This document shows, in pieces, positions 1-64,000 of a stretch of 64,000 nt of DNA. Positions within the stretch are counted from its first letter, which is position 1. Every line of letters starts with the position of its first letter. The stretch is from Arthrobacter sp. U41 (lineage in GTDB: Bacteria > Actinomycetota > Actinomycetes > Actinomycetales > Micrococcaceae): NCBI RefSeq assembly GCF_001750145.1, contig NZ_CP015732.1, forward strand, positions 868,001-932,000, given 5' to 3'. Below the pieces are notes generated by a model that had not been told where the DNA came from, did no database searches, and saw only the letters and a list, made by a program, of their open reading frames with translations. A program made the translations under genes and the position numbers.

Positions 1-361
1 CGGCCAGGATCCCGAGCGCGAGGCACGCCGCGGCCGCCGCAGCGAGCGCCGCGGTCCAGCGGCGTCGTGCCTTCCGGCGGCGCGTGGACAGTTCCTCGAG
101 CATGCGCCGCGGCAGGGCGGCCGGCGCGGGATACGGCGTCGACGGTTCCCGCCCGGCAGCGGCAGGAGCGGCGGCGCCGAGCGCGACGGCGTCGGGCACC
201 GGGAGCGCGTCCAGCAGCGCCGGAAGGCTGGCGAGTTCGTCCAGCTCCTGCCGGCAGTCAGCGCAGCTGCCCAGATGCTGCTCAAAGGCGGCGGCCTCCT
301 CAGGCTCCAGACCGCCCAGCAGGTAGGCGCCGAGCGGCCGGTGCGGTTCCGTGGCGTTCAC
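1..361 (-). CDS. Anti-sigma factor with N-terminal zinc finger (partial, C-terminus outside window)
   Basis: Reading leftward from a GTG at 361, the frame begins MNATEPHRPLGAYLLGG and carries a zinc-finger anti-sigma (zf-HC2/ZAS) signature: a histidine followed by the C-A-D-C pair in QHLGSCADC, near residues 28-36. A basic stretch (TRRRKARRR, about residue 95) is followed by an alanine-rich hydrophobic segment that looks like the start of a membrane helix, where the sequence leaves the window. The GTG overlaps the stop of the upstream sigma gene by 4 nt (GTGA), so the two are translationally coupled. From family knowledge such proteins sequester the cognate ECF sigma factor at the membrane through the cytoplasmic zinc finger. 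The C-terminal extracytoplasmic domain (RskA-like or other) cannot be seen. Confidence in the role is high; the exact subfamily is open. Confidence 0.85.
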   Translation of the reverse strand, partial: MNATEPHRPLGAYLLGGLEPEEAAAFEQHLGSCADCRQELDELASLPALLDALPVPDAVALGAAAPAAAGREPSTPYPAPAALPRRMLEELSTRRRKARRRWTAALAAAAAACLALGILA

Positions 362-858
362 CGTTCCACCCCCATCTCGTCAAGGATCGTCCGGAGGGCC
401 CGCACGGCGTAGAACGCTCGGGACTTCACTGTTCCGCTCGGGATATTCAAACTGACCGAGGCCTCCCGGACGGTGTAGCGGCGGTAATGGAGGGCCACGA
501 TGACCTCCCGGTGCTCCGCGCTGAGCCGCAGCAGCGCCTCTTCCATCAGCACCCGGTTGAGGAGTTCGTCGACGCGTTCTTCGCCCTCGGCCGGGTCGGC
601 CAGGTCCCGGTCCGCCGTTTCGCGGGGCCGGCGCTGGGCCTTGCGGTAGTTGTCGATCATGATGTTGCGGGCGGTCCGGAACAGGTAGCTGCGCAGGCTT
701 CCGGTGATGTGGGGCGCCTGCTGCCAGACCCGCAGGACGGTCTCTTGCACCACGTCATCCGCCAGTTGCGGATCCCGGCAGGCGCTGAGGACGAACCTCC
801 TGAGGGCCGGCCCGTGGTCGCGGTAAATCGCCGCCACCACGTCTTCGTCCAGCGACAT
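358..858 (-). CDS. ECF-type RNA polymerase sigma factor (SigL-like)
   Basis: This 166-aa protein has the two-domain ECF layout: region 2 at about residues 10-80 (DDVVQETVLRVWQ, then SYLFRTARNIMIDNYRK for -10 recognition and melting) and region 4 at about 108-160 (SAEHREVIVALHYRR and the helix-turn-helix IPSGTVKSRAFYAVRAL). The C-terminal part resembles Mycobacterium SigL from memory (LSAEHRAVI, GTVKSR.HYAVRALR). It is followed with a 4-nt overlap by an anti-sigma gene, the usual ECF arrangement. The region upstream holds a TGAACC-N16-CGTCAT promoter on the same strand, matching SigL-type consensus sequences, so autoregulation is likely. The ATG at 858 follows a GGGGAGGA ribosome binding site. 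The signal sensed is unknown. Confidence 0.92.
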   Translation of the reverse strand: MSLDEDVVAAIYRDHGPALRRFVLSACRDPQLADDVVQETVLRVWQQAPHITGSLRSYLFRTARNIMIDNYRKAQRRPRETADRDLADPAEGEERVDELLNRVLMEEALLRLSAEHREVIVALHYRRYTVREASVSLNIPSGTVKSRAFYAVRALRTILDEMGVER

Positions 859-902
859 GACCGTCCTCCCCTGGCTCGTGGGCTTCTGGGCTTTGTGCCT
901 TT

Positions 903-930
903 ATGACGTGCGGACCGCCGGAACGGTTCA
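903..930 (-). promoter_or_regulatory. Candidate autoregulatory ECF promoter of the sigma/anti-sigma operon
   Basis: Read on the minus strand, TGAACC (930-925) is followed after exactly 16 bp by CGTCAT (908-903). This fits the AAC/CGT signature of ECF promoters and lies about 45 bp upstream of the sigma ATG. The same hexamer and spacing occur on the opposite strand before the divergent lipoprotein gene. Confidence 0.7.
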
Positions 931-967
931 GGCGCGCGTTTTCCGGGGTGCAGTCCACTGCCTGCTG

Positions 968-995
968 TGAACCATTCTTCCCCCGGGGGCGTCGT
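968..995 (+). promoter_or_regulatory. Candidate ECF promoter of the divergent lipoprotein gene
   Basis: TGAACC (968-973), a 16-bp spacer, then CGTCGT (990-995), followed by about 54 bp to the lipoprotein ATG at 1050. The -35 hexamer and the spacing equal those of the sigma operon promoter on the other strand. The lipoprotein is therefore a strong candidate member of this sigma factor's regulon. Confidence 0.68.
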
Positions 996-1049
996 AACGG
1001 TTAGCGCCGGCCGTGCCAGATTGGCCGGTTCGAGTCAAGGAGCAGCAAG

Positions 1050-1589
1050 ATGAAAAAGCACCTCAGCATTGGCCTGTCCGCTTTCGCCCTGGCGGCAATG
1101 CTCTCCGGCTGTGCCGGCACTGGCGGGACCAGCACTTCCACGCCGCCGGCGGCCGCGACGACGGCGCCCGGCAGCGTTGCGGCGACGTCGGGCCCGGCGT
1201 CGACCTCATCCCCGGCCGCGGCCGCCACGGACCTGAAAGTCGCGGACTCTTCCGCCGGCCGGATCGTGGTCGATGGCAAGGGGATGAGCGTCTACTTCTA
1301 CACCAAGGACGTCAGGGACTCCGGGACGAGCACCTGCACCGGCGGCTGCCTCGAGGCCTGGCCGCCGGTCCTGGCCGCCGCTGACACGCCAACGGCCGAA
1401 GGCGTCACCGGCACCGTGGGCACGCTTGCCACCCCTGAGGGCAGGAAGCAGCTGACCATCAACGGGATGCCCGTGTACTACTACGCCAAGGATCTGGCCG
1501 CCGGGGACATCCGGGGCCAGGGCGTCGGCGGCGTCTGGTACCTCGTGGCCCCTTCAGGTGACATGATCACCGCCGCCGCCGGGTATTAA
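1050..1589 (+). CDS. Secreted-repeat lipoprotein (COG4315/PF03640 type)
   Basis: The 179-aa product starts with a lipoprotein signal peptide: two lysines, a hydrophobic core and the lipobox LSGC, with Cys21 as the lipidation site. A Ser/Thr/Ala/Pro-rich linker follows (residues 22-65). Two copies of a repeat of unknown function come next: VVDGKGMSVYFYTKDV...CTGGCLEAWPP (about 72-110) and LTINGMPVYYYAKDL...GVGGVWYLVAPSG (about 130-172). This pattern is typical of PF03640 secreted-repeat proteins; their biochemical role is not established. Cysteines in CTGGC may form a disulfide. A ribosome binding site (AAGGAG) precedes the ATG. It is divergent from the ECF sigma operon and has a matching promoter, so it is probably an envelope protein induced by that sigma factor. 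Confidence 0.88.
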   Translation: MKKHLSIGLSAFALAAMLSGCAGTGGTSTSTPPAAATTAPGSVAATSGPASTSSPAAAATDLKVADSSAGRIVVDGKGMSVYFYTKDVRDSGTSTCTGGCLEAWPPVLAAADTPTAEGVTGTVGTLATPEGRKQLTINGMPVYYYAKDLAAGDIRGQGVGGVWYLVAPSGDMITAAAGY

Positions 1590-1614
1590 CAGCCGGGCCC
1601 GGCGGCCTTCAGGC

Positions 1615-2490
1615 TCAGTCGTCTTCGACCTCGACCTCGAACTCGACGGCGGCGAGGATCTCCTTGGTGTCCGGGTGGATCATGACCGCTTCCTGTTCAT
1701 CGTCCAGCATGAGGAACTCGCCCTGGTCCGTGGTGAAATGCCACGCCAGGGTGGTCTGGCCGTCGTGGTCATAGTTGGGATCACCCATCGTGATCTTCAG
1801 GAGCGTGTGGCCGGCCACGTCGCAGAGCTCGCGGATGATCACCTCGAATTCCGGGGTGTCGAGCAGCTCATCTTCGGCGGCCTCGGCCTGGCGCTCGGCC
1901 AGGTTTGGGATCCGGGATACGCGCTCGGCGATGTGGCGGTCGAGTTCCTCCTCGTCCAGAATGAGGAGGTCCGCCTGGTCCCGGAGCCAGGCGGCGTTGA
2001 GCGCGGTGAGATCTTCGGTTTCCAGCAGGGTTTCGAACTCGCCGTCGAGTTCTTCCAGGTGCCGGACAGCGTCCGGGATGACGTCCGCGCCGTCGTCCAG
2101 GTCCGCGTCCCGGTCCAGATACGCGTCGGCTTCGTCCTCGGAAAGGGAATCGAAGGCGGCGGCGGTGCGGTTGAAGAGGTCCAGGTGCGCGGCGGCCCCC
2201 ATCCCTTCGAGCCCGGCCCGGATGTAGGCGTCGATGTCCTCGCGTTCGGGCGCGGTGAACACGTACTGCGCGAACCCGCCGCCGAGTGACTGCGTCAGGT
2301 AGAAGTCGACGTAGTAGCTGCGCAGGGCGTTCGGTGCGATTTCCCCGAGGTCGAGCAACTCCGCGTACATGGCGTTGACGACGTCCACGTTCGCGTCAAC
2401 GACGTCGGCGTCGCTGCCGTTGATGCTCTCCCGCGGCAGGACGGCGGCGTAATTTGTGGCGGGAAGGGTGGTGGAAAGGCCGTTGCTCAT
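1615..2490 (-). CDS. Acidic DMP19/DUF4375-like protein
   Basis: This 291-aa protein is strikingly rich in Asp and Glu (for example EDEADAYLDRDADLDDGADV and the terminal EVEVEDD). Residues about 35-120 (AMYAELLDLG, RSYYVDFYLTQSLGGGFAQYVF, GLEGMGAAAHLDLFNRT) resemble the DMP19/DUF4375 family, whose Neisseria founding member is an acidic DNA-mimic protein. The second half (about 190-291) includes ITMGDPNYDHDGQTTLAWHFTTDQGEFLMLDDEQEAVM, which I do not recognise. A GAGGA ribosome binding site sits 7 nt before the ATG. The gene stands alone between a lipoprotein and an SNF2 helicase. Family assignment is from motif resemblance only, and a DNA-mimic function is an inference. Confidence 0.62.
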   Translation of the reverse strand: MSNGLSTTLPATNYAAVLPRESINGSDADVVDANVDVVNAMYAELLDLGEIAPNALRSYYVDFYLTQSLGGGFAQYVFTAPEREDIDAYIRAGLEGMGAAAHLDLFNRTAAAFDSLSEDEADAYLDRDADLDDGADVIPDAVRHLEELDGEFETLLETEDLTALNAAWLRDQADLLILDEEELDRHIAERVSRIPNLAERQAEAAEDELLDTPEFEVIIRELCDVAGHTLLKITMGDPNYDHDGQTTLAWHFTTDQGEFLMLDDEQEAVMIHPDTKEILAAVEFEVEVEDD

Positions 2491-2675
2491 GGAAAATCCT
2501 CACTGCTGAAGGCGGGTGCCGCTCCGAACCCTTTTACGGTACGTGGCACCGCCGGCACAGCGGTTGAGCCTGAGCTGAACGTCCGGCGAAGTTTGGGTGT
2601 CCCGGTCGGCGCCTCCCCTGCCCTGGATATCCACATGGACGGGGAGCGACGTACGGGGAGTCCGGCCAGGCTCGC

Positions 2676-2703
2676 TAAGATGGATCAGATGACCAACTGC
2701 TGA
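2676..2703 (+). promoter_or_regulatory. Possible leaderless promoter and 4-codon micro-ORF ahead of the helicase
   Basis: TAAGAT (2676-2681) has the actinobacterial -10 pattern. Seven bases later an ATG opens the frame M-T-N-C-stop (2689-2703), ending 13 nt before the helicase ATG. No clear -35 element is visible. It could be an ordinary 5' leader with a chance ATG. Confidence 0.3.
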
Positions 2704-2716
2704 AAGTAGTGCGCAC

Positions 2717-5700
2717 ATGCCATCCCATCCGGACGAGAGTGCGGCACTGGCAATACAGACTCCCGCGATCAACGACCGTTCCCTAGCGGCCGGACTTGCC
2801 TACGCCATGGGGAGCCGTGTTTCCGGGATTTCCTTCGATCCCGCCACCGGGCTCATGCTCGGCAAGGTGCGGGGCGGCTCCGACGTGCCGTATTCGACGA
2901 CGGCGAAGCTGGTCCGCAAGGCGGGCGGCTGGAGCTGCACCGTGGGCGTCTGCAGCTGCCCGGTCCGGAAGGACTGCAAACATGTGGCCGCGCTCTTGTT
3001 CTCGGCCGAAGACAACCCCGCGATCCGGGTCCAGCTGCTCGCTCCCGCCGATTCCAGCCGGCTGTCCCGGCAGGCTCCCGTCCTTGAAGTTGCGGACTGG
3101 GAACAGGCGCTCAGCCCGCTGATCGCCCGGCCGGGAATCACGCAGTCCACCAACGGCATCCCGCTGGCGCTCCAGTTTGAGATCGAAGAACCCGCCCCGC
3201 ATTTCTCCTACACCGGCCGGCGGGATCCGCTGCGCAGCGTGCGCCAGCTGAAGGCGCGTCCGGTCATCATGGGAGCCAAGGGCAAATGGATCCGCGGCGA
3301 TGTCTCCTGGAACACCCTGAGCTACCTGAGCTACCGGCGCGAATGCAATGAGGCCCACGTCGAGTGGATGCAGGAGTTCCTCGCCTCGCACACGGCCCAG
3401 GCCAACCGCCAGCACGCCGGGACCGGGCTGTGGCTGGGCCTGAACACCTACGCCGGCAAGAACCTGTGGAGCCTGCTGGCCCAGGCCGGGAAAATCGGCG
3501 TCGCGCTGGTCCACAGCCGGGGTCCGGAGCCCGTACGGCTCGTTGAGCAGCCGGCCGCCGTCGGGCTCAACCTGACCCGGTTCGGCGCCGCGCCGGTCCG
3601 CACCGAGGGGGCCGACGCGGACGACGTTGCGCCGGCTGCCGGCGGGGACGAGGGCGGACTGTCCCTCGCACCGACCATCACGGTTGAGGACCGCGAGGTC
3701 GATCCGGCTTCCGTCGGGACCATCGGGCGCCCGGCCCACGGGATCTTCCTGACATCCGGGGCGGACGCCCTGCCGGGAGTCGCACCGGCGGATTCCGTCA
3801 TCACGCTCGCCCCGCTGGAAAGCGGGCTCAGCGAGGAGCTCCTGACCTTCGTCACGGCCGGAACCACGCTGCACATTCCGGCCCGCGATGAGAGCCGCTT
3901 CCTGACCGGTTTCTATCCCAAGCTCAAGCAGAGCGCCCGGGTGACGGCCTCCGATGAGTCCGTGGAACTGCCCCAGCTCGCGGTTCCCACCCTGTCGCTG
4001 CTGGCGAACTATGGCGCCGACCACCGGGTCCGGCTGCACTGGGAATGGCATTACAAGTCCGGCAAACTCGTCACGGCCCAGCCGTTGTGGCGCCACCCCG
4101 GCGATCACGGCTATCGGGACGATGCTGCCGAGGCCCGGATCCTCGAAGCCGTGGGGCAGCCCTGGGACGTGGTGCCGGCTCTGGGCGAGTCCGCCACGGG
4201 CGGCTGGGGTACACCGCGGCTGGCAGCTTCGGCTGAACTCAGCGGCCTGGACACCCTGGCCTTCACCGAGGAGCTGCTCCCTGCGCTCCGTGAGGTCCCC
4301 GGCGTCGCAGTGGATACCTCCGGCGAAATCGCCGACTACCGGGAGGCCGAAGAGGCGCCGGTCGTGGCGATCTCGACCAAGGCCACCGACAGCCGGGACT
4401 GGTTCGATCTTGGCATTGTGATCACCCTGGAGGGCCAGCCGGTCTCCTTCGCGGCGCTGTTCTCCGCCCTCGCCGCGGGGCAGACCCGGATGCTGCTGCC
4501 CAGCGGCGCCTACTTCTCGCTTGACCTCCCCGAGCTGCACCAGCTCCGGGCGCTGATTGACGAAGCCCGCTCGCTGCAGGACAACCAGGGCAACAAGGAT
4601 GCGCCGCTGCAGATCAGCCGCTTCCAGGCCGGGCTCTGGGACGAGCTGGCCCAGCTCGGCATCGTGGACGAGCAGGCATCGGCCTGGCGCGAGGCGGTGG
4701 GCGGGCTGCTGGAAGGCGGCGTGAAGGGCCTGCCGCTGCCGGCAACGCTGAACGCCGAGCTGCGCCCGTACCAGCTGGAGGGGTTCAACTGGCTCAGCTT
4801 CCTCTACCGCCACGGACTCGGCGGGGTGCTGGCCGATGACATGGGCCTGGGCAAGACCGTGCAGGCGCTGGCGCTGATCTGCGCCGCCAAGGTCGCGGCA
4901 GGCGTTCCCGGTGTAGCCTCCGACGGCGGCGCTGCCGCGGCGGGCGCCGCTGCCGCCGGAACTGCTGCTCCTGCGGATCCTGCTGGTGCCGTGCCCGGCG
5001 CTGCGCCCTTCCTCGTGGTGGCCCCCACAAGTGTCGTGGGCAACTGGGAGGCCGAGACGGCACGGTTCGCGCCCGGCCTCACGGTGCGCGCCATCAGCGA
5101 AACCTTCGCCAAGAGCGGCTCGGACCCGGTTTCGGCCATGGCGGGGGCGGACATCGTCATCACCTCCTACGCCCTGTTCCGGATCGACTACGAGGCCTAC
5201 GCCTCCAAGGAATGGGCCGGCCTGGTGCTGGACGAGGCGCAGTTCGTCAAGAACCACCAGTCCAAGGCATACCAGTGCGCCCGGAAACTTCCGGCGGTGT
5301 TCAAACTGGCCATCACCGGCACCCCGCTGGAGAACAACCTGATGGAGTTCTGGGCGCTCACCTCGATCGTCGCGCCGGGGCTCTTTTCCAGCCCGAAGCG
5401 GTTCGCCGAGTACTACCAGAAGCCGGTCGAAAAGAACGGCGACAAGGCGCAGCTGGACAAGCTCCGGCGTCGGGTCCGTCCGCTGATGATGCGGCGCACC
5501 AAGGAGCAGGTCATCCACGACCTGCCGCCCAAGCAGGAGCAGATCCTCGAGGTCGTGCTGAACCCGCGGCACCAGAAGGTCTACCAGACCCACCTGCAGC
5601 GGGAACGGCAGAAGATCCTGGGCCTGATCGATGATGTCAATAAGAACCGCTTCACCATCTTCCAGTCCCTCACGCTGCTGCGGCAGCTCAGCCTGGACCC

Positions 5701-6241
5701 CTCGCTGATCGATCCATCGCTTTCCGGGGTGCGGTCCAGCAAGCTCGATGTGCTCTTCGAACAGCTGGAGGACCTCGTGGCGGAAGGGCACCGGGCCCTC
5801 ATTTTCAGCCAGTTCACCGGCTTCCTGGGCAAGGTCCGCGAGCGGCTCGTCGAGGAGAAGATCGAGTTCTGCTACCTCGACGGCAGCACCCGCAACCGCA
5901 CCGACGTCGTCAATGAGTTCAAGAACGGCGCCGCCCCGGTGTTCCTGATCAGCCTCAAGGCCGGCGGCTTCGGCCTGAACCTGACCGAGGCGGACTACGT
6001 TTTCCTGCTGGACCCGTGGTGGAACCCGGCTTCGGAGGCGCAGGCCGTGGACCGCACGCACCGGATCGGGCAGGCCCGCAACGTCATGGTCTACCGGCTC
6101 GTCGCCAAGGACACCATCGAGGAAAAGGTCATGGCGCTCAAGGCCAGGAAGTCCCAGCTGTTCGCCGACGTCATGGAAGGCGACGCCCTCTCCGGCGGGG
6201 CGCTCACGGCGGAGGACCTGGCCGGGCTGTTCACAGACTGA
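2717..6241 (+). CDS. SNF2-family DEAD/DEAH helicase with N-terminal SWIM zinc finger
   Basis: This 1174-aa ATPase has a SWIM zinc finger at residues 79-89 (C-x-C-x5-C-x-H: CSCPVRKDCKH), a long central region, and a C-terminal SNF2 motor. The motor shows Walker A DDMGLGKT (about 707-714), the DEAQ box (about 839), TGTPLENN, and helicase_C with ALIFSQF, GGFGLNL, DPWWNP and QAVDRTHRIGQ (about 1109). SNF2 proteins translocate on duplex DNA; the bacterial SWIM-linked class is little characterised and probably acts in DNA repair or nucleoprotein remodelling. An Ala/Gly/Pro-rich stretch of about 40 residues sits between the Walker A helix and motif Ia. The ATG at 2717 lacks a strong ribosome binding site. 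A GC-rich hairpin follows the stop, so the gene is probably monocistronic. Confidence 0.93.
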   Translation: MPSHPDESAALAIQTPAINDRSLAAGLAYAMGSRVSGISFDPATGLMLGKVRGGSDVPYSTTAKLVRKAGGWSCTVGVCSCPVRKDCKHVAALLFSAEDNPAIRVQLLAPADSSRLSRQAPVLEVADWEQALSPLIARPGITQSTNGIPLALQFEIEEPAPHFSYTGRRDPLRSVRQLKARPVIMGAKGKWIRGDVSWNTLSYLSYRRECNEAHVEWMQEFLASHTAQANRQHAGTGLWLGLNTYAGKNLWSLLAQAGKIGVALVHSRGPEPVRLVEQPAAVGLNLTRFGAAPVRTEGADADDVAPAAGGDEGGLSLAPTITVEDREVDPASVGTIGRPAHGIFLTSGADALPGVAPADSVITLAPLESGLSEELLTFVTAGTTLHIPARDESRFLTGFYPKLKQSARVTASDESVELPQLAVPTLSLLANYGADHRVRLHWEWHYKSGKLVTAQPLWRHPGDHGYRDDAAEARILEAVGQPWDVVPALGESATGGWGTPRLAASAELSGLDTLAFTEELLPALREVPGVAVDTSGEIADYREAEEAPVVAISTKATDSRDWFDLGIVITLEGQPVSFAALFSALAAGQTRMLLPSGAYFSLDLPELHQLRALIDEARSLQDNQGNKDAPLQISRFQAGLWDELAQLGIVDEQASAWREAVGGLLEGGVKGLPLPATLNAELRPYQLEGFNWLSFLYRHGLGGVLADDMGLGKTVQALALICAAKVAAGVPGVASDGGAAAAGAAAAGTAAPADPAGAVPGAAPFLVVAPTSVVGNWEAETARFAPGLTVRAISETFAKSGSDPVSAMAGADIVITSYALFRIDYEAYASKEWAGLVLDEAQFVKNHQSKAYQCARKLPAVFKLAITGTPLENNLMEFWALTSIVAPGLFSSPKRFAEYYQKPVEKNGDKAQLDKLRRRVRPLMMRRTKEQVIHDLPPKQEQILEVVLNPRHQKVYQTHLQRERQKILGLIDDVNKNRFTIFQSLTLLRQLSLDPSLIDPSLSGVRSSKLDVLFEQLEDLVAEGHRALIFSQFTGFLGKVRERLVEEKIEFCYLDGSTRNRTDVVNEFKNGAAPVFLISLKAGGFGLNLTEADYVFLLDPWWNPASEAQAVDRTHRIGQARNVMVYRLVAKDTIEEKVMALKARKSQLFADVMEGDALSGGALTAEDLAGLFTD

Positions 6242-6251
6242 CGGGTTTCGG

Positions 6252-6281
6252 CCGTGGGGCAGCCGCCGGTCTGCCCCACGG
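6252..6281 (+). terminator. GC-rich hairpin after the SNF2 gene
   Basis: CCGTGGGGCAG (6252-6262) and CTGCCCCACGG (6271-6281) are perfectly complementary 11-bp arms around an 8-nt loop, starting 10 bp after the helicase stop. No U-tract follows, which is common for actinobacterial terminators. Confidence 0.65.
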
Positions 6282-6718
6282 AGCCGGGCCAGAAAAGTCG
6301 TCGTCTCCATCTCGGCGTCTGACTCACCGGCTTACTGCACATGGCCGAAGTTCCCGCAACTCGGCCGCCACGGACTCCGAGCCGACCTCGGAGACGTGAG
6401 CATCTAACATCTGCTAGCCGACTACCGTTATGGACACCACGTCCAGTGGAAGTTAATATCCGATTGCAGAACCTAAGAGAATAGGGAATGGTGATGCTCC
6501 TTCACCTGCTTAGGGGCATCCGGGCATCTAAAGACGCGTTGTTACAGTGGTCCGAGTCAATCACGGACCTACGGATCCAGTGTGGCTACGACTTTTGCGG
6601 CCGATCCGGCCCATGACTGGGTCCGGGGGTTTGGGCTGCTCTCCCGCTCAGCTCATTACCGAACTCAATCGGCAACGCCAGGCCCAGAACAAGGAACAGC
6701 CGTCGGCACAGCGCGGGG
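6282..6718. other. Gene-free junction between the SNF2 gene and the catabolic island
   Basis: About 440 bp with no convincing coding frame on either strand and visibly more A/T than the flanking helicase gene. I looked for a tRNA, an integrase remnant or an insertion sequence and found none. A short frame at 6547-6738 has no recognisable features and is probably spurious. The stretch marks the left edge of the lower-GC gene block. Confidence 0.5.
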
Positions 6719-7324
6719 TTAGCGCCTTGAAGCGATAATTTCAGCGACCATGTCTAACTGCCGCTCGTCGGCCAAGGCTGAGCCGACAGCAACGGTTGCC
6801 GCTCCAGCGTCAAGGAAGGCCGTGGCGTTCGAAGCGTCGACGCCGCCCGTGGCCACGAACGAGACATCGGGAAAGGGGCCCCGCATGGCCTTGAACCATG
6901 CGGGTCCGAGTACGGATGCCGGAAATGCCTTCACTACGGAGCAGCCGAGCCGCACAGCTGTCTGAATTTCACTGGCCGTGGCTACACCGGGCAGGTGGGG
7001 CAGGCCTGCTTCCCTGCATAGTTTGACGATTTCCTCATCGAGTCCGGGTGCCACGGTAAAGGCCACGCCGAACTGCACACATTTAAGGACCTGCTCGGAC
7101 GAAATAATGGTCCCCGCTCCGACCATTTTGCCCCGCTCCGCGCCGGCTTTGACGACGGCGGCAAGAGAGGGGATTGCGTCCGGGGATTGAATCGGCACTT
7201 CCACCAGATCAATTCCCAAATCCCAGGCCCTTGTGGCTAGAGCGACCGATCGATGGGGATCCATATTGCGGAGGATGGCCATTACCGGCTGCCGGTGGAT
7301 GATGTCGATGACTTCAGTCGTCAT
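6719..7324 (-). CDS. KDPG/KHG-type 2-keto-3-deoxy sugar-acid aldolase
   Basis: The 201-aa protein is a class I aldolase of the Eda family. Key positions are visible: Glu42 in LVEVPIQS, the Schiff-base Lys132 in VVKAFPAS, GAGTI at about 69-73, and the phosphate-binding VATGGVD at about 158-163. The family splits 2-keto-3-deoxy-6-phosphogluconate (or the galactonate epimer, or 4-hydroxy-2-oxoglutarate) into pyruvate and an aldehyde, normally glyceraldehyde 3-phosphate. Its start overlaps the upstream sugar-kinase gene by 11 bp, so kinase and aldolase are expected to work in sequence. It is the last gene of the leftward ABC/kinase/aldolase operon. The stereochemistry of the substrate cannot be read from the sequence. 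Confidence 0.9.
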   Translation of the reverse strand: MTTEVIDIIHRQPVMAILRNMDPHRSVALATRAWDLGIDLVEVPIQSPDAIPSLAAVVKAGAERGKMVGAGTIISSEQVLKCVQFGVAFTVAPGLDEEIVKLCREAGLPHLPGVATASEIQTAVRLGCSVVKAFPASVLGPAWFKAMRGPFPDVSFVATGGVDASNATAFLDAGAATVAVGSALADERQLDMVAEIIASRR

Positions 7325-8351
7325 GTGAAGTTCCTTTGAGTAGGAGCAGATGCAAGTTGTTGAGATGGGAAGGGCCTAGCCGCATGTTCGCCCAACCTTC
7401 ATCTTCCACGGCGCTGACTGCAAGGATGTCCTCGGCAGCAGGCATTGAAGGCAAATCACTTACGTGCTGCAGCGTGAGCCCAGCCATGAGATGACCGAGA
7501 CGAAGCGATCGCGGAATATCAAATTTGCGCACGAGCCCTGAAAGAAATCCTGCCGCGAAAGCATCGCCGGCTCCGACAGGTTCCACGACGTCGGTTTTCA
7601 GCGCAGACTGGAAAGTTGCGAGACCCTGAGCGAAATGCGTCGCGCCGATAGCTGCGTCCTTAACTACGAGGTGAGCAGCGTCGGGAAGAATTTCTCGCAC
7701 GTCTTCGGCCCGTGGTGTGCCCCAAAGAGTCTGGGCTTCATCTCGACCCACAACGACTATGTCGGCACCGCGGGCCAGCTCGAGGAGTCGGGGGGCAGCG
7801 TCGGCTTGCGACCAGAGGGCGGGCCGGTAATTGACGTCAAAACTGACCAGCCCGTCCCCCGGATTACGGTCGATGACCAACCTCTGCATAAGGTCATTAG
7901 CGCTGGCCGAAAGGGCGGCCGTTATACCGGAAACGTGGCAGAGCGTACGGCTTTCCAGGCGCAGGTGGGGTAGGTCCGCCGGGCCTAGGGCGGACGCAGC
8001 AGATCCGGACCGGTAGTAATAGACGTGGCTGTCTTCGTCGTCCCGATCTTTGAAGTAGATGCCCGTGGGGCGTGTCCGGTCTACCGCGACGTTCTCGAGA
8101 GAGACACCGCGCGCCCGCAGGAACTCGCAGATTATCCTCCCGAAGGGGTCGTTCCCGACTTTGCTGAACCATTCGACGTCGTGCCCCAGGTGGGCCAGCC
8201 CGGCGGCTACGTTGCTTTCGGCTCCTCCGACATGAATGCCAACGTGCCTGTTCTGCTCCAGGGAGCCTTCGTCAGGGGTGAGTAAAACCATCGTTTCCCC
8301 AATGCACAGCAGCTCCGGCACTTTGGTCGCCGCCGTTCTTTCTCTGATCAT
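7314..8351 (-). CDS. kdgK: PfkB-family sugar kinase, probably 2-keto-3-deoxygluconate kinase
   Basis: With the start at 8351 (GGGAAA upstream), the protein is 345 aa and begins MIRERTAATKVPELLCIGE. It has the ribokinase fold signatures: VGGAESNVAAGLAHLG (41-56), the YYYRSGSAAS segment (111-120) that is characteristic of 2-keto-3-deoxygluconate kinases, DVNYRPALW (172-180), and the anion hole/catalytic motif GAGDAF with Asp263. A longer frame up to 8438 would run into the upstream ATPase gene, so it was rejected. The family phosphorylates KDG to KDPG, the substrate of the overlapping aldolase. Both point to 2-keto-3-deoxy sugar acid as the central intermediate of the island. Confidence 0.86.
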   Translation of the reverse strand: MIRERTAATKVPELLCIGETMVLLTPDEGSLEQNRHVGIHVGGAESNVAAGLAHLGHDVEWFSKVGNDPFGRIICEFLRARGVSLENVAVDRTRPTGIYFKDRDDEDSHVYYYRSGSAASALGPADLPHLRLESRTLCHVSGITAALSASANDLMQRLVIDRNPGDGLVSFDVNYRPALWSQADAAPRLLELARGADIVVVGRDEAQTLWGTPRAEDVREILPDAAHLVVKDAAIGATHFAQGLATFQSALKTDVVEPVGAGDAFAAGFLSGLVRKFDIPRSLRLGHLMAGLTLQHVSDLPSMPAAEDILAVSAVEDEGWANMRLGPSHLNNLHLLLLKGTSHDD

Positions 8352-8380
8352 GCTAAATTTCCCACGCCCGTCCTCGTCGA

Positions 8381-9565
8381 CTAACTCGATGCCATCTGCG
8401 CGCGTTCGAGGAGTATTCCACTGTCCGCGGAGTACCAAAGAACGTCCTCCGGATCGAACGAGATGCTGACCCTCTCACCGTGGGCAAGTACTACATCACC
8501 GACGAGCTTTGCGTAGAACAGGTCCTTTGACGCTCTTGCTCCGACCTCGGCTGCGTGCGGTTCAGCACCGAATTTGAAGCCCACTACCGTTTCCGCGCCG
8601 AGATGTTCCACAGTCAGGACGCGTGCGGGGTACTCCGGCAGTCCGTCGATCCTGCGGGACGTGTGAATGCGGACCTTTTCGGCACGAATCCCGAGTTGCA
8701 CTGCCCCGGCGTCAGAAATTTCGGGGGATGCAAACGGCAAGGCGTTACCGAACATGTCCGCGTTGCCGTCCGTGAAAGTCACTGGAATGAGGTTCATTGG
8801 CGGTGAACCGATGAACTTCGCGACAAAGGTGTTGGCCGGCTTGTTGTAGATTTCTTTGGGCGTCCCGTATTGCTGAACGACGCCGTCGTTCAGCACGATG
8901 ATCCGGGTCCCCATGGTCATTGCTTCGACCTGGTCATGAGTGACGTACACAAAGGTCTTTTGGACCCTGTCATGCAGCGCGGATATTTCCGCCCTCATCT
9001 GCGTCCGCAATTTGGCGTCGAGATTACTCAGGGGCTCGTCCAAGAGGTATAGCGCGGGTTCGCGGATCAGGGAGCGGGCTACGGCGACACGCTGGCGCTG
9101 TCCGCCGGAGAGGGCTTTGGGGCGCCGGTCCAGGTAGTCCGTCAGCTCCAGCATCTCGGCCACTTCATCGACTTTCCTTGCGATGTCGGCGCGCTTCATT
9201 AGCGAACGGCGTGCCAGACCGCCCACGAGCGGGATATGGTGCCACCATTTGAAATTGTCCATCACCAGCGGGAAGGCAACGTTGGCGCGGACGCTCATGT
9301 GCGGGTACAGGGCATAGGACTGGAAGACGAAGGCGATGTTCCGCTTCTTTGGCTCCAAATCGTTCACGACAACCCCGTCGAAACGCAGCTCGCCGGAGGA
9401 GATGTCCGTCAGCCCTGCGATCATCCGAAGCATGGTCGACTTACCGCAGCCCGAGGGCCCCAGGAGGACCAGGAACTCTTTGTCCGGAACCGTTGCATCG
9501 AATCCCTTGATGACGGTGTTGCCGGCGAAGTTTTTGCTGACTTGATCAAATTCAATCGTTGGCAT
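8381..9565 (-). CDS. Sugar ABC transporter ATP-binding protein (UgpC/MsmK type)
   Basis: This 394-aa ATPase has Walker A GPSGCGKST (residues 36-44), Q-loop FVFQSYALYPHMSV, signature LSGGQRQRVAVARSL, Walker B LYLLDEPLSNLD and switch histidine VYVTHDQVEAMT. The C-terminal ~140 residues form the regulatory OB/TOBE region typical of CUT1 importers (maltose, trehalose, glycerol phosphate and similar). A modest insertion (KWWHHIPLVGGLARRSLMKRADI) lies between the Q-loop and the signature. The gene lies 4 bp after the MalG-type permease and is co-transcribed with the two permeases and the binding protein, so it is dedicated to this importer rather than shared. Confidence 0.93.
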   Translation of the reverse strand: MPTIEFDQVSKNFAGNTVIKGFDATVPDKEFLVLLGPSGCGKSTMLRMIAGLTDISSGELRFDGVVVNDLEPKKRNIAFVFQSYALYPHMSVRANVAFPLVMDNFKWWHHIPLVGGLARRSLMKRADIARKVDEVAEMLELTDYLDRRPKALSGGQRQRVAVARSLIREPALYLLDEPLSNLDAKLRTQMRAEISALHDRVQKTFVYVTHDQVEAMTMGTRIIVLNDGVVQQYGTPKEIYNKPANTFVAKFIGSPPMNLIPVTFTDGNADMFGNALPFASPEISDAGAVQLGIRAEKVRIHTSRRIDGLPEYPARVLTVEHLGAETVVGFKFGAEPHAAEVGARASKDLFYAKLVGDVVLAHGERVSISFDPEDVLWYSADSGILLERAQMASS

Positions 9566-9569
9566 GGAT

Positions 9570-10406
9570 CTATCCCTTTACTGATCCGGCGGTAAGTCCG
9601 GAGACGATCTTGCGTTGCATGAGGAGGAAGAAAATTACTGCAGGGATCGTGAAGACCAGAGCTGCACTGAATACCGTGTCAAGGGGAGTTGAAAACTCGC
9701 CGATGAAAGAGGCGAGACCAGTCGACGCGACCCAGGATGAGCGGTCCTGAATGAATGTGGTGGCGAAGAGGTATTCATTCCAACCGTCAAAGAAGGTAAT
9801 GACCGCTGCGGCCGCCATGGACGGCGCCACAAGCGGCACCACCATAAACTGCAGAATGCTCAAGGGACTGCAGCCGTCCACTCGGGCAGATTCCTCGAGT
9901 TCGTAGGGGACGTTATCAATTGCTGATTTGAGGATGAAGAGTGCCACCGGCATTGCAAAGGCTGAATTGACCAACACCAGCCCCGAGAGCTGGTTCAGTA
10001 GCCCGAGAGCGGCAAACAGTGAGTATAACGGCACTACGAGCAACGCTTCAGGAAGCATTTGGGTGGCAAAGAAAAGGAAACCCATGGGTCCCTTGCCCAC
10101 GAACTTGTAACGGGACAGGGCGTAAGCGCCCATAGTTGCCATCAGCAGACTCAACATGGTGGTGCCGAAAGCGACGAAGGCGGAGTTGGCCATCCAGCCC
10201 AGGAACGGTGTGTCGGTAGTTAGCACGGAGAACAGATCCAAGGCCCGGGAGATGTCGGGCAAGGGCTTCTGCTGACCTTGGTAGAGATCATTTGTGGGGG
10301 TCATCGCTGTGTTGATGATCCAGTAAAGCGGGAAGCCCGCAAGGCAGGTGAGAAGCAGCGCGAGCAGGGCTCTTACTCCGGTGCTCAGACGTCGGCGCAC
10401 AATCAT
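9570..10406 (-). CDS. Carbohydrate ABC transporter permease, MalG-like
   Basis: The 278-aa protein has about six predicted membrane segments, starting after the basic N-terminus (VRRRLSTGVRALLALLLTCLAGFPLYWII). The cytoplasmic EAA coupling loop is visible as EESARVDGCSPLSILQFMVVPLVAPSM (about 189-215), which docks on the ATPase. It belongs to the CUT1 permease family (BPD_transp_1). It overlaps the preceding MalF-like gene by 4 nt and precedes the ATPase by 4 bp. Together with the other permease it forms the membrane channel for the substrate captured by the lipoprotein encoded upstream. Confidence 0.92.
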   Translation of the reverse strand: MIVRRRLSTGVRALLALLLTCLAGFPLYWIINTAMTPTNDLYQGQQKPLPDISRALDLFSVLTTDTPFLGWMANSAFVAFGTTMLSLLMATMGAYALSRYKFVGKGPMGFLFFATQMLPEALLVVPLYSLFAALGLLNQLSGLVLVNSAFAMPVALFILKSAIDNVPYELEESARVDGCSPLSILQFMVVPLVAPSMAAAAVITFFDGWNEYLFATTFIQDRSSWVASTGLASFIGEFSTPLDTVFSAALVFTIPAVIFFLLMQRKIVSGLTAGSVKG

Positions 10407-11341
10407 GCGTGGACTCCGTTCTGCTTGTTGGCACGTTGTTCGGCGACAAAATAGACTGCAGTCACGATCAGCGATAGCAGCAGCCCGAGGACGCCTGCCG
10501 CGGCCGCCATGCCGAGTTCACTGTTGCTGAATGCATGCCGGTAGACGTCGATGACGATCGTCGTGGTGACATCCACAGGGCCGCCGCCGGTAAGCAGCCA
10601 GATGATTTCGAACCGTCTGAAGGACCAGATCGTCATCAGCAAAGCGACCACGCGCAGAGTCGGCAGCAGGAACGGCAGCACCACGAATTTGAATGTGCTG
10701 TAGCTATCGGCTCCGTCAATTCTTGTGGCTTCGTATAGATCCTCTGGGACTGACTGCAGGGCTGCCAATACCACCAGCATGACGAAGGGGGTGACTTTCC
10801 AGACGGTCGCAATCACGACGGAGAGCATGCCGTAGTTCGGATCGGTCAGCCAGCCCCTCTCCCCGAGCCCGAGTGCTGCGGTGGCTGCGTTGGCTACACC
10901 GGTGGAATCGTTGTAGATCCAGCGGAAGACGAGCACGACGGCAACCGTGGGCACTGCCCACGGCATGACCATGACAGCTCTGGCCAGTGTGCGACCGGGG
11001 AAGAAGCGGTTGATGACAAAGGCCGACACGGTGCCCAGTGTCAGGGATCCAACGACGGTGAAAACGGTGTATATAAGTGTGGTCGCCACCGACTTGAAGA
11101 AGGCTCCGCTGCTCAAAAGTTGGTTGTAGTTTTCGGTGCCGATGTACTTCCCGGCGGTCGGATTCAGCAGGCGAGTGTTCGTGAAGCTAAGGTCAAGGCC
11201 CTTCAGCAGCGGCAGCACAGCGAACACCAGCAGATACAGGACAGCCAGTCCTATGAACAGATAGGGGGTCCAGCTGAAGCGCCGGCGTCGAGACGGAGGC
11301 CGGGACGGAGCTTGCGTCCTGACGGGTGTGGTGACAGTCAT
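10403..11341 (-). CDS. Carbohydrate ABC transporter permease, MalF-like
   Basis: With the ATG at 11341, preceded by a purine-rich GAGAGAA site, this is a 312-aa protein beginning MTVTTPVRTQAPSRPPS. A longer frame from a GTG at 11380 is possible but has a poor ribosome binding site. Six membrane segments are apparent, the first being FSWTPYLFIGLAVLYLLVF. The EAA loop EATRIDGADSYSTFKFVVLPFLLPT lies near the C-terminal third. This is the first permease of the CUT1-type importer. Its end overlaps the MalG-like start by 4 nt (ATGA), and it follows the binding-protein gene. Confidence 0.92.
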   Translation of the reverse strand: MTVTTPVRTQAPSRPPSRRRRFSWTPYLFIGLAVLYLLVFAVLPLLKGLDLSFTNTRLLNPTAGKYIGTENYNQLLSSGAFFKSVATTLIYTVFTVVGSLTLGTVSAFVINRFFPGRTLARAVMVMPWAVPTVAVVLVFRWIYNDSTGVANAATAALGLGERGWLTDPNYGMLSVVIATVWKVTPFVMLVVLAALQSVPEDLYEATRIDGADSYSTFKFVVLPFLLPTLRVVALLMTIWSFRRFEIIWLLTGGGPVDVTTTIVIDVYRHAFSNSELGMAAAAGVLGLLLSLIVTAVYFVAEQRANKQNGVHA

Positions 11342-11409
11342 CGCTACGTTCTCTCGATTCAGGAACAGGCTGCCCCGCACGGTTCTCCGTCCAGGGCAGC
11401 CTGCGGCTT

Positions 11410-12696
11410 CTAGGGGGTGAGGCTTGCGGCCTGTTGCTGGGCGGCGTCCATAGCGTCCTTAGCGGAAATTCCGGTAGTCAGCATTCTGGCCACCTGTGTG
11501 AGGACTATGGTCCGGACCTGCGGTGTCTTGGTTTCAAATCCCGGAATCACGACGGATGAAGAGTTGTCAAGCTGCTTGTAGAAGGCGTCGATCCAAGGAT
11601 TGGCGTCGATCTTGGCCTGCGGAGCAGATACTCCGGTGGCGATACCGGAGGGGAACAGCGCGTCCGCAAACTTTGACTGCGTGTCGGCGGTCATCATCCA
11701 CTTGATGAAGTCCTTGGCCAGCTCCTTGTTCTTAGAGTTGGCGTTGATGCCAATGGAGAATCCTGCATAGGCGGATCCCCCGCCGGGGAACGGTAGGACC
11801 GAGGCGGAGACCTGGGATGACTTCACGCCGTCTTTGCTTGAAACCATGGTCAGCAGGGCAGATGAATTGTCGATGACCATGCCGACCTGTCCGGCCGCGA
11901 ATTTGCTGCGGTATGTCGAGGCGTCATCGCCTACGCCGAACCCACCGGACTTGTACGCCTTGAGGAAGGCGTCCGCAGCCGCAATGTTCTCTTCACTGTT
12001 GAGAGTCAGTTTTTTGCCATCAGACCATTTGCCGCCGAACCCGTAGGCCCAGTTGCTGTAGTCAGTGAACCACGGTGATTCCTCGTTGAGCTGGTGTCGG
12101 ACGGCGAATCCCGTTTTGCCGGTTTTGTCCTTGATCGTTCGGGCGGCAGTGGCCAGCTCGTCCGGCGTGGTTGGGGGCTTGACGCCTGCCGCCGACATGA
12201 TGTCGTTGTTATAGAACAGGGCGTACGGCACAGCCTCCCAGATGAGGCCCAGCTGCTTCCCATCGAATTTGTAGTTCTCATTCGTTTTGCGCAGTGCGCT
12301 TTCGCTGGCCGGATCAAGCACCCCGTCCAGTGGTTCGAGTGCTCCGCTGGACGCCAGTTCGGGGAAGAACGGGTCCGGAATGATAAGAATGTCCGGACCC
12401 GCCCCGGATCCGATCTGGGTGCTGATCGTCTTCTCGTAATCGGCGCGGGTGATCTCCTGCTTCTCGACTTTGGCCTTGGGGTTGGCACTTTCGTACTGCT
12501 TTACCGCGTCCAGAATGTTGGCCCCGCGACCTGGCTCTAGCCACTGCCAGTTGGCGAAGGTCAGTGTGCCGCCTTCCGCTGCCGGGGGGCCCGAGGCCTT
12601 GGCGGCTCCCCCGTCGGCGCCGCCGCTGCAGGCGCTCAGCGCCAGCCCCACCGCAACCGCCATGATTGCGCTCTTCATCGCTGTTCTAGTCTTCAC
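11410..12696 (-). CDS. Extracellular sugar-binding lipoprotein of the ABC importer
   Basis: I place the start at a GTG at 12696 because AGGAG lies 5 nt upstream; the ATG at 12678 has no such site. The resulting 428-aa protein begins with a lipoprotein signal, lipobox LSAC with Cys23. The mature part is a family 1 extracellular solute-binding protein (GTLTFANWQWLEPGRGANILDAVKQYESANP at the N-terminus; GMVIDNSSALL and AKDFIKWMM later). It captures the substrate outside the cell and delivers it to the two permeases encoded downstream. It is the promoter-proximal gene of the leftward operon. A site matching the one before the IclR gene lies 15-31 bp upstream. Confidence 0.92.
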   Translation of the reverse strand: MKTRTAMKSAIMAVAVGLALSACSGGADGGAAKASGPPAAEGGTLTFANWQWLEPGRGANILDAVKQYESANPKAKVEKQEITRADYEKTISTQIGSGAGPDILIIPDPFFPELASSGALEPLDGVLDPASESALRKTNENYKFDGKQLGLIWEAVPYALFYNNDIMSAAGVKPPTTPDELATAARTIKDKTGKTGFAVRHQLNEESPWFTDYSNWAYGFGGKWSDGKKLTLNSEENIAAADAFLKAYKSGGFGVGDDASTYRSKFAAGQVGMVIDNSSALLTMVSSKDGVKSSQVSASVLPFPGGGSAYAGFSIGINANSKNKELAKDFIKWMMTADTQSKFADALFPSGIATGVSAPQAKIDANPWIDAFYKQLDNSSSVVIPGFETKTPQVRTIVLTQVARMLTTGISAKDAMDAAQQQAASLTP

Positions 12697-12710
12697 TAAC
12701 ACTCCTGATG

Positions 12711-12727
12711 TGTGCATATGTTGCAAC
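12711..12727 (-). promoter_or_regulatory. Candidate IclR operator upstream of the binding-protein gene
   Basis: Read on the minus strand this is GTTGCA-ACA-TATGCACA. The divergent IclR/deacylase promoter holds GTTGCA-TAG-TATGCACA at 14407-14423: 14 identical bases around a 3-bp variable centre. A second small inverted repeat, GCAAC-N4-GTTGC, overlaps at 12723-12736. The site is 15-31 bp before the start codon, a typical repressor position. Confidence 0.6.
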
Positions 12728-12782
12728 GCGTGTTGCGGTAGCTGCCATCCTGTCAGGTGCAATCCCGGCTTGTAAACAGTTT

Positions 12783-14384
12783 TTACAAAGAAGTCGGTCC
12801 TGGCGACCTGCGCACGGCCCGCCCGGGCCGGATTTCCGTCCTTTTTCCCCCCGCGATGGTGGGCTCCCCGTTAACGAATACGTACGGGATGCCATCTGGC
12901 CAGACTTTGGGGTTGTCGTACGTGGCGCGTGATCCCACAGTGCCGGGATCGAACACCACGAGATCGGCCCAGTTGCCTTCCGCCACCACTCCGCGGTCGG
13001 TCAGGCCCAGTCGCCTGGCAGGGCGTGACGTGGCGTGAAGCACCGCCTCCTCCAGGGTCATCACGCCCAGGTCGCGAACGTAGTGCCCCAGGAACCTCGG
13101 AAAAGTACCCCACCCGCGAGGGTGGGGACGTTCTCCGACCAGGATGCCGTCACTGCCGATGGTGTGGGCGGAGTGCCGCATTACGGCTTGGACATTCTCT
13201 TCATTGCCGACCTGTACCAGGCACCCGGCACCGAAGTTATCGTCAAGGAGGAGGTCCAGGAAAACCTCCCCGGCGGACGACAGCCGTTCCCCGGCCAGTT
13301 CCGTCACAGATTTTCCTACCGCCCAGTCGTTCTTGGGGTGCTGGGTCGACGCGATAACAATCGTTGACCAGTCCATGGGGACTCCATGGTGGCCGTCAGA
13401 GCCCTGCACCTCGATTTCCTGAAGAATAAGCGCGCGCGTTTCGGGGTCGCTCACACGGGCGCTCATCGCTTCATTCCCGCCTTCATGAACCCAGCTTGGC
13501 AGCAGCGCGGCAAGGTACGTGGCGCCGGCCAGATAGGGGTAGGAATCCAATGTGATGTCGATGCCGGCCGCAATCGCCTCGTCGAAGGCTGCGAGAACCT
13601 CGCCGGCGCGACCCTTGTTCTGGGGAAAATTGACGTGGCAGTGGGCCAGGTGGAGCGGCACCTCGGCGGCCCTGACTATTTCGAGGCAGGCACGGTAGCC
13701 TTCCACCACGTCAATACCGTAGTTCCGGTGGTGCGGACAGTAGTAGCCGCCGAGCTCCCTGACAGCGGCCAACGCGTGAATAATCTCCTCGTCGGAGGCG
13801 TACATTCCAGGCGTGTATGTCAGCCCGGTCGACATGCCCATGGCCCCGTCCCGTAAACCCTGAGCCACAATCTCGCGGATTCGCTCCAGCTCTCCGGGCG
13901 TCGCGGCCCGTGATGCGGTCCCCATGACTGCCATTCTGGCCGTTCCGTGCGGTACGAGCACGGCTACGTTGACAGCTGCACCTTGGTCTACCTGATCCAG
14001 ATAGTCTGCTATGCTGCGCCAGGCGTAGTCGAGATCCGGAGTGCCATTCCACCCCGCGATCTGCTCTCTGGTCACGGCCATGACGGCATCAGTCACCGGC
14101 GCATATCCGAGCCCGTCCTGGCCAACTACCTCCAGCGTGACTCCTTGGGCAGCCTTGGCGACATGCGCGGGATCCGCTAGAACCGCCAGATCTGAGTGTG
14201 CATGCATGTCAATGAACCCGGGACAGACCACGAGTCCCGAGACGTCGATGTCCTCTCCGGCCGCCCCCTGCCCCGGAACTAGTATGCCTGCGATGCGGCC
14301 TTCGCTTATGCGAATGTCGGCCGCATAACGCGGCCCCCCTAGACCGTCAATGACGTAACCGCCGCGCAAAACCCAACTAGCCAT
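12783..14384 (-). CDS. N-acyl-D-amino-acid deacylase-like amidohydrolase
   Basis: The 533-aa protein follows the D-aminoacylase architecture (COG3653). A small N-terminal beta domain is followed by the TIM barrel with H61-x-H63 (GFIDMHAHSDL), CPHH, HLAHCHV, YPYLAGATYLAALLPSWVHEGG, then GSDGILVGERPHPRGWGTFPRFLG and the C-terminal beta part. Family members remove the acyl group from N-acyl-D-amino acids with one or two zinc ions. In classical enzymes the metal-binding cysteine lies in a VVGNCG motif; here the same place reads VVGQDG (Asp90), so metal binding or substrate class may differ. It is divergent from the IclR regulator and adjacent to sugar-acid genes. This makes an N-acylated amino-sugar acid a plausible substrate; that is inference. 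Confidence 0.87.
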   Translation of the reverse strand: MASWVLRGGYVIDGLGGPRYAADIRISEGRIAGILVPGQGAAGEDIDVSGLVVCPGFIDMHAHSDLAVLADPAHVAKAAQGVTLEVVGQDGLGYAPVTDAVMAVTREQIAGWNGTPDLDYAWRSIADYLDQVDQGAAVNVAVLVPHGTARMAVMGTASRAATPGELERIREIVAQGLRDGAMGMSTGLTYTPGMYASDEEIIHALAAVRELGGYYCPHHRNYGIDVVEGYRACLEIVRAAEVPLHLAHCHVNFPQNKGRAGEVLAAFDEAIAAGIDITLDSYPYLAGATYLAALLPSWVHEGGNEAMSARVSDPETRALILQEIEVQGSDGHHGVPMDWSTIVIASTQHPKNDWAVGKSVTELAGERLSSAGEVFLDLLLDDNFGAGCLVQVGNEENVQAVMRHSAHTIGSDGILVGERPHPRGWGTFPRFLGHYVRDLGVMTLEEAVLHATSRPARRLGLTDRGVVAEGNWADLVVFDPGTVGSRATYDNPKVWPDGIPYVFVNGEPTIAGGKRTEIRPGRAVRRSPGPTSL

Positions 14385-14406
14385 AGTTGCCTCACTTCGG
14401 AATGAT

Positions 14407-14433
14407 GTTGCATAGTATGCACATGTGTGTGCA
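14407..14433. promoter_or_regulatory. Divergent promoter operator: candidate IclR binding site
   Basis: GTTGCATAGTATGCACA (14407-14423) contains the perfect palindrome TGCATA-G-TATGCA. It runs into a second inverted repeat, TGCACA-N4-TGTGCA, at 14418-14433. It lies between the deacylase start (14384) and the IclR start (14471), and shares its core with the site before the binding-protein gene, so one regulator could control all three transcription units. Confidence 0.62.
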
Positions 14434-14470
14434 AAATTGGACGAACTGGATCAGTATATAGGGGTGAAGA

Positions 14471-15205
14471 ATGTCACAAGCTGTGCAACGGGCCACCGAA
14501 ATACTGGACTTCCTCGGTGAAGGATCGCAAAGCCTCAGCGCGGTAGCGAAGCGATTTGACGTGCACCGGTCAACGGTCCTGCGCCAATTACAGACGCTGG
14601 AAGAAGCGGGATTCGTGCTTCGCCGCGGAAACGGCCATTACAGCATTGGACCCAAAATGATCTCCATTGCCCAGCAGGCCCTGGACAGTCTGGACCTGCC
14701 TTCCGTTGCCCACGACGAAATCCGAAAGCTGCACGCTCGCACTGGCAACACCATCCACCTTGCCCAACTCGTGGAATCAACGGTGATGTACGTGGACAAG
14801 GTGGAAGGTCAGGACAGCGTGCGGATGTACTCACGCATAGGCAAGACCGTTCTTCCCCACTGCACCGGCGTGGGCAAAGCGATACTCAGCCAGATCTCAG
14901 AAGCCCGTCGTGACGCAGTGCTCGCCGGTGCCGAATGGACACCCTTCACCGAGCACACCGTCGTTTCGAGGGAAGCCCTGGACGAGCAACTGGCTGTAAT
15001 CGAGGCCCAGGGGTGGGGGGTCGATGACGGGGAATTCGAGGATTTCGTTAACTGCATCGCAGTTCCCGTCTCAAATACCAGCGCCACGATCGTCGGTGCT
15101 ATTTCCCTCACCGCCATCAAGGCTGTGGCAACCATTGAGGACCTTAAGGTCTATCTGGAGGACATCCGCAGCACCGCCCGGGCAATTTCCCGGCAACTCG
15201 GCTAA
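14471..15205 (+). CDS. IclR-family transcriptional regulator of the island
   Basis: This 244-aa protein has the N-terminal winged helix-turn-helix (AVQRATEILDFLGEGSQSLSAVAKRFDVHRSTVLRQLQTLEEAGFV, residues 4-50) and the C-terminal IclR effector domain (HDEIRKLHARTGNTIHLAQL...HCTGVGKAIL...GAISLTAI). The same family contains KdgR-type regulators of 2-keto-3-deoxygluconate catabolism. A GGGGTGAAG site precedes the ATG. It is divergent from the deacylase gene and heads a rightward operon with the PLP lyase, RidA and dehydrogenase. Candidate operators occur in this promoter and before the ABC operon. Repression relieved by a pathway intermediate is the simplest expectation; activation is possible. 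Confidence 0.92.
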   Translation: MSQAVQRATEILDFLGEGSQSLSAVAKRFDVHRSTVLRQLQTLEEAGFVLRRGNGHYSIGPKMISIAQQALDSLDLPSVAHDEIRKLHARTGNTIHLAQLVESTVMYVDKVEGQDSVRMYSRIGKTVLPHCTGVGKAILSQISEARRDAVLAGAEWTPFTEHTVVSREALDEQLAVIEAQGWGVDDGEFEDFVNCIAVPVSNTSATIVGAISLTAIKAVATIEDLKVYLEDIRSTARAISRQLG

Positions 15206-15224
15206 CTAGGATCTGAAAGACACT

Positions 15225-16352
15225 ATGACCTTCTATTCCGATCTGGGCCTGAAACCCGTCATCAACGCAGCCACAACCTTCACCGCACTCGGCGGTTCGC
15301 TGATGCCCAAAGAGGTGCTGGATGCCATGAGCGACGCAGCAGGTTCGTTTGTGGACATGCACGAACTGCACCTGGCCGCCGGGAAACGGCTGGCACAGAT
15401 CACTCGGAACGAGGCAGCATATGTCACGTCCGGTTGCGCCGCCGCGCTGATCCTGGCGCTGCTGGGGATCCGGACCAAGGGGGATCCCCAGGTTTTGACC
15501 TCGTTCCCAGGGCGGGACCTAGCACCGAGCGAAGTGATCATGCACGCTGCGCACCGCATTCCATATGATGCCGCCATTGCAATGGCGGGTGTAACCATCC
15601 GCCAGATCGGGAACATCCAACAGACTTTTGACTGGGAACTGGAGGCCGCCATCAACGACAATACGGCCGCCATCCTCTACGTGGCAGGTTCTCATCTGCC
15701 CCAAGTCGCCCTTCCTCTCTCTGAAGTGGTCCGCATCGCGAAGTCCCGTGGGGTGCCAGTCCTAGTCGATGCCGCCGCACAGCTGCCGCCCGTGGAAAAC
15801 CTGTGGCACTTTACCCGCGAGGTGGGTGCTGACGTAGCCGTGTTCTCCGGCGGAAAGGCGCTGCGGGGTCCCCAAGCCAGCGGATTCATGGTCGGCCGCG
15901 CCGATATCATCGAGTCCGCACGCCAGAATGGAGCACCCTACCAGCGATGGGCCCGCGCCATGAAGGTGGGCAAGGAGGAAATCGCGGGTCTTGTCGCCGC
16001 AGTGGAACGCTTCATCGACCTGGATCACGCCTCCCTTCACGCGCAATGGCTAGCAACGGTAGGTGCCTGGTCCGACGCCTTGCTCGATCTTGATGGAGTT
16101 TCACTGCGAACCGAGATGCTAAATGAGGCCGGCCAGCCGGTGCCCCGGCTCTACGTGGGAATGTCGGACACCACCCACGCCGGCCGGACGCTTTCCGCGC
16201 TTGCGGAAGCGACGCCTCGGGTGGCAGTGCATCCGGATCTGCGCAACGGCACTCCGCACGGATTCTGGATTAGCCCCGACCTTCTCCAGGACGGTGAAGA
16301 GCAGATGGTCGAAGATGCCGTCCGCGCCGCCGTCGCCACCTCAACTGCCTAG
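15225..16352 (+). CDS. SelA/DgaE-like PLP-dependent amino-sugar-acid ammonia-lyase
   Basis: The 375-aa protein is a fold-type I PLP enzyme of the SelA-related group that includes D-glucosaminate-6-phosphate ammonia-lyase (DgaE). Visible signatures are the N-terminal LKPVINAATTFTALGGSLMP, TSGCAAAL (68-75), Asp182 in VDAAAQLPP contacting the pyridine nitrogen, and the Schiff-base Lys211 in FSGGKALRGPQASG. Family members remove ammonia from 2-amino-2-deoxy-aldonates, giving 2-keto-3-deoxy acids. With an unlinked KDG-type kinase in the island, the substrate may be the non-phosphorylated acid, unlike DgaE; that is an inference. It is followed directly by RidA, which typically detoxifies enamine intermediates of such eliminations. 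Confidence 0.82.
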   Translation: MTFYSDLGLKPVINAATTFTALGGSLMPKEVLDAMSDAAGSFVDMHELHLAAGKRLAQITRNEAAYVTSGCAAALILALLGIRTKGDPQVLTSFPGRDLAPSEVIMHAAHRIPYDAAIAMAGVTIRQIGNIQQTFDWELEAAINDNTAAILYVAGSHLPQVALPLSEVVRIAKSRGVPVLVDAAAQLPPVENLWHFTREVGADVAVFSGGKALRGPQASGFMVGRADIIESARQNGAPYQRWARAMKVGKEEIAGLVAAVERFIDLDHASLHAQWLATVGAWSDALLDLDGVSLRTEMLNEAGQPVPRLYVGMSDTTHAGRTLSALAEATPRVAVHPDLRNGTPHGFWISPDLLQDGEEQMVEDAVRAAVATSTA

Positions 16353-16394
16353 CGAACCATCAAACCGCTCGAACACCACAACACCAGGAGCATC

Positions 16395-16775
16395 ATGCCC
16401 AAGAAAGCCATCGTCATACCGAACGCCCCGGCCCCGGCCGGCCCCTACAGCCAGGGCATCGTGGCCAACGGTTTCCTCTACACAGCAGGCTTTGGCCCCC
16501 AGGATCCCATCACCGGCGAGGTCCCCGACGGAGTCGCGGCGCAGACCCGTCAAGTATTGAGGAACCTGGATGCGGTCCTCGCTGAGGCTGGCGCCACCTT
16601 CGCCGACGTTGTCAAGGTCACCACACACTTGCAGCACCTCAAAAGGGACTTCGACGAGTACAACCAGGCCTACGTTGAATTCTTTCCGGCTCCGTTCCCC
16701 GTCCGCACCACCGTCGGCTCGGACCTTTACGACATACTGGTGGAAATCGATGTTGTCGCGGCCCTCCCAGAGTAA
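16395..16775 (+). CDS. RidA family enamine/imine deaminase
   Basis: The 126-aa protein matches the RidA/YjgF family length and layout: NAPAPAGPYSQGIVANGFLYTAGFGPQDP at the N-terminus, NLDAVLAEAGATFADVVKVTTHL in the middle, and the active-site arginine (Arg104) in FPVRTTVGS. RidA hydrolyses reactive enamines and imines released by PLP-dependent lyases to the stable keto acid plus ammonia. An AGGAG site sits just before the ATG. Lying 42 bp after a PLP-lyase gene, it very probably finishes that enzyme's reaction. The C-terminus ends LVEIDVVAALPE, in keeping with the family. Confidence 0.92.
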   Translation: MPKKAIVIPNAPAPAGPYSQGIVANGFLYTAGFGPQDPITGEVPDGVAAQTRQVLRNLDAVLAEAGATFADVVKVTTHLQHLKRDFDEYNQAYVEFFPAPFPVRTTVGSDLYDILVEIDVVAALPE

Positions 16776-16801
16776 CGCCAGGCCGATCTGATGGTTTCGT
16801 A

Positions 16802-17872
16802 ATGTCAGGATCAGCGGCCGCGGAACGGCCCGTGAGGATTGGTGTGATCGGGGCCGGCGTCATGGGACGCAAGCACGCTGAGGTTATTGCCCGCAACCCA
16901 AACGCGAGGCTTGCGGCGGTCGCGGACCCGGGCAGTCGTGCACTGGCAGCGGAGCACGCTGTCCCATACTTTTCCGGGCACGCCGCGCTGCTGGCGGCAG
17001 GAGAAGTGGATGCGGTGATAATAGCCAGTCCCAACGCCTTCCACGTCGACACGGCATTGGCCTGTCTGGACCGCGGTATTCCTTCCCTCCTGGAAAAACC
17101 GATGGCCACCTCCTATGCGGAAGCCGCGCGGCTCGTTCAGGTCGCTAAAGCGTCTGCCACACCCGTCCTCGTCGGCCATCACCGCCGCCACCACCCGGCA
17201 GTCAAGGCAGCAGGAGATCTCATTGCCGCCGGGGAATTAGGCAAATTGGTCGCCGTCAACGGCACTTGGCTCACCAAGAAAGCGGACAGCTACTTCCGTG
17301 AGCCTTGGCGCAAACGTCAGGGAGCAGGAGTGATGCTGATCAATCTGGTGCACGACCTGGATCTGTTCCGGCATCTGTGCGGGAATATCGTCGCTGTGCA
17401 GGCCAAAGTCAGCAACCGGACGCGCGGATTTGAAGTCGAGGACACAGCCGCAGTAATCGTCGAGTTCGAAAATGGCGCACTGGGGTCGTTCATTATCTCA
17501 GACACGGTTGTGGCCCCGTGGGGGTGGGACCAGGCGACAGAGGACGACCCGACGTTTCCCTTCAATCCCACCATTTCCTGCTATCAGATTGCCGGAACGC
17601 GCGGGTCCCTGGCGTTCCCACAGTTGGCCCGATATCATCACGAAGCACTCTCGGATTGGACGCAGCCACTGAGCATGGCCTTCGTGGAGAAGGCCACCGG
17701 CGATTCCTACAGTAACCAACTGAGTCACTTCATCGACGTCGTGCGTGGCGTTGTCGAGCCGTACGTAACAGTGGCCGACGCGGCACAGTCGGTGGCGGTC
17801 ATCGAAGCCGCGAAACTCGCGGCCGCGACTGGCGGGTCGGTCGAGGTCTCAACTATCACGAACCTCTCCTAG
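16802..17872 (+). CDS. Gfo/Idh/MocA-family NAD(P)-dependent oxidoreductase
   Basis: The 356-aa protein has a Rossmann fold at the N-terminus (IGVIGAGVMGRKHAEVIA, residues about 12-29), the EKP motif (LLEKPMATSYAEA, near 98) with its conserved lysine, and the catalytic-region histidine in LINLVHDLDLFRHLCG. These enzymes oxidise or reduce hydroxyl/keto groups on sugars, inositols and sugar acids using NAD(P). No strong ribosome binding site is seen; the gene starts 26 bp after ridA and may rely on coupling. It is the last gene of the rightward operon. Its step could be oxidation of the imported amino sugar or interconversion of epimers; the sequence does not decide. Confidence 0.9.
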   Translation: MSGSAAAERPVRIGVIGAGVMGRKHAEVIARNPNARLAAVADPGSRALAAEHAVPYFSGHAALLAAGEVDAVIIASPNAFHVDTALACLDRGIPSLLEKPMATSYAEAARLVQVAKASATPVLVGHHRRHHPAVKAAGDLIAAGELGKLVAVNGTWLTKKADSYFREPWRKRQGAGVMLINLVHDLDLFRHLCGNIVAVQAKVSNRTRGFEVEDTAAVIVEFENGALGSFIISDTVVAPWGWDQATEDDPTFPFNPTISCYQIAGTRGSLAFPQLARYHHEALSDWTQPLSMAFVEKATGDSYSNQLSHFIDVVRGVVEPYVTVADAAQSVAVIEAAKLAAATGGSVEVSTITNLS

Positions 17873-17938
17873 CGAGGCCCCACGCCAAAATGCCACGGGG
17901 CCGCTTGTGGTGCGCATCGGGTCGATCAAACGACGAAC

Positions 17939-17959
17939 GCCTGTTGTGGGTCAACAGGC
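17939..17959 (+). terminator. Hairpin downstream of the rightward island operon
   Basis: GCCTGTTG (17939-17946) pairs with CAACAGGC (17952-17959) around a 5-nt loop, about 66 bp after the dehydrogenase stop. There is no U-tract, so it may be a weak terminator or a chance hairpin. Confidence 0.4.
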
Positions 17960-18337
17960 TTCGCCGTCTGAAGGCTAAGTCCTTGGCCACCAGCGGCCCC
18001 TGGAAACGCCGGGCCGGAACACGATCGACGGTTTCAGCAAGAATGCGCAGAGCGCGGTCCGTGATGGTTTGCACGTGGCCCGACGGCGGGTTGTTGCGGC
18101 TGACAGCGATGAGTGGAACGAGCAAATTCGGCCCGCGGCCGTGGGCGTCGGCGCCCGGGCTCGGATAGCGGCTCATGTTGGAGCTGTTCCACAAGGGTCC
18201 GGGCCACCTCCACGGCCTGTCCCGGGCGCGGATGTTCATGTACCCTCGGCCCAGGCGGATGACCTGTTCCGCCGAGGGCATCCACTGTGCCCGCGTCCGC
18301 GTGAGCGGATCGGGCGCCGCGAGACCCCGCGTACGGG
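17960..18337 (-). other. Stretch without a confident gene, possible degenerate coding remnant
   Basis: On the minus strand a frame opens with a GTG overlapping the monooxygenase stop (MPSAEQVIRLGRGYMNIRA, then VSRNNPPSGHVQTITDRALRIL and PARRFQGPLVAKDLAF). The neighbouring frame reads QAVEVARTLVEQLQHEP over the same area, so a frameshifted old gene is possible. I recognise no family. The stretch lies where the lower-GC island meets higher-GC sequence. Confidence 0.3.
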
Positions 18338-20239
18338 TCACACGGCCTTCCGCAGTCCTCCCTGCAGGAGCGCCGCAAAGAACGCGCCAAGCTCGGCCGT
18401 CGCCGACAGGGGCAGGACGTTCGCCACGTACTGGTCCGGTCGCACCACCACGACGACGCCGCCGCGGTCGAGGCCGCGCAGCTCGAAGATGTCCGCCCTC
18501 GGATCGGAGGCGTAGACCTTCTCGTAGTCCGTGAGCTGGAACGGACCCACCTGGGGCTTGAACACCGCCGGCACGGCGCCGATGTCGATGCTGGTGTGGT
18601 CCTGCTGGTAGATCACCTTCACATCGAACCACGCGTCCAGGTCGGCCCCCTCGGGGGTTGCGGCGAGCGGTGAGTCCGGAGCGTTCGCGATCCATTCGGC
18701 GAAATCGGCGAGCCGCGACGCCGGACCCGGCGTCGCGGCGTCGGCGAAGACGTAGATGCGCCACCGCCCGTCCGCCGTGGCGTGGTGGCCGAGGTGCATC
18801 GGGTTGGTGTCGCAGACCCGCACCACAGGCACGGACTTGAACCGCTTGCCGACGGGAAAACCGGTGGCAAGGTCCTGGTGGGTGGCCTCGCCGATGAGCA
18901 TCGAGGGGGTGTACTGGGTCATGAATCCGGCCGGGAACTCCGCGGTACTCACGTAGAAGTCCTCGAGCTCGGAGGGGCTGTTGAATTCCTCGGGCTTCTT
19001 CGCCATCAGCGTCGACCACTCCTTGTCGAAGTCGATGAGGTTCTTCGCGATGACCTGGCGCTCGGCGGAATAGGTGGACAGCAGGCTCTCCGGGCTTCGG
19101 CCCTCGAGCACGTGCCCGAGCTTCCAGCCGAGGTTGAAGCCGTCCTGCATGGAGACGTTCATGCCCTGGCCGGCCTTGGCGCTGTGCGTGTGGCAGGCGT
19201 CGCCGGTGATGAAAACGCGCGGCGTGCGCGTGCCGAGCTGGTCCGGCAGAACGTCGTCGAACCGGTCGGTGAGGCGGTGCGCGACCTCATACACGCTGTG
19301 CCAGGCGACATTGCGGACATCGAGGGTATAGGGGTGGAGGATCTCGTTGGCCTGGGCGATGATCTGCTCGATGGTGGTGCTGCGCACGGCGCCCTTGTCC
19401 TCCTTGTCGACCTCGCCGAGATCGACGTACATGCGGAAGAGGAAGCCGCCTTCGCGCGGGATCAGCAGGATGCTGCCGCCGGTGCCGGACTGGATCGCGC
19501 ACTTCGTGCGGATGTCCGGGAAGTCCGTGTTGGCCAGGACGTCCATGACGCCCCAGGCGTGGTTCGCCTGGTCGCCCGCGAGGGTGCAGCCGATCGAGTC
19601 CCGGACCTTGCTCTTGGCACCATCCGCGCCGACGACGTACTTCGCCTTCACGGCGCGCTCCCGGCCCGCGTCGGGGCCGACAGTGTGGACGAGGGTAACG
19701 GTGACGGGGTATTCCTCCCCGTCGGTGACCTTGAGGCCCCGGAACTCCAGGCCGTAGTCCGGCGACATGCGCGTGGGCGAGTTCGCCATGAACTCACCGA
19801 AGTAATCCAGGACGCGGGCCTGGTTGACGATGAGGTGCGGGAACTCGCTGATGCCGGTCGTGTCGTCCACGGCGCGGGCGCCACGGACAATCCGGGACGG
19901 GTCGGCGGGGTCCGGCTTCCAGAACGCCATCTCGGTGATGCGGTACGCCTCGGCGATGATCCGCTCGGCGAAGCCGAAAGCCTGGAAGGTCTCCACACTC
20001 CGGGCCTGGATGCCGTCGGCCTGGCCAATGGGGAGCCGCCCGCCGCGGCGCTCCACGATGCGCGTCGTGATGCCGGGGAACTGGGACAGCTGCGCGGCGG
20101 TGACCACGCCTGCAGGCCCGGTGCCCACGATGAGCACGTCGACCTCGTCGGGAAGTTCTGCGGGCCGGTCAATGCCGACGCCGGCTGCTGGCTGGACTCG
20201 CGGGTCACCGGATACGTAACCGTGGTGGTGGAACTGCAC
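18338..20239 (-). CDS. FAD-dependent aromatic monooxygenase (phenol hydroxylase / 3-hydroxybenzoate 4-monooxygenase family)
   Basis: The 633-aa protein is a group A flavin hydroxylase. It has the FAD dinucleotide motif VDVLIVGTGPAGVVTAAQL (about 34-52), the DG motif YVVGADGAKSKVRDSIG (about 208), and the GD motif RVFITGDACHTHSAKAGQGMNVSMQDGFNLGWKL (about 344). A C-terminal thioredoxin-like domain, as in phenol 2-monooxygenase, covers about residues 455-630. Length and pattern are closest, from memory, to 3-hydroxybenzoate 4-monooxygenases. The start is a GTG with a GAGGAAAG site. It is divergent from the homoprotocatechuate operon, so it may feed it a dihydroxylated ring, but the true substrate is not evident. 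Two tandem operator-like repeats lie upstream. Confidence 0.87.
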   Translation of the reverse strand: MQFHHHGYVSGDPRVQPAAGVGIDRPAELPDEVDVLIVGTGPAGVVTAAQLSQFPGITTRIVERRGGRLPIGQADGIQARSVETFQAFGFAERIIAEAYRITEMAFWKPDPADPSRIVRGARAVDDTTGISEFPHLIVNQARVLDYFGEFMANSPTRMSPDYGLEFRGLKVTDGEEYPVTVTLVHTVGPDAGRERAVKAKYVVGADGAKSKVRDSIGCTLAGDQANHAWGVMDVLANTDFPDIRTKCAIQSGTGGSILLIPREGGFLFRMYVDLGEVDKEDKGAVRSTTIEQIIAQANEILHPYTLDVRNVAWHSVYEVAHRLTDRFDDVLPDQLGTRTPRVFITGDACHTHSAKAGQGMNVSMQDGFNLGWKLGHVLEGRSPESLLSTYSAERQVIAKNLIDFDKEWSTLMAKKPEEFNSPSELEDFYVSTAEFPAGFMTQYTPSMLIGEATHQDLATGFPVGKRFKSVPVVRVCDTNPMHLGHHATADGRWRIYVFADAATPGPASRLADFAEWIANAPDSPLAATPEGADLDAWFDVKVIYQQDHTSIDIGAVPAVFKPQVGPFQLTDYEKVYASDPRADIFELRGLDRGGVVVVVRPDQYVANVLPLSATAELGAFFAALLQGGLRKAV

Positions 20240-20249
20240 GGGCTTTCCT

Positions 20250-20279
20250 CACTTCGTCGTGTGGCACTTCGCTGTGTGG
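20250..20279. repeat. 15-bp tandem duplication in the monooxygenase leader
   Basis: CACTTCGTCGTGTGG (20250-20264) is followed directly by CACTTCGCTGTGTGG (20265-20279), differing at two positions. It lies 11 bp upstream of the monooxygenase GTG, probably in the transcript leader. Confidence 0.6.
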
Positions 20280-20301
20280 CGGACCGCTGCCGCCACCGCG
20301 T

Positions 20302-20336
20302 GTTCGATAATAGAACTTGATGTTCGATATTAGAAT
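20302..20336 (-). promoter_or_regulatory. Tandem operator-like repeats upstream of the monooxygenase
   Basis: GTTCGATAATAGAAC (20302-20316) and GTTCGATATTAGAAT (20322-20336) are near-identical, imperfectly palindromic 15-mers. Their starts are 20 bp apart, so they lie on the same face of the helix after two turns. The form is like operators of IclR- or GntR-type regulators of aromatic catabolism. No regulator gene is adjacent on this side. Confidence 0.55.
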
Positions 20337-20411
20337 TTTGTCTCCATCCAAAACTCTACGCAGATATGACCCGCGTTACAAGTGCCGCGAAAACTCACCC
20401 CGAAGAGGGGG

Positions 20412-20453
20412 TTGACGATCCGCGGGTTTCTGGGCAATAGTCTTCGTATACGA
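20412..20453 (+). promoter_or_regulatory. Promoter and GntR-type operator of the homoprotocatechuate operon
   Basis: TTGACG (20412-20417) and AATAGT (20436-20441) form a plausible -35/-10 pair with an 18-bp spacer. The perfect palindrome TCGTATACGA (20444-20453) covers the expected start of transcription. FCD-class GntR regulators often bind such TATAC palindromes, and the operon's second gene encodes one, suggesting autoregulated repression. Confidence 0.55.
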
Positions 20454-20478
20454 TTTCGTACTCGATGAGGAGTCATTC

Positions 20479-22023
20479 TTGGAACAGGTCACCGACCACA
20501 CCCTGGCCGCGGCCCGCAAAGTCATCGCGGTGCATACCAACTACCCCAGCCGGGCAGCCCAGCGCGGCCGCACTCCCGAGCAGCCGTCGTATTTCCTGAA
20601 GCCTTCCTCCTCCCTGGCCCTCAGCGGTTCAACAGTGGAGCGCCCGGCCGACTGCGAACTCCTCGGCTACGAAGGCGAAATCGCCCTGATCATCGGCAAG
20701 CCCGCCCGCCGCGTGGGCATCGAGGACGCCTGGAGCCACGTCGAGTGGATCACCGCCAGCAACGACCTCGGCGTCTACGACCTCCGCTACGCCGACAAGG
20801 GCTCCAACCTCCGGTCCAAGGGCGGCGACGGCTTCACCCCCGTGGGCCCGGGACTGATCGCCGCCTCCGCCGTCGACCCCGCAAAACTCCGCATCCGCAC
20901 CTGGCACAACGGCGACCCGGTCCAGGACGACACCACCGGGGACCTGCTCTTCCCGTTCGCCCGGCTGGTCGCGGACCTCTCCCAGCTGCTCACCCTCGAG
21001 GAGGGCGACATCATCCTGACCGGCACCCCCGCCGGGGCCTCCGTGGCCACGCCGGGCGACGTGCTCGAGGTTGAAGTCAGCGCCGTTGAAGTCAGCGCCG
21101 AAAGCACGACGGCGGGCGGCGGCGCTGCCGGCGGCCTCACCACGGGCCGCCTGGTCACGCTGGTGGCGGAAGGCACGACGCCGTTCGCTGACCTCGGCGC
21201 CCAGCCCAGGACTGATGACCTCCAGCGGGAGGAAGCCTACGGATCCCGCGCGGCGGCCGGGCTCGCGGCCGTCGGGCCTGTCCAGCCGGCAGAGGCGCCG
21301 CCCGCCGCCGTCGGACATGTCCTCTCCCCGGAGCTGAAGGCGAAGCTGGAAAGCGTCTGCACGGCCACCCTGTCCTCCCAGCTGCGCAAGCGCGGCCTGA
21401 ACAACGTCAGCATCGACGGTCTCACCTCCACCCGCCCGGACAAACGGATCGTGGGGCTGGCCCGGACCCTGCGCTATGTGCCCAACCGCGAGGACCTCTT
21501 CAAAACCCACGGCGGCGGCTTCAACGCCCAGAAGAAGGCCATCGACTCCGTCAACGAAGGCGAAATCCTGGTGATGGAGGCCCGCGGTGAAAAGGGCACG
21601 GGCACCATCGGCGACATCCTGGCCCTGCGTGCCCAGGTCCGCGGCGCCGCCGCCGTTATCACCGACGGCGGTGTCCGCGACTTCTCCGCGGTGGCCGCGA
21701 TGGACATGCCCACCTACTATGCCAACCCGCACCCCGCAGTGCTGGGACGCCGGCACATCCCGTGGGACACCGACATCACGATCGCCTGCGGCGGCACCAC
21801 GGTCCAGCCCGGGGACATCATCGTGGCCGACGCGGACGGCATCCTGGTGATCCCGCCGGCGCTGGCCGAGGAGCTCGCGGATGATTCCATCGCCCAGGAG
21901 CGCGAGGAGGTCTTCATCGCCGAGATGGTGCAGCAGGGCCACAGTGTGGACGGCCTTTACCCCATGGACCCTGATTGGCGGGCCCGCTACGAGAATTGGG
22001 AAGCAGGCAAAGCCAATGAGTGA
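20479..22023 (+). CDS. Fusion of HpaG-like fumarylacetoacetate-hydrolase domain and RraA/HMG-aldolase-like domain
   Basis: The 514-aa protein starts at a TTG (GAGGAG 6 nt upstream). Residues about 1-205 are an FAH-fold domain like HpaG, with metal-binding acids in YEGEIALIIGK and the VYDLR aspartate, and EEGDIILTGTPAG. An Ala/Gly-rich linker follows. Residues about 285-500 form an RraA-like domain with GTIGDILALRAQVRGAAAVITDGGVRDF, the G-D and R-D signature of the HMG/oxaloacetate aldolase-decarboxylase group. HpaG decarboxylates 5-oxopent-3-ene-1,2,5-tricarboxylate in homoprotocatechuate degradation, and E. coli HpaG has two FAH domains. Here the second is replaced by RraA, whose role (decarboxylase, aldolase or other) is unknown. 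It is the first gene of the operon. Confidence 0.85.
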   Translation: MEQVTDHTLAAARKVIAVHTNYPSRAAQRGRTPEQPSYFLKPSSSLALSGSTVERPADCELLGYEGEIALIIGKPARRVGIEDAWSHVEWITASNDLGVYDLRYADKGSNLRSKGGDGFTPVGPGLIAASAVDPAKLRIRTWHNGDPVQDDTTGDLLFPFARLVADLSQLLTLEEGDIILTGTPAGASVATPGDVLEVEVSAVEVSAESTTAGGGAAGGLTTGRLVTLVAEGTTPFADLGAQPRTDDLQREEAYGSRAAAGLAAVGPVQPAEAPPAAVGHVLSPELKAKLESVCTATLSSQLRKRGLNNVSIDGLTSTRPDKRIVGLARTLRYVPNREDLFKTHGGGFNAQKKAIDSVNEGEILVMEARGEKGTGTIGDILALRAQVRGAAAVITDGGVRDFSAVAAMDMPTYYANPHPAVLGRRHIPWDTDITIACGGTTVQPGDIIVADADGILVIPPALAEELADDSIAQEREEVFIAEMVQQGHSVDGLYPMDPDWRARYENWEAGKANE

Positions 22024-22714
22024 CACCGCCATAGGCGCGCACACCGCCACCCACACCGGCAGCAAGTCCGAGCAGGCCTATGCGGCCGTCAAGGCACGGA
22101 TCGTGGACGGGAGCTACTCCCCCGGCTACCGGCTGGTGCTGGCGAAGATCGCCGAGGATCTGGGCGTCAGTGTGGTGCCGGTCCGCGAAGCCATCCGCCG
22201 GCTCGAAGCCGAGGGCCTGGTGAAGTTCGAGCGGAATGTGGGCGCCACCGTGGCCGGCATTGACCCCACCGAGTACCTCTACACGATGCAGACCCTCAGC
22301 ATTGTCGAGGGCGCCGCCACGGCCTTGTCCGCTCCCCTCATCGACGCCGTAGCAATCGCCCGGGCCCGGGACGTCAACGCCGAGCTGCGCGAATGCCTGG
22401 AGCACTTCGACCCCGTCCGGTTCACCCGGCTGAACCAGGACTTCCACAGCATCCTGTTCGAGCACTGCCCCAATCCCCACATCCTGGACCTGGTCCACCG
22501 GGGCTGGAACCGGCTGGCATCCCTCCGCTCCTCCACGTTCCGTTTCGTCCCCCGCCGCGCCCATGAGTCGGTGGACGAACATGAGGCGCTGCTCCGGCTC
22601 ATCGAGTCCGGCGCCAGCGCCGACCAGATCGAAAAAGCCGCCCGCCTGCACCGCTCCGCCACCCTGGACGCCTACCTGGCCCAAAACAACGCGGGGTCAG
22701 ATAGCGCCCATTAA
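22016..22714 (+). CDS. GntR-family (FCD) transcriptional regulator
   Basis: With the ATG at 22016, which overlaps the end of the fusion gene by 8 nt, the protein is 232 aa. The winged helix is KSEQAYAAVKARIVDGSYSPGYRLVLAKIAEDLGVSVVPVREAIRRLEAEGLVKF (about 17-71), followed by an all-helical FCD effector domain with FHSILFEHC, HRGW and VDEHEALL. Its place inside the hpa operon makes it the likely regulator of homoprotocatechuate catabolism. The last codons and the TAA lie inside a 63-bp interspersed repeat starting at 22687, so the C-terminal residues (NNAGSDSAH) come from the repeat. Confidence 0.9.
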   Translation: MSDTAIGAHTATHTGSKSEQAYAAVKARIVDGSYSPGYRLVLAKIAEDLGVSVVPVREAIRRLEAEGLVKFERNVGATVAGIDPTEYLYTMQTLSIVEGAATALSAPLIDAVAIARARDVNAELRECLEHFDPVRFTRLNQDFHSILFEHCPNPHILDLVHRGWNRLASLRSSTFRFVPRRAHESVDEHEALLRLIESGASADQIEKAARLHRSATLDAYLAQNNAGSDSAH

Positions 22715-22749
22715 TGGGGCCCGCACGGGCCGTAAGTGACCCCGCGCTG
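22687..22749. repeat. 63-bp palindromic interspersed repeat, copy 1
   Basis: It begins CAACGCGGGGTCA and ends TGACCCCGCGCTG, near-perfect inverted termini, with a less conserved centre that keeps GATAGCGCCC on the left. The length is exactly 63 bp, as in the other three copies. This copy covers the GntR stop codon and the gap before hpaE. Confidence 0.85.
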
Positions 22750-22770
22750 CACTATCAGTAAGGAAAAACA

Positions 22771-24315
22771 ATGACGTTCACCGCCGAAGACGCTCAAACC
22801 CATTACGTCCCGCAGGACCTGACCACCCACATCCAGCACTACATCAACGGCGAATTCGTTGACTCCGTCAGCGGCCGGACCTTCGATGTGCTGGACCCGG
22901 TGTCCAACACCAACTACGCCACCGCGGCCGCCGGCCAGAAGGAGGACATCGACCTCGCCGTCGCCGCCGCCCGGGAAGCGTTCGTCAGCGGCCCGTGGCC
23001 GCGGATGAAGCCCCGCGAACGCGCCCGCATCCTGAACAAGATCGCGGACGCCGTCGAGGCCCAGGAGGACCGGCTCGCGGAACTGGAGACCTTCGACACC
23101 GGGCTGCCGATCACCCAGGCCAGGGGCCAGGCCCTCCGCGCCGCGGAGAACTTCCGGTTCTTCGCGGACCTGATCGTGGCCCAGTTCGATGACGCCATGA
23201 AGGTCCCCGGCGCGCAGATCAACTACGTCAACCGCAAGCCGATCGGCGTCGCCGGGCTCATCACGCCCTGGAACACCCCGTTCATGCTCGAGTCCTGGAA
23301 GCTGGCCCCCGCACTGGCCACCGGCAACTGCGTGGTGCTCAAACCCGCCGAGTTCACGCCGCTCTCCGCGTCCCTCTGGGCCCGGATCTTCAAGGATGCC
23401 GGCCTGCCCGACGGCGTGTTCAACCTGGTCAACGGCCTCGGCGAGGAGGCCGGCGACGCGCTCGTGAAGCACCCGGACGTGCCGCTGATCTCCTTCACCG
23501 GCGAAACCACCACCGGCCAGACGATCTTCCGCAACGCCGCGGAAAACCTCAAGGGCCTGTCCATGGAGCTCGGCGGCAAGTCACCGTGTGTTGTGTTCGC
23601 CGACGCCGACCTGGACGCCGCGATCGACTCGGCCCTGTTCGGGGTCTTCTCGCTCAACGGCGAGCGCTGCACCGCCGGGTCCCGGATCCTGGTGGAGCGC
23701 GCCGTGTACGAGGAGTTCTGCGACAAGTACGCCGCCCGCGCCAAAAACATCGTGGTCGGTGACCCGCACGACCCCAGGACCGAGGTCGGCGCCCTGGTCC
23801 ACCCCGAGCACTACGCCAAGGTGGCTTCCTACGTCGAGATCGGCAGGTCCGAGGGCCGGCTGCTGGCCGGCGGCGGGCGCCCGGACCACCTCCCCGAAGG
23901 CAACTACATTGCCCCCACGGTCTTCGCCGACGTCGCACCGGACGCCCGGATCTTCCAGGAGGAGATCTTCGGCCCCGTCGTCGCGATCACCCCGTTCGAC
24001 AGCGACGAGGAAGCGCTGGCGCTGGCGAACAACACCCGGTACGGCCTGGCGGCCTACATCTGGACCCAGAACCTGACCCGGGCGCACAACTTCTCGCAGA
24101 ACGTCGAAGCCGGCATGGTCTGGCTCAACAGCCACAACGTCCGGGACCTCCGAACCCCCTTCGGCGGCGTCAAGGCCTCCGGCCTCGGCCACGAGGGCGG
24201 CTACCGCTCGATCGACTTCTACACCGACCAGCAGGCCGTCCACATCACCCTCGGCACCGTGCACACGCCAAAGTTCGGCAGCGTCGAAGACGCCGCCGCC
24301 GGCGGCGACAGCTAA
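22771..24315 (+). CDS. hpaE: 5-carboxymethyl-2-hydroxymuconate-semialdehyde dehydrogenase
   Basis: The 514-aa protein is an aldehyde dehydrogenase. It has GVAGLITPWNTPFML, SFTGETTTGQTIF, the general-base glutamate in SMELGGKSPCVVF, and the catalytic cysteine in FSLNGERCTAGSRI. FGPVVAITPFDS and GGVKASGLGHEGG mark the C-terminal part. In this operon it would oxidise the ring-cleavage product of homoprotocatechuate to the corresponding tricarboxylate with NAD. TAAGGAAAAACA precedes the ATG. Specific assignment to HpaE rests on its position directly before the homoprotocatechuate dioxygenase gene; by sequence alone it is an ALDH of the HpaE/betaine class. Confidence 0.91.
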   Translation: MTFTAEDAQTHYVPQDLTTHIQHYINGEFVDSVSGRTFDVLDPVSNTNYATAAAGQKEDIDLAVAAAREAFVSGPWPRMKPRERARILNKIADAVEAQEDRLAELETFDTGLPITQARGQALRAAENFRFFADLIVAQFDDAMKVPGAQINYVNRKPIGVAGLITPWNTPFMLESWKLAPALATGNCVVLKPAEFTPLSASLWARIFKDAGLPDGVFNLVNGLGEEAGDALVKHPDVPLISFTGETTTGQTIFRNAAENLKGLSMELGGKSPCVVFADADLDAAIDSALFGVFSLNGERCTAGSRILVERAVYEEFCDKYAARAKNIVVGDPHDPRTEVGALVHPEHYAKVASYVEIGRSEGRLLAGGGRPDHLPEGNYIAPTVFADVAPDARIFQEEIFGPVVAITPFDSDEEALALANNTRYGLAAYIWTQNLTRAHNFSQNVEAGMVWLNSHNVRDLRTPFGGVKASGLGHEGGYRSIDFYTDQQAVHITLGTVHTPKFGSVEDAAAGGDS

Positions 24316-24349
24316 TCCCCGCACCCCCTTTAAAGGAAGAGAGAGCATC

Positions 24350-25435
24350 ATGACCAACTTCATCCCCAACCCCACCGTCCCGGCTCCGGACATCGTCCGC
24401 TGCGCCTACATGGAAATCGTCGTCACCGACCTCGCCAAGTCCCGCGCGTTCTACGTGGACGTCCTGGGGCTGCACGTGACCGAGGAAGACGAGAACAACA
24501 TTTACCTGCGCTCCCTGGAGGAGTTCATCCACCACAACCTGGTGCTGCGCAAGGGCCCGATCGCAGCCGTTGCCGCGTTCGCATACCGGGTGAAGTCCCC
24601 CGCCGAGGTGGATGCCGCGGAGGCCTACTACAAGGAGCTCGGCTGCCGTACCGAACGCCGCAAAGAAGGCTTCACCAAGGGCATCGGCGACTCCGTCCGC
24701 GTCGAGGACCCGCTGGGCTTCCCCTACGAGTTCTTCTACGAAACCGAGCACGTCGAACGCCTGACCCAGCGCTATGACCTCTACTCCGCCGGCGAACTCG
24801 TCCGTCTGGACCACTTCAACCAGGTCACCCCGGACGTCCCCCGGGGCCGCAAGTACCTTGAGGATCTGGGCTTCCGGGTCTCGGAGGACATCCAGGATTC
24901 GGACGGCGTCAGCTACGCCGTCTGGATGCACCGCAAGCAGACCGTGCACGACACCGCCCTCACCGGCGGCAACGGCCCGCGCATGCACCACATCGCCTTC
25001 GCCACCCACGAGAAGCACAACATCATCCAGATCTGCGACAAGATGGGCGCGCTGCGGATCTCGGACCGGATCGAACGCGGCCCCGGCCGCCACGGCGTCT
25101 CCAACGCCTTCTACCTCTACATCCTGGATCCGGACGGCCACCGCGTGGAGATCTACACGCAGGACTACTACACCGGCGATCCGGACAACCCCGTCATCAC
25201 CTGGGACGTGCACGACAACCAGCGGCGCGACTGGTGGGGCAACCCCGTGGTGCCGTCCTGGTACACCGAGGCCTCCCTGGTGCTGGACCTCGACGGGAAC
25301 CCGCAGCCGGTCATCGTCCGCGAGGATAAGAGCGAAATGGCCGTGACCGTGGGCGCCGACGGGTTCTCCTACACCCGCAAGGACGGTTCCCCTGAAGGAG
25401 ACAGGACGGGGTTCAAGCTCGGCGCGCAGCTCTAA
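24350..25435 (+). CDS. hpaD: 3,4-dihydroxyphenylacetate (homoprotocatechuate) 2,3-dioxygenase, probably Mn-dependent
   Basis: The 361-aa extradiol dioxygenase has two vicinal-oxygen-chelate modules. The metal triad known from the characterised Arthrobacter and Brevibacterium enzymes is present at identical numbering: His155 (RLDHFNQV), His214 (RMHHIAF) and Glu267 (DGHRVEIY). The second-sphere residues His200 (QTVH) and Tyr257 are also present. From memory the sequence is close to Mn(II)-dependent MndD of Arthrobacter globiformis, so manganese is the likely metal, although iron can serve in relatives. It opens the homoprotocatechuate ring next to the diol to give 5-carboxymethyl-2-hydroxymuconate semialdehyde, the substrate of the preceding dehydrogenase. 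AAAGGAAGAGAG precedes the ATG. Confidence 0.96.
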   Translation: MTNFIPNPTVPAPDIVRCAYMEIVVTDLAKSRAFYVDVLGLHVTEEDENNIYLRSLEEFIHHNLVLRKGPIAAVAAFAYRVKSPAEVDAAEAYYKELGCRTERRKEGFTKGIGDSVRVEDPLGFPYEFFYETEHVERLTQRYDLYSAGELVRLDHFNQVTPDVPRGRKYLEDLGFRVSEDIQDSDGVSYAVWMHRKQTVHDTALTGGNGPRMHHIAFATHEKHNIIQICDKMGALRISDRIERGPGRHGVSNAFYLYILDPDGHRVEIYTQDYYTGDPDNPVITWDVHDNQRRDWWGNPVVPSWYTEASLVLDLDGNPQPVIVREDKSEMAVTVGADGFSYTRKDGSPEGDRTGFKLGAQL

Positions 25436-25449
25436 CGTCCATCCCCTTG

Positions 25450-25481
25450 ACCGGTCCCGCATCCCAGGCTGCGGGACCGGT
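25450..25481 (+). terminator. Strong hairpin between hpaD and hpaH
   Basis: ACCGGTCCCGCA (25450-25461) pairs perfectly with TGCGGGACCGGT (25470-25481) around an 8-nt loop. It lies in the only sizeable gap of the operon's second half, so it may be a partial terminator or an mRNA stabiliser or processing site rather than the operon end. Confidence 0.6.
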
Positions 25482-25515
25482 TGCCCGTCCCACCGACTGA
25501 ACGGAACACGAACGA

Positions 25516-26301
25516 ATGCTTGAGCCCGCAACGATCGAGGCCATCGCGGATGAGCTGCTGGAGGCCGGCCGAAGCCGGACTCCGGTCCCCCTGCTGACCG
25601 CCCGCTATCCGGGGATGACTGTCGAGGACTCCTACGCCGTCCAGCAGCTCTGGCGGCGCCGCAACGAGAACGCCGGGCGGAAGCTGGTGGGCCGCAAGAT
25701 CGGCCTCACCTCCAAGGCCATGCAGGCCGCCACCGGCATCACCGAGCCGGACTACGGCGCCATCTTTGATGACATGGTGCTGGAGACGGGCTGCTCCGTG
25801 GAATGGGACAGGTATACCCATCCCCGGGTGGAAGTCGAACTGGCGTTTGTGCTGAAGAAGGACCTCACCGGCCCCGGCTGCACCATCTTCGATGTCCTGA
25901 ATGCCACCGACTACGTCATTCCGGCCCTCGAGATCCTCGATTCCCGGATCCAAATGGAGGGCCGGACCATCGTGGACACCATCTCGGACAACGCCGCGAT
26001 GGGGGCCATGGTGATCGGCGGCAACCCGGTCCGCCCCGATGCCGTGGACCTGCGCTGGGTCTCGGCCATCCTCTACAAGAACCAGACCGTGGAGGAAACC
26101 GGCGTCGCCGCCGGCGTCCTGGACCACCCCGCCAACGGCGTGCACTGGCTGGCCAACAAGATCGCCGCGCACGGGGACAGCATGAAGGCGGGCGACATCA
26201 TCCTGGCCGGCTCCTTCACCCGGCCGATGTGGGTGTACAAGGGCGACACCGTCCACGCAGACTACGGACCCCTGGGAGTTGTGACATGCCGCTTCGAATA
26301 G
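25516..26301 (+). CDS. hpaH: 2-oxohept-3-ene-1,7-dioate hydratase
   Basis: The 261-aa protein belongs to the hydratase/decarboxylase branch of the FAH superfamily (MhpD, XylJ, HpaH). It shows GRKIGLTSKAMQAATGI, the metal-binding acids in VEVELAFVLKKDL, ALEILDSR and TISDNAAMGAMVIG, and GDIILAGSFTRP at the C-terminus. It adds water to the oxo-heptene-dioate formed by decarboxylation, giving 4-hydroxy-2-oxoheptane-1,7-dioate for the aldolase whose gene overlaps its 3' end by 16 nt. Length agrees with the roughly 267 aa of E. coli HpaH. Confidence 0.93.
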   Translation: MLEPATIEAIADELLEAGRSRTPVPLLTARYPGMTVEDSYAVQQLWRRRNENAGRKLVGRKIGLTSKAMQAATGITEPDYGAIFDDMVLETGCSVEWDRYTHPRVEVELAFVLKKDLTGPGCTIFDVLNATDYVIPALEILDSRIQMEGRTIVDTISDNAAMGAMVIGGNPVRPDAVDLRWVSAILYKNQTVEETGVAAGVLDHPANGVHWLANKIAAHGDSMKAGDIILAGSFTRPMWVYKGDTVHADYGPLGVVTCRFE

Positions 26302-27095
26302 AACCTCAGAACACTTTCCGGGAAGCCCTGGCGGCGGCGGACCGTCCGCTGGCCGGGATGTGGATCTGCTCCGGCAGCCCCCTGGTGGCCGAACTCTGCG
26401 CCGGATCAGGCCTGGACTGGCTCCTGGTCGATGCCGAACACAGCCCCAACGGGCTCGAATCCATCCTCGCCCAGCTGCAGGCCATCAACGGCTACCCGGT
26501 CCACACCCTGGTCCGCCCGCCGGTGAACGACACCGTGCTGATCAAGCAGTACCTGGACCTGGGCGTGCAGAACCTGCTGGTCCCGATGGTGAATTCAGCG
26601 GCCGAGGCGGAGGCCGCCGTGGCCGCCACCCGCTACCCGCCGCACGGGGTCCGCGGCGTCGGCTCCGCCCTGGCGCGCGCCGCACGCTGGAACCGGATCC
26701 CGGACTACCTCGCCCGCGCCAGTGAGACCATCAGCGTCACCGTGCAGATCGAGTCCAGTGCGGCTGTTGACGTGGTGGAGAACATCCTGGCGGTCGACGG
26801 CGTGGACGCGATCTTCCTGGGGCCCTCCGACCTCGCGGCCTCCATGGGCCTGCTCGGCCAGCAGGAACACCCCGAGGTCCGGGCCGCCGTCGAACGTTGC
26901 CTCTCCGCCGCCCAAGCGGCCGGCAAACCCGCCGGCGTCAACGCTTTCATCCCCGCCACGGCGCGCCAGTACCTGGCCGCAGGGGCGGCATTTGTCCTCG
27001 TGGGCGCCGATGTGGCGCTGCTTGCCCGCGGCTCCGAAGCCCTCGCGGCCGACTTCATCGCTCCGGCCGACAACGACACCCCCGCAAGTTACTGA
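26286..27095 (+). CDS. hpaI: 4-hydroxy-2-oxoheptane-1,7-dioate aldolase
   Basis: The ATG at 26286 lies inside the end of hpaH; the product has 269 aa. It is a class II pyruvate aldolase of the HpcH/HpaI family: GMWICSGSPLVAELCAGSGLDWLLVDAEHSPN, the arginine in VRPPVND, metal-binding glutamate in QIESSAAVD and aspartate in LGPSDLAASMG. It splits the hydrated intermediate into pyruvate and succinate semialdehyde, completing the pathway to central metabolism. It is the last gene of the operon, followed within 6 bp by a copy of the 63-bp palindromic repeat, which could act as the terminator. Confidence 0.93.
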   Translation: MPLRIEPQNTFREALAAADRPLAGMWICSGSPLVAELCAGSGLDWLLVDAEHSPNGLESILAQLQAINGYPVHTLVRPPVNDTVLIKQYLDLGVQNLLVPMVNSAAEAEAAVAATRYPPHGVRGVGSALARAARWNRIPDYLARASETISVTVQIESSAAVDVVENILAVDGVDAIFLGPSDLAASMGLLGQQEHPEVRAAVERCLSAAQAAGKPAGVNAFIPATARQYLAAGAAFVLVGADVALLARGSEALAADFIAPADNDTPASY

Positions 27096-27100
27096 CGATC

Positions 27101-27163
27101 CAACGCGGGGTCACCTAGCGCCGGTAAAACCACCCGGGATGGGCGCGGAGTGACCCCGCGTTG
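27101..27163. repeat. 63-bp palindromic interspersed repeat, copy 2
   Basis: Termini CAACGCGGGGTCA and TGACCCCGCGTTG are perfect inverted repeats of 13 bp. The inner part (CCTAGCGCCG ... GGGCGCGGAG) is partly degenerate. It lies between the convergent ends of hpaI and a small membrane-protein gene. Confidence 0.85.
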
Positions 27164-27170
27164 CGGGGGG

Positions 27171-27569
27171 TCAGGCCGCGGCCGGCGCAGTCACGGACCG
27201 GGGGGCCGTCCGGGTCCGGAACCAGGTGGCCAGCTTCTTGCCCCTGCCCTTCCACCAGCTGTCCTCGTCACCGCCGTGGCGCCACCGGAAAGTCACCGCG
27301 ACCATCATGAAGACTCCGCCCGCGACGTCCTGCCACGTCCCGCTCGCGGCGTCGATCAGCACACTGACCCCGCAGATCAGGATCGAGGGCCAGGCCAGCG
27401 TGGTGAAGACGGTGTTGGCCACGTAGCGGCGGTGGGACCGCGGTACGGAAAGGGCCCGAACCATGTCGAAGCAGACACACACAACGACGATTGCCTGGCC
27501 CAGGGACAACAGGATCGAGCCCGTCAGCGATCCGGCGAACATGGCCAGGGCCTGCAGCCCGGAGTTCAT
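27171..27569 (-). CDS. Small membrane protein of unknown function
   Basis: The 132-aa protein has three hydrophobic stretches that are probably membrane helices: LQALAMFAGSLTGSILLSLGQAIVVVCVCF (two turns or one long helix), NTVFTTLAWPSILICGVSVLID, and QDVAGGVFMMVAVTFRW. The C-terminus is basic and aromatic (WWKGRGKKLATWFRTR) and likely cytosolic. No family is recognised. It is convergent with the hpa operon and upstream of nothing obvious on its strand; about 290 bp without a gene separate it from hspR. Codon use is like the neighbourhood, so it is probably a real gene. Confidence 0.68.
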   Translation of the reverse strand: MNSGLQALAMFAGSLTGSILLSLGQAIVVVCVCFDMVRALSVPRSHRRYVANTVFTTLAWPSILICGVSVLIDAASGTWQDVAGGVFMMVAVTFRWRHGGDEDSWWKGRGKKLATWFRTRTAPRSVTAPAAA

Positions 27570-27859
27570 GACCGGCCCGCGGTCAGTGCAGGTTCGGGCG
27601 CCGATTCACCCGGCGTAAATGGATCAAACATGCAGTGCCCCCCGGCTGTCCTCGCTGTTTCGCTGGCTGTGGCGCCAGTCTTTTATGCCAGGACAATTCA
27701 AACGGCCGGGCGGCCCGGAAGTCACGCAATCGCTGTACCCGTCTTTGCAGCCTGCGACTACCCGGATGCGGGCGCGGGTACTCGTTCCGCGGGCCGCGGA
27801 CTACGTGGACGGACCAGTGGACTTCTTGGAGGGGTGAAGGAACGCACAGCCCAGCGACG

Positions 27860-28282
27860 TTATTCGCTGTTCCGCGGCCTCCACACGACGACGGCCTGCG
27901 AGCGGGCGCGGGGCCGCTTGCCGCGGGCCAGGCTGACGACGTCGCCCGCGGCTCCGGCGGCGAAGATGCGGGATTCCAGGCTGCGGGGGCGGCGTTCGAG
28001 CTCCTCGCTTAGTTCGGTGACGCGGCGCTGCAGCGCGGCCACCTGGTTCTCCAGCTGGAGGATCCGTTTGATGCCTTCGAGGGAGACGCCCTCCTGCGAG
28101 AGCCGCTGCACCTCGCGGAGCATGTTGATGTCCCGCTGCGAGTAGCGGCGGGACTTGCCGGGGGCCCGGCTGGGCGAGACGATGCCCAGCCGGTCGTACT
28201 GCCGAAGCGTCTGGGGGTGCATGTCCGCCAGTTCCGCGGCCACGGAGATGACGAAGATCGGCTGCTCGAAGTCGATGGCCAT
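27860..28282 (-). CDS. hspR: MerR-family heat-shock repressor HspR
   Basis: The 140-aa protein has the MerR winged helix (VISVAAELADMHPQTLRQYDRLGIVSPSRAPGKSRRYSQRDINMLREVQRL, about 11-62) followed by a coiled coil (ILQLENQVAALQRRVTELSEELERRP). The MHPQTLRQYDRLGIVSP signature is typical of HspR. HspR represses the dnaK operon with DnaK acting as co-repressor, binding inverted repeats with TTGAG-N9-CTCAA symmetry; two such sites are present before dnaK. It is the last gene of dnaK-grpE-dnaJ-hspR, 15 bp after dnaJ, the standard actinobacterial order. Confidence 0.95.
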   Translation of the reverse strand: MAIDFEQPIFVISVAAELADMHPQTLRQYDRLGIVSPSRAPGKSRRYSQRDINMLREVQRLSQEGVSLEGIKRILQLENQVAALQRRVTELSEELERRPRSLESRIFAAGAAGDVVSLARGKRPRARSQAVVVWRPRNSE

Positions 28283-28297
28283 GGCAGGCGTCCGTTC

Positions 28298-29281
28298 CTA
28301 GAGCCTGGCCTTGGCTGCCAGTTCGGCGCGGACGTCCTCGCCGGCGGTTGCCGCGGCGAAAGCCTTGACGGCCTCCTCGGCTTCCTTGTTCAGCTTCCGC
28401 GGAACGGCGACGTCGATGGTCACCAGCAGGTCGCCGGTGGCCTTGGCATGCTTGACGCCGCGTCCCTTGACCCGGAGGGTGCGGCCCGACGGTGTACCGG
28501 CCGGGACGCGGACCTTGACCTTGTCGCCGTCGATGGTCGGAACCTCGATGTCGGCGCCCAGGGCTGCCTCCGGGAAGGAGACCGGGACATGGATGCGCAG
28601 GTTGTCGCCGTCGCGGACGTAAAAATCGTGCGGCTTCACCGAGACGGTGACCATAAGGTCCCCGTAGCCGGCCGGACCGTTCTGGCCCTTGCCGCGGACC
28701 CGGACCTTCTGGCCGTCCTTGATGCCGGCCGGGATGCGCACGTCGATGACTTCGCCGTCCGGTTCGCGAAGGCCGATGGTGGTCCCGCGGATGGATCCGG
28801 CGAAGGAGATGGAGGTCGACGCCGTCCGGTCCGCACCCTTCTGCGGTGCACGCTGGAAGGACTGGCCGCCGCCGAAGCCGCCGCCACCGCCGAAGAGGTC
28901 GGCGAACTCCGGCGGAATGCCGCCGGAGGTGCTGTAGCCGCCGGAATGGCGTCCGCCGCCGCCGGTGAAGAGCCCGCCAAAGAGGTCCTCGAAGCCCGCA
29001 CCGCCACCGGCCGCACCGCTGCCGCCGGGAGCGAACCGGGCTCCGCCGCCCATGGCCCGGATGGCGTCATACTGCTGGCGCTCGTCCGGATCGGAAAGCA
29101 CGGAGTAGGCCTCGGAGATGTCCTTGAACTTCCGCTCCGAAGCGGTGTCCCCCGCGTTGGTGTCCGGGTGGTGCTGCCGCGCGAGCTTCCGGTAAGCCTT
29201 TTTGATGTCGGCGTCGGAAGCGTCCTTGGCGATTCCAAGGATCTTGTAAAAGTCCTTGTCCACCCAGTCCTGGCTAGCCAA
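28298..29281 (-). CDS. dnaJ: DnaJ co-chaperone lacking the zinc-finger domain
   Basis: The 327-aa protein starts at a TTG at 29281 (AAAGGA upstream). The J domain spans residues about 9-73 with the HPD motif at 38-40. A long Gly/Phe-rich region (about 75-140, with GFEDLFGGLF and FADLFGGGGGFGGG) and the C-terminal substrate-binding domains follow. The four CxxCxGxG zinc motifs of classical DnaJ are absent, so it is a type II (CbpA/DnaJ1-like) co-chaperone. It stimulates ATP hydrolysis by DnaK and delivers substrates. It lies between grpE and hspR; the 94-bp gap before it holds a perfect 19-bp inverted repeat. Confidence 0.94.
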   Translation of the reverse strand: MASQDWVDKDFYKILGIAKDASDADIKKAYRKLARQHHPDTNAGDTASERKFKDISEAYSVLSDPDERQQYDAIRAMGGGARFAPGGSGAAGGGAGFEDLFGGLFTGGGGRHSGGYSTSGGIPPEFADLFGGGGGFGGGQSFQRAPQKGADRTASTSISFAGSIRGTTIGLREPDGEVIDVRIPAGIKDGQKVRVRGKGQNGPAGYGDLMVTVSVKPHDFYVRDGDNLRIHVPVSFPEAALGADIEVPTIDGDKVKVRVPAGTPSGRTLRVKGRGVKHAKATGDLLVTIDVAVPRKLNKEAEEAVKAFAAATAGEDVRAELAAKARL

Positions 29282-29307
29282 TGGCGTTTCCTTTCAAGTC
29301 TGTGTGC

Positions 29308-29364
29308 CGAGGTGACAGTTCGCGCCGATGTTTGGTCGAAACACGGGCGCGAACTGTCACCTCG
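29308..29364. repeat. Perfect 19-bp inverted repeat between grpE and dnaJ
   Basis: CGAGGTGACAGTTCGCGCC (29308-29326) is exactly complementary to 29346-29364, leaving a 19-nt loop. In the dnaK operon transcript this would be a very stable hairpin just ahead of the dnaJ ribosome binding site. It could be a dispersed REP-like element or an attenuator; no second copy was noticed in the window. Confidence 0.8.
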
Positions 29365-29375
29365 ATGGGGTACTG

Positions 29376-30050
29376 CTACGCCGGGACGGCCACGATGACC
29401 TGGGCTGCCCGCAGGACCCGGTCGCCGGTTTTGTACCCGGAGCGCAGGACCTGGCTGACGGTGTCGATCTCGACATCCGGGCCGGGCTGCTGGATGAGGG
29501 CCTCGTGGATCGTGGGATCGAACTCCACGCCGGTCTCATCGATGCGCACCAGGCCGTACGTCTTCAGCGCGTTCTCCAGCTTGGCGGCGATCGCGGCGAA
29601 GGGTCCGTCCGTGAGGTCACCGTGCTGGCGGGCGGCGTCGACGTCGTCCAGTACCGGGAGCAGGGAGTTCAGGACGCCGATGACGGCCATCTCCCCTGCC
29701 ACGGCACGGTCGCGTTCGACGCGCTTGCGGTAGTTGACGTACTCGGCCTGGAGGCGGCGCAGGTCATTCCTGAGCTCCTCCGCCTCCGCAGCGCCGGCAC
29801 CCTGGGCCACCGACTCCGCGGCCGGCACCTCAACACTGTTGAGGATGTCCTCCGCCTGGGACAGGGCGTCCCCGGAGTCTGAGTCCCCTGCGGCGGCGCG
29901 CTCCTGGTCGGGGTGGCGGGCCTGGCCGGTCTTCGGATCAACCTTGCGGTTGTCGTGGATGATCGGCTTCTGCGGCTCGTTCTCCTGCTGTTCAGCGTCG
30001 CGACGGCTCTCGGAAGAACCGTGCTCTTCTTCGTTACCGTGATGCGGCAT
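29376..30050 (-). CDS. grpE: Nucleotide exchange factor GrpE
   Basis: The 224-aa protein has a long acidic, disordered N-terminus (about 1-85), a long coiled-coil helix (EAEELRNDLRRLQAEYVNYRKRVERDRAVA), and the C-terminal beta domain with the GrpE signature (LIQQPGPDVEIDTVSQVLRSGYKTGDRVLRAAQVIVA). GrpE releases ADP from DnaK. It starts 2 bp after the dnaK stop, so the two are translationally coupled. The N-terminal extension is long compared with E. coli GrpE (197 aa) but common in actinobacteria. Confidence 0.95.
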   Translation of the reverse strand: MPHHGNEEEHGSSESRRDAEQQENEPQKPIIHDNRKVDPKTGQARHPDQERAAAGDSDSGDALSQAEDILNSVEVPAAESVAQGAGAAEAEELRNDLRRLQAEYVNYRKRVERDRAVAGEMAVIGVLNSLLPVLDDVDAARQHGDLTDGPFAAIAAKLENALKTYGLVRIDETGVEFDPTIHEALIQQPGPDVEIDTVSQVLRSGYKTGDRVLRAAQVIVAVPA

Positions 30051-30052
30051 GA

Positions 30053-31915
<1,863 letters not shown>

Positions 31916-31982
31916 GTGTTGCGTCCTTAACTTTCCGTGGAAACTTGCCGGTTTGGCTGCGGACCCAGAGGTCCGACCGTTA

Positions 31983-32059
31983 TTGAGCGATCTACACTCA
32001 ACTTTACTCAGACCCGTTTCAATGTCAATTCAAAGTTGAGCGCGGTGCGCTCAACTTTG
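31983..32059 (-). promoter_or_regulatory. dnaK promoter with two HAIR (HspR) operators
   Basis: Read leftward, TTGACA (32028-32023) and TAAAGT (32006-32001) are separated by 16 bp. One HAIR half-site pair, TTGAG-N9-CTCAA, lies at 31983-32001 right at the -10/start region. The second, at 32036-32054, lies just upstream of the -35 and is embedded in a perfect 13-bp inverted repeat (32031-32059, arm CAAAGTTGAGCGC). Confidence 0.85.
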
Positions 32060-32174
32060 AATTTCGGCCTGTCCGCAACCGTCCCCGGCGGCAATACTTC
32101 CCCGGAATTCCGGGCCTGCTCACACAATACCGAGGCAGGCGACTTGAGTGTTCGCTGAACGCGAAGCCTGTTGA

Positions 32175-32570
32175 TCAGCGGTCCCCGCGGCCAGCCTCGC
32201 CTGCGGAGTCATCCCGGGCGGGTTCCGCCTCGGTTTCCCGGTTCACGGCGCGCCGGCCGCCCGCGCCGCCGGCGCCACCGTAGTCGCCTTCGGGATATTC
32301 GCCTTCTTCGGCGGCCGTCGCCGGCGTGCCGCCGGCACCCGCCGCGCCATAGTCGCCCGTGGGGTAGTCGCCTTCCTCCACTCCGACGGTGGTGGCGCCG
32401 CTGACGCCCGCAGCCCCGTAATCACCGGCAGGGTATTCGCCTTCGCCGGCCTGGGCCGGATTCTCCCCGGCGGTGCCCGCCGCACCGTAGTCGCCCTCGA
32501 CGTACTGGCCCTCGGCGGTGGCCGCTTCGGATTCCGTTGCCTTTCGATCAATCTCGTTGTTTTCGGACAT
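32175..32570 (-). CDS. Acidic GDYGAAG tandem-repeat protein
   Basis: I place the start at 32570 (MSENNEID, preceded by GGAAGGAT); a longer frame to 32678 has no such site. The 131-aa product is hydrophilic and acidic, and contains four copies of a unit of 22-25 residues with the core E-G-x-Y-x-x-G-D-Y-G-A-A-G (VEGDYGAAG, PAGDYGAAG, PTGDYGAAG, PEGDYGGAG). No signal peptide, membrane segment or known domain is seen. The low-complexity, probably disordered character and the position next to the dnaK promoter region suggest a stress-related small protein; that is a guess. The repeats make slipped-strand length variation likely. Confidence 0.65.
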   Translation of the reverse strand: MSENNEIDRKATESEAATAEGQYVEGDYGAAGTAGENPAQAGEGEYPAGDYGAAGVSGATTVGVEEGDYPTGDYGAAGAGGTPATAAEEGEYPEGDYGGAGGAGGRRAVNRETEAEPARDDSAGEAGRGDR

Positions 32571-32699
32571 GGTTGGATCCTTCCGGGAAGCCTCGGCGCG
32601 CCCAGGCAGGCGCAGGGGCAGTCTATCGAGCGCCGCCGGGAGGCAACAGAGGCGAGTGTTACCCCGCCCCGGAGGCACTTCCGGGCCCCGGGTGTCCCG

Positions 32700-33449
32700 T
32701 CAGCGGGGCTGCTCCTCGGAGGGTCGAAGGCCCGCGAGTTCCGCCAGCACGGCCAGGTGGTGGGCGAACAGTTCATCCGGGGCGGCGAAGGTGTCCGCGC
32801 CGTACTGGCCGAAAACTTCGAAGCTGATGGCGCCGAATAGGGAGGTCCAGACAAGCGCGCCGCGCGCCAGCAGCCGGTCAGGCACGGCCAGTCCCATCCC
32901 GCTGCGGATACGTGCCAGGTCAGCGGCCAGCGGCGGCCCGACGGCGGCCTGGCCGCCGGGTTCCGCCAGCCGGCCCGCGCGGTAGGCGCCGTCGAGGATT
33001 GCCATCAGGGCGAGGATGACCCGGGTCCCCGGTCCCGTGGTCCGTTCAGCCGGCGCCCGGTATCCGGGCACGGGGCTGCCGAAGAGGAGTCCGTAGCAGG
33101 CCGGCTCGCGCAGCGCCCACCGCCGCACCGCGGAGCCCAGGGCATTGAACCGTCCGGCAAAGTCGGCCCCGGGCAGGGCGGCGACGGCGGCCTCCACGTC
33201 GTCGCCGAGTTCGTTGTAGGCGTCGATGAGCAGCAGGGTCAGCAGCTCCTCACGGTTCTCCACATACCGGTAGACCGCAGAGGAGACGACGCCGAGATCC
33301 CGGGCCACGGCGCGGAGGGACAGTGCGGCCGCACCGCGCGCCGCCAGATGCTCCCGGCCAAGGCGCACAATGTCCTCGATGGTCCGGACCCGGGCTCGCT
33401 CGCGGGGCGTGGGCGGCTTTACGGGAGGGGCGCTGGCGGGCTGCGGCAT
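32700..33449 (-). CDS. TetR-family transcriptional regulator
   Basis: From the ATG at 33449 the protein has 249 aa. The DNA-binding domain is RARVRTIEDIVRLGREHLAARGAAALSLRAVARDLGVVSSAVYRYVENREELLTLLLIDAYNEL (about 18-82), with the helix-turn-helix centred on LRAVARDLGVVSSAVYRYV. The C-terminal ligand domain (ALREPACYGLLFGSPVPGY, GALVWTSLFGAISFEVFGQY) is of the WHG type found in many actinobacterial TetR regulators. It is divergent from an NAD-binding epimerase gene. The shared promoter region holds three CACCGCTCT half-sites, one of which borders the TetR start, so it probably represses both genes. Confidence 0.9.
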   Translation of the reverse strand: MPQPASAPPVKPPTPRERARVRTIEDIVRLGREHLAARGAAALSLRAVARDLGVVSSAVYRYVENREELLTLLLIDAYNELGDDVEAAVAALPGADFAGRFNALGSAVRRWALREPACYGLLFGSPVPGYRAPAERTTGPGTRVILALMAILDGAYRAGRLAEPGGQAAVGPPLAADLARIRSGMGLAVPDRLLARGALVWTSLFGAISFEVFGQYGADTFAAPDELFAHHLAVLAELAGLRPSEEQPR

Positions 33450-33470
33450 GGCTCCAGCATTCCACAAGGC

Positions 33471-33551
33471 AGAGCGGTGTCAACTAATGTGAGCACCGCT
33501 CTTGACTTCGCGGCCGACCAGGGCCATCCTGAATCCAGAGAGCACCGCTCT
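33471..33551. promoter_or_regulatory. TetR operator array in the divergent promoter
   Basis: AGAGCGGTG (33471-33479) and CACCGCTCT (33494-33502) form an inverted repeat. A third half-site, CACCGCTCT (33543-33551), is itself part of the local palindrome AGAGAGC-ACC-GCTCTCT. The spacing suggests one main operator and one auxiliary site. Confidence 0.6.
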
Positions 33552-33653
33552 CTCTATGCGAGGGGGAACCCCGACCGGAGAGACGGCGGAGAGACGGCGG
33601 AGAGACACAGCCAGGCAGCCGAAACCCAAACAAACACGGAAAGTGAGCACTCG

Positions 33654-34616
33654 ATGTCCCAGTCCGAATCCCCTGCGGCCCGCACCCCGGCCCTGTACGT
33701 CGTCACCGGCGCCGGCCCGGTCGGCTGGACGGTTGCCGAACAGCTCGCCGCGGCGGGACACCGGGTGCGGGTGCTTACCCGCTCCGGCAGCGGGCCCGAG
33801 CACCCGCTGGTCGAAAAACTGGCCGTTGATGTGTCCGACCGGTCGCAACTGGGCAGGCTGTTCCGCGGGGCCAGGGCCGTCTTCCACTGCATCCACGGCT
33901 CGCAGTACAGCGCCAAGGCCTGGGCGGAGGAACTGCCCGGCGCCGAGCAGACGGTCCTGGCCGCGGCGGGCGAGGCCGGCGCCGTCGTCGTCTTTCCGGA
34001 AAGCCTGTACTCCTACAGCGAGCCGAACCGGCCGATGACCGAGGAGGGCCCGCGGGACGCCCGGGGCGGCAAGCGGGGTATCCGCACCGCGCTGCTGAGG
34101 GCCCGTGCGGCGTCGGCAACAGACACCGTGAGCGTGGTGGCGGGCGATTTCTTCGGTCCCCGGGTCCGCGGTGCGCATGCCGGCGAGCGGATGCTGAAGC
34201 CGGTCCTGGCGGGAAAATCCCTGATGGTGGTCGGCAATGCGGGACTGCCGCATTCCTTCACCTATGTGCCCGATCTGGCCGCCGCCATGATCAGGGCCGC
34301 GCAGGATCCTGCGCTCTGGAACCGGGTCTGGCATGCACCGACCGGCCCGGCGCTGAGCCAGCGGAGGATCGCCCAAGCGTTCGCCGCCGCCGCCGGCGTC
34401 CGGACACCGCGTGTGGCCGCGGTCCCCGGCTGGGCCCTGCGGACCATGGGCATGGTCTCCGCCGGAACACGGGAACTGGCCGAGACCCTGTACCAGTTCG
34501 AGCACCCCTTCGTGATGGACTCGCGGGCCAGCGAGGCGGCCCTGGGGCTGCGACCCACCCCGCTCCAGGAGGCAGCCGCCGCCACCGTTGCCGGGTGGAG
34601 GGACCAGGCGCAGTGA
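33654..34616 (+). CDS. NAD(P)-dependent epimerase/dehydratase-like protein
   Basis: The 320-aa protein starts at the ATG at 33654. Its Rossmann motif is slightly altered: LYVVTGAGPVGWTVAEQLAAAGHRVRVLTRSG (residues about 14-45). Later come AVFHCIHG, VVVFPESLYSYSE (in place of the usual S-YxxxK catalytic tyrosine segment), DFFGPRV and HSFTYVPDLAAAMIRA, typical of the extended SDR class. It is probably an atypical SDR acting as an NmrA/epimerase-like oxidoreductase with unknown substrate. It is divergent from the TetR gene and convergent with the MMPL exporter gene. Regulation by the neighbouring TetR is likely. Confidence 0.85.
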   Translation: MSQSESPAARTPALYVVTGAGPVGWTVAEQLAAAGHRVRVLTRSGSGPEHPLVEKLAVDVSDRSQLGRLFRGARAVFHCIHGSQYSAKAWAEELPGAEQTVLAAAGEAGAVVVFPESLYSYSEPNRPMTEEGPRDARGGKRGIRTALLRARAASATDTVSVVAGDFFGPRVRGAHAGERMLKPVLAGKSLMVVGNAGLPHSFTYVPDLAAAMIRAAQDPALWNRVWHAPTGPALSQRRIAQAFAAAAGVRTPRVAAVPGWALRTMGMVSAGTRELAETLYQFEHPFVMDSRASEAALGLRPTPLQEAAAATVAGWRDQAQ

Positions 34617-34649
34617 CGGCGGCCGCCTGTTCCGGCTCGCGGGTTCCGG

Positions 34650-36908
34650 CTAGCGGGTTCCCGCCTCCGCAGGTTCCGGTTCCGGCTCCGGGGCAGCCGG
34701 CAGGGCACGCGCGGCAGCATCCGTTTCAGGGCGGCCCAGCTTGCTCGGCCACCAGATCCGCGGCCCGATGTCGTAGGCCAGGGCCGGGACCAGCAGCGAC
34801 CGGACCAGGACGGTGTCCAGCAGCACGCCGAAGGCCACAATGAAGGCCAGCTGCACCAGGAACATGATCGGGATGACACCCAGGGCCGCAAAGGTGGCCG
34901 CCAGGACCACTCCGGCGGAGGTGATGACGCCGCCGGTGACGCCAAGGCCTCGCAGGATGCCGGGCCGGGTGCCGTGCTTGATGGATTCCTCCCGGACCCG
35001 GCTCATCAGGAAGATGTTGTAGTCCACACCCAGGGCGACCAGGAAAACGAAGCCGAAGAGCGGAACGGTGGCATCGGCTCCCGGGAACCCGAAGAGGTTG
35101 TTGAACACGAAGGCGGAGACACCCATCGCGGCGCCGTAGGACAGGACGACCGAGGCCACCAGCAGGACCGGCGCCAGCACGGAGCGCAGCAGCAGCATCA
35201 GGATCACAAGGATGACCGCGAGGACCACCGGGATGATCGTGACAAGGTCACGCTGGGCGGTTGTGTTCGTGTCCAGGGCCGTCGCGGTCACGCCGCCCAC
35301 CAGGGCTCCGCCGTCGACCTTCTTGAGTTCCTGTCGGAGGGCCACGACGACGTTTTCGGCCTCGGTGGAATCAGCGGCGAAGTTCAGCGTCGCGTTGATC
35401 AGGACCTTGCCGTCCCTGACCGCGGGCGCCGCGGGGACGCCGGGAGCCGTCGGCGCACCGGGCGCGGCAGGGGGCCCGGGCGCCGCGGGGGAACCGGCGA
35501 TGATCGGCACCCCGCCGTCTGCCAGCAGGTAGGCGTCCCCGACGCCGTCGGTCGCTCTGGTCTTGTCGAGCACCGCCTGCGCCTGGGCCTCATCAGCGAC
35601 GATCACGGCGGGGCTGCCGGTGCCGGCGTCGAAGTGCCGGGCCAGGGCGTCCTGGCCGTCGACGGCGTTGGAGGCGGTGAGGATGACATCGGTCTGCGGG
35701 ACACCGTTGGCCTTGAGCTGCAGGACGCCGGCGGAGGCCACCAGCAGCAACAGCACGGAGGCAATCCAGACGGTCCGGGGCCGGCGCGAAACAAGGGAAC
35801 CGGTGGCACGCCACAGGCCCTTCTGGCCCTCGAGCCCGGTGACGAGTTCCGGCTCGCGCTCGGTCTCCGGAAGGAGCTTGGGGCGGAAGGGCCAGAATGC
35901 GGCGCGGCCCAGCAGCGCCATCAGCGCAGGCAGCAAGGTCAGTGCGGCGAAGAGCGAACACAGGATGCCCGCTGCGGCCACCGGCCCGAGAGCCTTGTTG
36001 GAGTTGAGGTCGGAGAACAGCAGGCAGAGCAGCGCGATGATGACCGTGGCTCCGGAGGCGATGATGGGCTCCCACGACTTCTTCCACGCCGTCAGCGCCG
36101 CGGCCGTGCGGTCGGTGGTGTGCGACAGGGCTTCACGGAACCGTGCCACATAGAGCAGTGCGTAATCCGTGGCGGCACCGATCACCAGGATGGACAGGAT
36201 GCCCTGGCTCTGGCCGTTGAGCTGGATCCAGCCGAGCTTGGCCATGCCAAAGACCAGCAGGATGGCGGCGCAAAGGGCGAAGACCGAGGTGAACAGCACG
36301 GCGATGGGCAGCAGCAGCGAGCGGTAGACGATCAACAGGATCAGGAACACCGCCCCGAGGGCCACGAGCAGCAGGATGCCGTCAATTCCGGCGAAGGCGC
36401 TCACGAGGTCCGCGGTAAGCCCCGCCGGACCGGTCACGAAGGTCTGCATTCCCTCCGGGGCGGACGCCTGCACCTCCTCGCGGAGCTCCTTGACAACTTC
36501 CTTCACTTCACCGGCGGAATCGATCGGGACTACAAACTGGACGGCCTTGGCGTCCTCTGACGGGATGGGGCCAATGACGGTGCTGCCGGCCCCCAGGGCC
36601 TCCAGCTTTCCCTTGAGGGCTGCCGCCTCGCCGAGCTGCGCGGGGGTGAAGGCTGATCCGCTTTCAATGACAATGACAGCAGGGATCTCGTTGGAGTCCC
36701 GGAATTTGGCCTGCCAGTCCTGGGCCTCCGTGGCCTCGGCTCCTGCCGGCAGGAAGGACGCCTGGTCGTTTGAGGAGACCTCGCTGAGCCGGCCAAAGGT
36801 GGGTCCGCCGATCCCGGCGATGGCGAGCCAGGTGACAACGAGCAGGACGGGAACCAGCCAGCGCAACCAGAAAGGGACACGGGCACTGCTGCGTGGGGTC
36901 TTGTTCAT
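34650..36908 (-). CDS. MMPL-family RND-type membrane exporter
   Basis: With the ATG at 36908 (AAGGAACC upstream) the protein has 752 aa. It has two MMPL repeats. Each has one helix (WLRWLVPVLLVVTWLAIAGIG; RTVWIASVLLLLVASAGVLQL), a periplasmic loop, and a five-helix bundle with the GxxxDY motif (VIGAATDYALLYVARFREAL; LVALGVDYNIFLMSRVREE). The aspartates in the DY motifs carry proton coupling. An Ala/Pro/Gly-rich low-complexity tract (PAAPGPPAAPGAPTAPGVPAAPA) lies in the second periplasmic loop. MMPL proteins export lipids or hydrophobic compounds. A divergent MarR gene and an operator in the gap indicate a drug- or stress-responsive pump. Confidence 0.93.
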   Translation of the reverse strand: MNKTPRSSARVPFWLRWLVPVLLVVTWLAIAGIGGPTFGRLSEVSSNDQASFLPAGAEATEAQDWQAKFRDSNEIPAVIVIESGSAFTPAQLGEAAALKGKLEALGAGSTVIGPIPSEDAKAVQFVVPIDSAGEVKEVVKELREEVQASAPEGMQTFVTGPAGLTADLVSAFAGIDGILLLVALGAVFLILLIVYRSLLLPIAVLFTSVFALCAAILLVFGMAKLGWIQLNGQSQGILSILVIGAATDYALLYVARFREALSHTTDRTAAALTAWKKSWEPIIASGATVIIALLCLLFSDLNSNKALGPVAAAGILCSLFAALTLLPALMALLGRAAFWPFRPKLLPETEREPELVTGLEGQKGLWRATGSLVSRRPRTVWIASVLLLLVASAGVLQLKANGVPQTDVILTASNAVDGQDALARHFDAGTGSPAVIVADEAQAQAVLDKTRATDGVGDAYLLADGGVPIIAGSPAAPGPPAAPGAPTAPGVPAAPAVRDGKVLINATLNFAADSTEAENVVVALRQELKKVDGGALVGGVTATALDTNTTAQRDLVTIIPVVLAVILVILMLLLRSVLAPVLLVASVVLSYGAAMGVSAFVFNNLFGFPGADATVPLFGFVFLVALGVDYNIFLMSRVREESIKHGTRPGILRGLGVTGGVITSAGVVLAATFAALGVIPIMFLVQLAFIVAFGVLLDTVLVRSLLVPALAYDIGPRIWWPSKLGRPETDAAARALPAAPEPEPEPAEAGTR

Positions 36909-36944
36909 GGTTCCTTCTGGTGGTTGCCTCGGAGGAGTAGAATT

Positions 36945-36978
36945 TAGTCCATAGTAGACTATCTCCACCATGGAGATA
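36945..36978. promoter_or_regulatory. MarR operator between the exporter and its regulator
   Basis: TATCTCCA-CCA-TGGAGATA (36960-36978) is a perfect inverted repeat with 8-bp arms. Overlapping it is TAGTC-N7-GACTA (36945-36961). Size and form suit a MarR dimer, and the position is 37-70 bp upstream of the MMPL start. Confidence 0.65.
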
Positions 36979-37113
36979 AACCCGGCCGGGCTGAATTCTT
37001 GGCAAAGTTTGCGGGACCGGGCCGGGCCCGGGGCCGGTGGCCGCTGAAGTAAACTCCGGAGGGCGCCAACTGCGGAGCGGGCGTGACCGAGCCACAGGAG
37101 AGGAAGGCGCACC

Positions 37114-37632
37114 GTGACAGTCGATCCGTCGGGACGCCCCGAATCTTCCGGACCGCCTCCCCTGGTCCGGCTGCTGCAGGAATTCAGCCTGGAAGCCAAC
37201 CGCTATGTGGATTCCGCCGGCGGACGCAACGACATGCACCGGACAGACCTCAATGCCCTGGCCGTGATCATGCAGCACACCGCAAGGAACCAGATCGTCA
37301 CCCCCGGCGTCCTCCGCAAGGACCTCCACCTCAGCTCGCCCGCCACCACGGCGCTGATTGACCGGCTGGACAAGTCCGGCCACGTGGTCCGCGAACGGCA
37401 GGGCACCGACCGGCGGCAGGTCCAGCTCCGGATGACCCCCAAGGCCTACCGCGACGGCGGCGCCATGTTTCAGCCGCTGGCCCGCCACATGGGCGCCGCG
37501 ATGGCCGAATTCACTCCCGAGGAACTGGAGATCGCCACACGCTTCATGATCTCGATGATCGAGGCGACGGTCAGGGCCGGGCAGGAGGCGGCGCAGCCGA
37601 CGGCGCCGCCTCCAATAGCGCCCCGACGATGA
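37114..37632 (+). CDS. MarR-family transcriptional regulator
   Basis: The 172-aa protein starts at a GTG (GAGAGGAAGG upstream). Its winged helix is MHRTDLNALAVIMQHTARNQIVTPGVLRKDLHLSSPATTALIDRLDKSGHVVRERQGTDRRQVQLRMTP (about 42-110), with the DxRxxxxxLT-like wing DRRQVQLRMTP. Flanking helices provide the dimer interface, and the C-terminus is Ala/Pro-rich. It is divergent from the MMPL exporter and probably controls it and itself through the 36960-36978 palindrome. Confidence 0.9.
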   Translation: MTVDPSGRPESSGPPPLVRLLQEFSLEANRYVDSAGGRNDMHRTDLNALAVIMQHTARNQIVTPGVLRKDLHLSSPATTALIDRLDKSGHVVRERQGTDRRQVQLRMTPKAYRDGGAMFQPLARHMGAAMAEFTPEELEIATRFMISMIEATVRAGQEAAQPTAPPPIAPRR

Positions 37633-37697
37633 ATGGGATGCGCGCCGAACCCGCGCCGGCGTATCGGGCGGGTCTTCTTGCCGCCGAAGCCAGCCGG

Positions 37698-39014
37698 CTA
37701 AAAGAGGAGGAACGCGATGGGCGTCACCAGGATCAGCGTCAGCACGACGCGCTGGAACCAGATGATCACTAGCTTCCACACGGGAATGGGGATGTCAGTG
37801 GCCATGATGCACGGCACCAGGGCCGAGAAGAAAATGATGCCCGAGACGGACACCACTCCGATCACAAACTTCACCACCGGGGCCGCCTCGACGACCAGCA
37901 GGGCCGGCAGGAACATCTCTGCGATGCCCACCGCGCTGGCCTTTGCCACGAGCATCGGTTCGGGCAGTTGGAGCGCCCACGTGAACGGGTAGAACACGAA
38001 CGCCAGCCAGTCAAAGACCGGTGTAAACGTGGCGAGAACCAGTCCAAGCAGCCCGATCGAGAGAATCGAAGGCAGGATTGCCATGGCCATCAGCAGCCCG
38101 TCGCGGACGTTGGTCCAGATATTGACCCCGAGCGAAGGCGCCGACGCTACCGTTTCCCGGGCCTCGCGCCACGCCACGTGCAGCCGCTTCCCCGTGACTT
38201 CCTCCTCCGGCTGCGGCTTTGCGTCCGGGTGGTACTCGTCGGGAATGCTGTTCAGCGGCCAGATCCGGACCGTAATGGCTGTAACCATAAAGGTCACCAG
38301 GAACGTCACCCAGAAGTAGGTCATCCACTGTCCCATCAGGTCCAGCGTCTTGGCCACGATGACCATGAAAGTGGCCGACACCGTGGAAAATCCGGTGGCG
38401 ATGATGGCCGACTCCCTGGCCGTGTACTTGCCCTCCTTGTAGATACGGTTGGTGATCAGCAACCCCAGGGAGTAGCTGCCGACGAATGAGGCTACGGCGT
38501 CGATCGCGGAGCGGCCGGGAGTCCTCCAGATAGGACGCATGACCCGCTGAACCATAACGCCGATGAATTCCAGCAGGCCATAGCTGACCAACAAGGCGAG
38601 GAAGACAGCGCCGATGGGAACCAGCAGTCCCACCGGAATCACGAGTTTCTCAAAAAGAAACGGACCCATATCGGGCTTGAAGAGCCACGCAGGACCGACC
38701 CTGAAGACCATCATGAAGCCGACCGCCATGCCCGCAACCTTAAATGCAGAGAACACGCCGTCCACGACGGATCTTTTCCAGGATCCGGTGATGAAGGGAT
38801 ACACGGCTCCAGCCACAATGACCGCGAGTGCGTAGTAGGGCAGCACCGGGCCCAGGCTCGCCTGGAGGAACGTGACAATGTGGTCCAGCATGATGGTGTT
38901 CTTGCCGCCGATGGTCAACGGCACGAAGAACATGAACGCCCCGATCCCGCTGTACACAAAAAGTTTCCACATCTGCCGCGGCTTTGTTCGCGGGGCCTCC
39001 GAAGTGATGGCCAT
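37698..39014 (-). CDS. YjiH-family membrane protein with nucleoside-recognition (Gate) domain
   Basis: The 438-aa integral membrane protein has about ten hydrophobic segments. It belongs to the YjiH group (COG3314; nucleoside recognition/Gate domain), with VSYGLLEFIGVMVQRVMRPIWRTPGRSAIDAVASFVGSYSLGLLITNRIYKEGKYTARESAIIATGFSTVSATFMVIVAKTL in the first half and GIAEMFLPALLVVEAAPVVKFVIGVVSVSGIIFFSALVPCIMATDIPI in the second. Its transport substrate is unknown; relatives sit next to genes for nucleoside or amino-acid catabolism. AGGAG precedes the ATG. It is divergent from an IclR gene, which likely regulates it through the palindrome at 39027-39038. Confidence 0.86.
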   Translation of the reverse strand: MAITSEAPRTKPRQMWKLFVYSGIGAFMFFVPLTIGGKNTIMLDHIVTFLQASLGPVLPYYALAVIVAGAVYPFITGSWKRSVVDGVFSAFKVAGMAVGFMMVFRVGPAWLFKPDMGPFLFEKLVIPVGLLVPIGAVFLALLVSYGLLEFIGVMVQRVMRPIWRTPGRSAIDAVASFVGSYSLGLLITNRIYKEGKYTARESAIIATGFSTVSATFMVIVAKTLDLMGQWMTYFWVTFLVTFMVTAITVRIWPLNSIPDEYHPDAKPQPEEEVTGKRLHVAWREARETVASAPSLGVNIWTNVRDGLLMAMAILPSILSIGLLGLVLATFTPVFDWLAFVFYPFTWALQLPEPMLVAKASAVGIAEMFLPALLVVEAAPVVKFVIGVVSVSGIIFFSALVPCIMATDIPIPVWKLVIIWFQRVVLTLILVTPIAFLLF

Positions 39015-39026
39015 CGTCGTCTCCTG

Positions 39027-39057
39027 ACACGTACGTGTGCCGCTGTCCGTCCGGACG
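39027..39057. promoter_or_regulatory. Palindromes in the YjiH/IclR divergent promoter
   Basis: ACACGTACGTGT (39027-39038) is a perfect 12-bp palindrome just upstream of the yjiH ribosome binding site. CGTCCGGACG (39048-39057) is a second perfect palindrome 9 bp further. Either may be the operator for the adjacent IclR regulator. Confidence 0.45.
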
Positions 39058-39166
39058 CGGCCGTTTACTGTATAGAACCAATCAGACCTTTATCCGGAAG
39101 CAGGGACAATGGAATACCGGCGGAAGCGGTCTCACATATGAGATTCAGATCACTCGGAGGGCTGAC

Positions 39167-39997
39167 ATGGGAAACGACGCGGACACTTCCATGCGCTCCC
39201 TGCACGTCCTGAGCTACCTAGCCACCCAGGCAACCCCGGTGTCCGCGGCGCGGATAGCCGAGGCCATCGGCTCCCCCCGGTCCTCAACGTTTCGGCTCCT
39301 GCGCGGAATGCAGTCCCTGGGGTACGTCACGCATATTCCTGAACTCAAGTCCTACGCGTTGGGAATCGCAGCCCTGGAAATCGGACAGGCCTTCAGCATC
39401 CAGGCGCCGCTGGCGAGGTTCGGAAGGCCCGTCCTGGAGCGTTTGGTCCTCGCACTAGGAGAAACCGCCCACCTGGCAGTGCTGCACGGGCACGAAACCC
39501 TCTATATCCACGAACAGACAGCCCCCTTGCGGACGCCGCTGGTGACCGCCAAGGACGTCCGTCTCCCGGCCCACCTGACAGCCTCCGGACGGGTGATCCT
39601 GGCGGCCCTCGGGGAGGACCAGCTGCGGGCGCTGTTCCCGCCCAATTTTGCGTTCATCCGAAGAACGGGCAGAGGACCCGTCACTTATACCGATTTGCTG
39701 CAGCAACTGGATGCCGCGAGGAGGCAGGGCTTCGCGCGCGAGTTCGGGGAAGTGACCGCAGGCCTTGCATCCATTGCCAAGCCTGTCCGGGACAGGACCG
39801 GACGCACCGTCGCCTCCATTGCCGTCACACATGCCTACAGCACCGAGGCAGCGGCCACCCTTTCACGGTCCCCGCAGGTCCCGGCGCAGCAGACTATTCT
39901 GGCTGCCCTGGACCGGGCCACCCGTGAGTTGAGCCGTCGGCTCGGGTGGGAGGACACTTCCGAGAAGCATCCACTGGCGAGGAATGGCGGTGGATAA
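39167..39997 (+). CDS. IclR-family transcriptional regulator
   Basis: From the ATG at 39167 (CGGAGGG upstream) the protein has 276 aa. It has an N-terminal winged helix (MRSLHVLSYLATQATPVSAARIAEAIGSPRSSTFRLLRGMQSLGYVTHIP, about 9-58) and the IclR effector domain (FGRPVLERLVLALGETAHLAVLHG...LPAHLTASGRVILAAL...IAKPVRDRTGRTVASIAVTHAY). A longer frame upstream lacks a ribosome binding site. It is divergent from the YjiH transporter and is probably its local regulator, responding to the transported compound. Confidence 0.9.
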   Translation: MGNDADTSMRSLHVLSYLATQATPVSAARIAEAIGSPRSSTFRLLRGMQSLGYVTHIPELKSYALGIAALEIGQAFSIQAPLARFGRPVLERLVLALGETAHLAVLHGHETLYIHEQTAPLRTPLVTAKDVRLPAHLTASGRVILAALGEDQLRALFPPNFAFIRRTGRGPVTYTDLLQQLDAARRQGFAREFGEVTAGLASIAKPVRDRTGRTVASIAVTHAYSTEAAATLSRSPQVPAQQTILAALDRATRELSRRLGWEDTSEKHPLARNGGG

Positions 39998-40022
39998 CGG
40001 CGCGAAGCGGTAGCGTTTCCTT

Positions 40023-40838
40023 ATGAGTGCGCAGCAGCCCGAAGATGTGTACACCCACGGCCACCACGAGTCGGTGGTCCGCGCCCATGCCTCGCGGACA
40101 GCGGAGAACTCCGCGGCGTTTGTGCTCCCGCATCTCACCCCCGGGGTTTCGGTGCTCGACGTCGGCTGCGGGCCGGGCAGCATCACATGCGATTTCGCCG
40201 TGCTCGTCGCCCCCGGGAAGGTCACCGGACTGGACCGCTCGCCCGAGGTGATCGGCCAGGCGACCGCCCTCGCGGCCGAGCGCGGCGTGCGGAATGTCGA
40301 GTTTGTCGCCGGGAACATCTACGATCTGGACTTTGAGGACGAATCGTTCGACGTCGTGCATGCCCACCAGGTGCTGCAGCACCTCACTGACCCGGTCGCG
40401 GCCCTGCGGGAAATGCGCAGGGTCGCCAAGCCCGGCGGGATCGTTGCGGTACGCGACGCGGATTTCCACGGCATGAGCTGGTTCCCGGCCGTCCCCGAGC
40501 TGGATGAATGGATGGAGCTCTACCAGCGGATCGCCCGCCGGAACGGGGCCGAGCCCGACGCCGGCCGCCGCCTGGTTTCCTGGGCCCAGTCCGCCGGGTT
40601 CACCGACGTCGCGCCGTCCAGCAGCAACTGGCTGTACGCCACCGGCCAGCAGCGCCGCTGGCAGGCGCGGGTCTGGGGCGAACGCGTGCTGCACTCGGCC
40701 TTCGCGGACCAGGCGCTCGAATACGGCTTCGCCAATGCCGCCGATCTGGCCCGCATTTCGGCCGGCTGGCACCTCTGGGGTTCAACGGAGGACGGCTGGT
40801 TCCTGATTCCCAACGGCGAGGTGATCGCCCGGGCCTGA
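40023..40838 (+). CDS. Class I SAM-dependent methyltransferase
   Basis: The 271-aa protein has the class I methyltransferase fold: motif I VLDVGCGPGSITCDFAVLV (about 46-64), acidic residue in VTGLDRSPEVIGQA, NVEFVAGNIYDLDFEDESFDVVHAHQVLQHL (motifs II/III), and RVAKPGGIVAVRDADF. This is the UbiE/COQ5-like pattern; the methyl acceptor is unknown. TAGCGT at 40011-40016 lies 6 nt before the ATG with no ribosome binding site, so the mRNA is probably leaderless. The gene stands between the IclR regulator and a secreted GH26 protein and is likely monocistronic. Confidence 0.9.
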   Translation: MSAQQPEDVYTHGHHESVVRAHASRTAENSAAFVLPHLTPGVSVLDVGCGPGSITCDFAVLVAPGKVTGLDRSPEVIGQATALAAERGVRNVEFVAGNIYDLDFEDESFDVVHAHQVLQHLTDPVAALREMRRVAKPGGIVAVRDADFHGMSWFPAVPELDEWMELYQRIARRNGAEPDAGRRLVSWAQSAGFTDVAPSSSNWLYATGQQRRWQARVWGERVLHSAFADQALEYGFANAADLARISAGWHLWGSTEDGWFLIPNGEVIARA

Positions 40839-40862
40839 GCCGCGGGCCTTACGGACATATTC

Positions 40863-40894
40863 GCTGCCTGCCAGGGACTCCGGGTGCGGGCAGC
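40863..40894 (+). terminator. Possible terminator hairpin after the methyltransferase
   Basis: GCTGCCTGC (40863-40871) and GCGGGCAGC (40886-40894) pair over 9 positions with one G-U wobble around a 14-nt loop, followed by AAATAG. It begins 25 bp after the methyltransferase stop. Confidence 0.45.
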
Positions 40895-41015
40895 AAATAG
40901 CGGCGTTACGGGTGGTATTTTGAGCTACCGCGCTCAGGCGGTTGACTATCCACTGACGCGGTACCAGTCCATACACTGAAGCCGCGTCTTTCTGCGCTAG
41001 GGGCTGGGGAGTCTT

Positions 41016-42281
41016 ATGGGACAGGCATTCAAATCATTGGTTATCGGGGCTGCGACGGTTCTGGCTCTGCTGCTGGGCGTGGTCCCGTCGGCGGGCGCCG
41101 CCACGGCGGGTCTCACGTTGAGCCCAAGTTCCGGGCCGGCCGGCACGTCCGTGAAGGTGACCGGAACAGGATTCCCGAAAAAATCGCAGGGAACGGTCAA
41201 GGCGGGCAGCAACAGCGTCAGCTTCACGTCCAGCGCTTCGGGCTGGTTCAGCGTGCCTGTTGTTATCCCGGAGTCCGCCAACGCTGTCGTGCTGATTACG
41301 GCCCAAGTGTCCGCCACCGCAGTGACGGCACCTTTCACCCTCACCCACAGTTCCCCCTCGGTCGGCGAGGGTGAGACCGCGCCGGACCCCGCTCCGGCCG
41401 CCGCAGTTCCTGCCATCAGTTCCGCAAGCCTGCGGTTCGGTGTGGGCACCCCCGGAGGCCCGGCAGCCTCGGCAGAACTGGATGCCGCCGCGTCGCTCGC
41501 CGGCGAAGCGCCGTCGATTGTTCTGTCGTATAAAGACTTCAACCAGGCCCCGCCGCTGTCCGAACTGGATGCCGTCCGTGCCCGGGGGGCCGTGACCTTG
41601 CTGACGTGGGAGCCGTGGGCCTGGGGCGGCGGGACCATTCAGCCGGCCTATTCGCTGGACCGGATCACCGCCGGAGACTTCGATGCCCATCTGGCACGGT
41701 GGGGCACCGCACTGGCGGGGTGGGGGCACCCCGTCCTGCTTCGCTTCGGCCATGAGATGAACGGCAACTGGTACCCGTGGGCCGAAGGCGTCAACGGCAA
41801 CGGCCCCGGCGACTACGCGGCCGCCTGGCGGCACGTGCATGACGTGATTGCCTCCACCGGCGCCTCCAACGTGTCGTGGGTCTGGAACCCGAACGTTCCG
41901 TACTACGGTTCGACGCCGATGGAGGGCCTCTTTCCCGGCACCGGTTACGTTGATGCTGTGGCGCTGGACGGCTATAACTGGGGAACCTCCGCGAGCTGGA
42001 GCAGCTGGACCGCCCCGTCCGCCCTCTTCGGGACCGGCCTGGCCGAGCTAAGGTCGCTGGCTCCGGGCAAGCAGATCCTAATCGCGGAAACGTCCTCCGC
42101 GGAACAGGGCGGGTCCAAAGCCGACTGGAATGCCCAGCTGGTCAGCTATCTGGCGGGACAGCCGGACATCACTGCTTTGGTCTGGTTCCACTTCAACAAG
42201 GAAACGGACTGGCGGATCAACAGCAGCACGGCGTCCTCGAGCGCCTTCGCGGCCGCCCTGGCGGCGCGCCGAAGCGGTTAG
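41016..42281 (+). CDS. Secreted GH26-like glycoside hydrolase with N-terminal IPT-like domain
   Basis: The 421-aa protein has a Sec signal peptide (FKSLVIGAATVLALLLGVVPSAGAA, cleavage near residue 29) and a beta-sandwich of the IPT/TIG type (LTLSPSSGPAGTSVKVTGTGFP, about 33-115). After a Pro/Ala linker comes a GH26-type TIM barrel (about 140-415). The acid/base region reads LLRFGHEMNGNWYPWAEG, with the glutamate in HEMN; the nucleophile strand reads ILIAETSSAEQGG. GH26 enzymes cleave beta-mannan, mixed-linkage glucan or related exopolysaccharides. Both catalytic glutamates are kept. Its stop overlaps by 4 bp with the stop of the convergent GH26-OpgC fusion gene. Confidence 0.86.
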   Translation: MGQAFKSLVIGAATVLALLLGVVPSAGAATAGLTLSPSSGPAGTSVKVTGTGFPKKSQGTVKAGSNSVSFTSSASGWFSVPVVIPESANAVVLITAQVSATAVTAPFTLTHSSPSVGEGETAPDPAPAAAVPAISSASLRFGVGTPGGPAASAELDAAASLAGEAPSIVLSYKDFNQAPPLSELDAVRARGAVTLLTWEPWAWGGGTIQPAYSLDRITAGDFDAHLARWGTALAGWGHPVLLRFGHEMNGNWYPWAEGVNGNGPGDYAAAWRHVHDVIASTGASNVSWVWNPNVPYYGSTPMEGLFPGTGYVDAVALDGYNWGTSASWSSWTAPSALFGTGLAELRSLAPGKQILIAETSSAEQGGSKADWNAQLVSYLAGQPDITALVWFHFNKETDWRINSSTASSSAFAAALAARRSG

Positions 42282-44776
42282 CGGGGGATGACGCTGAACA
42301 GGAACCTGGTCTTGACCATCGTCCACACCAGGCCCAGCAGCAATATGTAGGCACCGGTGTTCAGCCAGAGGTTGCCCGGCTGCAGCACCGGGATATTGGC
42401 CAGGGCCAGGATCAGGAACACGTGGATGATGAAAACATACAGGGTGTTCTGCCCCAGCGGGATAAGGAACCAGCCCAGCGCACGCTCCAGCAGCTTCCAG
42501 TAGGCGGTCAAGAGGGTATACGCCGTGATGACCACCAGGAGGACATTGAGCAGCCGTCCCGCGCCAAGGTACGTCCGGCCGAAATAGCCGCTGTAGAGCA
42601 TCTGGTGCAGGGCATCCGGCAGCAAAGCAAGGCGGACATCGTAGGCGTTGGAAAGGTACGGGTTGGACAGGGCGAACAGGGCAAAAAGTACTGTCAGCAG
42701 CACGCAGCAAGCCAGCACGCTCCTGCGCCGGGAAAACCAATCCACGAGGGGCCTGCGGTAATAGCCGGCAGTCACGCCAAGGACAAAGAGGATCTGCCAG
42801 ACCATCAGGGGAAAGGAATCCTCGAACTGCGAGGGCAGGAGACGGATGCGGGACAAGGAGCCCACCGTATACAGGGCGCCGCTCACCAGCAGGACCAGCC
42901 ATGCCAGCCTCCGGGACAGCGCCCAGAGAATCAGGGGGCTGAGGAGCAGGAGCACAACGTACAGGCCCATGATGTTGAACTGCCACGGACCGAACTCAAG
43001 CAGCAGGATTTTCGGGATCAGCCAGGCCGGGACCGGAAACTGCAGCAGCCCCTCCACCTCCGAATACATGTCATAGCTGCGGCCCGCCGCTGCAGCGCCC
43101 GCCGCACCGGTTCCTTGGTCCGTGAACCCGGTCAGGACCGAGCTTTGGACGAGCGGTATGAGGCTGATCAAGAAGGCCGCCATGACGACGGTCAGGGCCG
43201 TGACGTAGAGCTTCCAGGACCGGCCGGCTGTTTTGTCCACCACGTCCCCGGGATTGTCCTTGATCCTTGGCCCGTAGACCATGCCCAGCACCGTTCCGGA
43301 GAGCAGGACAAAGAATTCCGCGCCGGACACCGCGCCAATCGTTTCCTGGGTCAGCAGCTGAAACAACGAGGTGAGGCCAACATGGTTCACCACCACAAAA
43401 AGGATCGCCATGCCGCGCAGCATATCCACGCGCCGGTCCCTGAAAGTCTCTTCCTGATAGGCCCACGAGCGCGCTGCGGACCAGCGAAACGGCAGCACCC
43501 ACAAAACGGCGGCCAGCGCCACGCCCGCCGCAGCAGCCATCCACGCCCAGCCGCCGGAAATCACCCCGCCGCCCGCGGGCGTGTCTGCCGTGGTTCCGCC
43601 TCCTCCTGCCGTCTCCGCGCCCGTCCGGAAGCTGGTCGCCGCCAGCGCGTCGGCCAGCACCGCAGCGGTGCCGGAATCTGCCGTCAGGCGCCAGTCGATG
43701 GCCACCTCCCCGGATGCGCGCTGTTCAACGGTTTCGTTCCAGAGCACGGCTCCGATGTTGTCGTATCCGGAGTCCGGCGATGCGAGTATCTGGCTCACCC
43801 AGGCACTTTTGATGTCCTTTTCAGTCGGTCCACCGCTTGCGGGGCTGTAAAAGGCTCCCGTTTCCAACAGCAGCGGCTTGTTCCTGGCCACGGCGTAGCC
43901 GGCGTAAAAGTCCAAGTCGACCGCGGCCTGGACCGGCTGCGCGGGTCCCAGCATGCGGGCAAGCCCGTCCGCAGCGGGCAGGGTGTTGGCCGGCGGTCCG
44001 CCGGCAGTGTCGTCATGGAACGCGGACAGCCCCACCCAGTCCACCGCGTCGTCCCCGGGGTAATACGGCGAGTAGGCCGCGTCCTCAGGGTTCCAGACGC
44101 CGTCGGAATTTGTGTCCAACGCGCTGAAGCCCGGGCTGCCGGGCTGCGCGGCATCGGGGGCCGGGACGAAGGGGTAGTCCCCGCCCTGGAACGGCGACCA
44201 GACCATCACCGGGTCTTCCAGCGTGTCGCGCATGGAGGCAGTGACGACGCGAAACGCCGCAATGTACTCCGCTGGCTTTTGACCCCAGGCCGGCCAGCCG
44301 GCATTCATGTCGGGGGCGAACCGGATGAACAGCCGGCCCGGAAACCCCTCAGCCATCGCTTTGATCTCCTGCGCCAGCTCAGCTGAGGTCTTCTCATCAA
44401 CCTGCGCCAGGGGAATCCTCGGATTAACCGTGATCAGCGCATCGGCACCTTTGGACTGCGCTTGCTCCAGGAACTGCGGGATGAACGTCTTTTCCTGCTC
44501 CCGGACGGGCAGCGACAATTCATGGCCATAGAGAGCCGCCGGTTTCCCCAGACGCCCGGCATACCGGGCGGCGGAGTCCGTCGACCAGTCAAGCTGCACC
44601 CCCCACAGCGGCCCTTCTTCCCCCTGCCCGGAGGGCTTACGGTCCGCCTGCCCGCCCGCGCCGGGAACCGGGTCGGGGCCGCTGGCCTGCGCTGCTGCAC
44701 CGGAGACGGAAGTGAAGGAAAGGACCAGCAGTAACAGCAGTAAGGCTAACGCGCGGCGCAGGATCACAGTCGCCAT
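42278..44776 (-). CDS. Membrane fusion: extracytoplasmic GH26-like domain plus OpgC-type acyltransferase domain
   Basis: From the ATG at 44776 the protein has 832 aa (an in-frame ATG at 44824 is an alternative; neither has a clear ribosome binding site). A signal peptide (LRRALALLLLLLVLSFTSVSGAAAQA) leads to a GH26-like domain (about 55-365). There RLFIRFAPDMNAGWPAWG replaces the usual RFGHEMN, so the acid/base Glu is Asp, while LLLETGAFYSP keeps the nucleophile position. After a linker and one membrane helix (about 400-425) comes an OpgC-type domain with ten or so helices (RRVDMLRGMAILFVVVNHVG). OpgC proteins acylate periplasmic glucans. The fusion may bind and acylate an exported polysaccharide; that is inference. 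Confidence 0.82.
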   Translation of the reverse strand: MATVILRRALALLLLLLVLSFTSVSGAAAQASGPDPVPGAGGQADRKPSGQGEEGPLWGVQLDWSTDSAARYAGRLGKPAALYGHELSLPVREQEKTFIPQFLEQAQSKGADALITVNPRIPLAQVDEKTSAELAQEIKAMAEGFPGRLFIRFAPDMNAGWPAWGQKPAEYIAAFRVVTASMRDTLEDPVMVWSPFQGGDYPFVPAPDAAQPGSPGFSALDTNSDGVWNPEDAAYSPYYPGDDAVDWVGLSAFHDDTAGGPPANTLPAADGLARMLGPAQPVQAAVDLDFYAGYAVARNKPLLLETGAFYSPASGGPTEKDIKSAWVSQILASPDSGYDNIGAVLWNETVEQRASGEVAIDWRLTADSGTAAVLADALAATSFRTGAETAGGGGTTADTPAGGGVISGGWAWMAAAAGVALAAVLWVLPFRWSAARSWAYQEETFRDRRVDMLRGMAILFVVVNHVGLTSLFQLLTQETIGAVSGAEFFVLLSGTVLGMVYGPRIKDNPGDVVDKTAGRSWKLYVTALTVVMAAFLISLIPLVQSSVLTGFTDQGTGAAGAAAAGRSYDMYSEVEGLLQFPVPAWLIPKILLLEFGPWQFNIMGLYVVLLLLSPLILWALSRRLAWLVLLVSGALYTVGSLSRIRLLPSQFEDSFPLMVWQILFVLGVTAGYYRRPLVDWFSRRRSVLACCVLLTVLFALFALSNPYLSNAYDVRLALLPDALHQMLYSGYFGRTYLGAGRLLNVLLVVITAYTLLTAYWKLLERALGWFLIPLGQNTLYVFIIHVFLILALANIPVLQPGNLWLNTGAYILLLGLVWTMVKTRFLFSVIPR

Positions 44777-44845
44777 AGTAGCGACCCGGCAGCCCGGAGC
44801 CTCCGTCGGACGCGGGAGTCCCATTCACGGACGTAAACTGAATCA

Positions 44846-45469
44846 GTGCAACCCTCCCTGTGGCTGGCCCTAGCGGGCGCCGGCGTCCTGATCAGCTTCA
44901 CTCCCGGCGCGGGCGCCATCAACACCATGAGCAATTCCCTGAACTCCGGCTTCCGGCGTTCCATCTGGGGAATCCTCGGCCAGCAGGCCGCCCTGATTGT
45001 GCACATCGTGATCGTGGCCCTCGGCGTCGGGGTGCTGGTGGCCAGCTCGCCGGTCGCGTTCAACGTCATCCGCTACGCCGGCGCCGCCTACCTGGTCTAC
45101 CTGGGCATCCAGCAGTTCCGGCACAAACCCGATCTGGACCAGGAGAAGGCTGCCGCGCTGCGCAACGAGCCGGCCTTCTCCATGTTCCGCCGCGGCCTGT
45201 GGGTCAACCTGCTGAACCCCAAGGCAATCGTCTTCTTCCTGGCCTTTATGCCGCAGTTCATCCGCCCGGAGGCGCCGCTCCTGCCGCAGTACGTGACCCT
45301 GTCTGTCACCGTGGTGGTCATCGACATCCTGGTCATGTGGTTCTTCTTCGCCGCCGCCGCCAAGTCCTTCCAGCGCTTCACCCACGATGCCCGCGGGCAG
45401 CGGATCCTCAACCGGACGTTCGGCGTGCTGTTCATGGCCGTCGGCGTCGCGCTGGCCCTCATCCACTGA
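44846..45469 (+). CDS. LysE/RhtB-family amino-acid exporter
   Basis: The 207-aa protein has the five-to-six-helix LysE layout, starting LWLALAGAGVLISFTPGAGAINTMSNSLNSGFRRSIWGILGQQAAL, then AGAAYLVYLGIQQFR, GLWVNLLNPKAIVFFLAFMPQFI and the final helix. It exports amino acids or related metabolites by proton antiport. The start codon is a GTG, and TAAACT (44834-44839) ends 6 nt before it without a ribosome binding site, so translation is probably leaderless. It is divergent from the GH26-OpgC gene and convergent with the acyl-CoA ligase gene. Confidence 0.9.
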   Translation: MQPSLWLALAGAGVLISFTPGAGAINTMSNSLNSGFRRSIWGILGQQAALIVHIVIVALGVGVLVASSPVAFNVIRYAGAAYLVYLGIQQFRHKPDLDQEKAAALRNEPAFSMFRRGLWVNLLNPKAIVFFLAFMPQFIRPEAPLLPQYVTLSVTVVVIDILVMWFFFAAAAKSFQRFTHDARGQRILNRTFGVLFMAVGVALALIH

Positions 45470-45489
45470 CGGTCCAGCACGACACCCGG

Positions 45490-47064
45490 TCAGGGCTGGA
45501 TGGAACTCAGTTTCCGAAGGTCGGCCTTCCTGATTTTGCCGCTGGCTGTCCGGGGCATCTCATCGACGAACACGACGGACTTGGGGATCTTGTAACGTGC
45601 CAGGCGTCCTTCCAGGTGGCGCCTGAGCTGCTCCTCCGTGAGTTGGGCGCCCTCGCGCAGCAGGACGACTGCCCGGGGCACTTCACCCCACTTCTCATCC
45701 GGCACACCAATCACGGCCACGCTTCCGACCGCATCGAGTTCGGTGATGGCCTGTTCCACTTCGGCGGGATAGATGTTCTCGCCGCCGGAGATGATCATGT
45801 CCTTGATCCGGTCTGAGACGAAGACGAACCCGTCGTCATCCTTGTAGCCCATGTCGCCTGACTTGAACCAGCCGCCCTCCGCGTATGACTCGGCGGTGGC
45901 GTCAGCCCGGTTCCAGTACTCGGGGATCACGTTCGGGCCCTTGATCTGGATCTCGCCGACTGTCCCCGGCGCAGCGGTGCTCCCGTCAAATGCTGCGATC
46001 CGCACATCGGTGAAGAACTGCGGAAGCCCGGCCGATCCAGCCTTGTCCCTGGACCGGGCTGCCGGCAGGGTGGTGGCGCCTGGCGCAGTCTCGGTCATGC
46101 CGTAGCCATTGGAGAACCGCAGGCCGCGCGCTTCGTACGCCTCCAGCACCCGCATCGGCACCGCTGATCCGCCACAGGTGAGCTTGTTCAGGGAGCTGAG
46201 GTCCGCCGTGGCCCACGCCGGGTGCTCGGCGAGCATCTGATAGGTGGTGGGTACCCCGCTGATGGTGGTCGCCCGGTGCCGCTCAATAAGCTCCAGCGTC
46301 CGGCCGGCGTCGAACTTCGGCTCCAGCACCACCGTTCCTCCCTTGAGCAGGGTCGGCAGGACGCCCATGTCCAGCGACGCCACGTGGAACATCGGCGAAA
46401 TCATCAGCGCCACGTCCTGCGAGGAGAAGTCGAAATCCACGATCACGTTGAAGCAGTTCCACGTGACGTTGCCGTGGGTCAGCAGGGCCCCCTTGGGCCG
46501 GCCCGTGGTACCGGAGGTGTAGAGGATCATGGCACCGTCGTCCAGCGTGACCGGTTCATCGAGCGGCTGGTCCGAGCCGGAGGCCACCAGGTCCTCAAAG
46601 TCCTCCACCGCCGTCGGGCCCCCAGTGACTCCGGTCGCCACCGCCGGGCTACTGCCGTCGCCGGCAACGTCGGCGACGACGACGAGGGTCGCCACCGCCG
46701 TGCCGGCCGCCCCGCGGGCTGCCAAGTCTCCGAGGCTGCCTGCGTGAACCAGCGTCCCGGCGCCGCAGTCCTGCAGCTGGAACTGAATTTCCGGGGGTGC
46801 CAGCCGCGTGTTGAGCGGGACGAAGATTGCGCCCAGCGTGCCGCAAGCAAAGAGGGTCTCCAGGAAGGACGGGTGGTTCTCGCCCAGATAGGCAACCCTG
46901 TCGCCCTTGGCCACGCCGCGGGCCCGCAATGCGTTGGCGAGCCGGACGGTCCGGTCCGCGAACTGTTCGTAACTGACTTCCCGGTCTCCGCTGATGAGTG
47001 CGGTTTTGCTGCCGGACTTCGGGCGGCGACGCTGCAGCCACGAGCCGATGCCAAAATTCTCCAC
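45490..47064 (-). CDS. AMP-dependent acyl-CoA synthetase (ligase)
   Basis: The 524-aa protein is an ANL-superfamily ligase. The P-loop-like AMP motif is MILYTSGTTGRPKGALLTHGN (about 177-197), followed by ISGVPTTYQML, NGYGMTETAPGATTLP and the hinge/A8 region YKDDDGFVFVSDRIKDMIISGGENIYPAEVE. The A10 lysine is in PRTASGKIRKADLRKL. It activates a carboxylic acid to its CoA thioester using ATP. It ends an operon of SDR, amidohydrolase, acyl-CoA dehydrogenase, MaoC hydratase and MFS transporter, so it probably activates the acid imported by that transporter. The acid is not identified. Confidence 0.92.
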   Translation of the reverse strand: MENFGIGSWLQRRRPKSGSKTALISGDREVSYEQFADRTVRLANALRARGVAKGDRVAYLGENHPSFLETLFACGTLGAIFVPLNTRLAPPEIQFQLQDCGAGTLVHAGSLGDLAARGAAGTAVATLVVVADVAGDGSSPAVATGVTGGPTAVEDFEDLVASGSDQPLDEPVTLDDGAMILYTSGTTGRPKGALLTHGNVTWNCFNVIVDFDFSSQDVALMISPMFHVASLDMGVLPTLLKGGTVVLEPKFDAGRTLELIERHRATTISGVPTTYQMLAEHPAWATADLSSLNKLTCGGSAVPMRVLEAYEARGLRFSNGYGMTETAPGATTLPAARSRDKAGSAGLPQFFTDVRIAAFDGSTAAPGTVGEIQIKGPNVIPEYWNRADATAESYAEGGWFKSGDMGYKDDDGFVFVSDRIKDMIISGGENIYPAEVEQAITELDAVGSVAVIGVPDEKWGEVPRAVVLLREGAQLTEEQLRRHLEGRLARYKIPKSVVFVDEMPRTASGKIRKADLRKLSSIQP

Positions 47065-47117
47065 GGCGAATCCTTTCTACTGTGAGGTTAGCCCGTTTGC
47101 CGGGACCCGAAAAAGGG

Positions 47118-48485
47118 TCAGGCCTGGACGGTCTGGAGGTCGTTGTTCTTTGTTTCCCGGGTCAGCAGGATGAAGACGATTGAGACCACCGACATGATCG
47201 CCAGGTACCAGACCACCGATGTTGTGTCCTGCCCGGAGTCCTTGTAGATCTGCGCCACGATGCCCGGGGTGAAGCCGGCGCCCAGCAGGGTTGCCAGCTG
47301 GTAGCCCAGGGATGCGCCCGTGTAGCGGGAGGTGGTGCCGAACTGCTCGGACACGAAGGCCGCCAACGGCCCGAACAGGGTGGAGTGGATCATCAGGCCG
47401 ATGGCGAAGGCCACGAAGATCAGCATGATGTTGTTGGAGGACAGCAGGGAGAACATGGGGATCAGGTAGATGATGAACAGCACCAGTCCGCCGATCATCA
47501 CCGGGCGCCGGCCGAGTTTGTCGGAGAGCTTTCCGCCCAGGATGACAAACACAATGGACAGGGCCGAGGCTGCGGCGAACGCGTACAGCACGCCCTGCCG
47601 GTCCGCGCCCTTGGAGACTGCATACGTGACGGAGAACGTCGCCAGAACCACCTGGAGGGCGAAGCCGGCGGCGCCGGCGAGCATGGTGAAGATCAGAGTC
47701 TTCGGGCGCCGCAGCACCAGGAACAGCGGAATATCCCGCTTGGCGGTCATGCCCTGCCGGACGGCTTCCTGTTCGGCCTGAGCCTTCTCGGCCTCCTCCT
47801 GTTCCAGCGCCGCCTTGAAGATGGGGCTTTCGGAAACCTTAAGCCGGACGAACATGCCCACGCCCAGCAGCACGAAGGAGAGCAGGAACGGCACCCGCCA
47901 GCCCCAGGCGAGGAACTGATCGTTCGGCAGCGCGGAGAATGCGCCCATGATGAGGGTGCCCAGGACGGCACCGGTGGGCGCCCCGGCGTTGACGAACGAG
48001 GCGGCAAACCCGCGTTTGCCCGATTCGGAGTGCTCCAGCGCCATCAGGGCGGCCCCGCCCCATTCGCCGCCGACGGCGATGCCCTGGAAGACGCGAAGAA
48101 TCACGAGAAGCACCGCACCCCATGGTCCGGCCACGGAGGCACCCGGGACCAGCCCGATCAGGGTGGAGGCCAGGCCCATGACCAGCATGGAGATGATCAG
48201 CATGCTCTTGCGGCCCATCCTGTCGCCGAAGTGGCCGAAGATGATGCCGCCCACCGGGCGTGCCACGTAGCCCGCGGCAAACGTGCCGTAGGCCGCCACG
48301 ACACCCACCCAGTCGTCCATGCCGCTGAAGAAAACCTTCGGGAAAACGACCGCTGCGGCCGTGGCGTAGAGGAGGAAGTCGTAGTACTCGATCGTGCTGC
48401 CCAGGTAGCTGGAGGCAATGACCGTGCGCGCTTCCTTGCGACGCTCGGCGGTGCCCATAGCCTGAAGCTGAGTGAGTTGGGACAT
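47118..48485 (-). CDS. MFS metabolite:proton symporter
   Basis: The 455-aa protein has 12 predicted helices of the metabolite:H+ symporter group (ShiA/ProP-like). Signatures are ASSYLGSTIEYYDFLLYATAAAVVFPKVFF in helix 1, FGHFGDRMGRKSML between helices 2 and 3, GIAVGGEWGGAALMALEHS in helix 4, and GGKLSDKLGRRPVMIGG in the second half. Such proteins import organic acids or betaine-type compounds. It lies in the operon between MaoC and the acyl-CoA ligase, so it likely imports the acid that the operon degrades. Confidence 0.92.
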   Translation of the reverse strand: MSQLTQLQAMGTAERRKEARTVIASSYLGSTIEYYDFLLYATAAAVVFPKVFFSGMDDWVGVVAAYGTFAAGYVARPVGGIIFGHFGDRMGRKSMLIISMLVMGLASTLIGLVPGASVAGPWGAVLLVILRVFQGIAVGGEWGGAALMALEHSESGKRGFAASFVNAGAPTGAVLGTLIMGAFSALPNDQFLAWGWRVPFLLSFVLLGVGMFVRLKVSESPIFKAALEQEEAEKAQAEQEAVRQGMTAKRDIPLFLVLRRPKTLIFTMLAGAAGFALQVVLATFSVTYAVSKGADRQGVLYAFAAASALSIVFVILGGKLSDKLGRRPVMIGGLVLFIIYLIPMFSLLSSNNIMLIFVAFAIGLMIHSTLFGPLAAFVSEQFGTTSRYTGASLGYQLATLLGAGFTPGIVAQIYKDSGQDTTSVVWYLAIMSVVSIVFILLTRETKNNDLQTVQA

Positions 48486-48524
48486 GGTTGTTCCTTTGAA
48501 CAGAGGAAGGTTCTTGGCGGGCTT

Positions 48525-48980
48525 TTACTTGTAGAAGCGGGCGAGGAATTCGGCCACGACGGCGGGGCGCTCCTGGCCTTCGATCTCGATGGTGTTGGCG
48601 ACCTTGATCTGGGCTCCGCCCTTGACCTCGGTGACTTCGGTGATGGTGGACCGCATCCGGATCCGCGCGCCCACCTTGACCGGGGAGGTGAAACGGACCT
48701 TGTCCAGTCCGTAGTTGACCTTCGTGGTGACGCCGTCGACGTCGAACAGCTCGCCCCAGAAGGGGATGATGAGGGAGAGGGTGAGGAAGCCGTGGGCGAT
48801 CGGGGCGCCGAACGGACCGTCCTTGGCGCGTTCCGGGTCAACGTGGATCCACTGGTCGTCACCGGTGGCGTCGGCGAACTTGTTGATCTGTTCCTGGGTG
48901 ATTTCGCGGTACCCGGTAACGCCGAGGTCGGTGCCGGCGAGGGTGAGCAGTTTGTCGAAATCGACGACGAGATTGGGCAT
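48525..48980 (-). CDS. MaoC-like (R)-specific enoyl-CoA hydratase
   Basis: The 151-aa protein has the single hot-dog fold of MaoC dehydratases. The hydratase motif is DATGDDQWIHVDPERAKDGPFGAPIAHGFLTLSLI (about 36-70), with catalytic Asp in DDQWIH and the histidine. The pattern is closest to the stand-alone hydratase group often paired with SDR dehydrogenases. It hydrates 2-enoyl-CoA to 3-hydroxyacyl-CoA, fitting between the acyl-CoA dehydrogenase and the SDR of the same operon. Confidence 0.92.
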   Translation of the reverse strand: MPNLVVDFDKLLTLAGTDLGVTGYREITQEQINKFADATGDDQWIHVDPERAKDGPFGAPIAHGFLTLSLIIPFWGELFDVDGVTTKVNYGLDKVRFTSPVKVGARIRMRSTITEVTEVKGGAQIKVANTIEIEGQERPAVVAEFLARFYK

Positions 48981-49067
48981 GATGTCCTCCTGGAGGGCTG
49001 GGCGGGGTAGGGAAGGGTCCGACGGCGGTGCCGGAGCGGGGTGTGATGGTCGAGTTAGGTGCTGTGG

Positions 49068-50329
49068 TCAGCGGGTGAAGGCGCTTTCACCGGTCAGCGC
49101 CCGGCCCACGATGAGGGCGTTGATCTCGTGGGTGCCTTCGTACGAATAGACGGCCTCGGCGTCGGCGTGGAAGCGTGCGACATCCGTTTCCAGCGTGATG
49201 CCGTTGCCGCCGACCACTTCGCGGGCCAGGGCGACGGTTTCGCGCATCAGCAGGGACGTCTGCATCTTGGCCAGGGCGGAGTCCTGGTCGCGGTAGATGC
49301 CCTTGGACTGCTGTTCGGTCAGCCGCACCACCAGGGACAGCGCCGAGGTGACGTTTCCAAGCATCCGGGCCAGTTTCTCCTGGACGAGCTGGAAGGATCC
49401 GAGCGTGCGCCCGAACTGCCGGCGCTCCGTGACATAGCGCAGGGCCGCCTCGAACGCGCCGGCCGCGATGCCGGTGGCGATCCAGGCGACGTCCGAGCGC
49501 ATCGCGCACAGCATCGCCGCGACGTCCCGGAACGAGTTCACGTTGTGCAGACGCATGGATTCGGGAACCCGCACGCCGTCGAGGGTGATGTGGGCGTTCT
49601 GCATCATCCGTAACGCGGTCTTGCCGTGGATCTTCTCCAGCGTCACACCGGCGGCTTCCCGCTCGACGAGGAAGGACTTGACCTGGCCGTCGGAGACATC
49701 ACGGGCAAATACGGCCAGGACATCCGCGGTGGCGGCACCGCCGATCCAGCGTTTGGCGCCGTCGAGGACCCAGCCGTCACCGTCGCCGCCCTGGACACGG
49801 CGGGCGGTGGTGGTGAGCCCGCCGGCGATGTCGGAGCCGGACTCCGGTTCTGTCAGCGAGAAGACGCCCTTCAGCGAGAAATCGATGACCTTCGGCATCC
49901 ACTCGTCCTGCTGTTCCGCGGAGGCGCCGACCCGGATCGCGGTCCGGAACAGTCCGGCCTGGGCCGTGTAGAACGTGGCGAGCGAGGCGTCGGTGCGGGC
50001 GAGCTCGAAGATCCGGAAGCCCTGGTAGATTCCCCGGGCCGGTGTTCGCTCTGCACCCGGGGCGCCGGTCAGTTCTGCCGGTTCCATCAGGTCCAGGTCG
50101 ATCAGCGGCTGTGCCAGCTGGTCCGGGAATTCGCCGCGTTCCCAATAATCCGCCAGCAGCGGCCGGGCCTTCTCGTCGAGGAAGGTCCGCAGCCTGCCCA
50201 GCACGCGGCGCTCGTCCGCCGTCAACAGGGACTCGGCGTCAACAGGGACTCGGCGTCGTAGTAGTCGCAGACGCCGTACAGCCTGGTTTGGTTTACAGCC
50301 TTTACGGACAGGCCCGTCTCTACCGACAT
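49068..50329 (-). CDS. Acyl-CoA dehydrogenase with N-terminal frameshift from a 17-bp duplication
   Basis: The native start is the ATG at 50329: GGGAGG lies 5 nt upstream and the start is 1 nt after the amidohydrolase stop. From there the frame reads MSVETGLSVKAVNQTRLYGV then CDYYDAESLLT and stops soon after, because a 17-bp unit is tandemly repeated at 50224-50257. Removing one copy restores CDYYDAESLLTADERRVLGRL, which continues for 385 aa to 49068. That part has the three ACAD domains, including FSLTEPESGSDIAGG, DGAKRWIGGAATADV, YVTERRQFGRTLGSFQLVQEKLA and the base glutamate region SYEGTHEINALIVGRAL, as in glutaryl-CoA dehydrogenase-like enzymes. If real, the duplication removes about 30 N-terminal residues or abolishes expression; an assembly error is possible. 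Confidence 0.86.
50224..50257. repeat. 17-bp tandem duplication that breaks the acyl-CoA dehydrogenase frame
   Basis: Two adjacent identical copies of a 17-bp unit (minus-strand form GACGCCGAGTCCCTGTT) lie at 50224-50240 and 50241-50257. Because 17 is not a multiple of three, the downstream frame is shifted. Confidence 0.92.
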
Positions 50330-50330
50330 C

Positions 50331-51224
50331 TCAGCCTCCCAGTCCGAGCAGGCGGACGGCGTTGTGTTTGAGGATCTTGGGCCGGACCTCGTCCTTGAGC
50401 GGCAGGTCCGCGAAGGCCCCCAGCCACTTCTGCGGGGTGATCAGCGGGAAGTCGGTACCGAAAAGCACCTTGTCCTGCAACACGGAGTTGGACATCCGCA
50501 CCAGAGATTCCGGGAAGTACTTGGGCGACCAGCCGGAAAGATCGATGAAGACGTTGGACTTGTGTGTGGCAATGGAGTTTGCCTCGTCCTGCCACGGCAC
50601 CGAGGGGTGGGCCATGATGATCTGCAGCTCCGGGAAGTCCGCCGCGACGGCGTCCAGCAGCAGCGGGTTGGAGTAGCCGAGCTTGATGCCGTAGCCGCCC
50701 GGGAGCCCTGCGCCCATGCCGTTTTGTCCGGTGTGGAAAATGGCCGGGAGACCGAGTTCCTGCAGCGCGTCCCAGAGCGGGTAGAACTGTTCGCTGGAGG
50801 GGTCGAAGCCCTGGAGGCTGGGATGGAATTTGAACCCGCGGGCGCCCAGGTCGATGGCCTGGTGCTTGGCGCCCTGGATGGCCTCGGCGCCGGTGCGTGG
50901 ATCCACGCTGCCGAAGGGAATCAGCACATCGTTGTTCCGGGCGGCACCGGCGATGAGCTCCTGGATGCTGTTGGGCTCGTGCTTGAGCTGGGTGCGGGCA
51001 TCCACGGTGAACACGACGGCGGCCATGTTCAGTCCGCGGTACACCTCCGCGATCCGGTCCAGCGACGGGGTCCGGTCCTCGGCCTTGAAATATTTGGCCG
51101 AGGCCTCTGTCAGGGCCGGCGGGAGGGACTGGTGGCCGTGGCCGTCCACCTCGAGGTGGACGTGCATGTCGATCGCGTCGAGCTTCGCGGCGTCGATGCC
51201 GAGTTCATAGCGCTGGGAGGCCAT
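50331..51224 (-). CDS. Amidohydrolase-2 family metal-dependent hydrolase (COG2159)
   Basis: The 297-aa protein is a TIM-barrel amidohydrolase of the ACMSD/4-oxalomesaconate-hydratase type. The first-strand metal motif is DMHVHLEVDGHG (about 19-30). GARGFKFHPSLQGFDP supplies the lysine and histidine region, then LPAIFHTGQNGMGAG, LQIIMAHPSVPW, and the final metal aspartate in KVLFGTDFPLITPQKW. Members catalyse decarboxylation, hydration or C-C/C-N hydrolysis. Embedded in a CoA-dependent degradation operon that has no thiolase, it may perform a ring-opening or C-C hydrolysis step; that is inference. It starts 1 nt after the SDR stop. Confidence 0.9.
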   Translation of the reverse strand: MASQRYELGIDAAKLDAIDMHVHLEVDGHGHQSLPPALTEASAKYFKAEDRTPSLDRIAEVYRGLNMAAVVFTVDARTQLKHEPNSIQELIAGAARNNDVLIPFGSVDPRTGAEAIQGAKHQAIDLGARGFKFHPSLQGFDPSSEQFYPLWDALQELGLPAIFHTGQNGMGAGLPGGYGIKLGYSNPLLLDAVAADFPELQIIMAHPSVPWQDEANSIATHKSNVFIDLSGWSPKYFPESLVRMSNSVLQDKVLFGTDFPLITPQKWLGAFADLPLKDEVRPKILKHNAVRLLGLGG

Positions 51225-51225
51225 G

Positions 51226-52161
51226 TCAGCGGGCCTCAGCCGGTTCGGGCTTCAGCTCTTCCGGAAGCGGCAGGAATTCCTCGCCGACGCTTTGCAGCTT
51301 GTCGCCGAAGAGCGCGCCGAAGTCCTCCACCAGGTCCTGGTAGCCCCAGCCGCCCTCTCGGTACTCGGTGACCGAGGCCTCGGGGTGGGTCCAGAGCTGC
51401 AGGCGGTCCCCGCCGGCGCCGATCGCCTGGCCGGTGATGCCGGCAGCTTCGTCGGAAGCGAGGAAGGCAATGAGTCCCGCGACGTCGTCAGCGGTTCCGA
51501 AACCCAGATCGTGCCGGAAAAAGGCCGGCATGGTCTCGCCGCGCTCGTCCGCTTCGACCGCCTTCTGGAAGTACGGGACCGTCTTGGTCATGGCGGTGGC
51601 GGCCACCGGGATCACAGCGTTGGCAGTCACCCCGGCCTTCTTCATTTCCAGCGCCCAGGTGCGGACCATGCCGACGATCCCGGCCTTGGCCGCGGCGTAG
51701 TTGGTCTGGCCGAAGTTACCGCGCTGGCCTGTGGGCGAGCCAATGGTGATGATGCGGCCGGCGATGCCGTTTTCCTTGAAGTAGGCGAACGCTTCCCGAA
51801 CGCAGGTGAAGGTGCCCTTCAGGTGGACATTAATCACGAGGTCGAAGTCCTCATCCGTCATCTTCAGCAGGGATTTGTCCCGCAGGATGCCGGCATTGGT
51901 GACGAGGATGTCGAGGCGGCCGAACTCCGCAACGGCGGCCTGCACCAACTGCTTGGCCACCTCCGTGCTACCGACGGGAGCGACGACGGCGGTGGCCTTC
52001 CCGCCGTCGGCCTCGATGGTCCGGACCGCTTCCGCGGCCACCCCGGCATCGACGTCGTTGATGACGACGGCGGCACCCTGGCGGGCGAGTTCCCGGGCGT
52101 AGGCCAGACCCAGGCCCCGGCCGCTTCCGGTGACGATTGCTACTTTTCCTGACAGGCTCAT
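51226..52161 (-). CDS. SDR-family 3-hydroxyacyl-CoA dehydrogenase-like protein
   Basis: From the ATG at 52161 (AAGGAGCAAC upstream) the protein has 311 aa. It is a classical SDR: cofactor motif VTGSGRGLGLAYARELA (about 9-25), NAGI (about 89), catalytic Ser in ITIGSPTGQRG, and Y-x-x-x-K in TNYAAAKAGI (about 156-160). The long C-terminal extension (about 250-311) and overall pattern resemble the hydroxyacyl-CoA dehydrogenase unit of peroxisomal multifunctional enzyme type 2. It would oxidise the 3-hydroxyacyl-CoA made by the operon's MaoC hydratase. It is the promoter-proximal gene of the operon, divergent from a MarR regulator. Confidence 0.92.
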   Translation of the reverse strand: MSLSGKVAIVTGSGRGLGLAYARELARQGAAVVINDVDAGVAAEAVRTIEADGGKATAVVAPVGSTEVAKQLVQAAVAEFGRLDILVTNAGILRDKSLLKMTDEDFDLVINVHLKGTFTCVREAFAYFKENGIAGRIITIGSPTGQRGNFGQTNYAAAKAGIVGMVRTWALEMKKAGVTANAVIPVAATAMTKTVPYFQKAVEADERGETMPAFFRHDLGFGTADDVAGLIAFLASDEAAGITGQAIGAGGDRLQLWTHPEASVTEYREGGWGYQDLVEDFGALFGDKLQSVGEEFLPLPEELKPEPAEAR

Positions 52162-52319
52162 GTTGCTCCTTCGCACTGCGCCTTGCGGCGGCTATCCCCG
52201 GGAGCCTGCGGCGTGATGCGCGTCTCCCTTGAGTGCTTTCAATTAGAGGCCAAATCCTTGAAAATGTCAATCATTTATTTATGCATTCAATGTGCGTCGC
52301 CGCGTCCCGCGTGGGATCA

Positions 52320-52332
52320 TTGAATAATTCAA
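52320..52332. promoter_or_regulatory. Candidate MarR operator
   Basis: TTGAA-TAA-TTCAA is a perfect 13-bp palindrome 32 bp upstream of the MarR start, in an A/T-rich gap between divergent genes. A related half-site pair, TTGA-N5-TCAA, occurs near 52258-52270. Confidence 0.5.
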
Positions 52333-52364
52333 CGACCCGGCCGGCTACCCGCCCGAAAGGCACC

Positions 52365-52859
52365 ATGACACAACAGGTAAATGACGCCACCGAAAGCTCC
52401 GGCGGGGCTTCAGCACGACTGGCGAAATCAAGCATCAGCACGGATATCGGCTTCCTTCTGGCCAAGCTGCACGCCGCCGGCAGCGTACTTAACAACGCCG
52501 CCCTTGCGGAGTTCGGGCTGAAGGAGCGGTCCTACTCCGTTCTGGCGCTGGCCTGTGGCAACCTGGGACCCACCCAGCGCGAACTGGCCGAGTTTCTCAG
52601 CCTTGACCCCAGCCAGATCGTGGCCCTCATCGACGAACTGGAACAGCGCGGCCTGGTCGAAAGAAGGCCGGGAATCTCGGACCGGCGCCAGAAACTGGTG
52701 GCCGCCACAAAGGCGGGCCGCACACTCCACGCTGCCGCCCAGAAGGCAACCCGGGCCGCGGAAGCGCGCCAGCTGGACATGCTCACCGGCGATGAGGTGG
52801 CATCCTTGCGGTCCATTCTCCACAAGGCGGTCTGGTCAGGAAATCCCGCAGACCGTTAG
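52365..52859 (+). CDS. MarR-family transcriptional regulator of the CoA-ester operon
   Basis: From the ATG at 52365 (GAAAGG upstream) the protein has 164 aa. The winged helix is LNNAALAEFGLKERSYSVLALACGNLGPTQRELAEFLSLDPSQIVALIDELEQRGLVERRPGISDRRQKLVAATKAGR (about 45-122), with recognition helix DPSQIVALIDELEQRG and wing DRRQKLV. It is divergent from the SDR-to-ligase operon and probably represses it, released by an acyl-CoA or aromatic acid. The longer frame upstream has no ribosome binding site. Confidence 0.9.
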   Translation: MTQQVNDATESSGGASARLAKSSISTDIGFLLAKLHAAGSVLNNAALAEFGLKERSYSVLALACGNLGPTQRELAEFLSLDPSQIVALIDELEQRGLVERRPGISDRRQKLVAATKAGRTLHAAAQKATRAAEARQLDMLTGDEVASLRSILHKAVWSGNPADR

Positions 52860-52884
52860 TTCCAGCGGTTCGCTTGCGAGCCCC

Positions 52885-53811
52885 TCAGCCTCCCGCGCGA
52901 AGGCCCGGGAGCAGGGACTTCACCGTGTCCGCCGCGATGGCGAAGCTGATCCCGTTCACCGAGACTTGCGCGGTGGACGTCGCCACCATGGTGTTGATGC
53001 CGATCACGTGGCCGCGGCTATCGATCAGGGGCCCGCCGGAGTCACCCGAGCTGATCGGCGCATCGGTCTGGAGCAGCTCGGTCAGTCTGGAACTGGTGCC
53101 CAGGCCCGTCGCCGCAACGGACGTCCGTCCGGTGGCCGAGATGATTCCCGTGGTGACACTTGGACCGCCGGCCAGGCCCAGGGCGTAGCCAATGGCGATC
53201 ACGGCGTCACCGGGCGCCGCGGATCCCGAGTCCCCCAGCTCCAGCACGGGCAGGTTCCTCACGCCCTTGACCTTCAACAGTGCCAGGTCGTTCTCTGAGT
53301 CCGAGCCGACGATCTCGGCTGCGTGTTGGCTCGCGTCGTGGAACGTCACGGTCACGGTCGAGGCCCCGCCGACCACGCCCGTGACCAGATGCGCGTTCGT
53401 AATGATCTCCCCCGTGCTGCCAATCACGATGCCGGTCCCCTGCGCCATCACACGTCCGCCGCCACTAGGGTCCAGGAAGGGGTTGGACTGGGTGGTCGTG
53501 GCATGCACAGAGACCACGGCGGGCAGCGAGGCCGCCAGCAGGGCCTGGATATCCATGGGGTGATCCGACATCGCGCCGCCGGTGGTCAAGTACTGCCTGA
53601 TCACGGTTTCGGTGCCCCAGCCGGTGGCACGCGCCACGACCAGCGCGGCCCCGGCACCGGTCAGCGCAGCAACCAGGAGCACGGCCAGCAGCGGGAGGAG
53701 TCCGAGCACGTATCGGCGGGGCCGCTTCGGCGGGTTCGGTGCCCCATCCACAGGCTGCGGCGCCACCCTCGCCGCGGAAACCGGAGGCGGTACGTTGGTT
53801 TCCAACGTCAT
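52885..53811 (-). CDS. Membrane-anchored trypsin-like serine protease (HtrA/DegP-like, no PDZ)
   Basis: From the ATG at 53811 the protein has 308 aa. It has a proline-rich cytosolic head, one membrane helix (YVLGLLPLLAVLLVAALTGAGAALVVA, about 34-60), and an extracytoplasmic S1C protease domain. The catalytic triad is visible: His in EIITNAHLVTG, Asp in SENDLALLKVKG, Ser in ISSGDSGGPLIDSRG. No PDZ domain follows, so it is shorter than typical HtrA. It probably acts in envelope protein quality control or regulated proteolysis. It is convergent with the MarR gene and divergent from the phosphatase gene. Confidence 0.88.
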   Translation of the reverse strand: MTLETNVPPPVSAARVAPQPVDGAPNPPKRPRRYVLGLLPLLAVLLVAALTGAGAALVVARATGWGTETVIRQYLTTGGAMSDHPMDIQALLAASLPAVVSVHATTTQSNPFLDPSGGGRVMAQGTGIVIGSTGEIITNAHLVTGVVGGASTVTVTFHDASQHAAEIVGSDSENDLALLKVKGVRNLPVLELGDSGSAAPGDAVIAIGYALGLAGGPSVTTGIISATGRTSVAATGLGTSSRLTELLQTDAPISSGDSGGPLIDSRGHVIGINTMVATSTAQVSVNGISFAIAADTVKSLLPGLRAGG

Positions 53812-53957
53812 AGGGATATGATCCGGCCACCGGCGGCCGACGGATAGGGGCAAAGGCCCCGCCCAACATGACAAACCCAAATACAAGCGTGACAAGCTTT
53901 GTAATACACGCTGCCCGGAAACTAGCCAAGAGGACCGGCATGATTCATGCTTGCACT

Positions 53958-54527
53958 ATGACCTCACTGTCGAGCCAGTACCGGATCATCGCGGTCTGCA
54001 CCGGGAACATCTGCCGGTCGCCGATGGCCGAACTGATGCTGGCGGAGGCCCTCGCCGCGGACGGCCTGGCCGGGGCGGTGGTGGATTCCGCCGGAATCAC
54101 GGCCTATGAGGTGGGCCACCCGATCGACCCGCGGGCCGCCCGCAAGCTCACCGCCCACAGCATCTCCTCGGACCGTCACGTGGCGCGCGAATGGCGGGCA
54201 GAGTGGTTCCAGAGCCGCGAACTCATCCTGGCCCTGGACGTGGACCACTTCGGCTGGCTGCAGCAGGCGGCGCCTGACCGCGCGTCCCTGGCCAAGATTC
54301 GAATGCTGCGCAGCTTCGATCCGGCCGTCGCCGGCAAGGACCCCCTTGACCAAGGCATCGAGGACCCCTGGTACGGCGGCCACGCGGACTTCGACCTCAC
54401 CTGGACCCTGATCCGCGCTGCCCTTCCCGGGATCGTGGCGCACGTCCGGGTAGAACTCGACCAGCGTCGAGGGCCGGACGGACAACAGCCCGGCAACGCA
54501 GGGCAGCGGGTACGCTCTATTTCATGA
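53958..54527 (+). CDS. Low-molecular-weight protein-tyrosine-phosphatase-like protein
   Basis: The start is placed at the ATG at 53958 (an in-frame ATG at 53940 is an alternative), giving 189 aa. The LMW-PTP active-site loop is VCTGNICRSPMAE: Cys14-x5-Arg20. The general-acid loop appears as GIEDPWYGGHADFD, and AARKLTAHSISSDRHVAREW matches the family. Such proteins remove phosphate from tyrosine, often on exopolysaccharide or capsule regulators, or from arginine in some Gram-positives. A CATGCT box 6 nt before the ATG and no ribosome binding site hint at a leaderless transcript. Its end overlaps the next gene by 4 nt. Confidence 0.88.
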   Translation: MTSLSSQYRIIAVCTGNICRSPMAELMLAEALAADGLAGAVVDSAGITAYEVGHPIDPRAARKLTAHSISSDRHVAREWRAEWFQSRELILALDVDHFGWLQQAAPDRASLAKIRMLRSFDPAVAGKDPLDQGIEDPWYGGHADFDLTWTLIRAALPGIVAHVRVELDQRRGPDGQQPGNAGQRVRSIS

Positions 54528-56569
54528 GCCCCGCACCCGTTATCATCGCCATCGACGGACGGTCCGGAGCAGGCAAGACCACCCTGGCGATCGAACTGGC
54601 GGCCCGGCTCCGCGAGCACCACAAGGTTTCCCTCTTCCATCTTGAGGACATCTACCCCGGCTGGAACGGACTCGCCGCCGGCATCGAACGCTACGTCTCA
54701 ACGGTTCTGGCCCCGCTGCACCGCGGTGCGCCGGCCGAGTGGGTCAGCTGGGACTGGAAGGCGCACTACGACGGCGACGTCCGCACCACCCAGCCCGCCG
54801 AAATCGTCCTTGTGGAGGGCGTGGGCGCCGCCGCGGAGGCCGCACGCCCCTTCCTTTCCGCGGTGATCTGGGTCGATTCGCCCGAACAGGACCGGCGCAC
54901 CAGGGCCCTGGCCCGCGACGGCGACAGCTACGAACCCTACTGGGACCAGTGGGCCGCCCAGGAGAAGGAGTGGCTGGCCGGGGACGACGTTCCCGCCCAG
55001 GCTGGTGTCAGGGTGCTGAACCTTGCCGACGGCGCCGCTCCGGCGGACGTGCTGCAGGCACTCCAGTACCTGCCGGCGCTGTCCCCGGTGCTGCTGCCGG
55101 AGCTGGCCGCCCGCCGTGGCCTCGAGCTCCGCGCCGAACGGATCGAGGCCGCGCCGGACCCTGCCCGGCTGTTCGAGTCCCTCTTCGGCCACTCGGCCAA
55201 CGCCGTTTGGCTCGATTCCTCCCTGCCGCCGGAAGGCGACGCGGCGGAACGGAGCCGCTTCAGCATCCTGGCGGACGACGGCGGCCCGTTCGGCCAGTCG
55301 GTCCGGCACAGTTCGGGCAAAACCCAGGTGAGCGTAGGCAACGCCCTGGTCCGGACCGAAGGGCCGTTCTTCCGCTGGCTGGACGGAGTCTGGGGCCGCC
55401 GCGCCCTCCGCGGCCCCGAGGGCTACCCCTGCGAGTTCACGCTGGGCTGGCTCGGCTACCTCGGCTACGAACTCAAACGTGAGACCGGCGGCAGCGACGT
55501 CACGGCCGAAACCCCGGACGCCTGCCTGCTGTTCGCCGGCCGGGCCGTGGTGCTGGACCATGTGGAGCGCGCGGTCTGGCTGCTGGCCCTGGACAGCGCG
55601 GACGCCGGGGACTGGCTGGAGACGGCCCGCGCCGCCGTCGAGGCATCAACCGGACACCCCGGGGCGGGCGGCGGCGCCGTCGAACCATCCGCCCCCGGCC
55701 ACGCCCCCCTGGACTTTGCCGCGCGGGACTCGGAAGTCTCCTACAAGTCCAAAATCACCGAGGCCCAGTACGAGATCACCGAGGGCAACACCTACGAGGT
55801 CTGCCTGACCACCGCACTGACCGCAGAGCTTCCCGCCGCCGCCCTGGACCCGCGGGAGGCCTACCTGGCACTGCGCCGGCGGAATCCCGCCCCGTTCGCC
55901 AGCTACCTGCGGTTCGGGGAGCTCACCGTGGCGAGCACCTCGCCGGAGCGTTTCCTGCGGATCGCGGCCGACGGCGGGATGCGCGCCGAGCCGATCAAGG
56001 GCACCCGGCACCGGGACGCCGATCCCGCCCGGGACGCGCTGCTGCGGCAGGAGCTCGAATCCTCGCCGAAGGACCGCGCCGAGAACATCATGATCGTGGA
56101 CCTGCTGCGCAACGACCTGAGTCACTTCGCCGTGCCCGGCTCGGTGTCGGTCAGCCGGCTCTGCGCGATCGAAAGCTACGCCACGGTGCACCAGATGGTG
56201 AGCACCATCGATGCCCGGCTCAGGCCCGGGATGCCCCGGGCCGAGGCCGTCGCGGCCTGTTTCCCTGCCGGGTCCATGACCGGCGCCCCGAAGGTCAGCA
56301 CCATGGCCATCCTGGACCGGCTGGAGGGCGCGCCCCGGGGTGTGTACTCCGGCGCGATCGGCTATTTCTCGCTCAATGGCGCGACCGACCTGGCCGTCGC
56401 GATCCGGACCCTCGTCCGCACCGAGCAGGCCGGCGGCCGCGCGGGACTCAGCCTCGGCGTTGGCGGCGCGATTACAGCGGATTCCTCCCCGCAGGAGGAG
56501 TACGAGGAAATCCGGACCAAGGCCTTCGGGGTCCTGTCGGCGCTCGGCGCGGAGTTCCCCGCCGGCTGA
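54524..56569 (+). CDS. pabB: Fusion of P-loop kinase-like domain and aminodeoxychorismate synthase component I
   Basis: The 681-aa protein has an N-terminal P-loop NTPase domain resembling uridine/nucleoside kinases (IIAIDGRSGAGKTTLAIELAARL, Walker A at 12-20; FHLEDIYPGWNGL; VLVEGVGA) over about residues 1-185. Residues about 200-680 form an anthranilate/aminodeoxychorismate synthase component I, with the chorismate-binding end SSPKDRAENIMIVDLLRNDLSHFAVPGSV, LRPGMPRAEAVAACFPAGSMTGAPKVSTMAILDRLE and GVYSGAIGYFSLNG. It aminates chorismate on the way to 4-aminobenzoate and folate, using ammonia from a PabA subunit not seen here. PabC lies one gene downstream. The role of the P-loop domain is unknown. 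Confidence 0.87.
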   Translation: MSPAPVIIAIDGRSGAGKTTLAIELAARLREHHKVSLFHLEDIYPGWNGLAAGIERYVSTVLAPLHRGAPAEWVSWDWKAHYDGDVRTTQPAEIVLVEGVGAAAEAARPFLSAVIWVDSPEQDRRTRALARDGDSYEPYWDQWAAQEKEWLAGDDVPAQAGVRVLNLADGAAPADVLQALQYLPALSPVLLPELAARRGLELRAERIEAAPDPARLFESLFGHSANAVWLDSSLPPEGDAAERSRFSILADDGGPFGQSVRHSSGKTQVSVGNALVRTEGPFFRWLDGVWGRRALRGPEGYPCEFTLGWLGYLGYELKRETGGSDVTAETPDACLLFAGRAVVLDHVERAVWLLALDSADAGDWLETARAAVEASTGHPGAGGGAVEPSAPGHAPLDFAARDSEVSYKSKITEAQYEITEGNTYEVCLTTALTAELPAAALDPREAYLALRRRNPAPFASYLRFGELTVASTSPERFLRIAADGGMRAEPIKGTRHRDADPARDALLRQELESSPKDRAENIMIVDLLRNDLSHFAVPGSVSVSRLCAIESYATVHQMVSTIDARLRPGMPRAEAVAACFPAGSMTGAPKVSTMAILDRLEGAPRGVYSGAIGYFSLNGATDLAVAIRTLVRTEQAGGRAGLSLGVGGAITADSSPQEEYEEIRTKAFGVLSALGAEFPAG

Positions 56570-56586
56570 CGCCGGCCGCGCGGGCC

Positions 56587-56616
56587 GCCGCAGGCGCACA
56601 CCCGCGCGCCTGCGGC
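56587..56616. terminator. Bidirectional terminator hairpin between pabB and the cardiolipin synthase gene
   Basis: GCCGCAGGCGC (56587-56597) pairs perfectly with GCGCCTGCGGC (56606-56616) around an 8-nt loop, in the gap between two convergent genes. The right arm touches the cardiolipin synthase stop. Confidence 0.7.
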
Positions 56617-58091
56617 TACTGCAGAGTGGCCGTCAGCCGTGCCACGTTGTCGACGTATTTGACGCCCATCGGCCGCTTCATCCAGTCCTCAAGGATCAGT
56701 TCCTTCGAGATCGCCCGGTAGGCATCCTCAACAGCGCTGATGCGCCGCACGATGTCCTCGCCCAGGAGCATCACCGAGACTTCCAGGTTCAGCGAGAAGG
56801 AGCGCATGTCCATGTTGCTGGAGCCCAGCACGGCCACGTCGTTGTCAATGGTGAAGTGCTTGGCGTGCAGCACAAACGGCGCCTGGTACAGGTAGATCCG
56901 CACCCCGGCCTCCAGCAGCGCCTCGTAGTAGGACTGCTGGGCGTGGTGGACCAGGAACTGGTCGCCCTTTTCCGAGACGAAGAGTTCGACGTCCACGCCG
57001 CGCTGCGCCGCCGTCGTCACCGCATACAGCAGGGAATCATCCGGGACGAAGTAGGGGCTGCAGATCGAGATTTTGCGCTGCGCCGAGTAGATCAGCGTGT
57101 TGAAGAGCCGCAGGTTGTTTTCGGTGATGAAGCCGGGGCCGCTGGGCACCACCTGCGCCGTGATGTTGCCGGCGTGCAGTTCGGGCCGGTGCGCGAGCTG
57201 GCCTTCCAGGGACTCGTCGGTTTCGCTGAGCCAGTCGGTGGCGAAGACGACGTTGAGCGTGGTGACGATCGGCCCGCGCAGGCACGCCATCAGCTCGACC
57301 CATTCGCGGCCCACTTTGCGGTGACGCGGGTTGTTGTAGGAGGGCTCGATCAGGTTCTGCGAACCGGTGAAGGCGACCTCGCCGTCGATCACCATGATCT
57401 TGCGGTGGTTGCGCAGGTCCGGCCGGCGCCACTGCCCCTGCAGCGGGTTCAGCGGCAACATGGGCCGCCAGCGGATCTTGCTGGCCTTGAGCCGGGCAAT
57501 GAGCCTGCGGTAGCCCTTGATGCGCAGCGTCCCCAGGTGGTCGAACAGCAGGCGGACTTCGACGCCGCGCTCTGCGGCTTCCTCCATCGCGGTCAGCAGA
57601 TCGTCCGTGATGTGGTCCGAGCTCATGATGTAGAACTCCGCGTTGACGAAGGATTCAGCTTCACGGACGGCGGCCGCCATGGCCTTGATCGAGTCCGGGT
57701 AACCGGGCAGGAGCTCCACGTGGTTGCCGTCCACCATGGGAAGGGAGCCCAGGGTCTTGTTCAGTTCCGCCGCGGAGGACACCCATTCCGGGCCCTCGTA
57801 GCTGCTTTCCAGCATCGCCAGTTCCGAGGCGCCGGCGCGCACCCGGGCGTTCACCGCATCCTGCTGCGACCGGCGCTTGCGGGAGAGCCGGAAATTGCCG
57901 AAGAGCAGGAAGAGGACCAGGCCCACGGCCGGAACAAAGAAGATGATCAACAGCCAGGCCATGGCCGTGGTGGGACGGCGGTTTCCGGGGATGATACCGA
58001 GGGCCAGCACCCGGATGGCGAGGTCAACCACAGTCAGAATCAGGATCACCCAGGACGGAAGTGTTTCCGCCAGGGAAAATGGCCACAGCAC
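56616..58091 (-). CDS. cls: Cardiolipin synthase (phospholipase D family)
   Basis: I choose the GTG at 58091 (GAGGGG 7 nt upstream), giving 491 aa; a TTG at 58148 would add 19 residues. Two N-terminal membrane helices (WVILILTVVDLAIRVLALGII; TTAMAWLLIIFFVPAVGLVLFLLFG) are followed by two PLD catalytic motifs: HRKIMVIDGEVAFTGSQN and HAKHFTIDNDVAVLGSSNMDMRSF, each with the HxKx4D signature. The enzyme joins phosphatidylglycerol molecules (or CDP-diacylglycerol) to cardiolipin at the membrane. It is convergent with the pabB fusion and divergent from pabC. Confidence 0.93.
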   Translation of the reverse strand: MLWPFSLAETLPSWVILILTVVDLAIRVLALGIIPGNRRPTTAMAWLLIIFFVPAVGLVLFLLFGNFRLSRKRRSQQDAVNARVRAGASELAMLESSYEGPEWVSSAAELNKTLGSLPMVDGNHVELLPGYPDSIKAMAAAVREAESFVNAEFYIMSSDHITDDLLTAMEEAAERGVEVRLLFDHLGTLRIKGYRRLIARLKASKIRWRPMLPLNPLQGQWRRPDLRNHRKIMVIDGEVAFTGSQNLIEPSYNNPRHRKVGREWVELMACLRGPIVTTLNVVFATDWLSETDESLEGQLAHRPELHAGNITAQVVPSGPGFITENNLRLFNTLIYSAQRKISICSPYFVPDDSLLYAVTTAAQRGVDVELFVSEKGDQFLVHHAQQSYYEALLEAGVRIYLYQAPFVLHAKHFTIDNDVAVLGSSNMDMRSFSLNLEVSVMLLGEDIVRRISAVEDAYRAISKELILEDWMKRPMGVKYVDNVARLTATLQ

Positions 58092-58184
58092 AGGCGAACC
58101 CCTCAAGTTCCAGACCCGCGGAATAGTTCCGGAACGGGCAATCTTCAAATCCTATCCCGCGGCCTGCCGCACTAAGCTGAAGCC

Positions 58185-59144
58185 ATGACTTCTCCTGCCC
58201 TTCCCGCCCCCGTCCCGGTGCTGGTCTTCCTGGATCCCGCCTTCGACGACGGCCGGCTGGCCGATGCGACCAAGCCGCAGCTGATGGCGACGGACCAGGG
58301 CGCCACCCGCGGCGACGGCGTCTTCGAGTCGCTGCTGGCAGTGGGCGGCCAGCCCCGCAAGCTCCAGGCACACCTGGACCGGCTGGCCGGGTCCGCCCGG
58401 CTGCTGGAGCTCGACATCCCCGCGGAGGGCGCCTGGCGCCGGGCCATCGCAACGGCGATCAGCGAATACCGGCGCCAGCATGCGCCCAGCGCCGCGGCCG
58501 TCAACGACGACGAACTGGTGGTCAAGCTCCTCGTGACCCGCGGCGTCGAGGGGGCGGCCGGGCCCACCTGCTGGGTCCAGGCCTCCGCCCCCGGCCCCAC
58601 CGGGAGACGCCAGCGCGAGACCGGCGTCGACGTCATCCTGCTGGACCGCGGCTATGACAGCGATGTCGGGGAACGGGCCCCGTGGCTGCTGATGGGCGCC
58701 AAGACCCTCTCCTACGCCGTCAACATGGCGGCCCTGCGCTACGCGCACCGCCAGGGCGCGGACGACGTCATCTTCACCTCCGCGGACGGCCGGGTCCTGG
58801 AGGGTCCGACGTCGACCGTTCTGCTCGCGCACCTGGAAACCTCCGACGACGGGGCCGGCGGGGTCCGCACCGTCCGCCGGCTCATCACGCCCCAGCTCGA
58901 CAGCGGGATCCTCCCCGGCACCTCGCAGGGAGCCCTGTTCACTGCGGCCAAGGCCGCCGGCTGGGAGCTGGGCTACGGCCCGCTGGAACCCCATGACCTG
59001 TACGACGCCGACGCCGTGTGGCTGATCTCCAGCATCCGGCTGCTGGCGCCCGTCAACCACATCGACGGCAAGGAAATCGGCACGCCGGAGCTGCGCCGGC
59101 AACTCACGGCGGAACTGAACGCGCTCTACGCCACCATCGAGTAG
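58185..59144 (+). CDS. pabC: Aminodeoxychorismate lyase (class IV PLP aminotransferase fold)
   Basis: The 319-aa protein has the fold-type IV pattern: TKPQLMATDQGATRGDGVFESLLAVGGQPRKLQAHLDRLAGSARLLEL at the N-terminus, the PLP lysine in GAKTLSYAVNMAALRYA, the glutamate-containing VLEGPTSTVLLAHL, and TPQLDSGILPGTSQGALF. Neighbourhood with pabB supports PabC, which releases pyruvate from aminodeoxychorismate to give 4-aminobenzoate; a D-amino-acid or branched-chain aminotransferase cannot be fully excluded. TAAGCT at 58173-58178 lies 6 nt before the ATG with no ribosome binding site, so the transcript is probably leaderless. Confidence 0.85.
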   Translation: MTSPALPAPVPVLVFLDPAFDDGRLADATKPQLMATDQGATRGDGVFESLLAVGGQPRKLQAHLDRLAGSARLLELDIPAEGAWRRAIATAISEYRRQHAPSAAAVNDDELVVKLLVTRGVEGAAGPTCWVQASAPGPTGRRQRETGVDVILLDRGYDSDVGERAPWLLMGAKTLSYAVNMAALRYAHRQGADDVIFTSADGRVLEGPTSTVLLAHLETSDDGAGGVRTVRRLITPQLDSGILPGTSQGALFTAAKAAGWELGYGPLEPHDLYDADAVWLISSIRLLAPVNHIDGKEIGTPELRRQLTAELNALYATIE

Positions 59145-59187
59145 TCCCGCCCCGCACCCACCCCAACGCCGACCACAACGCCGACCA

Positions 59188-59250
59188 CAACGCGGGGTCA
59201 CTTTGCGCCCGTCCGGAGGCCCCGGATGGGCGCTACGTGACCCCGCGTTG
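59188..59250. repeat. 63-bp palindromic interspersed repeat, copy 3
   Basis: Termini CAACGCGGGGTCA and TGACCCCGCGTTG are perfect inverted repeats; the inner GCGCCC and GGGCGC blocks are kept. It lies after pabC and before the SAM riboswitch region. Two short related units, ACCACAACGCCG, precede it in tandem. Confidence 0.87.
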
Positions 59251-59322
59251 CAGTTGGTCCCGTTACCTAACATGACGACGGCGGGTCTGCGGGCCGGCGT
59301 CGGAGGTGTTACGTTTTTTGGT

Positions 59323-59404
59323 GAGTAATGAGAACCGGCGCCAAGCCCTGACTGGCCGGTCGGCAACCCTCCCTTTCGCGGCGGGGTGCCTCAGGTGAAT
59401 ACTC
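59323..59404 (+). promoter_or_regulatory. SAM-IV riboswitch upstream of the metZ operon
   Basis: The conserved SAM-IV core is recognisable: a GAGTA (59323-59327) / TACTC (59400-59404) closing stem, then AATGAG, GCGCCAAGCCC, GGCCGGTCGGCAACCCTCC, GCGGGGTGCC and CAGGTGA in the expected order. SAM-IV riboswitches of actinobacteria bind S-adenosylmethionine and shut down methionine/sulfur genes. The DUF1737-rhodanese-metZ operon starts 48 bp after the stem, fitting this control. Confidence 0.88.
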
Positions 59405-59451
59405 GGCATATCGACCATTCGAGCTGCAAGCGTGAAAGAAGGAGATCCGTC

Positions 59452-59760
59452 ATGCCTGACGCGTCCGCCCCCGCTGTCCCCGGTACAGCACCAGCCCCGT
59501 CCCCCGCACTCCACGGGTCCGCCGAGGAGAAACTGGCGTACCGCCTGTTCACCGGCCCCGATGACCGCGCCTTCTGCGAGCGCGTCTCGGCCGCCCTGGC
59601 CGACGGCTACGTGCTGCACGGCAGCCCGGCAGCCACATTCAACGGCGGCAGCGTCATCGTGGCCCAGGCCGTCGTGCTGCCGGCGGCAATCGCCAGCGCC
59701 GACGCCGCCGTCGCCAACGCCGTGGATGATCTTGAGTTCGACGGCGAGGGCCACGCGTGA
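59452..59760 (+). CDS. Small DUF1737-like protein
   Basis: The 102-aa protein has a Pro/Ala-rich head and then the DUF1737-type core: KLAYRLFTGPDDRAFCERVSAALADGYVLHGSPAATFNGGSVIVAQAVVLP. This family is small and of unknown function; it is sometimes linked to sulfur or metal genes. AAGAAGGAG precedes the ATG. It is the first gene after a SAM-IV riboswitch and overlaps the rhodanese gene by 4 nt, so a role in methionine or sulfur transfer is likely. Confidence 0.82.
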   Translation: MPDASAPAVPGTAPAPSPALHGSAEEKLAYRLFTGPDDRAFCERVSAALADGYVLHGSPAATFNGGSVIVAQAVVLPAAIASADAAVANAVDDLEFDGEGHA

Positions 59761-60176
59761 GCTACGCCGGGGACCTCACCCCGCAGCAGGCCTGGGCCAA
59801 GCTCGAGGACGGCGCCATCCTGGTGGACGTCCGCACCGAGGGCGAATGGGCCCACATCGGCACCCCGGACACCGCCCCCGCAGGCGGGAAACGGAACGAT
59901 CCGCTCTTCATCCAGTGGAATCTTGCCGGAGGCATCCCCAATTCGCAGTTCGTTGCGCAGCTGAAACAGCAGGCCGCCGGCGCCGAAGGCAACGAGCTGG
60001 TGTTCCTGTGCCGTTCGGGTGCCCGTTCCATCGCCGCTGCGGTCGCCGCGACGGAGGCCGGCTACACCTCCTATAACGTCCTCGAAGGTTTCGAAGGCGA
60101 ACCGGACCGCGACGGCGAGCGCACTGTCAACGGCTGGAAGAACCGCGGCCTTCCCACCCAGTCCGGAAAGCACTAA
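59757..60176 (+). CDS. Rhodanese-like sulfurtransferase
   Basis: The 139-aa single-domain protein starts at a GTG overlapping the previous stop (GTGA). It has the rhodanese signatures AILVDVRTEGEWAHIGTPD and the active-site loop LVFLCRSGARSIAAA with the catalytic cysteine, then AGYTSYNVLEGFEGEPD. Rhodaneses carry persulfide sulfur. Located between the DUF1737 gene and metZ in a SAM-controlled operon, it may deliver sulfide to the sulfhydrylase; that is inferred from context. Confidence 0.93.
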   Translation: MSYAGDLTPQQAWAKLEDGAILVDVRTEGEWAHIGTPDTAPAGGKRNDPLFIQWNLAGGIPNSQFVAQLKQQAAGAEGNELVFLCRSGARSIAAAVAATEAGYTSYNVLEGFEGEPDRDGERTVNGWKNRGLPTQSGKH

Positions 60177-61385
60177 GTGAGCTTCAACCCTGACGCCGCC
60201 GGCTGGAGCGCCGACACCCAGGCTGTCCGCGGCGGACTCGACCGCACCGCTTTCCAGGAAACGTCCGAGCCGATCTTCCTGAACTCCGGCTTCGTCTACG
60301 AATCCGCGGCCGCCGCGGAGCGGGCGTTCACCGGCGAGGACGAGCGCTTCGTGTACTCCCGCTACGGCAACCCCTCGGTGGCCACCTTCCAGGAACGGCT
60401 CCGGCTGCTCGAAGGCACCGAGGCATGTTTCGCCACCGCCTCGGGGATGTCCGCGGTCTTCACCGCCCTCGGCGCCCTGCTGGCCGCCGGCGACCGTGTG
60501 GTCGCGGCCCGTTCACTGTTCGGCTCCTGCTTCGTGATCCTCAACGAAATCCTTCCCCGCTGGGGTGTGGAGACGGTCTTCGTGGACGGCCCGGACCTGG
60601 AGCAGTGGCGGTCGGCGCTCTCGGAACCCACGACGGCGGTCTTCTTCGAGTCGCCGTCGAACCCGATGCAGGAAATCGTGGACATCGCGGCCGTGAGCGA
60701 ACTGGCGCACGCCGCCGGGGCGACGGTCGTCGTCGACAATGTCTTTGCCACTCCCCTGCTGCAGCGCTGCGGGGACTTCGGTGCGGATGTGATCGTGTAT
60801 TCCGGGACGAAGCACATCGACGGCCAGGGCCGGGTGCTTGGCGGCGCGATCCTGGGCACGAAGGAGTTCATCGGGGGCCCGGTCAAGCAGCTGATGCGCC
60901 ACACCGGCCCGGCGCTCTCGGCCTTCAACGCGTGGGTGCTGACCAAGGGGCTGGAGACGATGGCCCTGCGGGTGAACCATTCCTCCGCCTCCGCGCTGCG
61001 GCTGGCCGGATGGCTTGAGGAGCAGCCCGCTGTCAGCTGGGTCAAGTACCCGCTGCTGCCGTCCCATCCGCAGTTCGAACTGGCCGCGCGGCAGATGAAG
61101 GCCGGCGGCACGGTGCTGACCTTCGAGCTCTCCCCGTCGGCCGGGCGTTCGGCGAAGGAAGCGGCCTTCGCGCTGCTGGATGCGCTGCGGATCATCGACA
61201 TCTCCAACAACCTGGGCGATTCGAAGTCCCTCGTCACCCACCCCGCGACCACGACCCACCGCGCCATGGGGCCCGAGGGGCGCGCGGCGATCGGGCTCAG
61301 TGACGGCGTGGTGCGCCTCTCCGTGGGCCTTGAGGACGTCGAGGACCTGATCCGCGACCTCGGCCAGGCGCTCAAGCAGGTCTAG
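60177..61385 (+). CDS. metZ: O-succinylhomoserine sulfhydrylase
   Basis: The 402-aa protein starts at a GTG directly after the rhodanese stop. It is a Cys/Met-metabolism PLP enzyme with TQAVRGGLDRTAFQETSEPIFLNSGFVYESAAAAERAFTGEDERFVYSRYGNPSVATFQERL, SGMSAVFTALGALLAAGDRVVAARSLFGSC, and the Schiff-base lysine in VIVYSGTKHIDGQGRVLGGAILG. SKSLVTHPATTTHRAMGPEGR near the C-terminus fits the MetZ group. It makes homocysteine directly from an O-acylhomoserine and sulfide. Control by the SAM-IV riboswitch upstream supports the methionine role. Confidence 0.93.
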   Translation: MSFNPDAAGWSADTQAVRGGLDRTAFQETSEPIFLNSGFVYESAAAAERAFTGEDERFVYSRYGNPSVATFQERLRLLEGTEACFATASGMSAVFTALGALLAAGDRVVAARSLFGSCFVILNEILPRWGVETVFVDGPDLEQWRSALSEPTTAVFFESPSNPMQEIVDIAAVSELAHAAGATVVVDNVFATPLLQRCGDFGADVIVYSGTKHIDGQGRVLGGAILGTKEFIGGPVKQLMRHTGPALSAFNAWVLTKGLETMALRVNHSSASALRLAGWLEEQPAVSWVKYPLLPSHPQFELAARQMKAGGTVLTFELSPSAGRSAKEAAFALLDALRIIDISNNLGDSKSLVTHPATTTHRAMGPEGRAAIGLSDGVVRLSVGLEDVEDLIRDLGQALKQV

Positions 61386-61416
61386 CTAGGGCCGGTCCGG
61401 TACGCCGGCTGGGAGG

Positions 61417-62601
61417 TCAGCCCCGGCGGACCCGGCCCAGGGACGAGCCCTCGTCGGCAGGGTCCCCGATGGCGGCTCCCCGCATGGTCACTTCGACGGC
61501 GTGTTCGACGACGGCGGCCAGCCCGCCGGACCGGAACGGTGCCCGTTGCAGCTGCGAACCGGTGCCCTCCGCCAGGATCCGGCCGACGCCCTCACGCACC
61601 AGGTCCAGCTCACCCTGTTCCTCCAGCACGGGGGCCAGGAAGTCCACCAGCGCCTGGACCACGTCCGCGGCCGGGGCTGGGGTAAAGGTTCCGAAGTCCA
61701 GCAGCTGCCCGCGCAGCCCGCAGTTGCTGGCCTGCCAGGCTGCCATCCGCAGCAGCAGCGTCGGCACCGGGGCGGGATCGATGCCGTCGTTCCATTCCCG
61801 GGACGCCGACTCCACCAGCGCCCGCACCAGCACGGCGATCACCGCCGCGTCCTCGGCCCGCAGGCAGACATCGGCGACCCGCACCTCCACGGTGGGATGA
61901 TGCCGGCACAGCCGCGAGTCGAAATAGATCATCCCCTCGTCCATCAGGACGCCGCTTTCCACCAGCCGGGTCACTACCCTCCGGTACACCGGAAGGCTGC
62001 CGAAGATCATCGTCGGACCCGAGCCAGGCCAGCGGTTCCACGCCTGCGTACGGTAGCTTTCGAACCCTGTCTCCGCGCCGTTCCAGTAGGGGGAGTTCGC
62101 GCTGAGGGCGATCAGCACGGCGAGCTTGTCCCGGATCCGGTCCATCACCGCCACGCCCTCCTCCGGGGACTCCACGAACGTGTGGACGTGGAGCCCGCAG
62201 GTCAGCTGGTTCCGGACCGTGAGCCCGAAGCGCCGCTGCATGGTCACATAGCGCTGCTTCGGCGTCAGGTGCGTGGCGGAGCCGTGCGGCGAGGTGGCGA
62301 GGGCGGCGACCCGGCCGCCATGCACCCGGGCGGCGCGGTCGGCGAGGGCCCGGCCCTGCCGGAGCTGGCGGAGCAGTTCGGTGTAGTCCAGGCACGGCCG
62401 CGTCTGGGTTTCAATCTGTTCGAGCTTGAGCTCGAAGCTGAAGTCGGAGTCCTCATGGACCTGCTGCCAGGCCGGGTCGGCCGGATCGGCGGCCTGCCCG
62501 GACGGGACCAGGCTGGGGATCATGACATCGGCGAGGGCAAGCAGCATCCCGGTCTCGGGATCCACAATGAGCAGTTCTTCCTCCACGCCGAAGGTCCGCA
62601 T
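61417..62601 (-). CDS. Carboxylate-amine ligase (YbdK / glutamate-cysteine ligase type 2 family)
   Basis: The 394-aa protein begins [25 protein letters not shown] and belongs to the GCS2 family: [116 protein letters not shown], and [35 protein letters not shown]. These enzymes join an amine, such as cysteine, to the gamma-carboxyl of glutamate using ATP. The exact product (gamma-glutamylcysteine or another) is not settled for the family. It lies convergent to metZ. Confidence 0.92.
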
Positions 62602-62638
62602 GAATCTATTGTGCGTCAGGTTCCGCCGAAAAGCTCAA

Positions 62639-62701
62639 CAACGCGGGGTCAGATAGCGCCCACGCAGAGCCCCCGGATGGGCGCTATCTGACCCCGCGTT
62701 G
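62639..62701. repeat. 63-bp palindromic interspersed repeat, copy 4
   Basis: This is the most symmetric copy. CAACGCGGGGTCAGATAGCG at the left is complementary to the right end, giving an inverted repeat with arms of about 24 bp and a short degenerate centre. It lies between the start of the ligase gene and the end of the murA-like gene. Confidence 0.9.
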
Positions 62702-62717
62702 CCTGAGACGTGCCCAG

Positions 62718-62771
62718 CGGATTCAGCCGATTCAGCCGATTCAGCGGATTCAGCGGATTCAGCGGATTCAG
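62718..62771. repeat. Six 9-bp tandem repeats at the 3' end of the murA-like gene
   Basis: Six consecutive copies of CGGATTCAG or CCGATTCAG run from 62718 to 62771 and include the stop codon of the murA-like gene. Such a perfect nonamer array can vary in copy number. Confidence 0.9.
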
Positions 62772-64000
62772 TCTTGGAAATACTCGATCTTCGCGCCGAT
62801 AGTGTTGAGCCGCTCGGCCAGATCCTCGTAGCCGCGTTCGATCACGTAGATGTTGCGCAGTTCGGAGACGCCCCGGGCCGCGAGCATCGCCAGCAGCAGG
62901 CAGGCCGCGGGGCGGAGTGCCGGCGGGCAGCCGACTTCGGCCGCGCGCCACCTGGTGGGCCCGTTGACGTAGATCCGGTGCGGGTCCAGCAGCTGCACCT
63001 GGGCGCCGAGTTTGTTCAGCTCGGTCAGGTAGATCGCGCGGTTGTCGTAGACCCAGTCGTGGATCATCGTCTGGCCGTGGGCATTCGCGGCGATCACCGC
63101 GAAGAACGGCAGGTTGTCGATGTTCAGCCCGGGAAAGGGCATGGGGTGGATCTTGTCTTCCGGGGCGCGCAGCTCCGAGGGCTTGGTGGTGACGTCCACC
63201 AGCCGGGTGCGCCCGTTGCGGGCCAGGTACTCGCCGGACACTTCGAGCCGCTGGCCCATCTGTTCCAGCGTCGCGAGCTCGATTTCCATGAACTCGATCG
63301 GGACGCGGCGGATGGTGACTTCCGAGTTCGTGACGATCCCGGCGGTGATCAGGCTCATCGCCTCGATCGGGTCTTCGGAGGGGAAGTACTCGATGTCGGC
63401 GTCGACCGAGGGCCGGCCGGTGATCTTCAGCGTCGTGGTGCCCACACCCTGGATCTCGACGCCGAGCATCTGCAGGTAGAAGCACAGGTCCTGCACCATG
63501 TAGTTGGGGCTGGCATTGCGGATGGTCGTGGTGCCGCTGCGGTGGGCGGCGGCCATGATGGCGTTTTCGGTGACGGTGTCGCCGCGTTCGCTGAGCACAA
63601 AGGAGCGGTCGCGCCCGTCCGCCGGAGGCGCCTGCACGGCGTAGAAACCGGAATTGGCGTCGACGCTGAGGCCGAACTGGCGCAGCGCCTGCATGTGCGG
63701 CTGCACGGTGCGGGTGCCAAGGTCGCAGCCGCCCGCGTAGGGCAACCGGTATTCACCGGCTTCGTCCAGGAGCGGGCCCAGCAGCATGATGACACTGCGG
63801 GTCCGGCGGGCGGCCTCAACGTCCATCGAGTCGAGGTCCAGGGCGGCGGGCCGGCGGATCTGCAGATCGGTGGCGTTGAGCCAGGTGCACTCGACGCCGA
63901 TGCTGGTCAGCACCTCGACGATCCGGTTGACCTCTTCGATCCGGGCCAGCCTGCGCAGGGTCGTGGTGCCGCGGTTGATCAGGCTGGCGCACAGCAGGGC
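62768..64000 (-). CDS. murA: UDP-N-acetylglucosamine 1-carboxyvinyltransferase (MurA family), N-terminus outside window
   Basis: The frame runs through the right edge of the window, so the N-terminus is missing; 410 residues are visible. It is an EPSP-synthase-fold enzyme with LRRLARIEEVNRIVEVLTSIGVE, RRTRSVIMLLGPLL, the active-site loop YAGGCDLGTRTVQPHMQALRQFG, MAAAHRSGTTTIRNAS, DIEYFPSEDPIEAMSLITAGIVTNSE, LPFFAVIAANAHGQT and IERGYEDLAERLNTIGAKI. MurA adds enolpyruvyl to UDP-GlcNAc in the first step of peptidoglycan synthesis. The loop keeps the cysteine, but reads GGCDLG where standard MurA has GGCAIG, so this may be a divergent paralogue. Confidence 0.88.
   Translation of the reverse strand, partial: ALLCASLINRGTTTLRRLARIEEVNRIVEVLTSIGVECTWLNATDLQIRRPAALDLDSMDVEAARRTRSVIMLLGPLLDEAGEYRLPYAGGCDLGTRTVQPHMQALRQFGLSVDANSGFYAVQAPPADGRDRSFVLSERGDTVTENAIMAAAHRSGTTTIRNASPNYMVQDLCFYLQMLGVEIQGVGTTTLKITGRPSVDADIEYFPSEDPIEAMSLITAGIVTNSEVTIRRVPIEFMEIELATLEQMGQRLEVSGEYLARNGRTRLVDVTTKPSELRAPEDKIHPMPFPGLNIDNLPFFAVIAANAHGQTMIHDWVYDNRAIYLTELNKLGAQVQLLDPHRIYVNGPTRWRAAEVGCPPALRPAACLLLAMLAARGVSELRNIYVIERGYEDLAERLNTIGAKIEYFQD

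Follow-up and report, generated by a model that had tools for sequence, protein, structure and literature searches.

Gene-end palindromes of fixed length in Arthrobacter are probably cognate sites of a predicted AbiEi-Vsr nuclease

The 4.79-Mb genome of Arthrobacter sp. U41 carries a family of short palindromes with constant ends which, judging from sequence comparison and domain prediction, probably serve an AbiEi-Vsr nuclease as dispersed cognate sites that it would spread and homogenise. We regard the pairing of nuclease and palindrome as very likely, an action of the nuclease on the palindromes as likely, and a causal part of the nuclease in their spread as somewhat favoured, the last two as read from sequence patterns and a predicted domain structure. 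Together these observations point to an apparently unreported repeat-plus-enzyme system, which resembles REP/RAYT without being a member of it.

The window, by which we mean the whole 64,000-nucleotide stretch analysed (C1:868001-932000), holds four copies of the palindrome, which we call type A. An earlier note on this DNA gave their positions and a length of exactly 63 bp, all of which were confirmed: copy 1 (22687..22749) lies between two co-directional genes, copy 2 (27101..27163) between convergent genes, copy 3 (59188..59250) 3' of the plus-strand gene at 58218-59144, and copy 4 (62639..62701) between two minus-strand genes. Copy 1 overlaps the end of its upstream co-directional open-reading frame by 28 bp and supplies the stop codon (22712-22714). 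The shared ends are CAACGCGGGGTCA and TGACCCCGCGTTG, from which copy 1 departs by one base (GCGCTG), as had been described; the inner GCGCCC/GGGCGC pair ascribed to the family is complete in copies 3 and 4, whereas copy 1 has GGGCCG on the right and copy 2 has GCGCCG on the left. A fifth palindrome at 29308..29364, previously overlooked, has the same layout but different ends (CGAGGTGACA ... TGTCACCTCG) and a 57-bp paired core; we assign it to type B, although its three outermost bases per side differ from the CGC/GCG of other type-B copies. At the Rfam gathering score none of the window palindromes was matched, and only SAM-IV, elsewhere in the window, reached its score; copy 3 is overlain by one sub-threshold Rfam match.

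The guess that many more copies would exist in the genome proved right, and with it the concern that the four might stand alone falls away: both 12-bp ends at 63-bp spacing (≤3 mismatches in total) occur at 62 places, against 0 for a reversed control pattern in the same genome, which is far above chance. Exact 11-bp ends with a free spacer of 24-52 were found at 57 places, and among the 50 of these listed the length was 63 bp in 48 and 62 bp in 2, whilst a covariance model gave 139 strand matches, equal to 70 places, for 69 of which flanks were retrieved. Of 61 genus genomes 38 contain type A, and in the family 16 of 245 genomes do so, drawn from 3 of 32 genera; the sister types, built alike but bounded by different ends, were found in 20 (type B) and 30 (type D) of the 61, and 55 of the 61 carry A, B or D. 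The 117 matches listed from a named collection belong to Arthrobacter, Pseudarthrobacter, Paenarthrobacter and other Micrococcaceae, save one Verrucomicrobia genome (MAG L257), which fits the end pattern around a non-palindromic interior and was rejected as a chance match. A viral origin was likewise dismissed, the viral contig L182 fitting the ends without being palindromic inside.

The anatomy of the repeat was measured on 61 full type-A copies (122 arms). Conservation reaches at least 98% at arm positions 4-13 and 20-22 and 87-93% at positions 23-25, whilst the 6-bp linker (positions 14-19) varies, its two arms covarying beyond random arm pairing at five of six positions (four with p < 0.001 and one with p 0.009; at position 16, which is mostly T, the excess was not significant). 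Arm-to-arm matching at positions 26-31 is at chance level, so that the pattern of conservation and covariation describes a stem of ~25 bp around a 13-nt centre, free in sequence and fixed in length. No two copies are nearly identical, the best pair having 33 of 37 interior letters in common. Such constancy of the ends at scattered sites, with interiors that drift, points to a trans-acting factor working on the ends. Two relatives show paired changes at matching sites, conserved ends included (L100 vs. L134; L108 vs. L151), and in two others (L178 vs. L179) the right arm is identical and the left arm diverges as one block. A lineage-specific inner stem, CTTATGGCC, is found in G039 and G211.

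The earlier note proposed a search for a RAYT/Y1 transposase or another mobilising gene. Of 61 genus genomes one contained Y1_Tnp (PF01797), and the U41 genome did not, in a search that returned matches in 5 of 14 control genomes; the second part of the proposal yielded a candidate. Possible mobilisers were sought among the genes between closely spaced copies in the genome (C1:253082, 809064 and 2596984); those with a Pfam match were of housekeeping or metabolic types and were set aside, with one exception. This gene (C1:253160-254083) encodes a 308-aa protein and lies between type-A copies at C1:253082-253144 and C1:254144-254205. Its product is predicted to fuse an AbiEi-antitoxin-like N-terminal module, whose domains were recovered in the protein, to a Vsr/EDxHD (homing-endonuclease-like) domain with a Vsr-like fold and conserved E, D, H and D catalytic residues, the EDxHD motif name being our own assignment. 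A PDB search with the single nuclease sequence gave no match and a PDB profile search gave only 3hrl (E 0.0063); in NCBIfam no match exceeded the cut-off. Members of the family are annotated as hypothetical, DUF559 or 'very-short-patch-repair endonuclease', and within the order a match occurs in 119 of 149 genomes sampled.

The arrangement of a nuclease gene between palindromes recurs well beyond this locus. Forty loci of related nuclease genes had a palindrome on both sides in 23 cases, on one side in 10 and on neither in 7, the upstream one ~50-96 bp before the coding match and the downstream one within ~45 bp of the stop codon, with ends that vary from clade to clade; the named loci L235, L247 and L274 each carry type-A palindromes on both sides of the gene. 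Under one fixed test, a palindrome pair with matching ends flanked 32 of 73 nuclease loci (31 of 71 once the repeat retrievals L301 and L302 are dropped), compared with 0 of 292 control genes from G039 stretches; the same test found 2 of 394 genes in U41's own element-bearing stretches. Matched pairs extend to other families of the order (e.g. L350, L358, L360, L363 and L368). L350 is probably Brachybacterium, by the identical protein P0121, and a Brachybacterium-like genome repeats the nuclease-palindrome pairing with different ends. L356, L370 and L372 also pass the test but look weaker. Among Arthrobacter plasmid copies a matched pair could be seen by eye in two of three, and in the fetched stretches of the U41 genome, which also contain one dispersed type-E copy, a further nuclease paralogue is enclosed by a type-E pair.

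Specific pairing of nuclease clades with palindrome types was assessed on 71 aligned nuclease loci, counting L023 and L332 as one. A palindrome lies within 200 bp in 58 of the 71, on both sides in 42 and as a matched pair in 37, whilst 13, including most of one clade, have none within that distance. Nucleases of similar sequence have similar palindromes: a common palindrome 8-mer was present in 188 of 194 pairs of nucleases at least 60% alike vs. 75 of 1459 pairs less than 60% alike. On the nuclease tree the six types of 37 typed loci require five changes, which is the minimum, with support of 100 for the type-A group, 98 for type D, 100 for type E and 90 for type B; types were set by end motifs chosen after the data had been seen, because single-linkage on shared 9-mers had lumped types together by chance, and L337 is probably mistyped. 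The dispersed copies follow the same division. Type A numbers at least 10 copies (median 18) in each of the 18 genomes with a clade-1 nuclease (≥71% identity) and has a median of 0 in the other 43; type D numbers at least 2 (median 10) in each of the 13 genomes with a clade-2 nuclease (56-62% identity), against 0 in the other 48. The crossed comparisons over the 61 genomes, clade 1 with type D and clade 2 with type A, showed no association (p 0.53 and 0.99), all these p values ignoring shared ancestry. There are counter-cases, nine genomes that lack clade 1 still carrying at least 10 type-A copies and eight that lack clade 2 still carrying at least 5 of type D, and a seven-member nuclease clade (L328-L331, L341, L345 and L346), part of which occupies the clade-2 locus, has no palindrome of a cognate type. 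Palindromes with the ends of the nuclease flanks occur dispersed in G370 (4 in 200 kb) and G306 (1 in 200 kb), and none was found in the sampled 140 kb of G368 or 120 kb of G410; two matches in G350 were both discarded as GC-rich chance hits, and the off-diagonal chance matches in this comparison numbered three.

Comparison of matching sites in relatives revealed the presence/absence differences that the earlier note had suggested looking for. The copy-1 site, inside a gene cluster, carries the element in 7 of 26 relative loci and a spacer without it in 15; one has another gene inserted and three could not be joined. Copy 3 is found at the same place in G014 (L153), and at the copy-4 site relatives show the element as present, absent or a remnant. 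Fourteen G211 copies were compared with G039 stretches, which did not cover four; the ten matched sites comprise five shared, one empty, one scar, one with another hairpin and two rearranged. The scar keeps the outer letters of both arms, and absence can therefore also mean loss; a clean empty site was not found in the relatives compared.

The placement at gene 3' ends or between genes, as originally described, held across the genome: using our own ORF caller, 69 copies lie between convergent genes (29), between tandem genes (35), in divergent gaps (4) or inside an open-reading frame (1), at a median of 14 bp past the stop codon (65 measurable copies). Outward flanks are T/G-rich; on either side T makes up roughly half of the letters at +2 to +5, tandem contexts included, and T runs are mostly of 1-3 T. 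Flanks and position suggest that the copies may double as bidirectional terminators, and an explanation that stops there, in which the palindromes are ordinary bidirectional intrinsic terminators whose shared ends are a habit of the lineage with no partner enzyme, can also claim the stem covariation and the different hairpin at the same site in a relative (L106 vs. L141), and would itself favour gene ends. We nevertheless consider it unlikely: termination calls for no constant 63-bp length and no near-invariant ends, copy 1 falls within an operon that in relatives lacks a hairpin at this point, and pairing of clades with one gene family is not predicted. The objection that these are ordinary terminators is half right, in that the flanks look terminator-like, but it leaves the fixed ends, the fixed length and the pairing unexplained, and a terminator role can be true as a side function of the palindromes. 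Improbable too is the proposal that they are AbiEi-type autoregulatory operators, the dispersed copies serving that protein as regulatory sites without being spread by it. The AbiEi-like module and the palindrome upstream of the nuclease gene fit such a regulon, and the promoter of AbiEi reportedly contains inverted repeats to which the protein binds (PMC7319586); however, the dispersed copies sit after genes with few in divergent gaps, a second palindrome lies 3' of the nuclease gene, and a regulator would have no use for a nuclease domain.

Presence/absence between relatives and inverted ends would equally suit a non-autonomous MITE-like element moved by some DDE or other transposase, with the nuclease link secondary, yet direct repeats in the flanks of 62 copies were at chance level, giving no sign of a target-site duplication, no near-identical copies exist and the clade-specific nuclease flanks go unexplained, making this very unlikely. 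A true REP/REPIN family spread by a RAYT (Y1) transposase, which short, dispersed, intergenic, hairpin-forming palindromes call to mind, has next to no probability, since the repeat is far more widespread in the genus than Y1_Tnp; the ends and flanking letters also lack a GTAG or CGTC tag. What stands of the REP-like description first given is the genome-wide hairpin family at gene ends, its presence/absence and its partner gene; the RAYT does not. In Neisseria, DNA-uptake words form inverted pairs at gene ends that act as terminators, and the conserved inverted word, the gene-end position and the terminator-like flanks are shared here; but lone half-sites occur at 2 places only in 533 kb, each beside a full element, the two ends keep a fixed spacing and there is a partner nuclease, so that an origin as uptake words is hardly credible.

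If the palindromes are indeed cognate sites of the nuclease, its AbiEi-like module would bind the conserved arms and its Vsr-like domain would nick or cut at the palindrome, as duplex, cruciform or hairpin. Repair of the break could then copy the palindrome from site to site, seeding new copies and homogenising old ones, such that ends and length stay fixed whilst the loop drifts; copying of this kind would account for the lineage-specific inner stems, the replacement of arms and the slow spread. Survivors would lie mainly just past stop codons, where they may be harmless or useful as bidirectional terminators. The catalytic fold and the E, D, H and D residues are those of Vsr and of the EDxHD homing endonucleases (I-Bth0305I), but the partner protein has the additional AbiEi-like module and its gene lies between palindromes, not in an intron, with many dispersed sites. 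In contrast to the AbiEi antitoxin of type IV toxin-antitoxin systems, the module is here fused to a predicted nuclease, and palindromes occur also downstream of the gene and throughout the genome.

The closest parallel is REPIN/RAYT, which likewise combines many short, dispersed, intergenic palindromes with conserved ends and hairpin-forming capacity, a partner gene flanked by the repeats and several independent enzyme-repeat pairs; it differs in having a Y1/HUH transposase in place of the AbiEi-Vsr nuclease, and in its GTAG/CGTC end tag, absent here; a fixed 63 bp with a free centre is a further difference. RAYTs are single-copy and vertically inherited (PMC8049555), and here too the partner gene is kept at one locus: the clade-1 gene occupies one syntenic locus in 18 loci, which makes the system look long resident and not newly arrived. 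Among the papers listed in our literature search, most subscription papers lying outside it, none connected palindromic repeats with these ends or with Vsr/DUF559/MTES_1575 genes.

More broadly, we lean slightly towards the view that Actinomycetes contain many independent AbiEi-Vsr enzyme-palindrome pairs, several per genome, in which domesticated homing-endonuclease-like proteins maintain, spread and convert gene-end palindromes, a second and unrelated REPIN-like invention that would work by break repair and not by transposition. To our knowledge, Y1 transposases were previously the only enzymes known as partners of short dispersed palindromes. If our reading is true, the REPIN way of life could be reached by another path, through a Vsr/homing-type nuclease, in a genus nearly without Y1 transposases, and a large family now annotated as hypothetical, DUF559 or a repair endonuclease would gain a role. 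The several enzyme-site pairs with distinct specificities are directly testable at the bench, and the question of why bacteria keep such repeats would become testable in a new system.

Lone half-sites of the type-A palindrome were confined, in 533 kb of sequence, to G000:C1:502765 and 599933 (L051, L052), where the extra partial arms adjoin full copies and look like local duplications. Genes for the Y1 transposase (PF01797), the RAYT-type enzyme expected under a REP/RAYT reading, were found among 61 genomes of the genus at two loci only (L096, L097), both in a single genome, G032.

At the copy-1 site (window 22687-22749), four loci of relatives lacking the element (L077, L079, L082, L085) carry recurring short ACTTGTACG/ACTAGTACG-like words, which occupy the spacer that holds the palindrome in other relatives and are possibly another small repeat. 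Within the window, copy 3 (59188-59250) is followed shortly on its 3' side by a SAM-IV riboswitch (59324-59438, 88 bits), and copy 4 (62639-62701) is immediately adjoined by a tandem 9-bp repeat of six CAGCGGATT-like copies (62706-62777).

A version of the predicted AbiEi-Vsr nuclease gene without palindromes lies at the same locus as the type-D-associated nuclease (L328, L329, L330, L331, L344), and U41 itself has one member of this group, at C1:113488. Different palindrome families were present in two further genomes, with ends CGACGAGCGTCTCTG in G306 (L377-L382; 6 copies in 200 kb) and GAGTTGTCAGGC in G368 (L397-L403; 6 copies in 140 kb).
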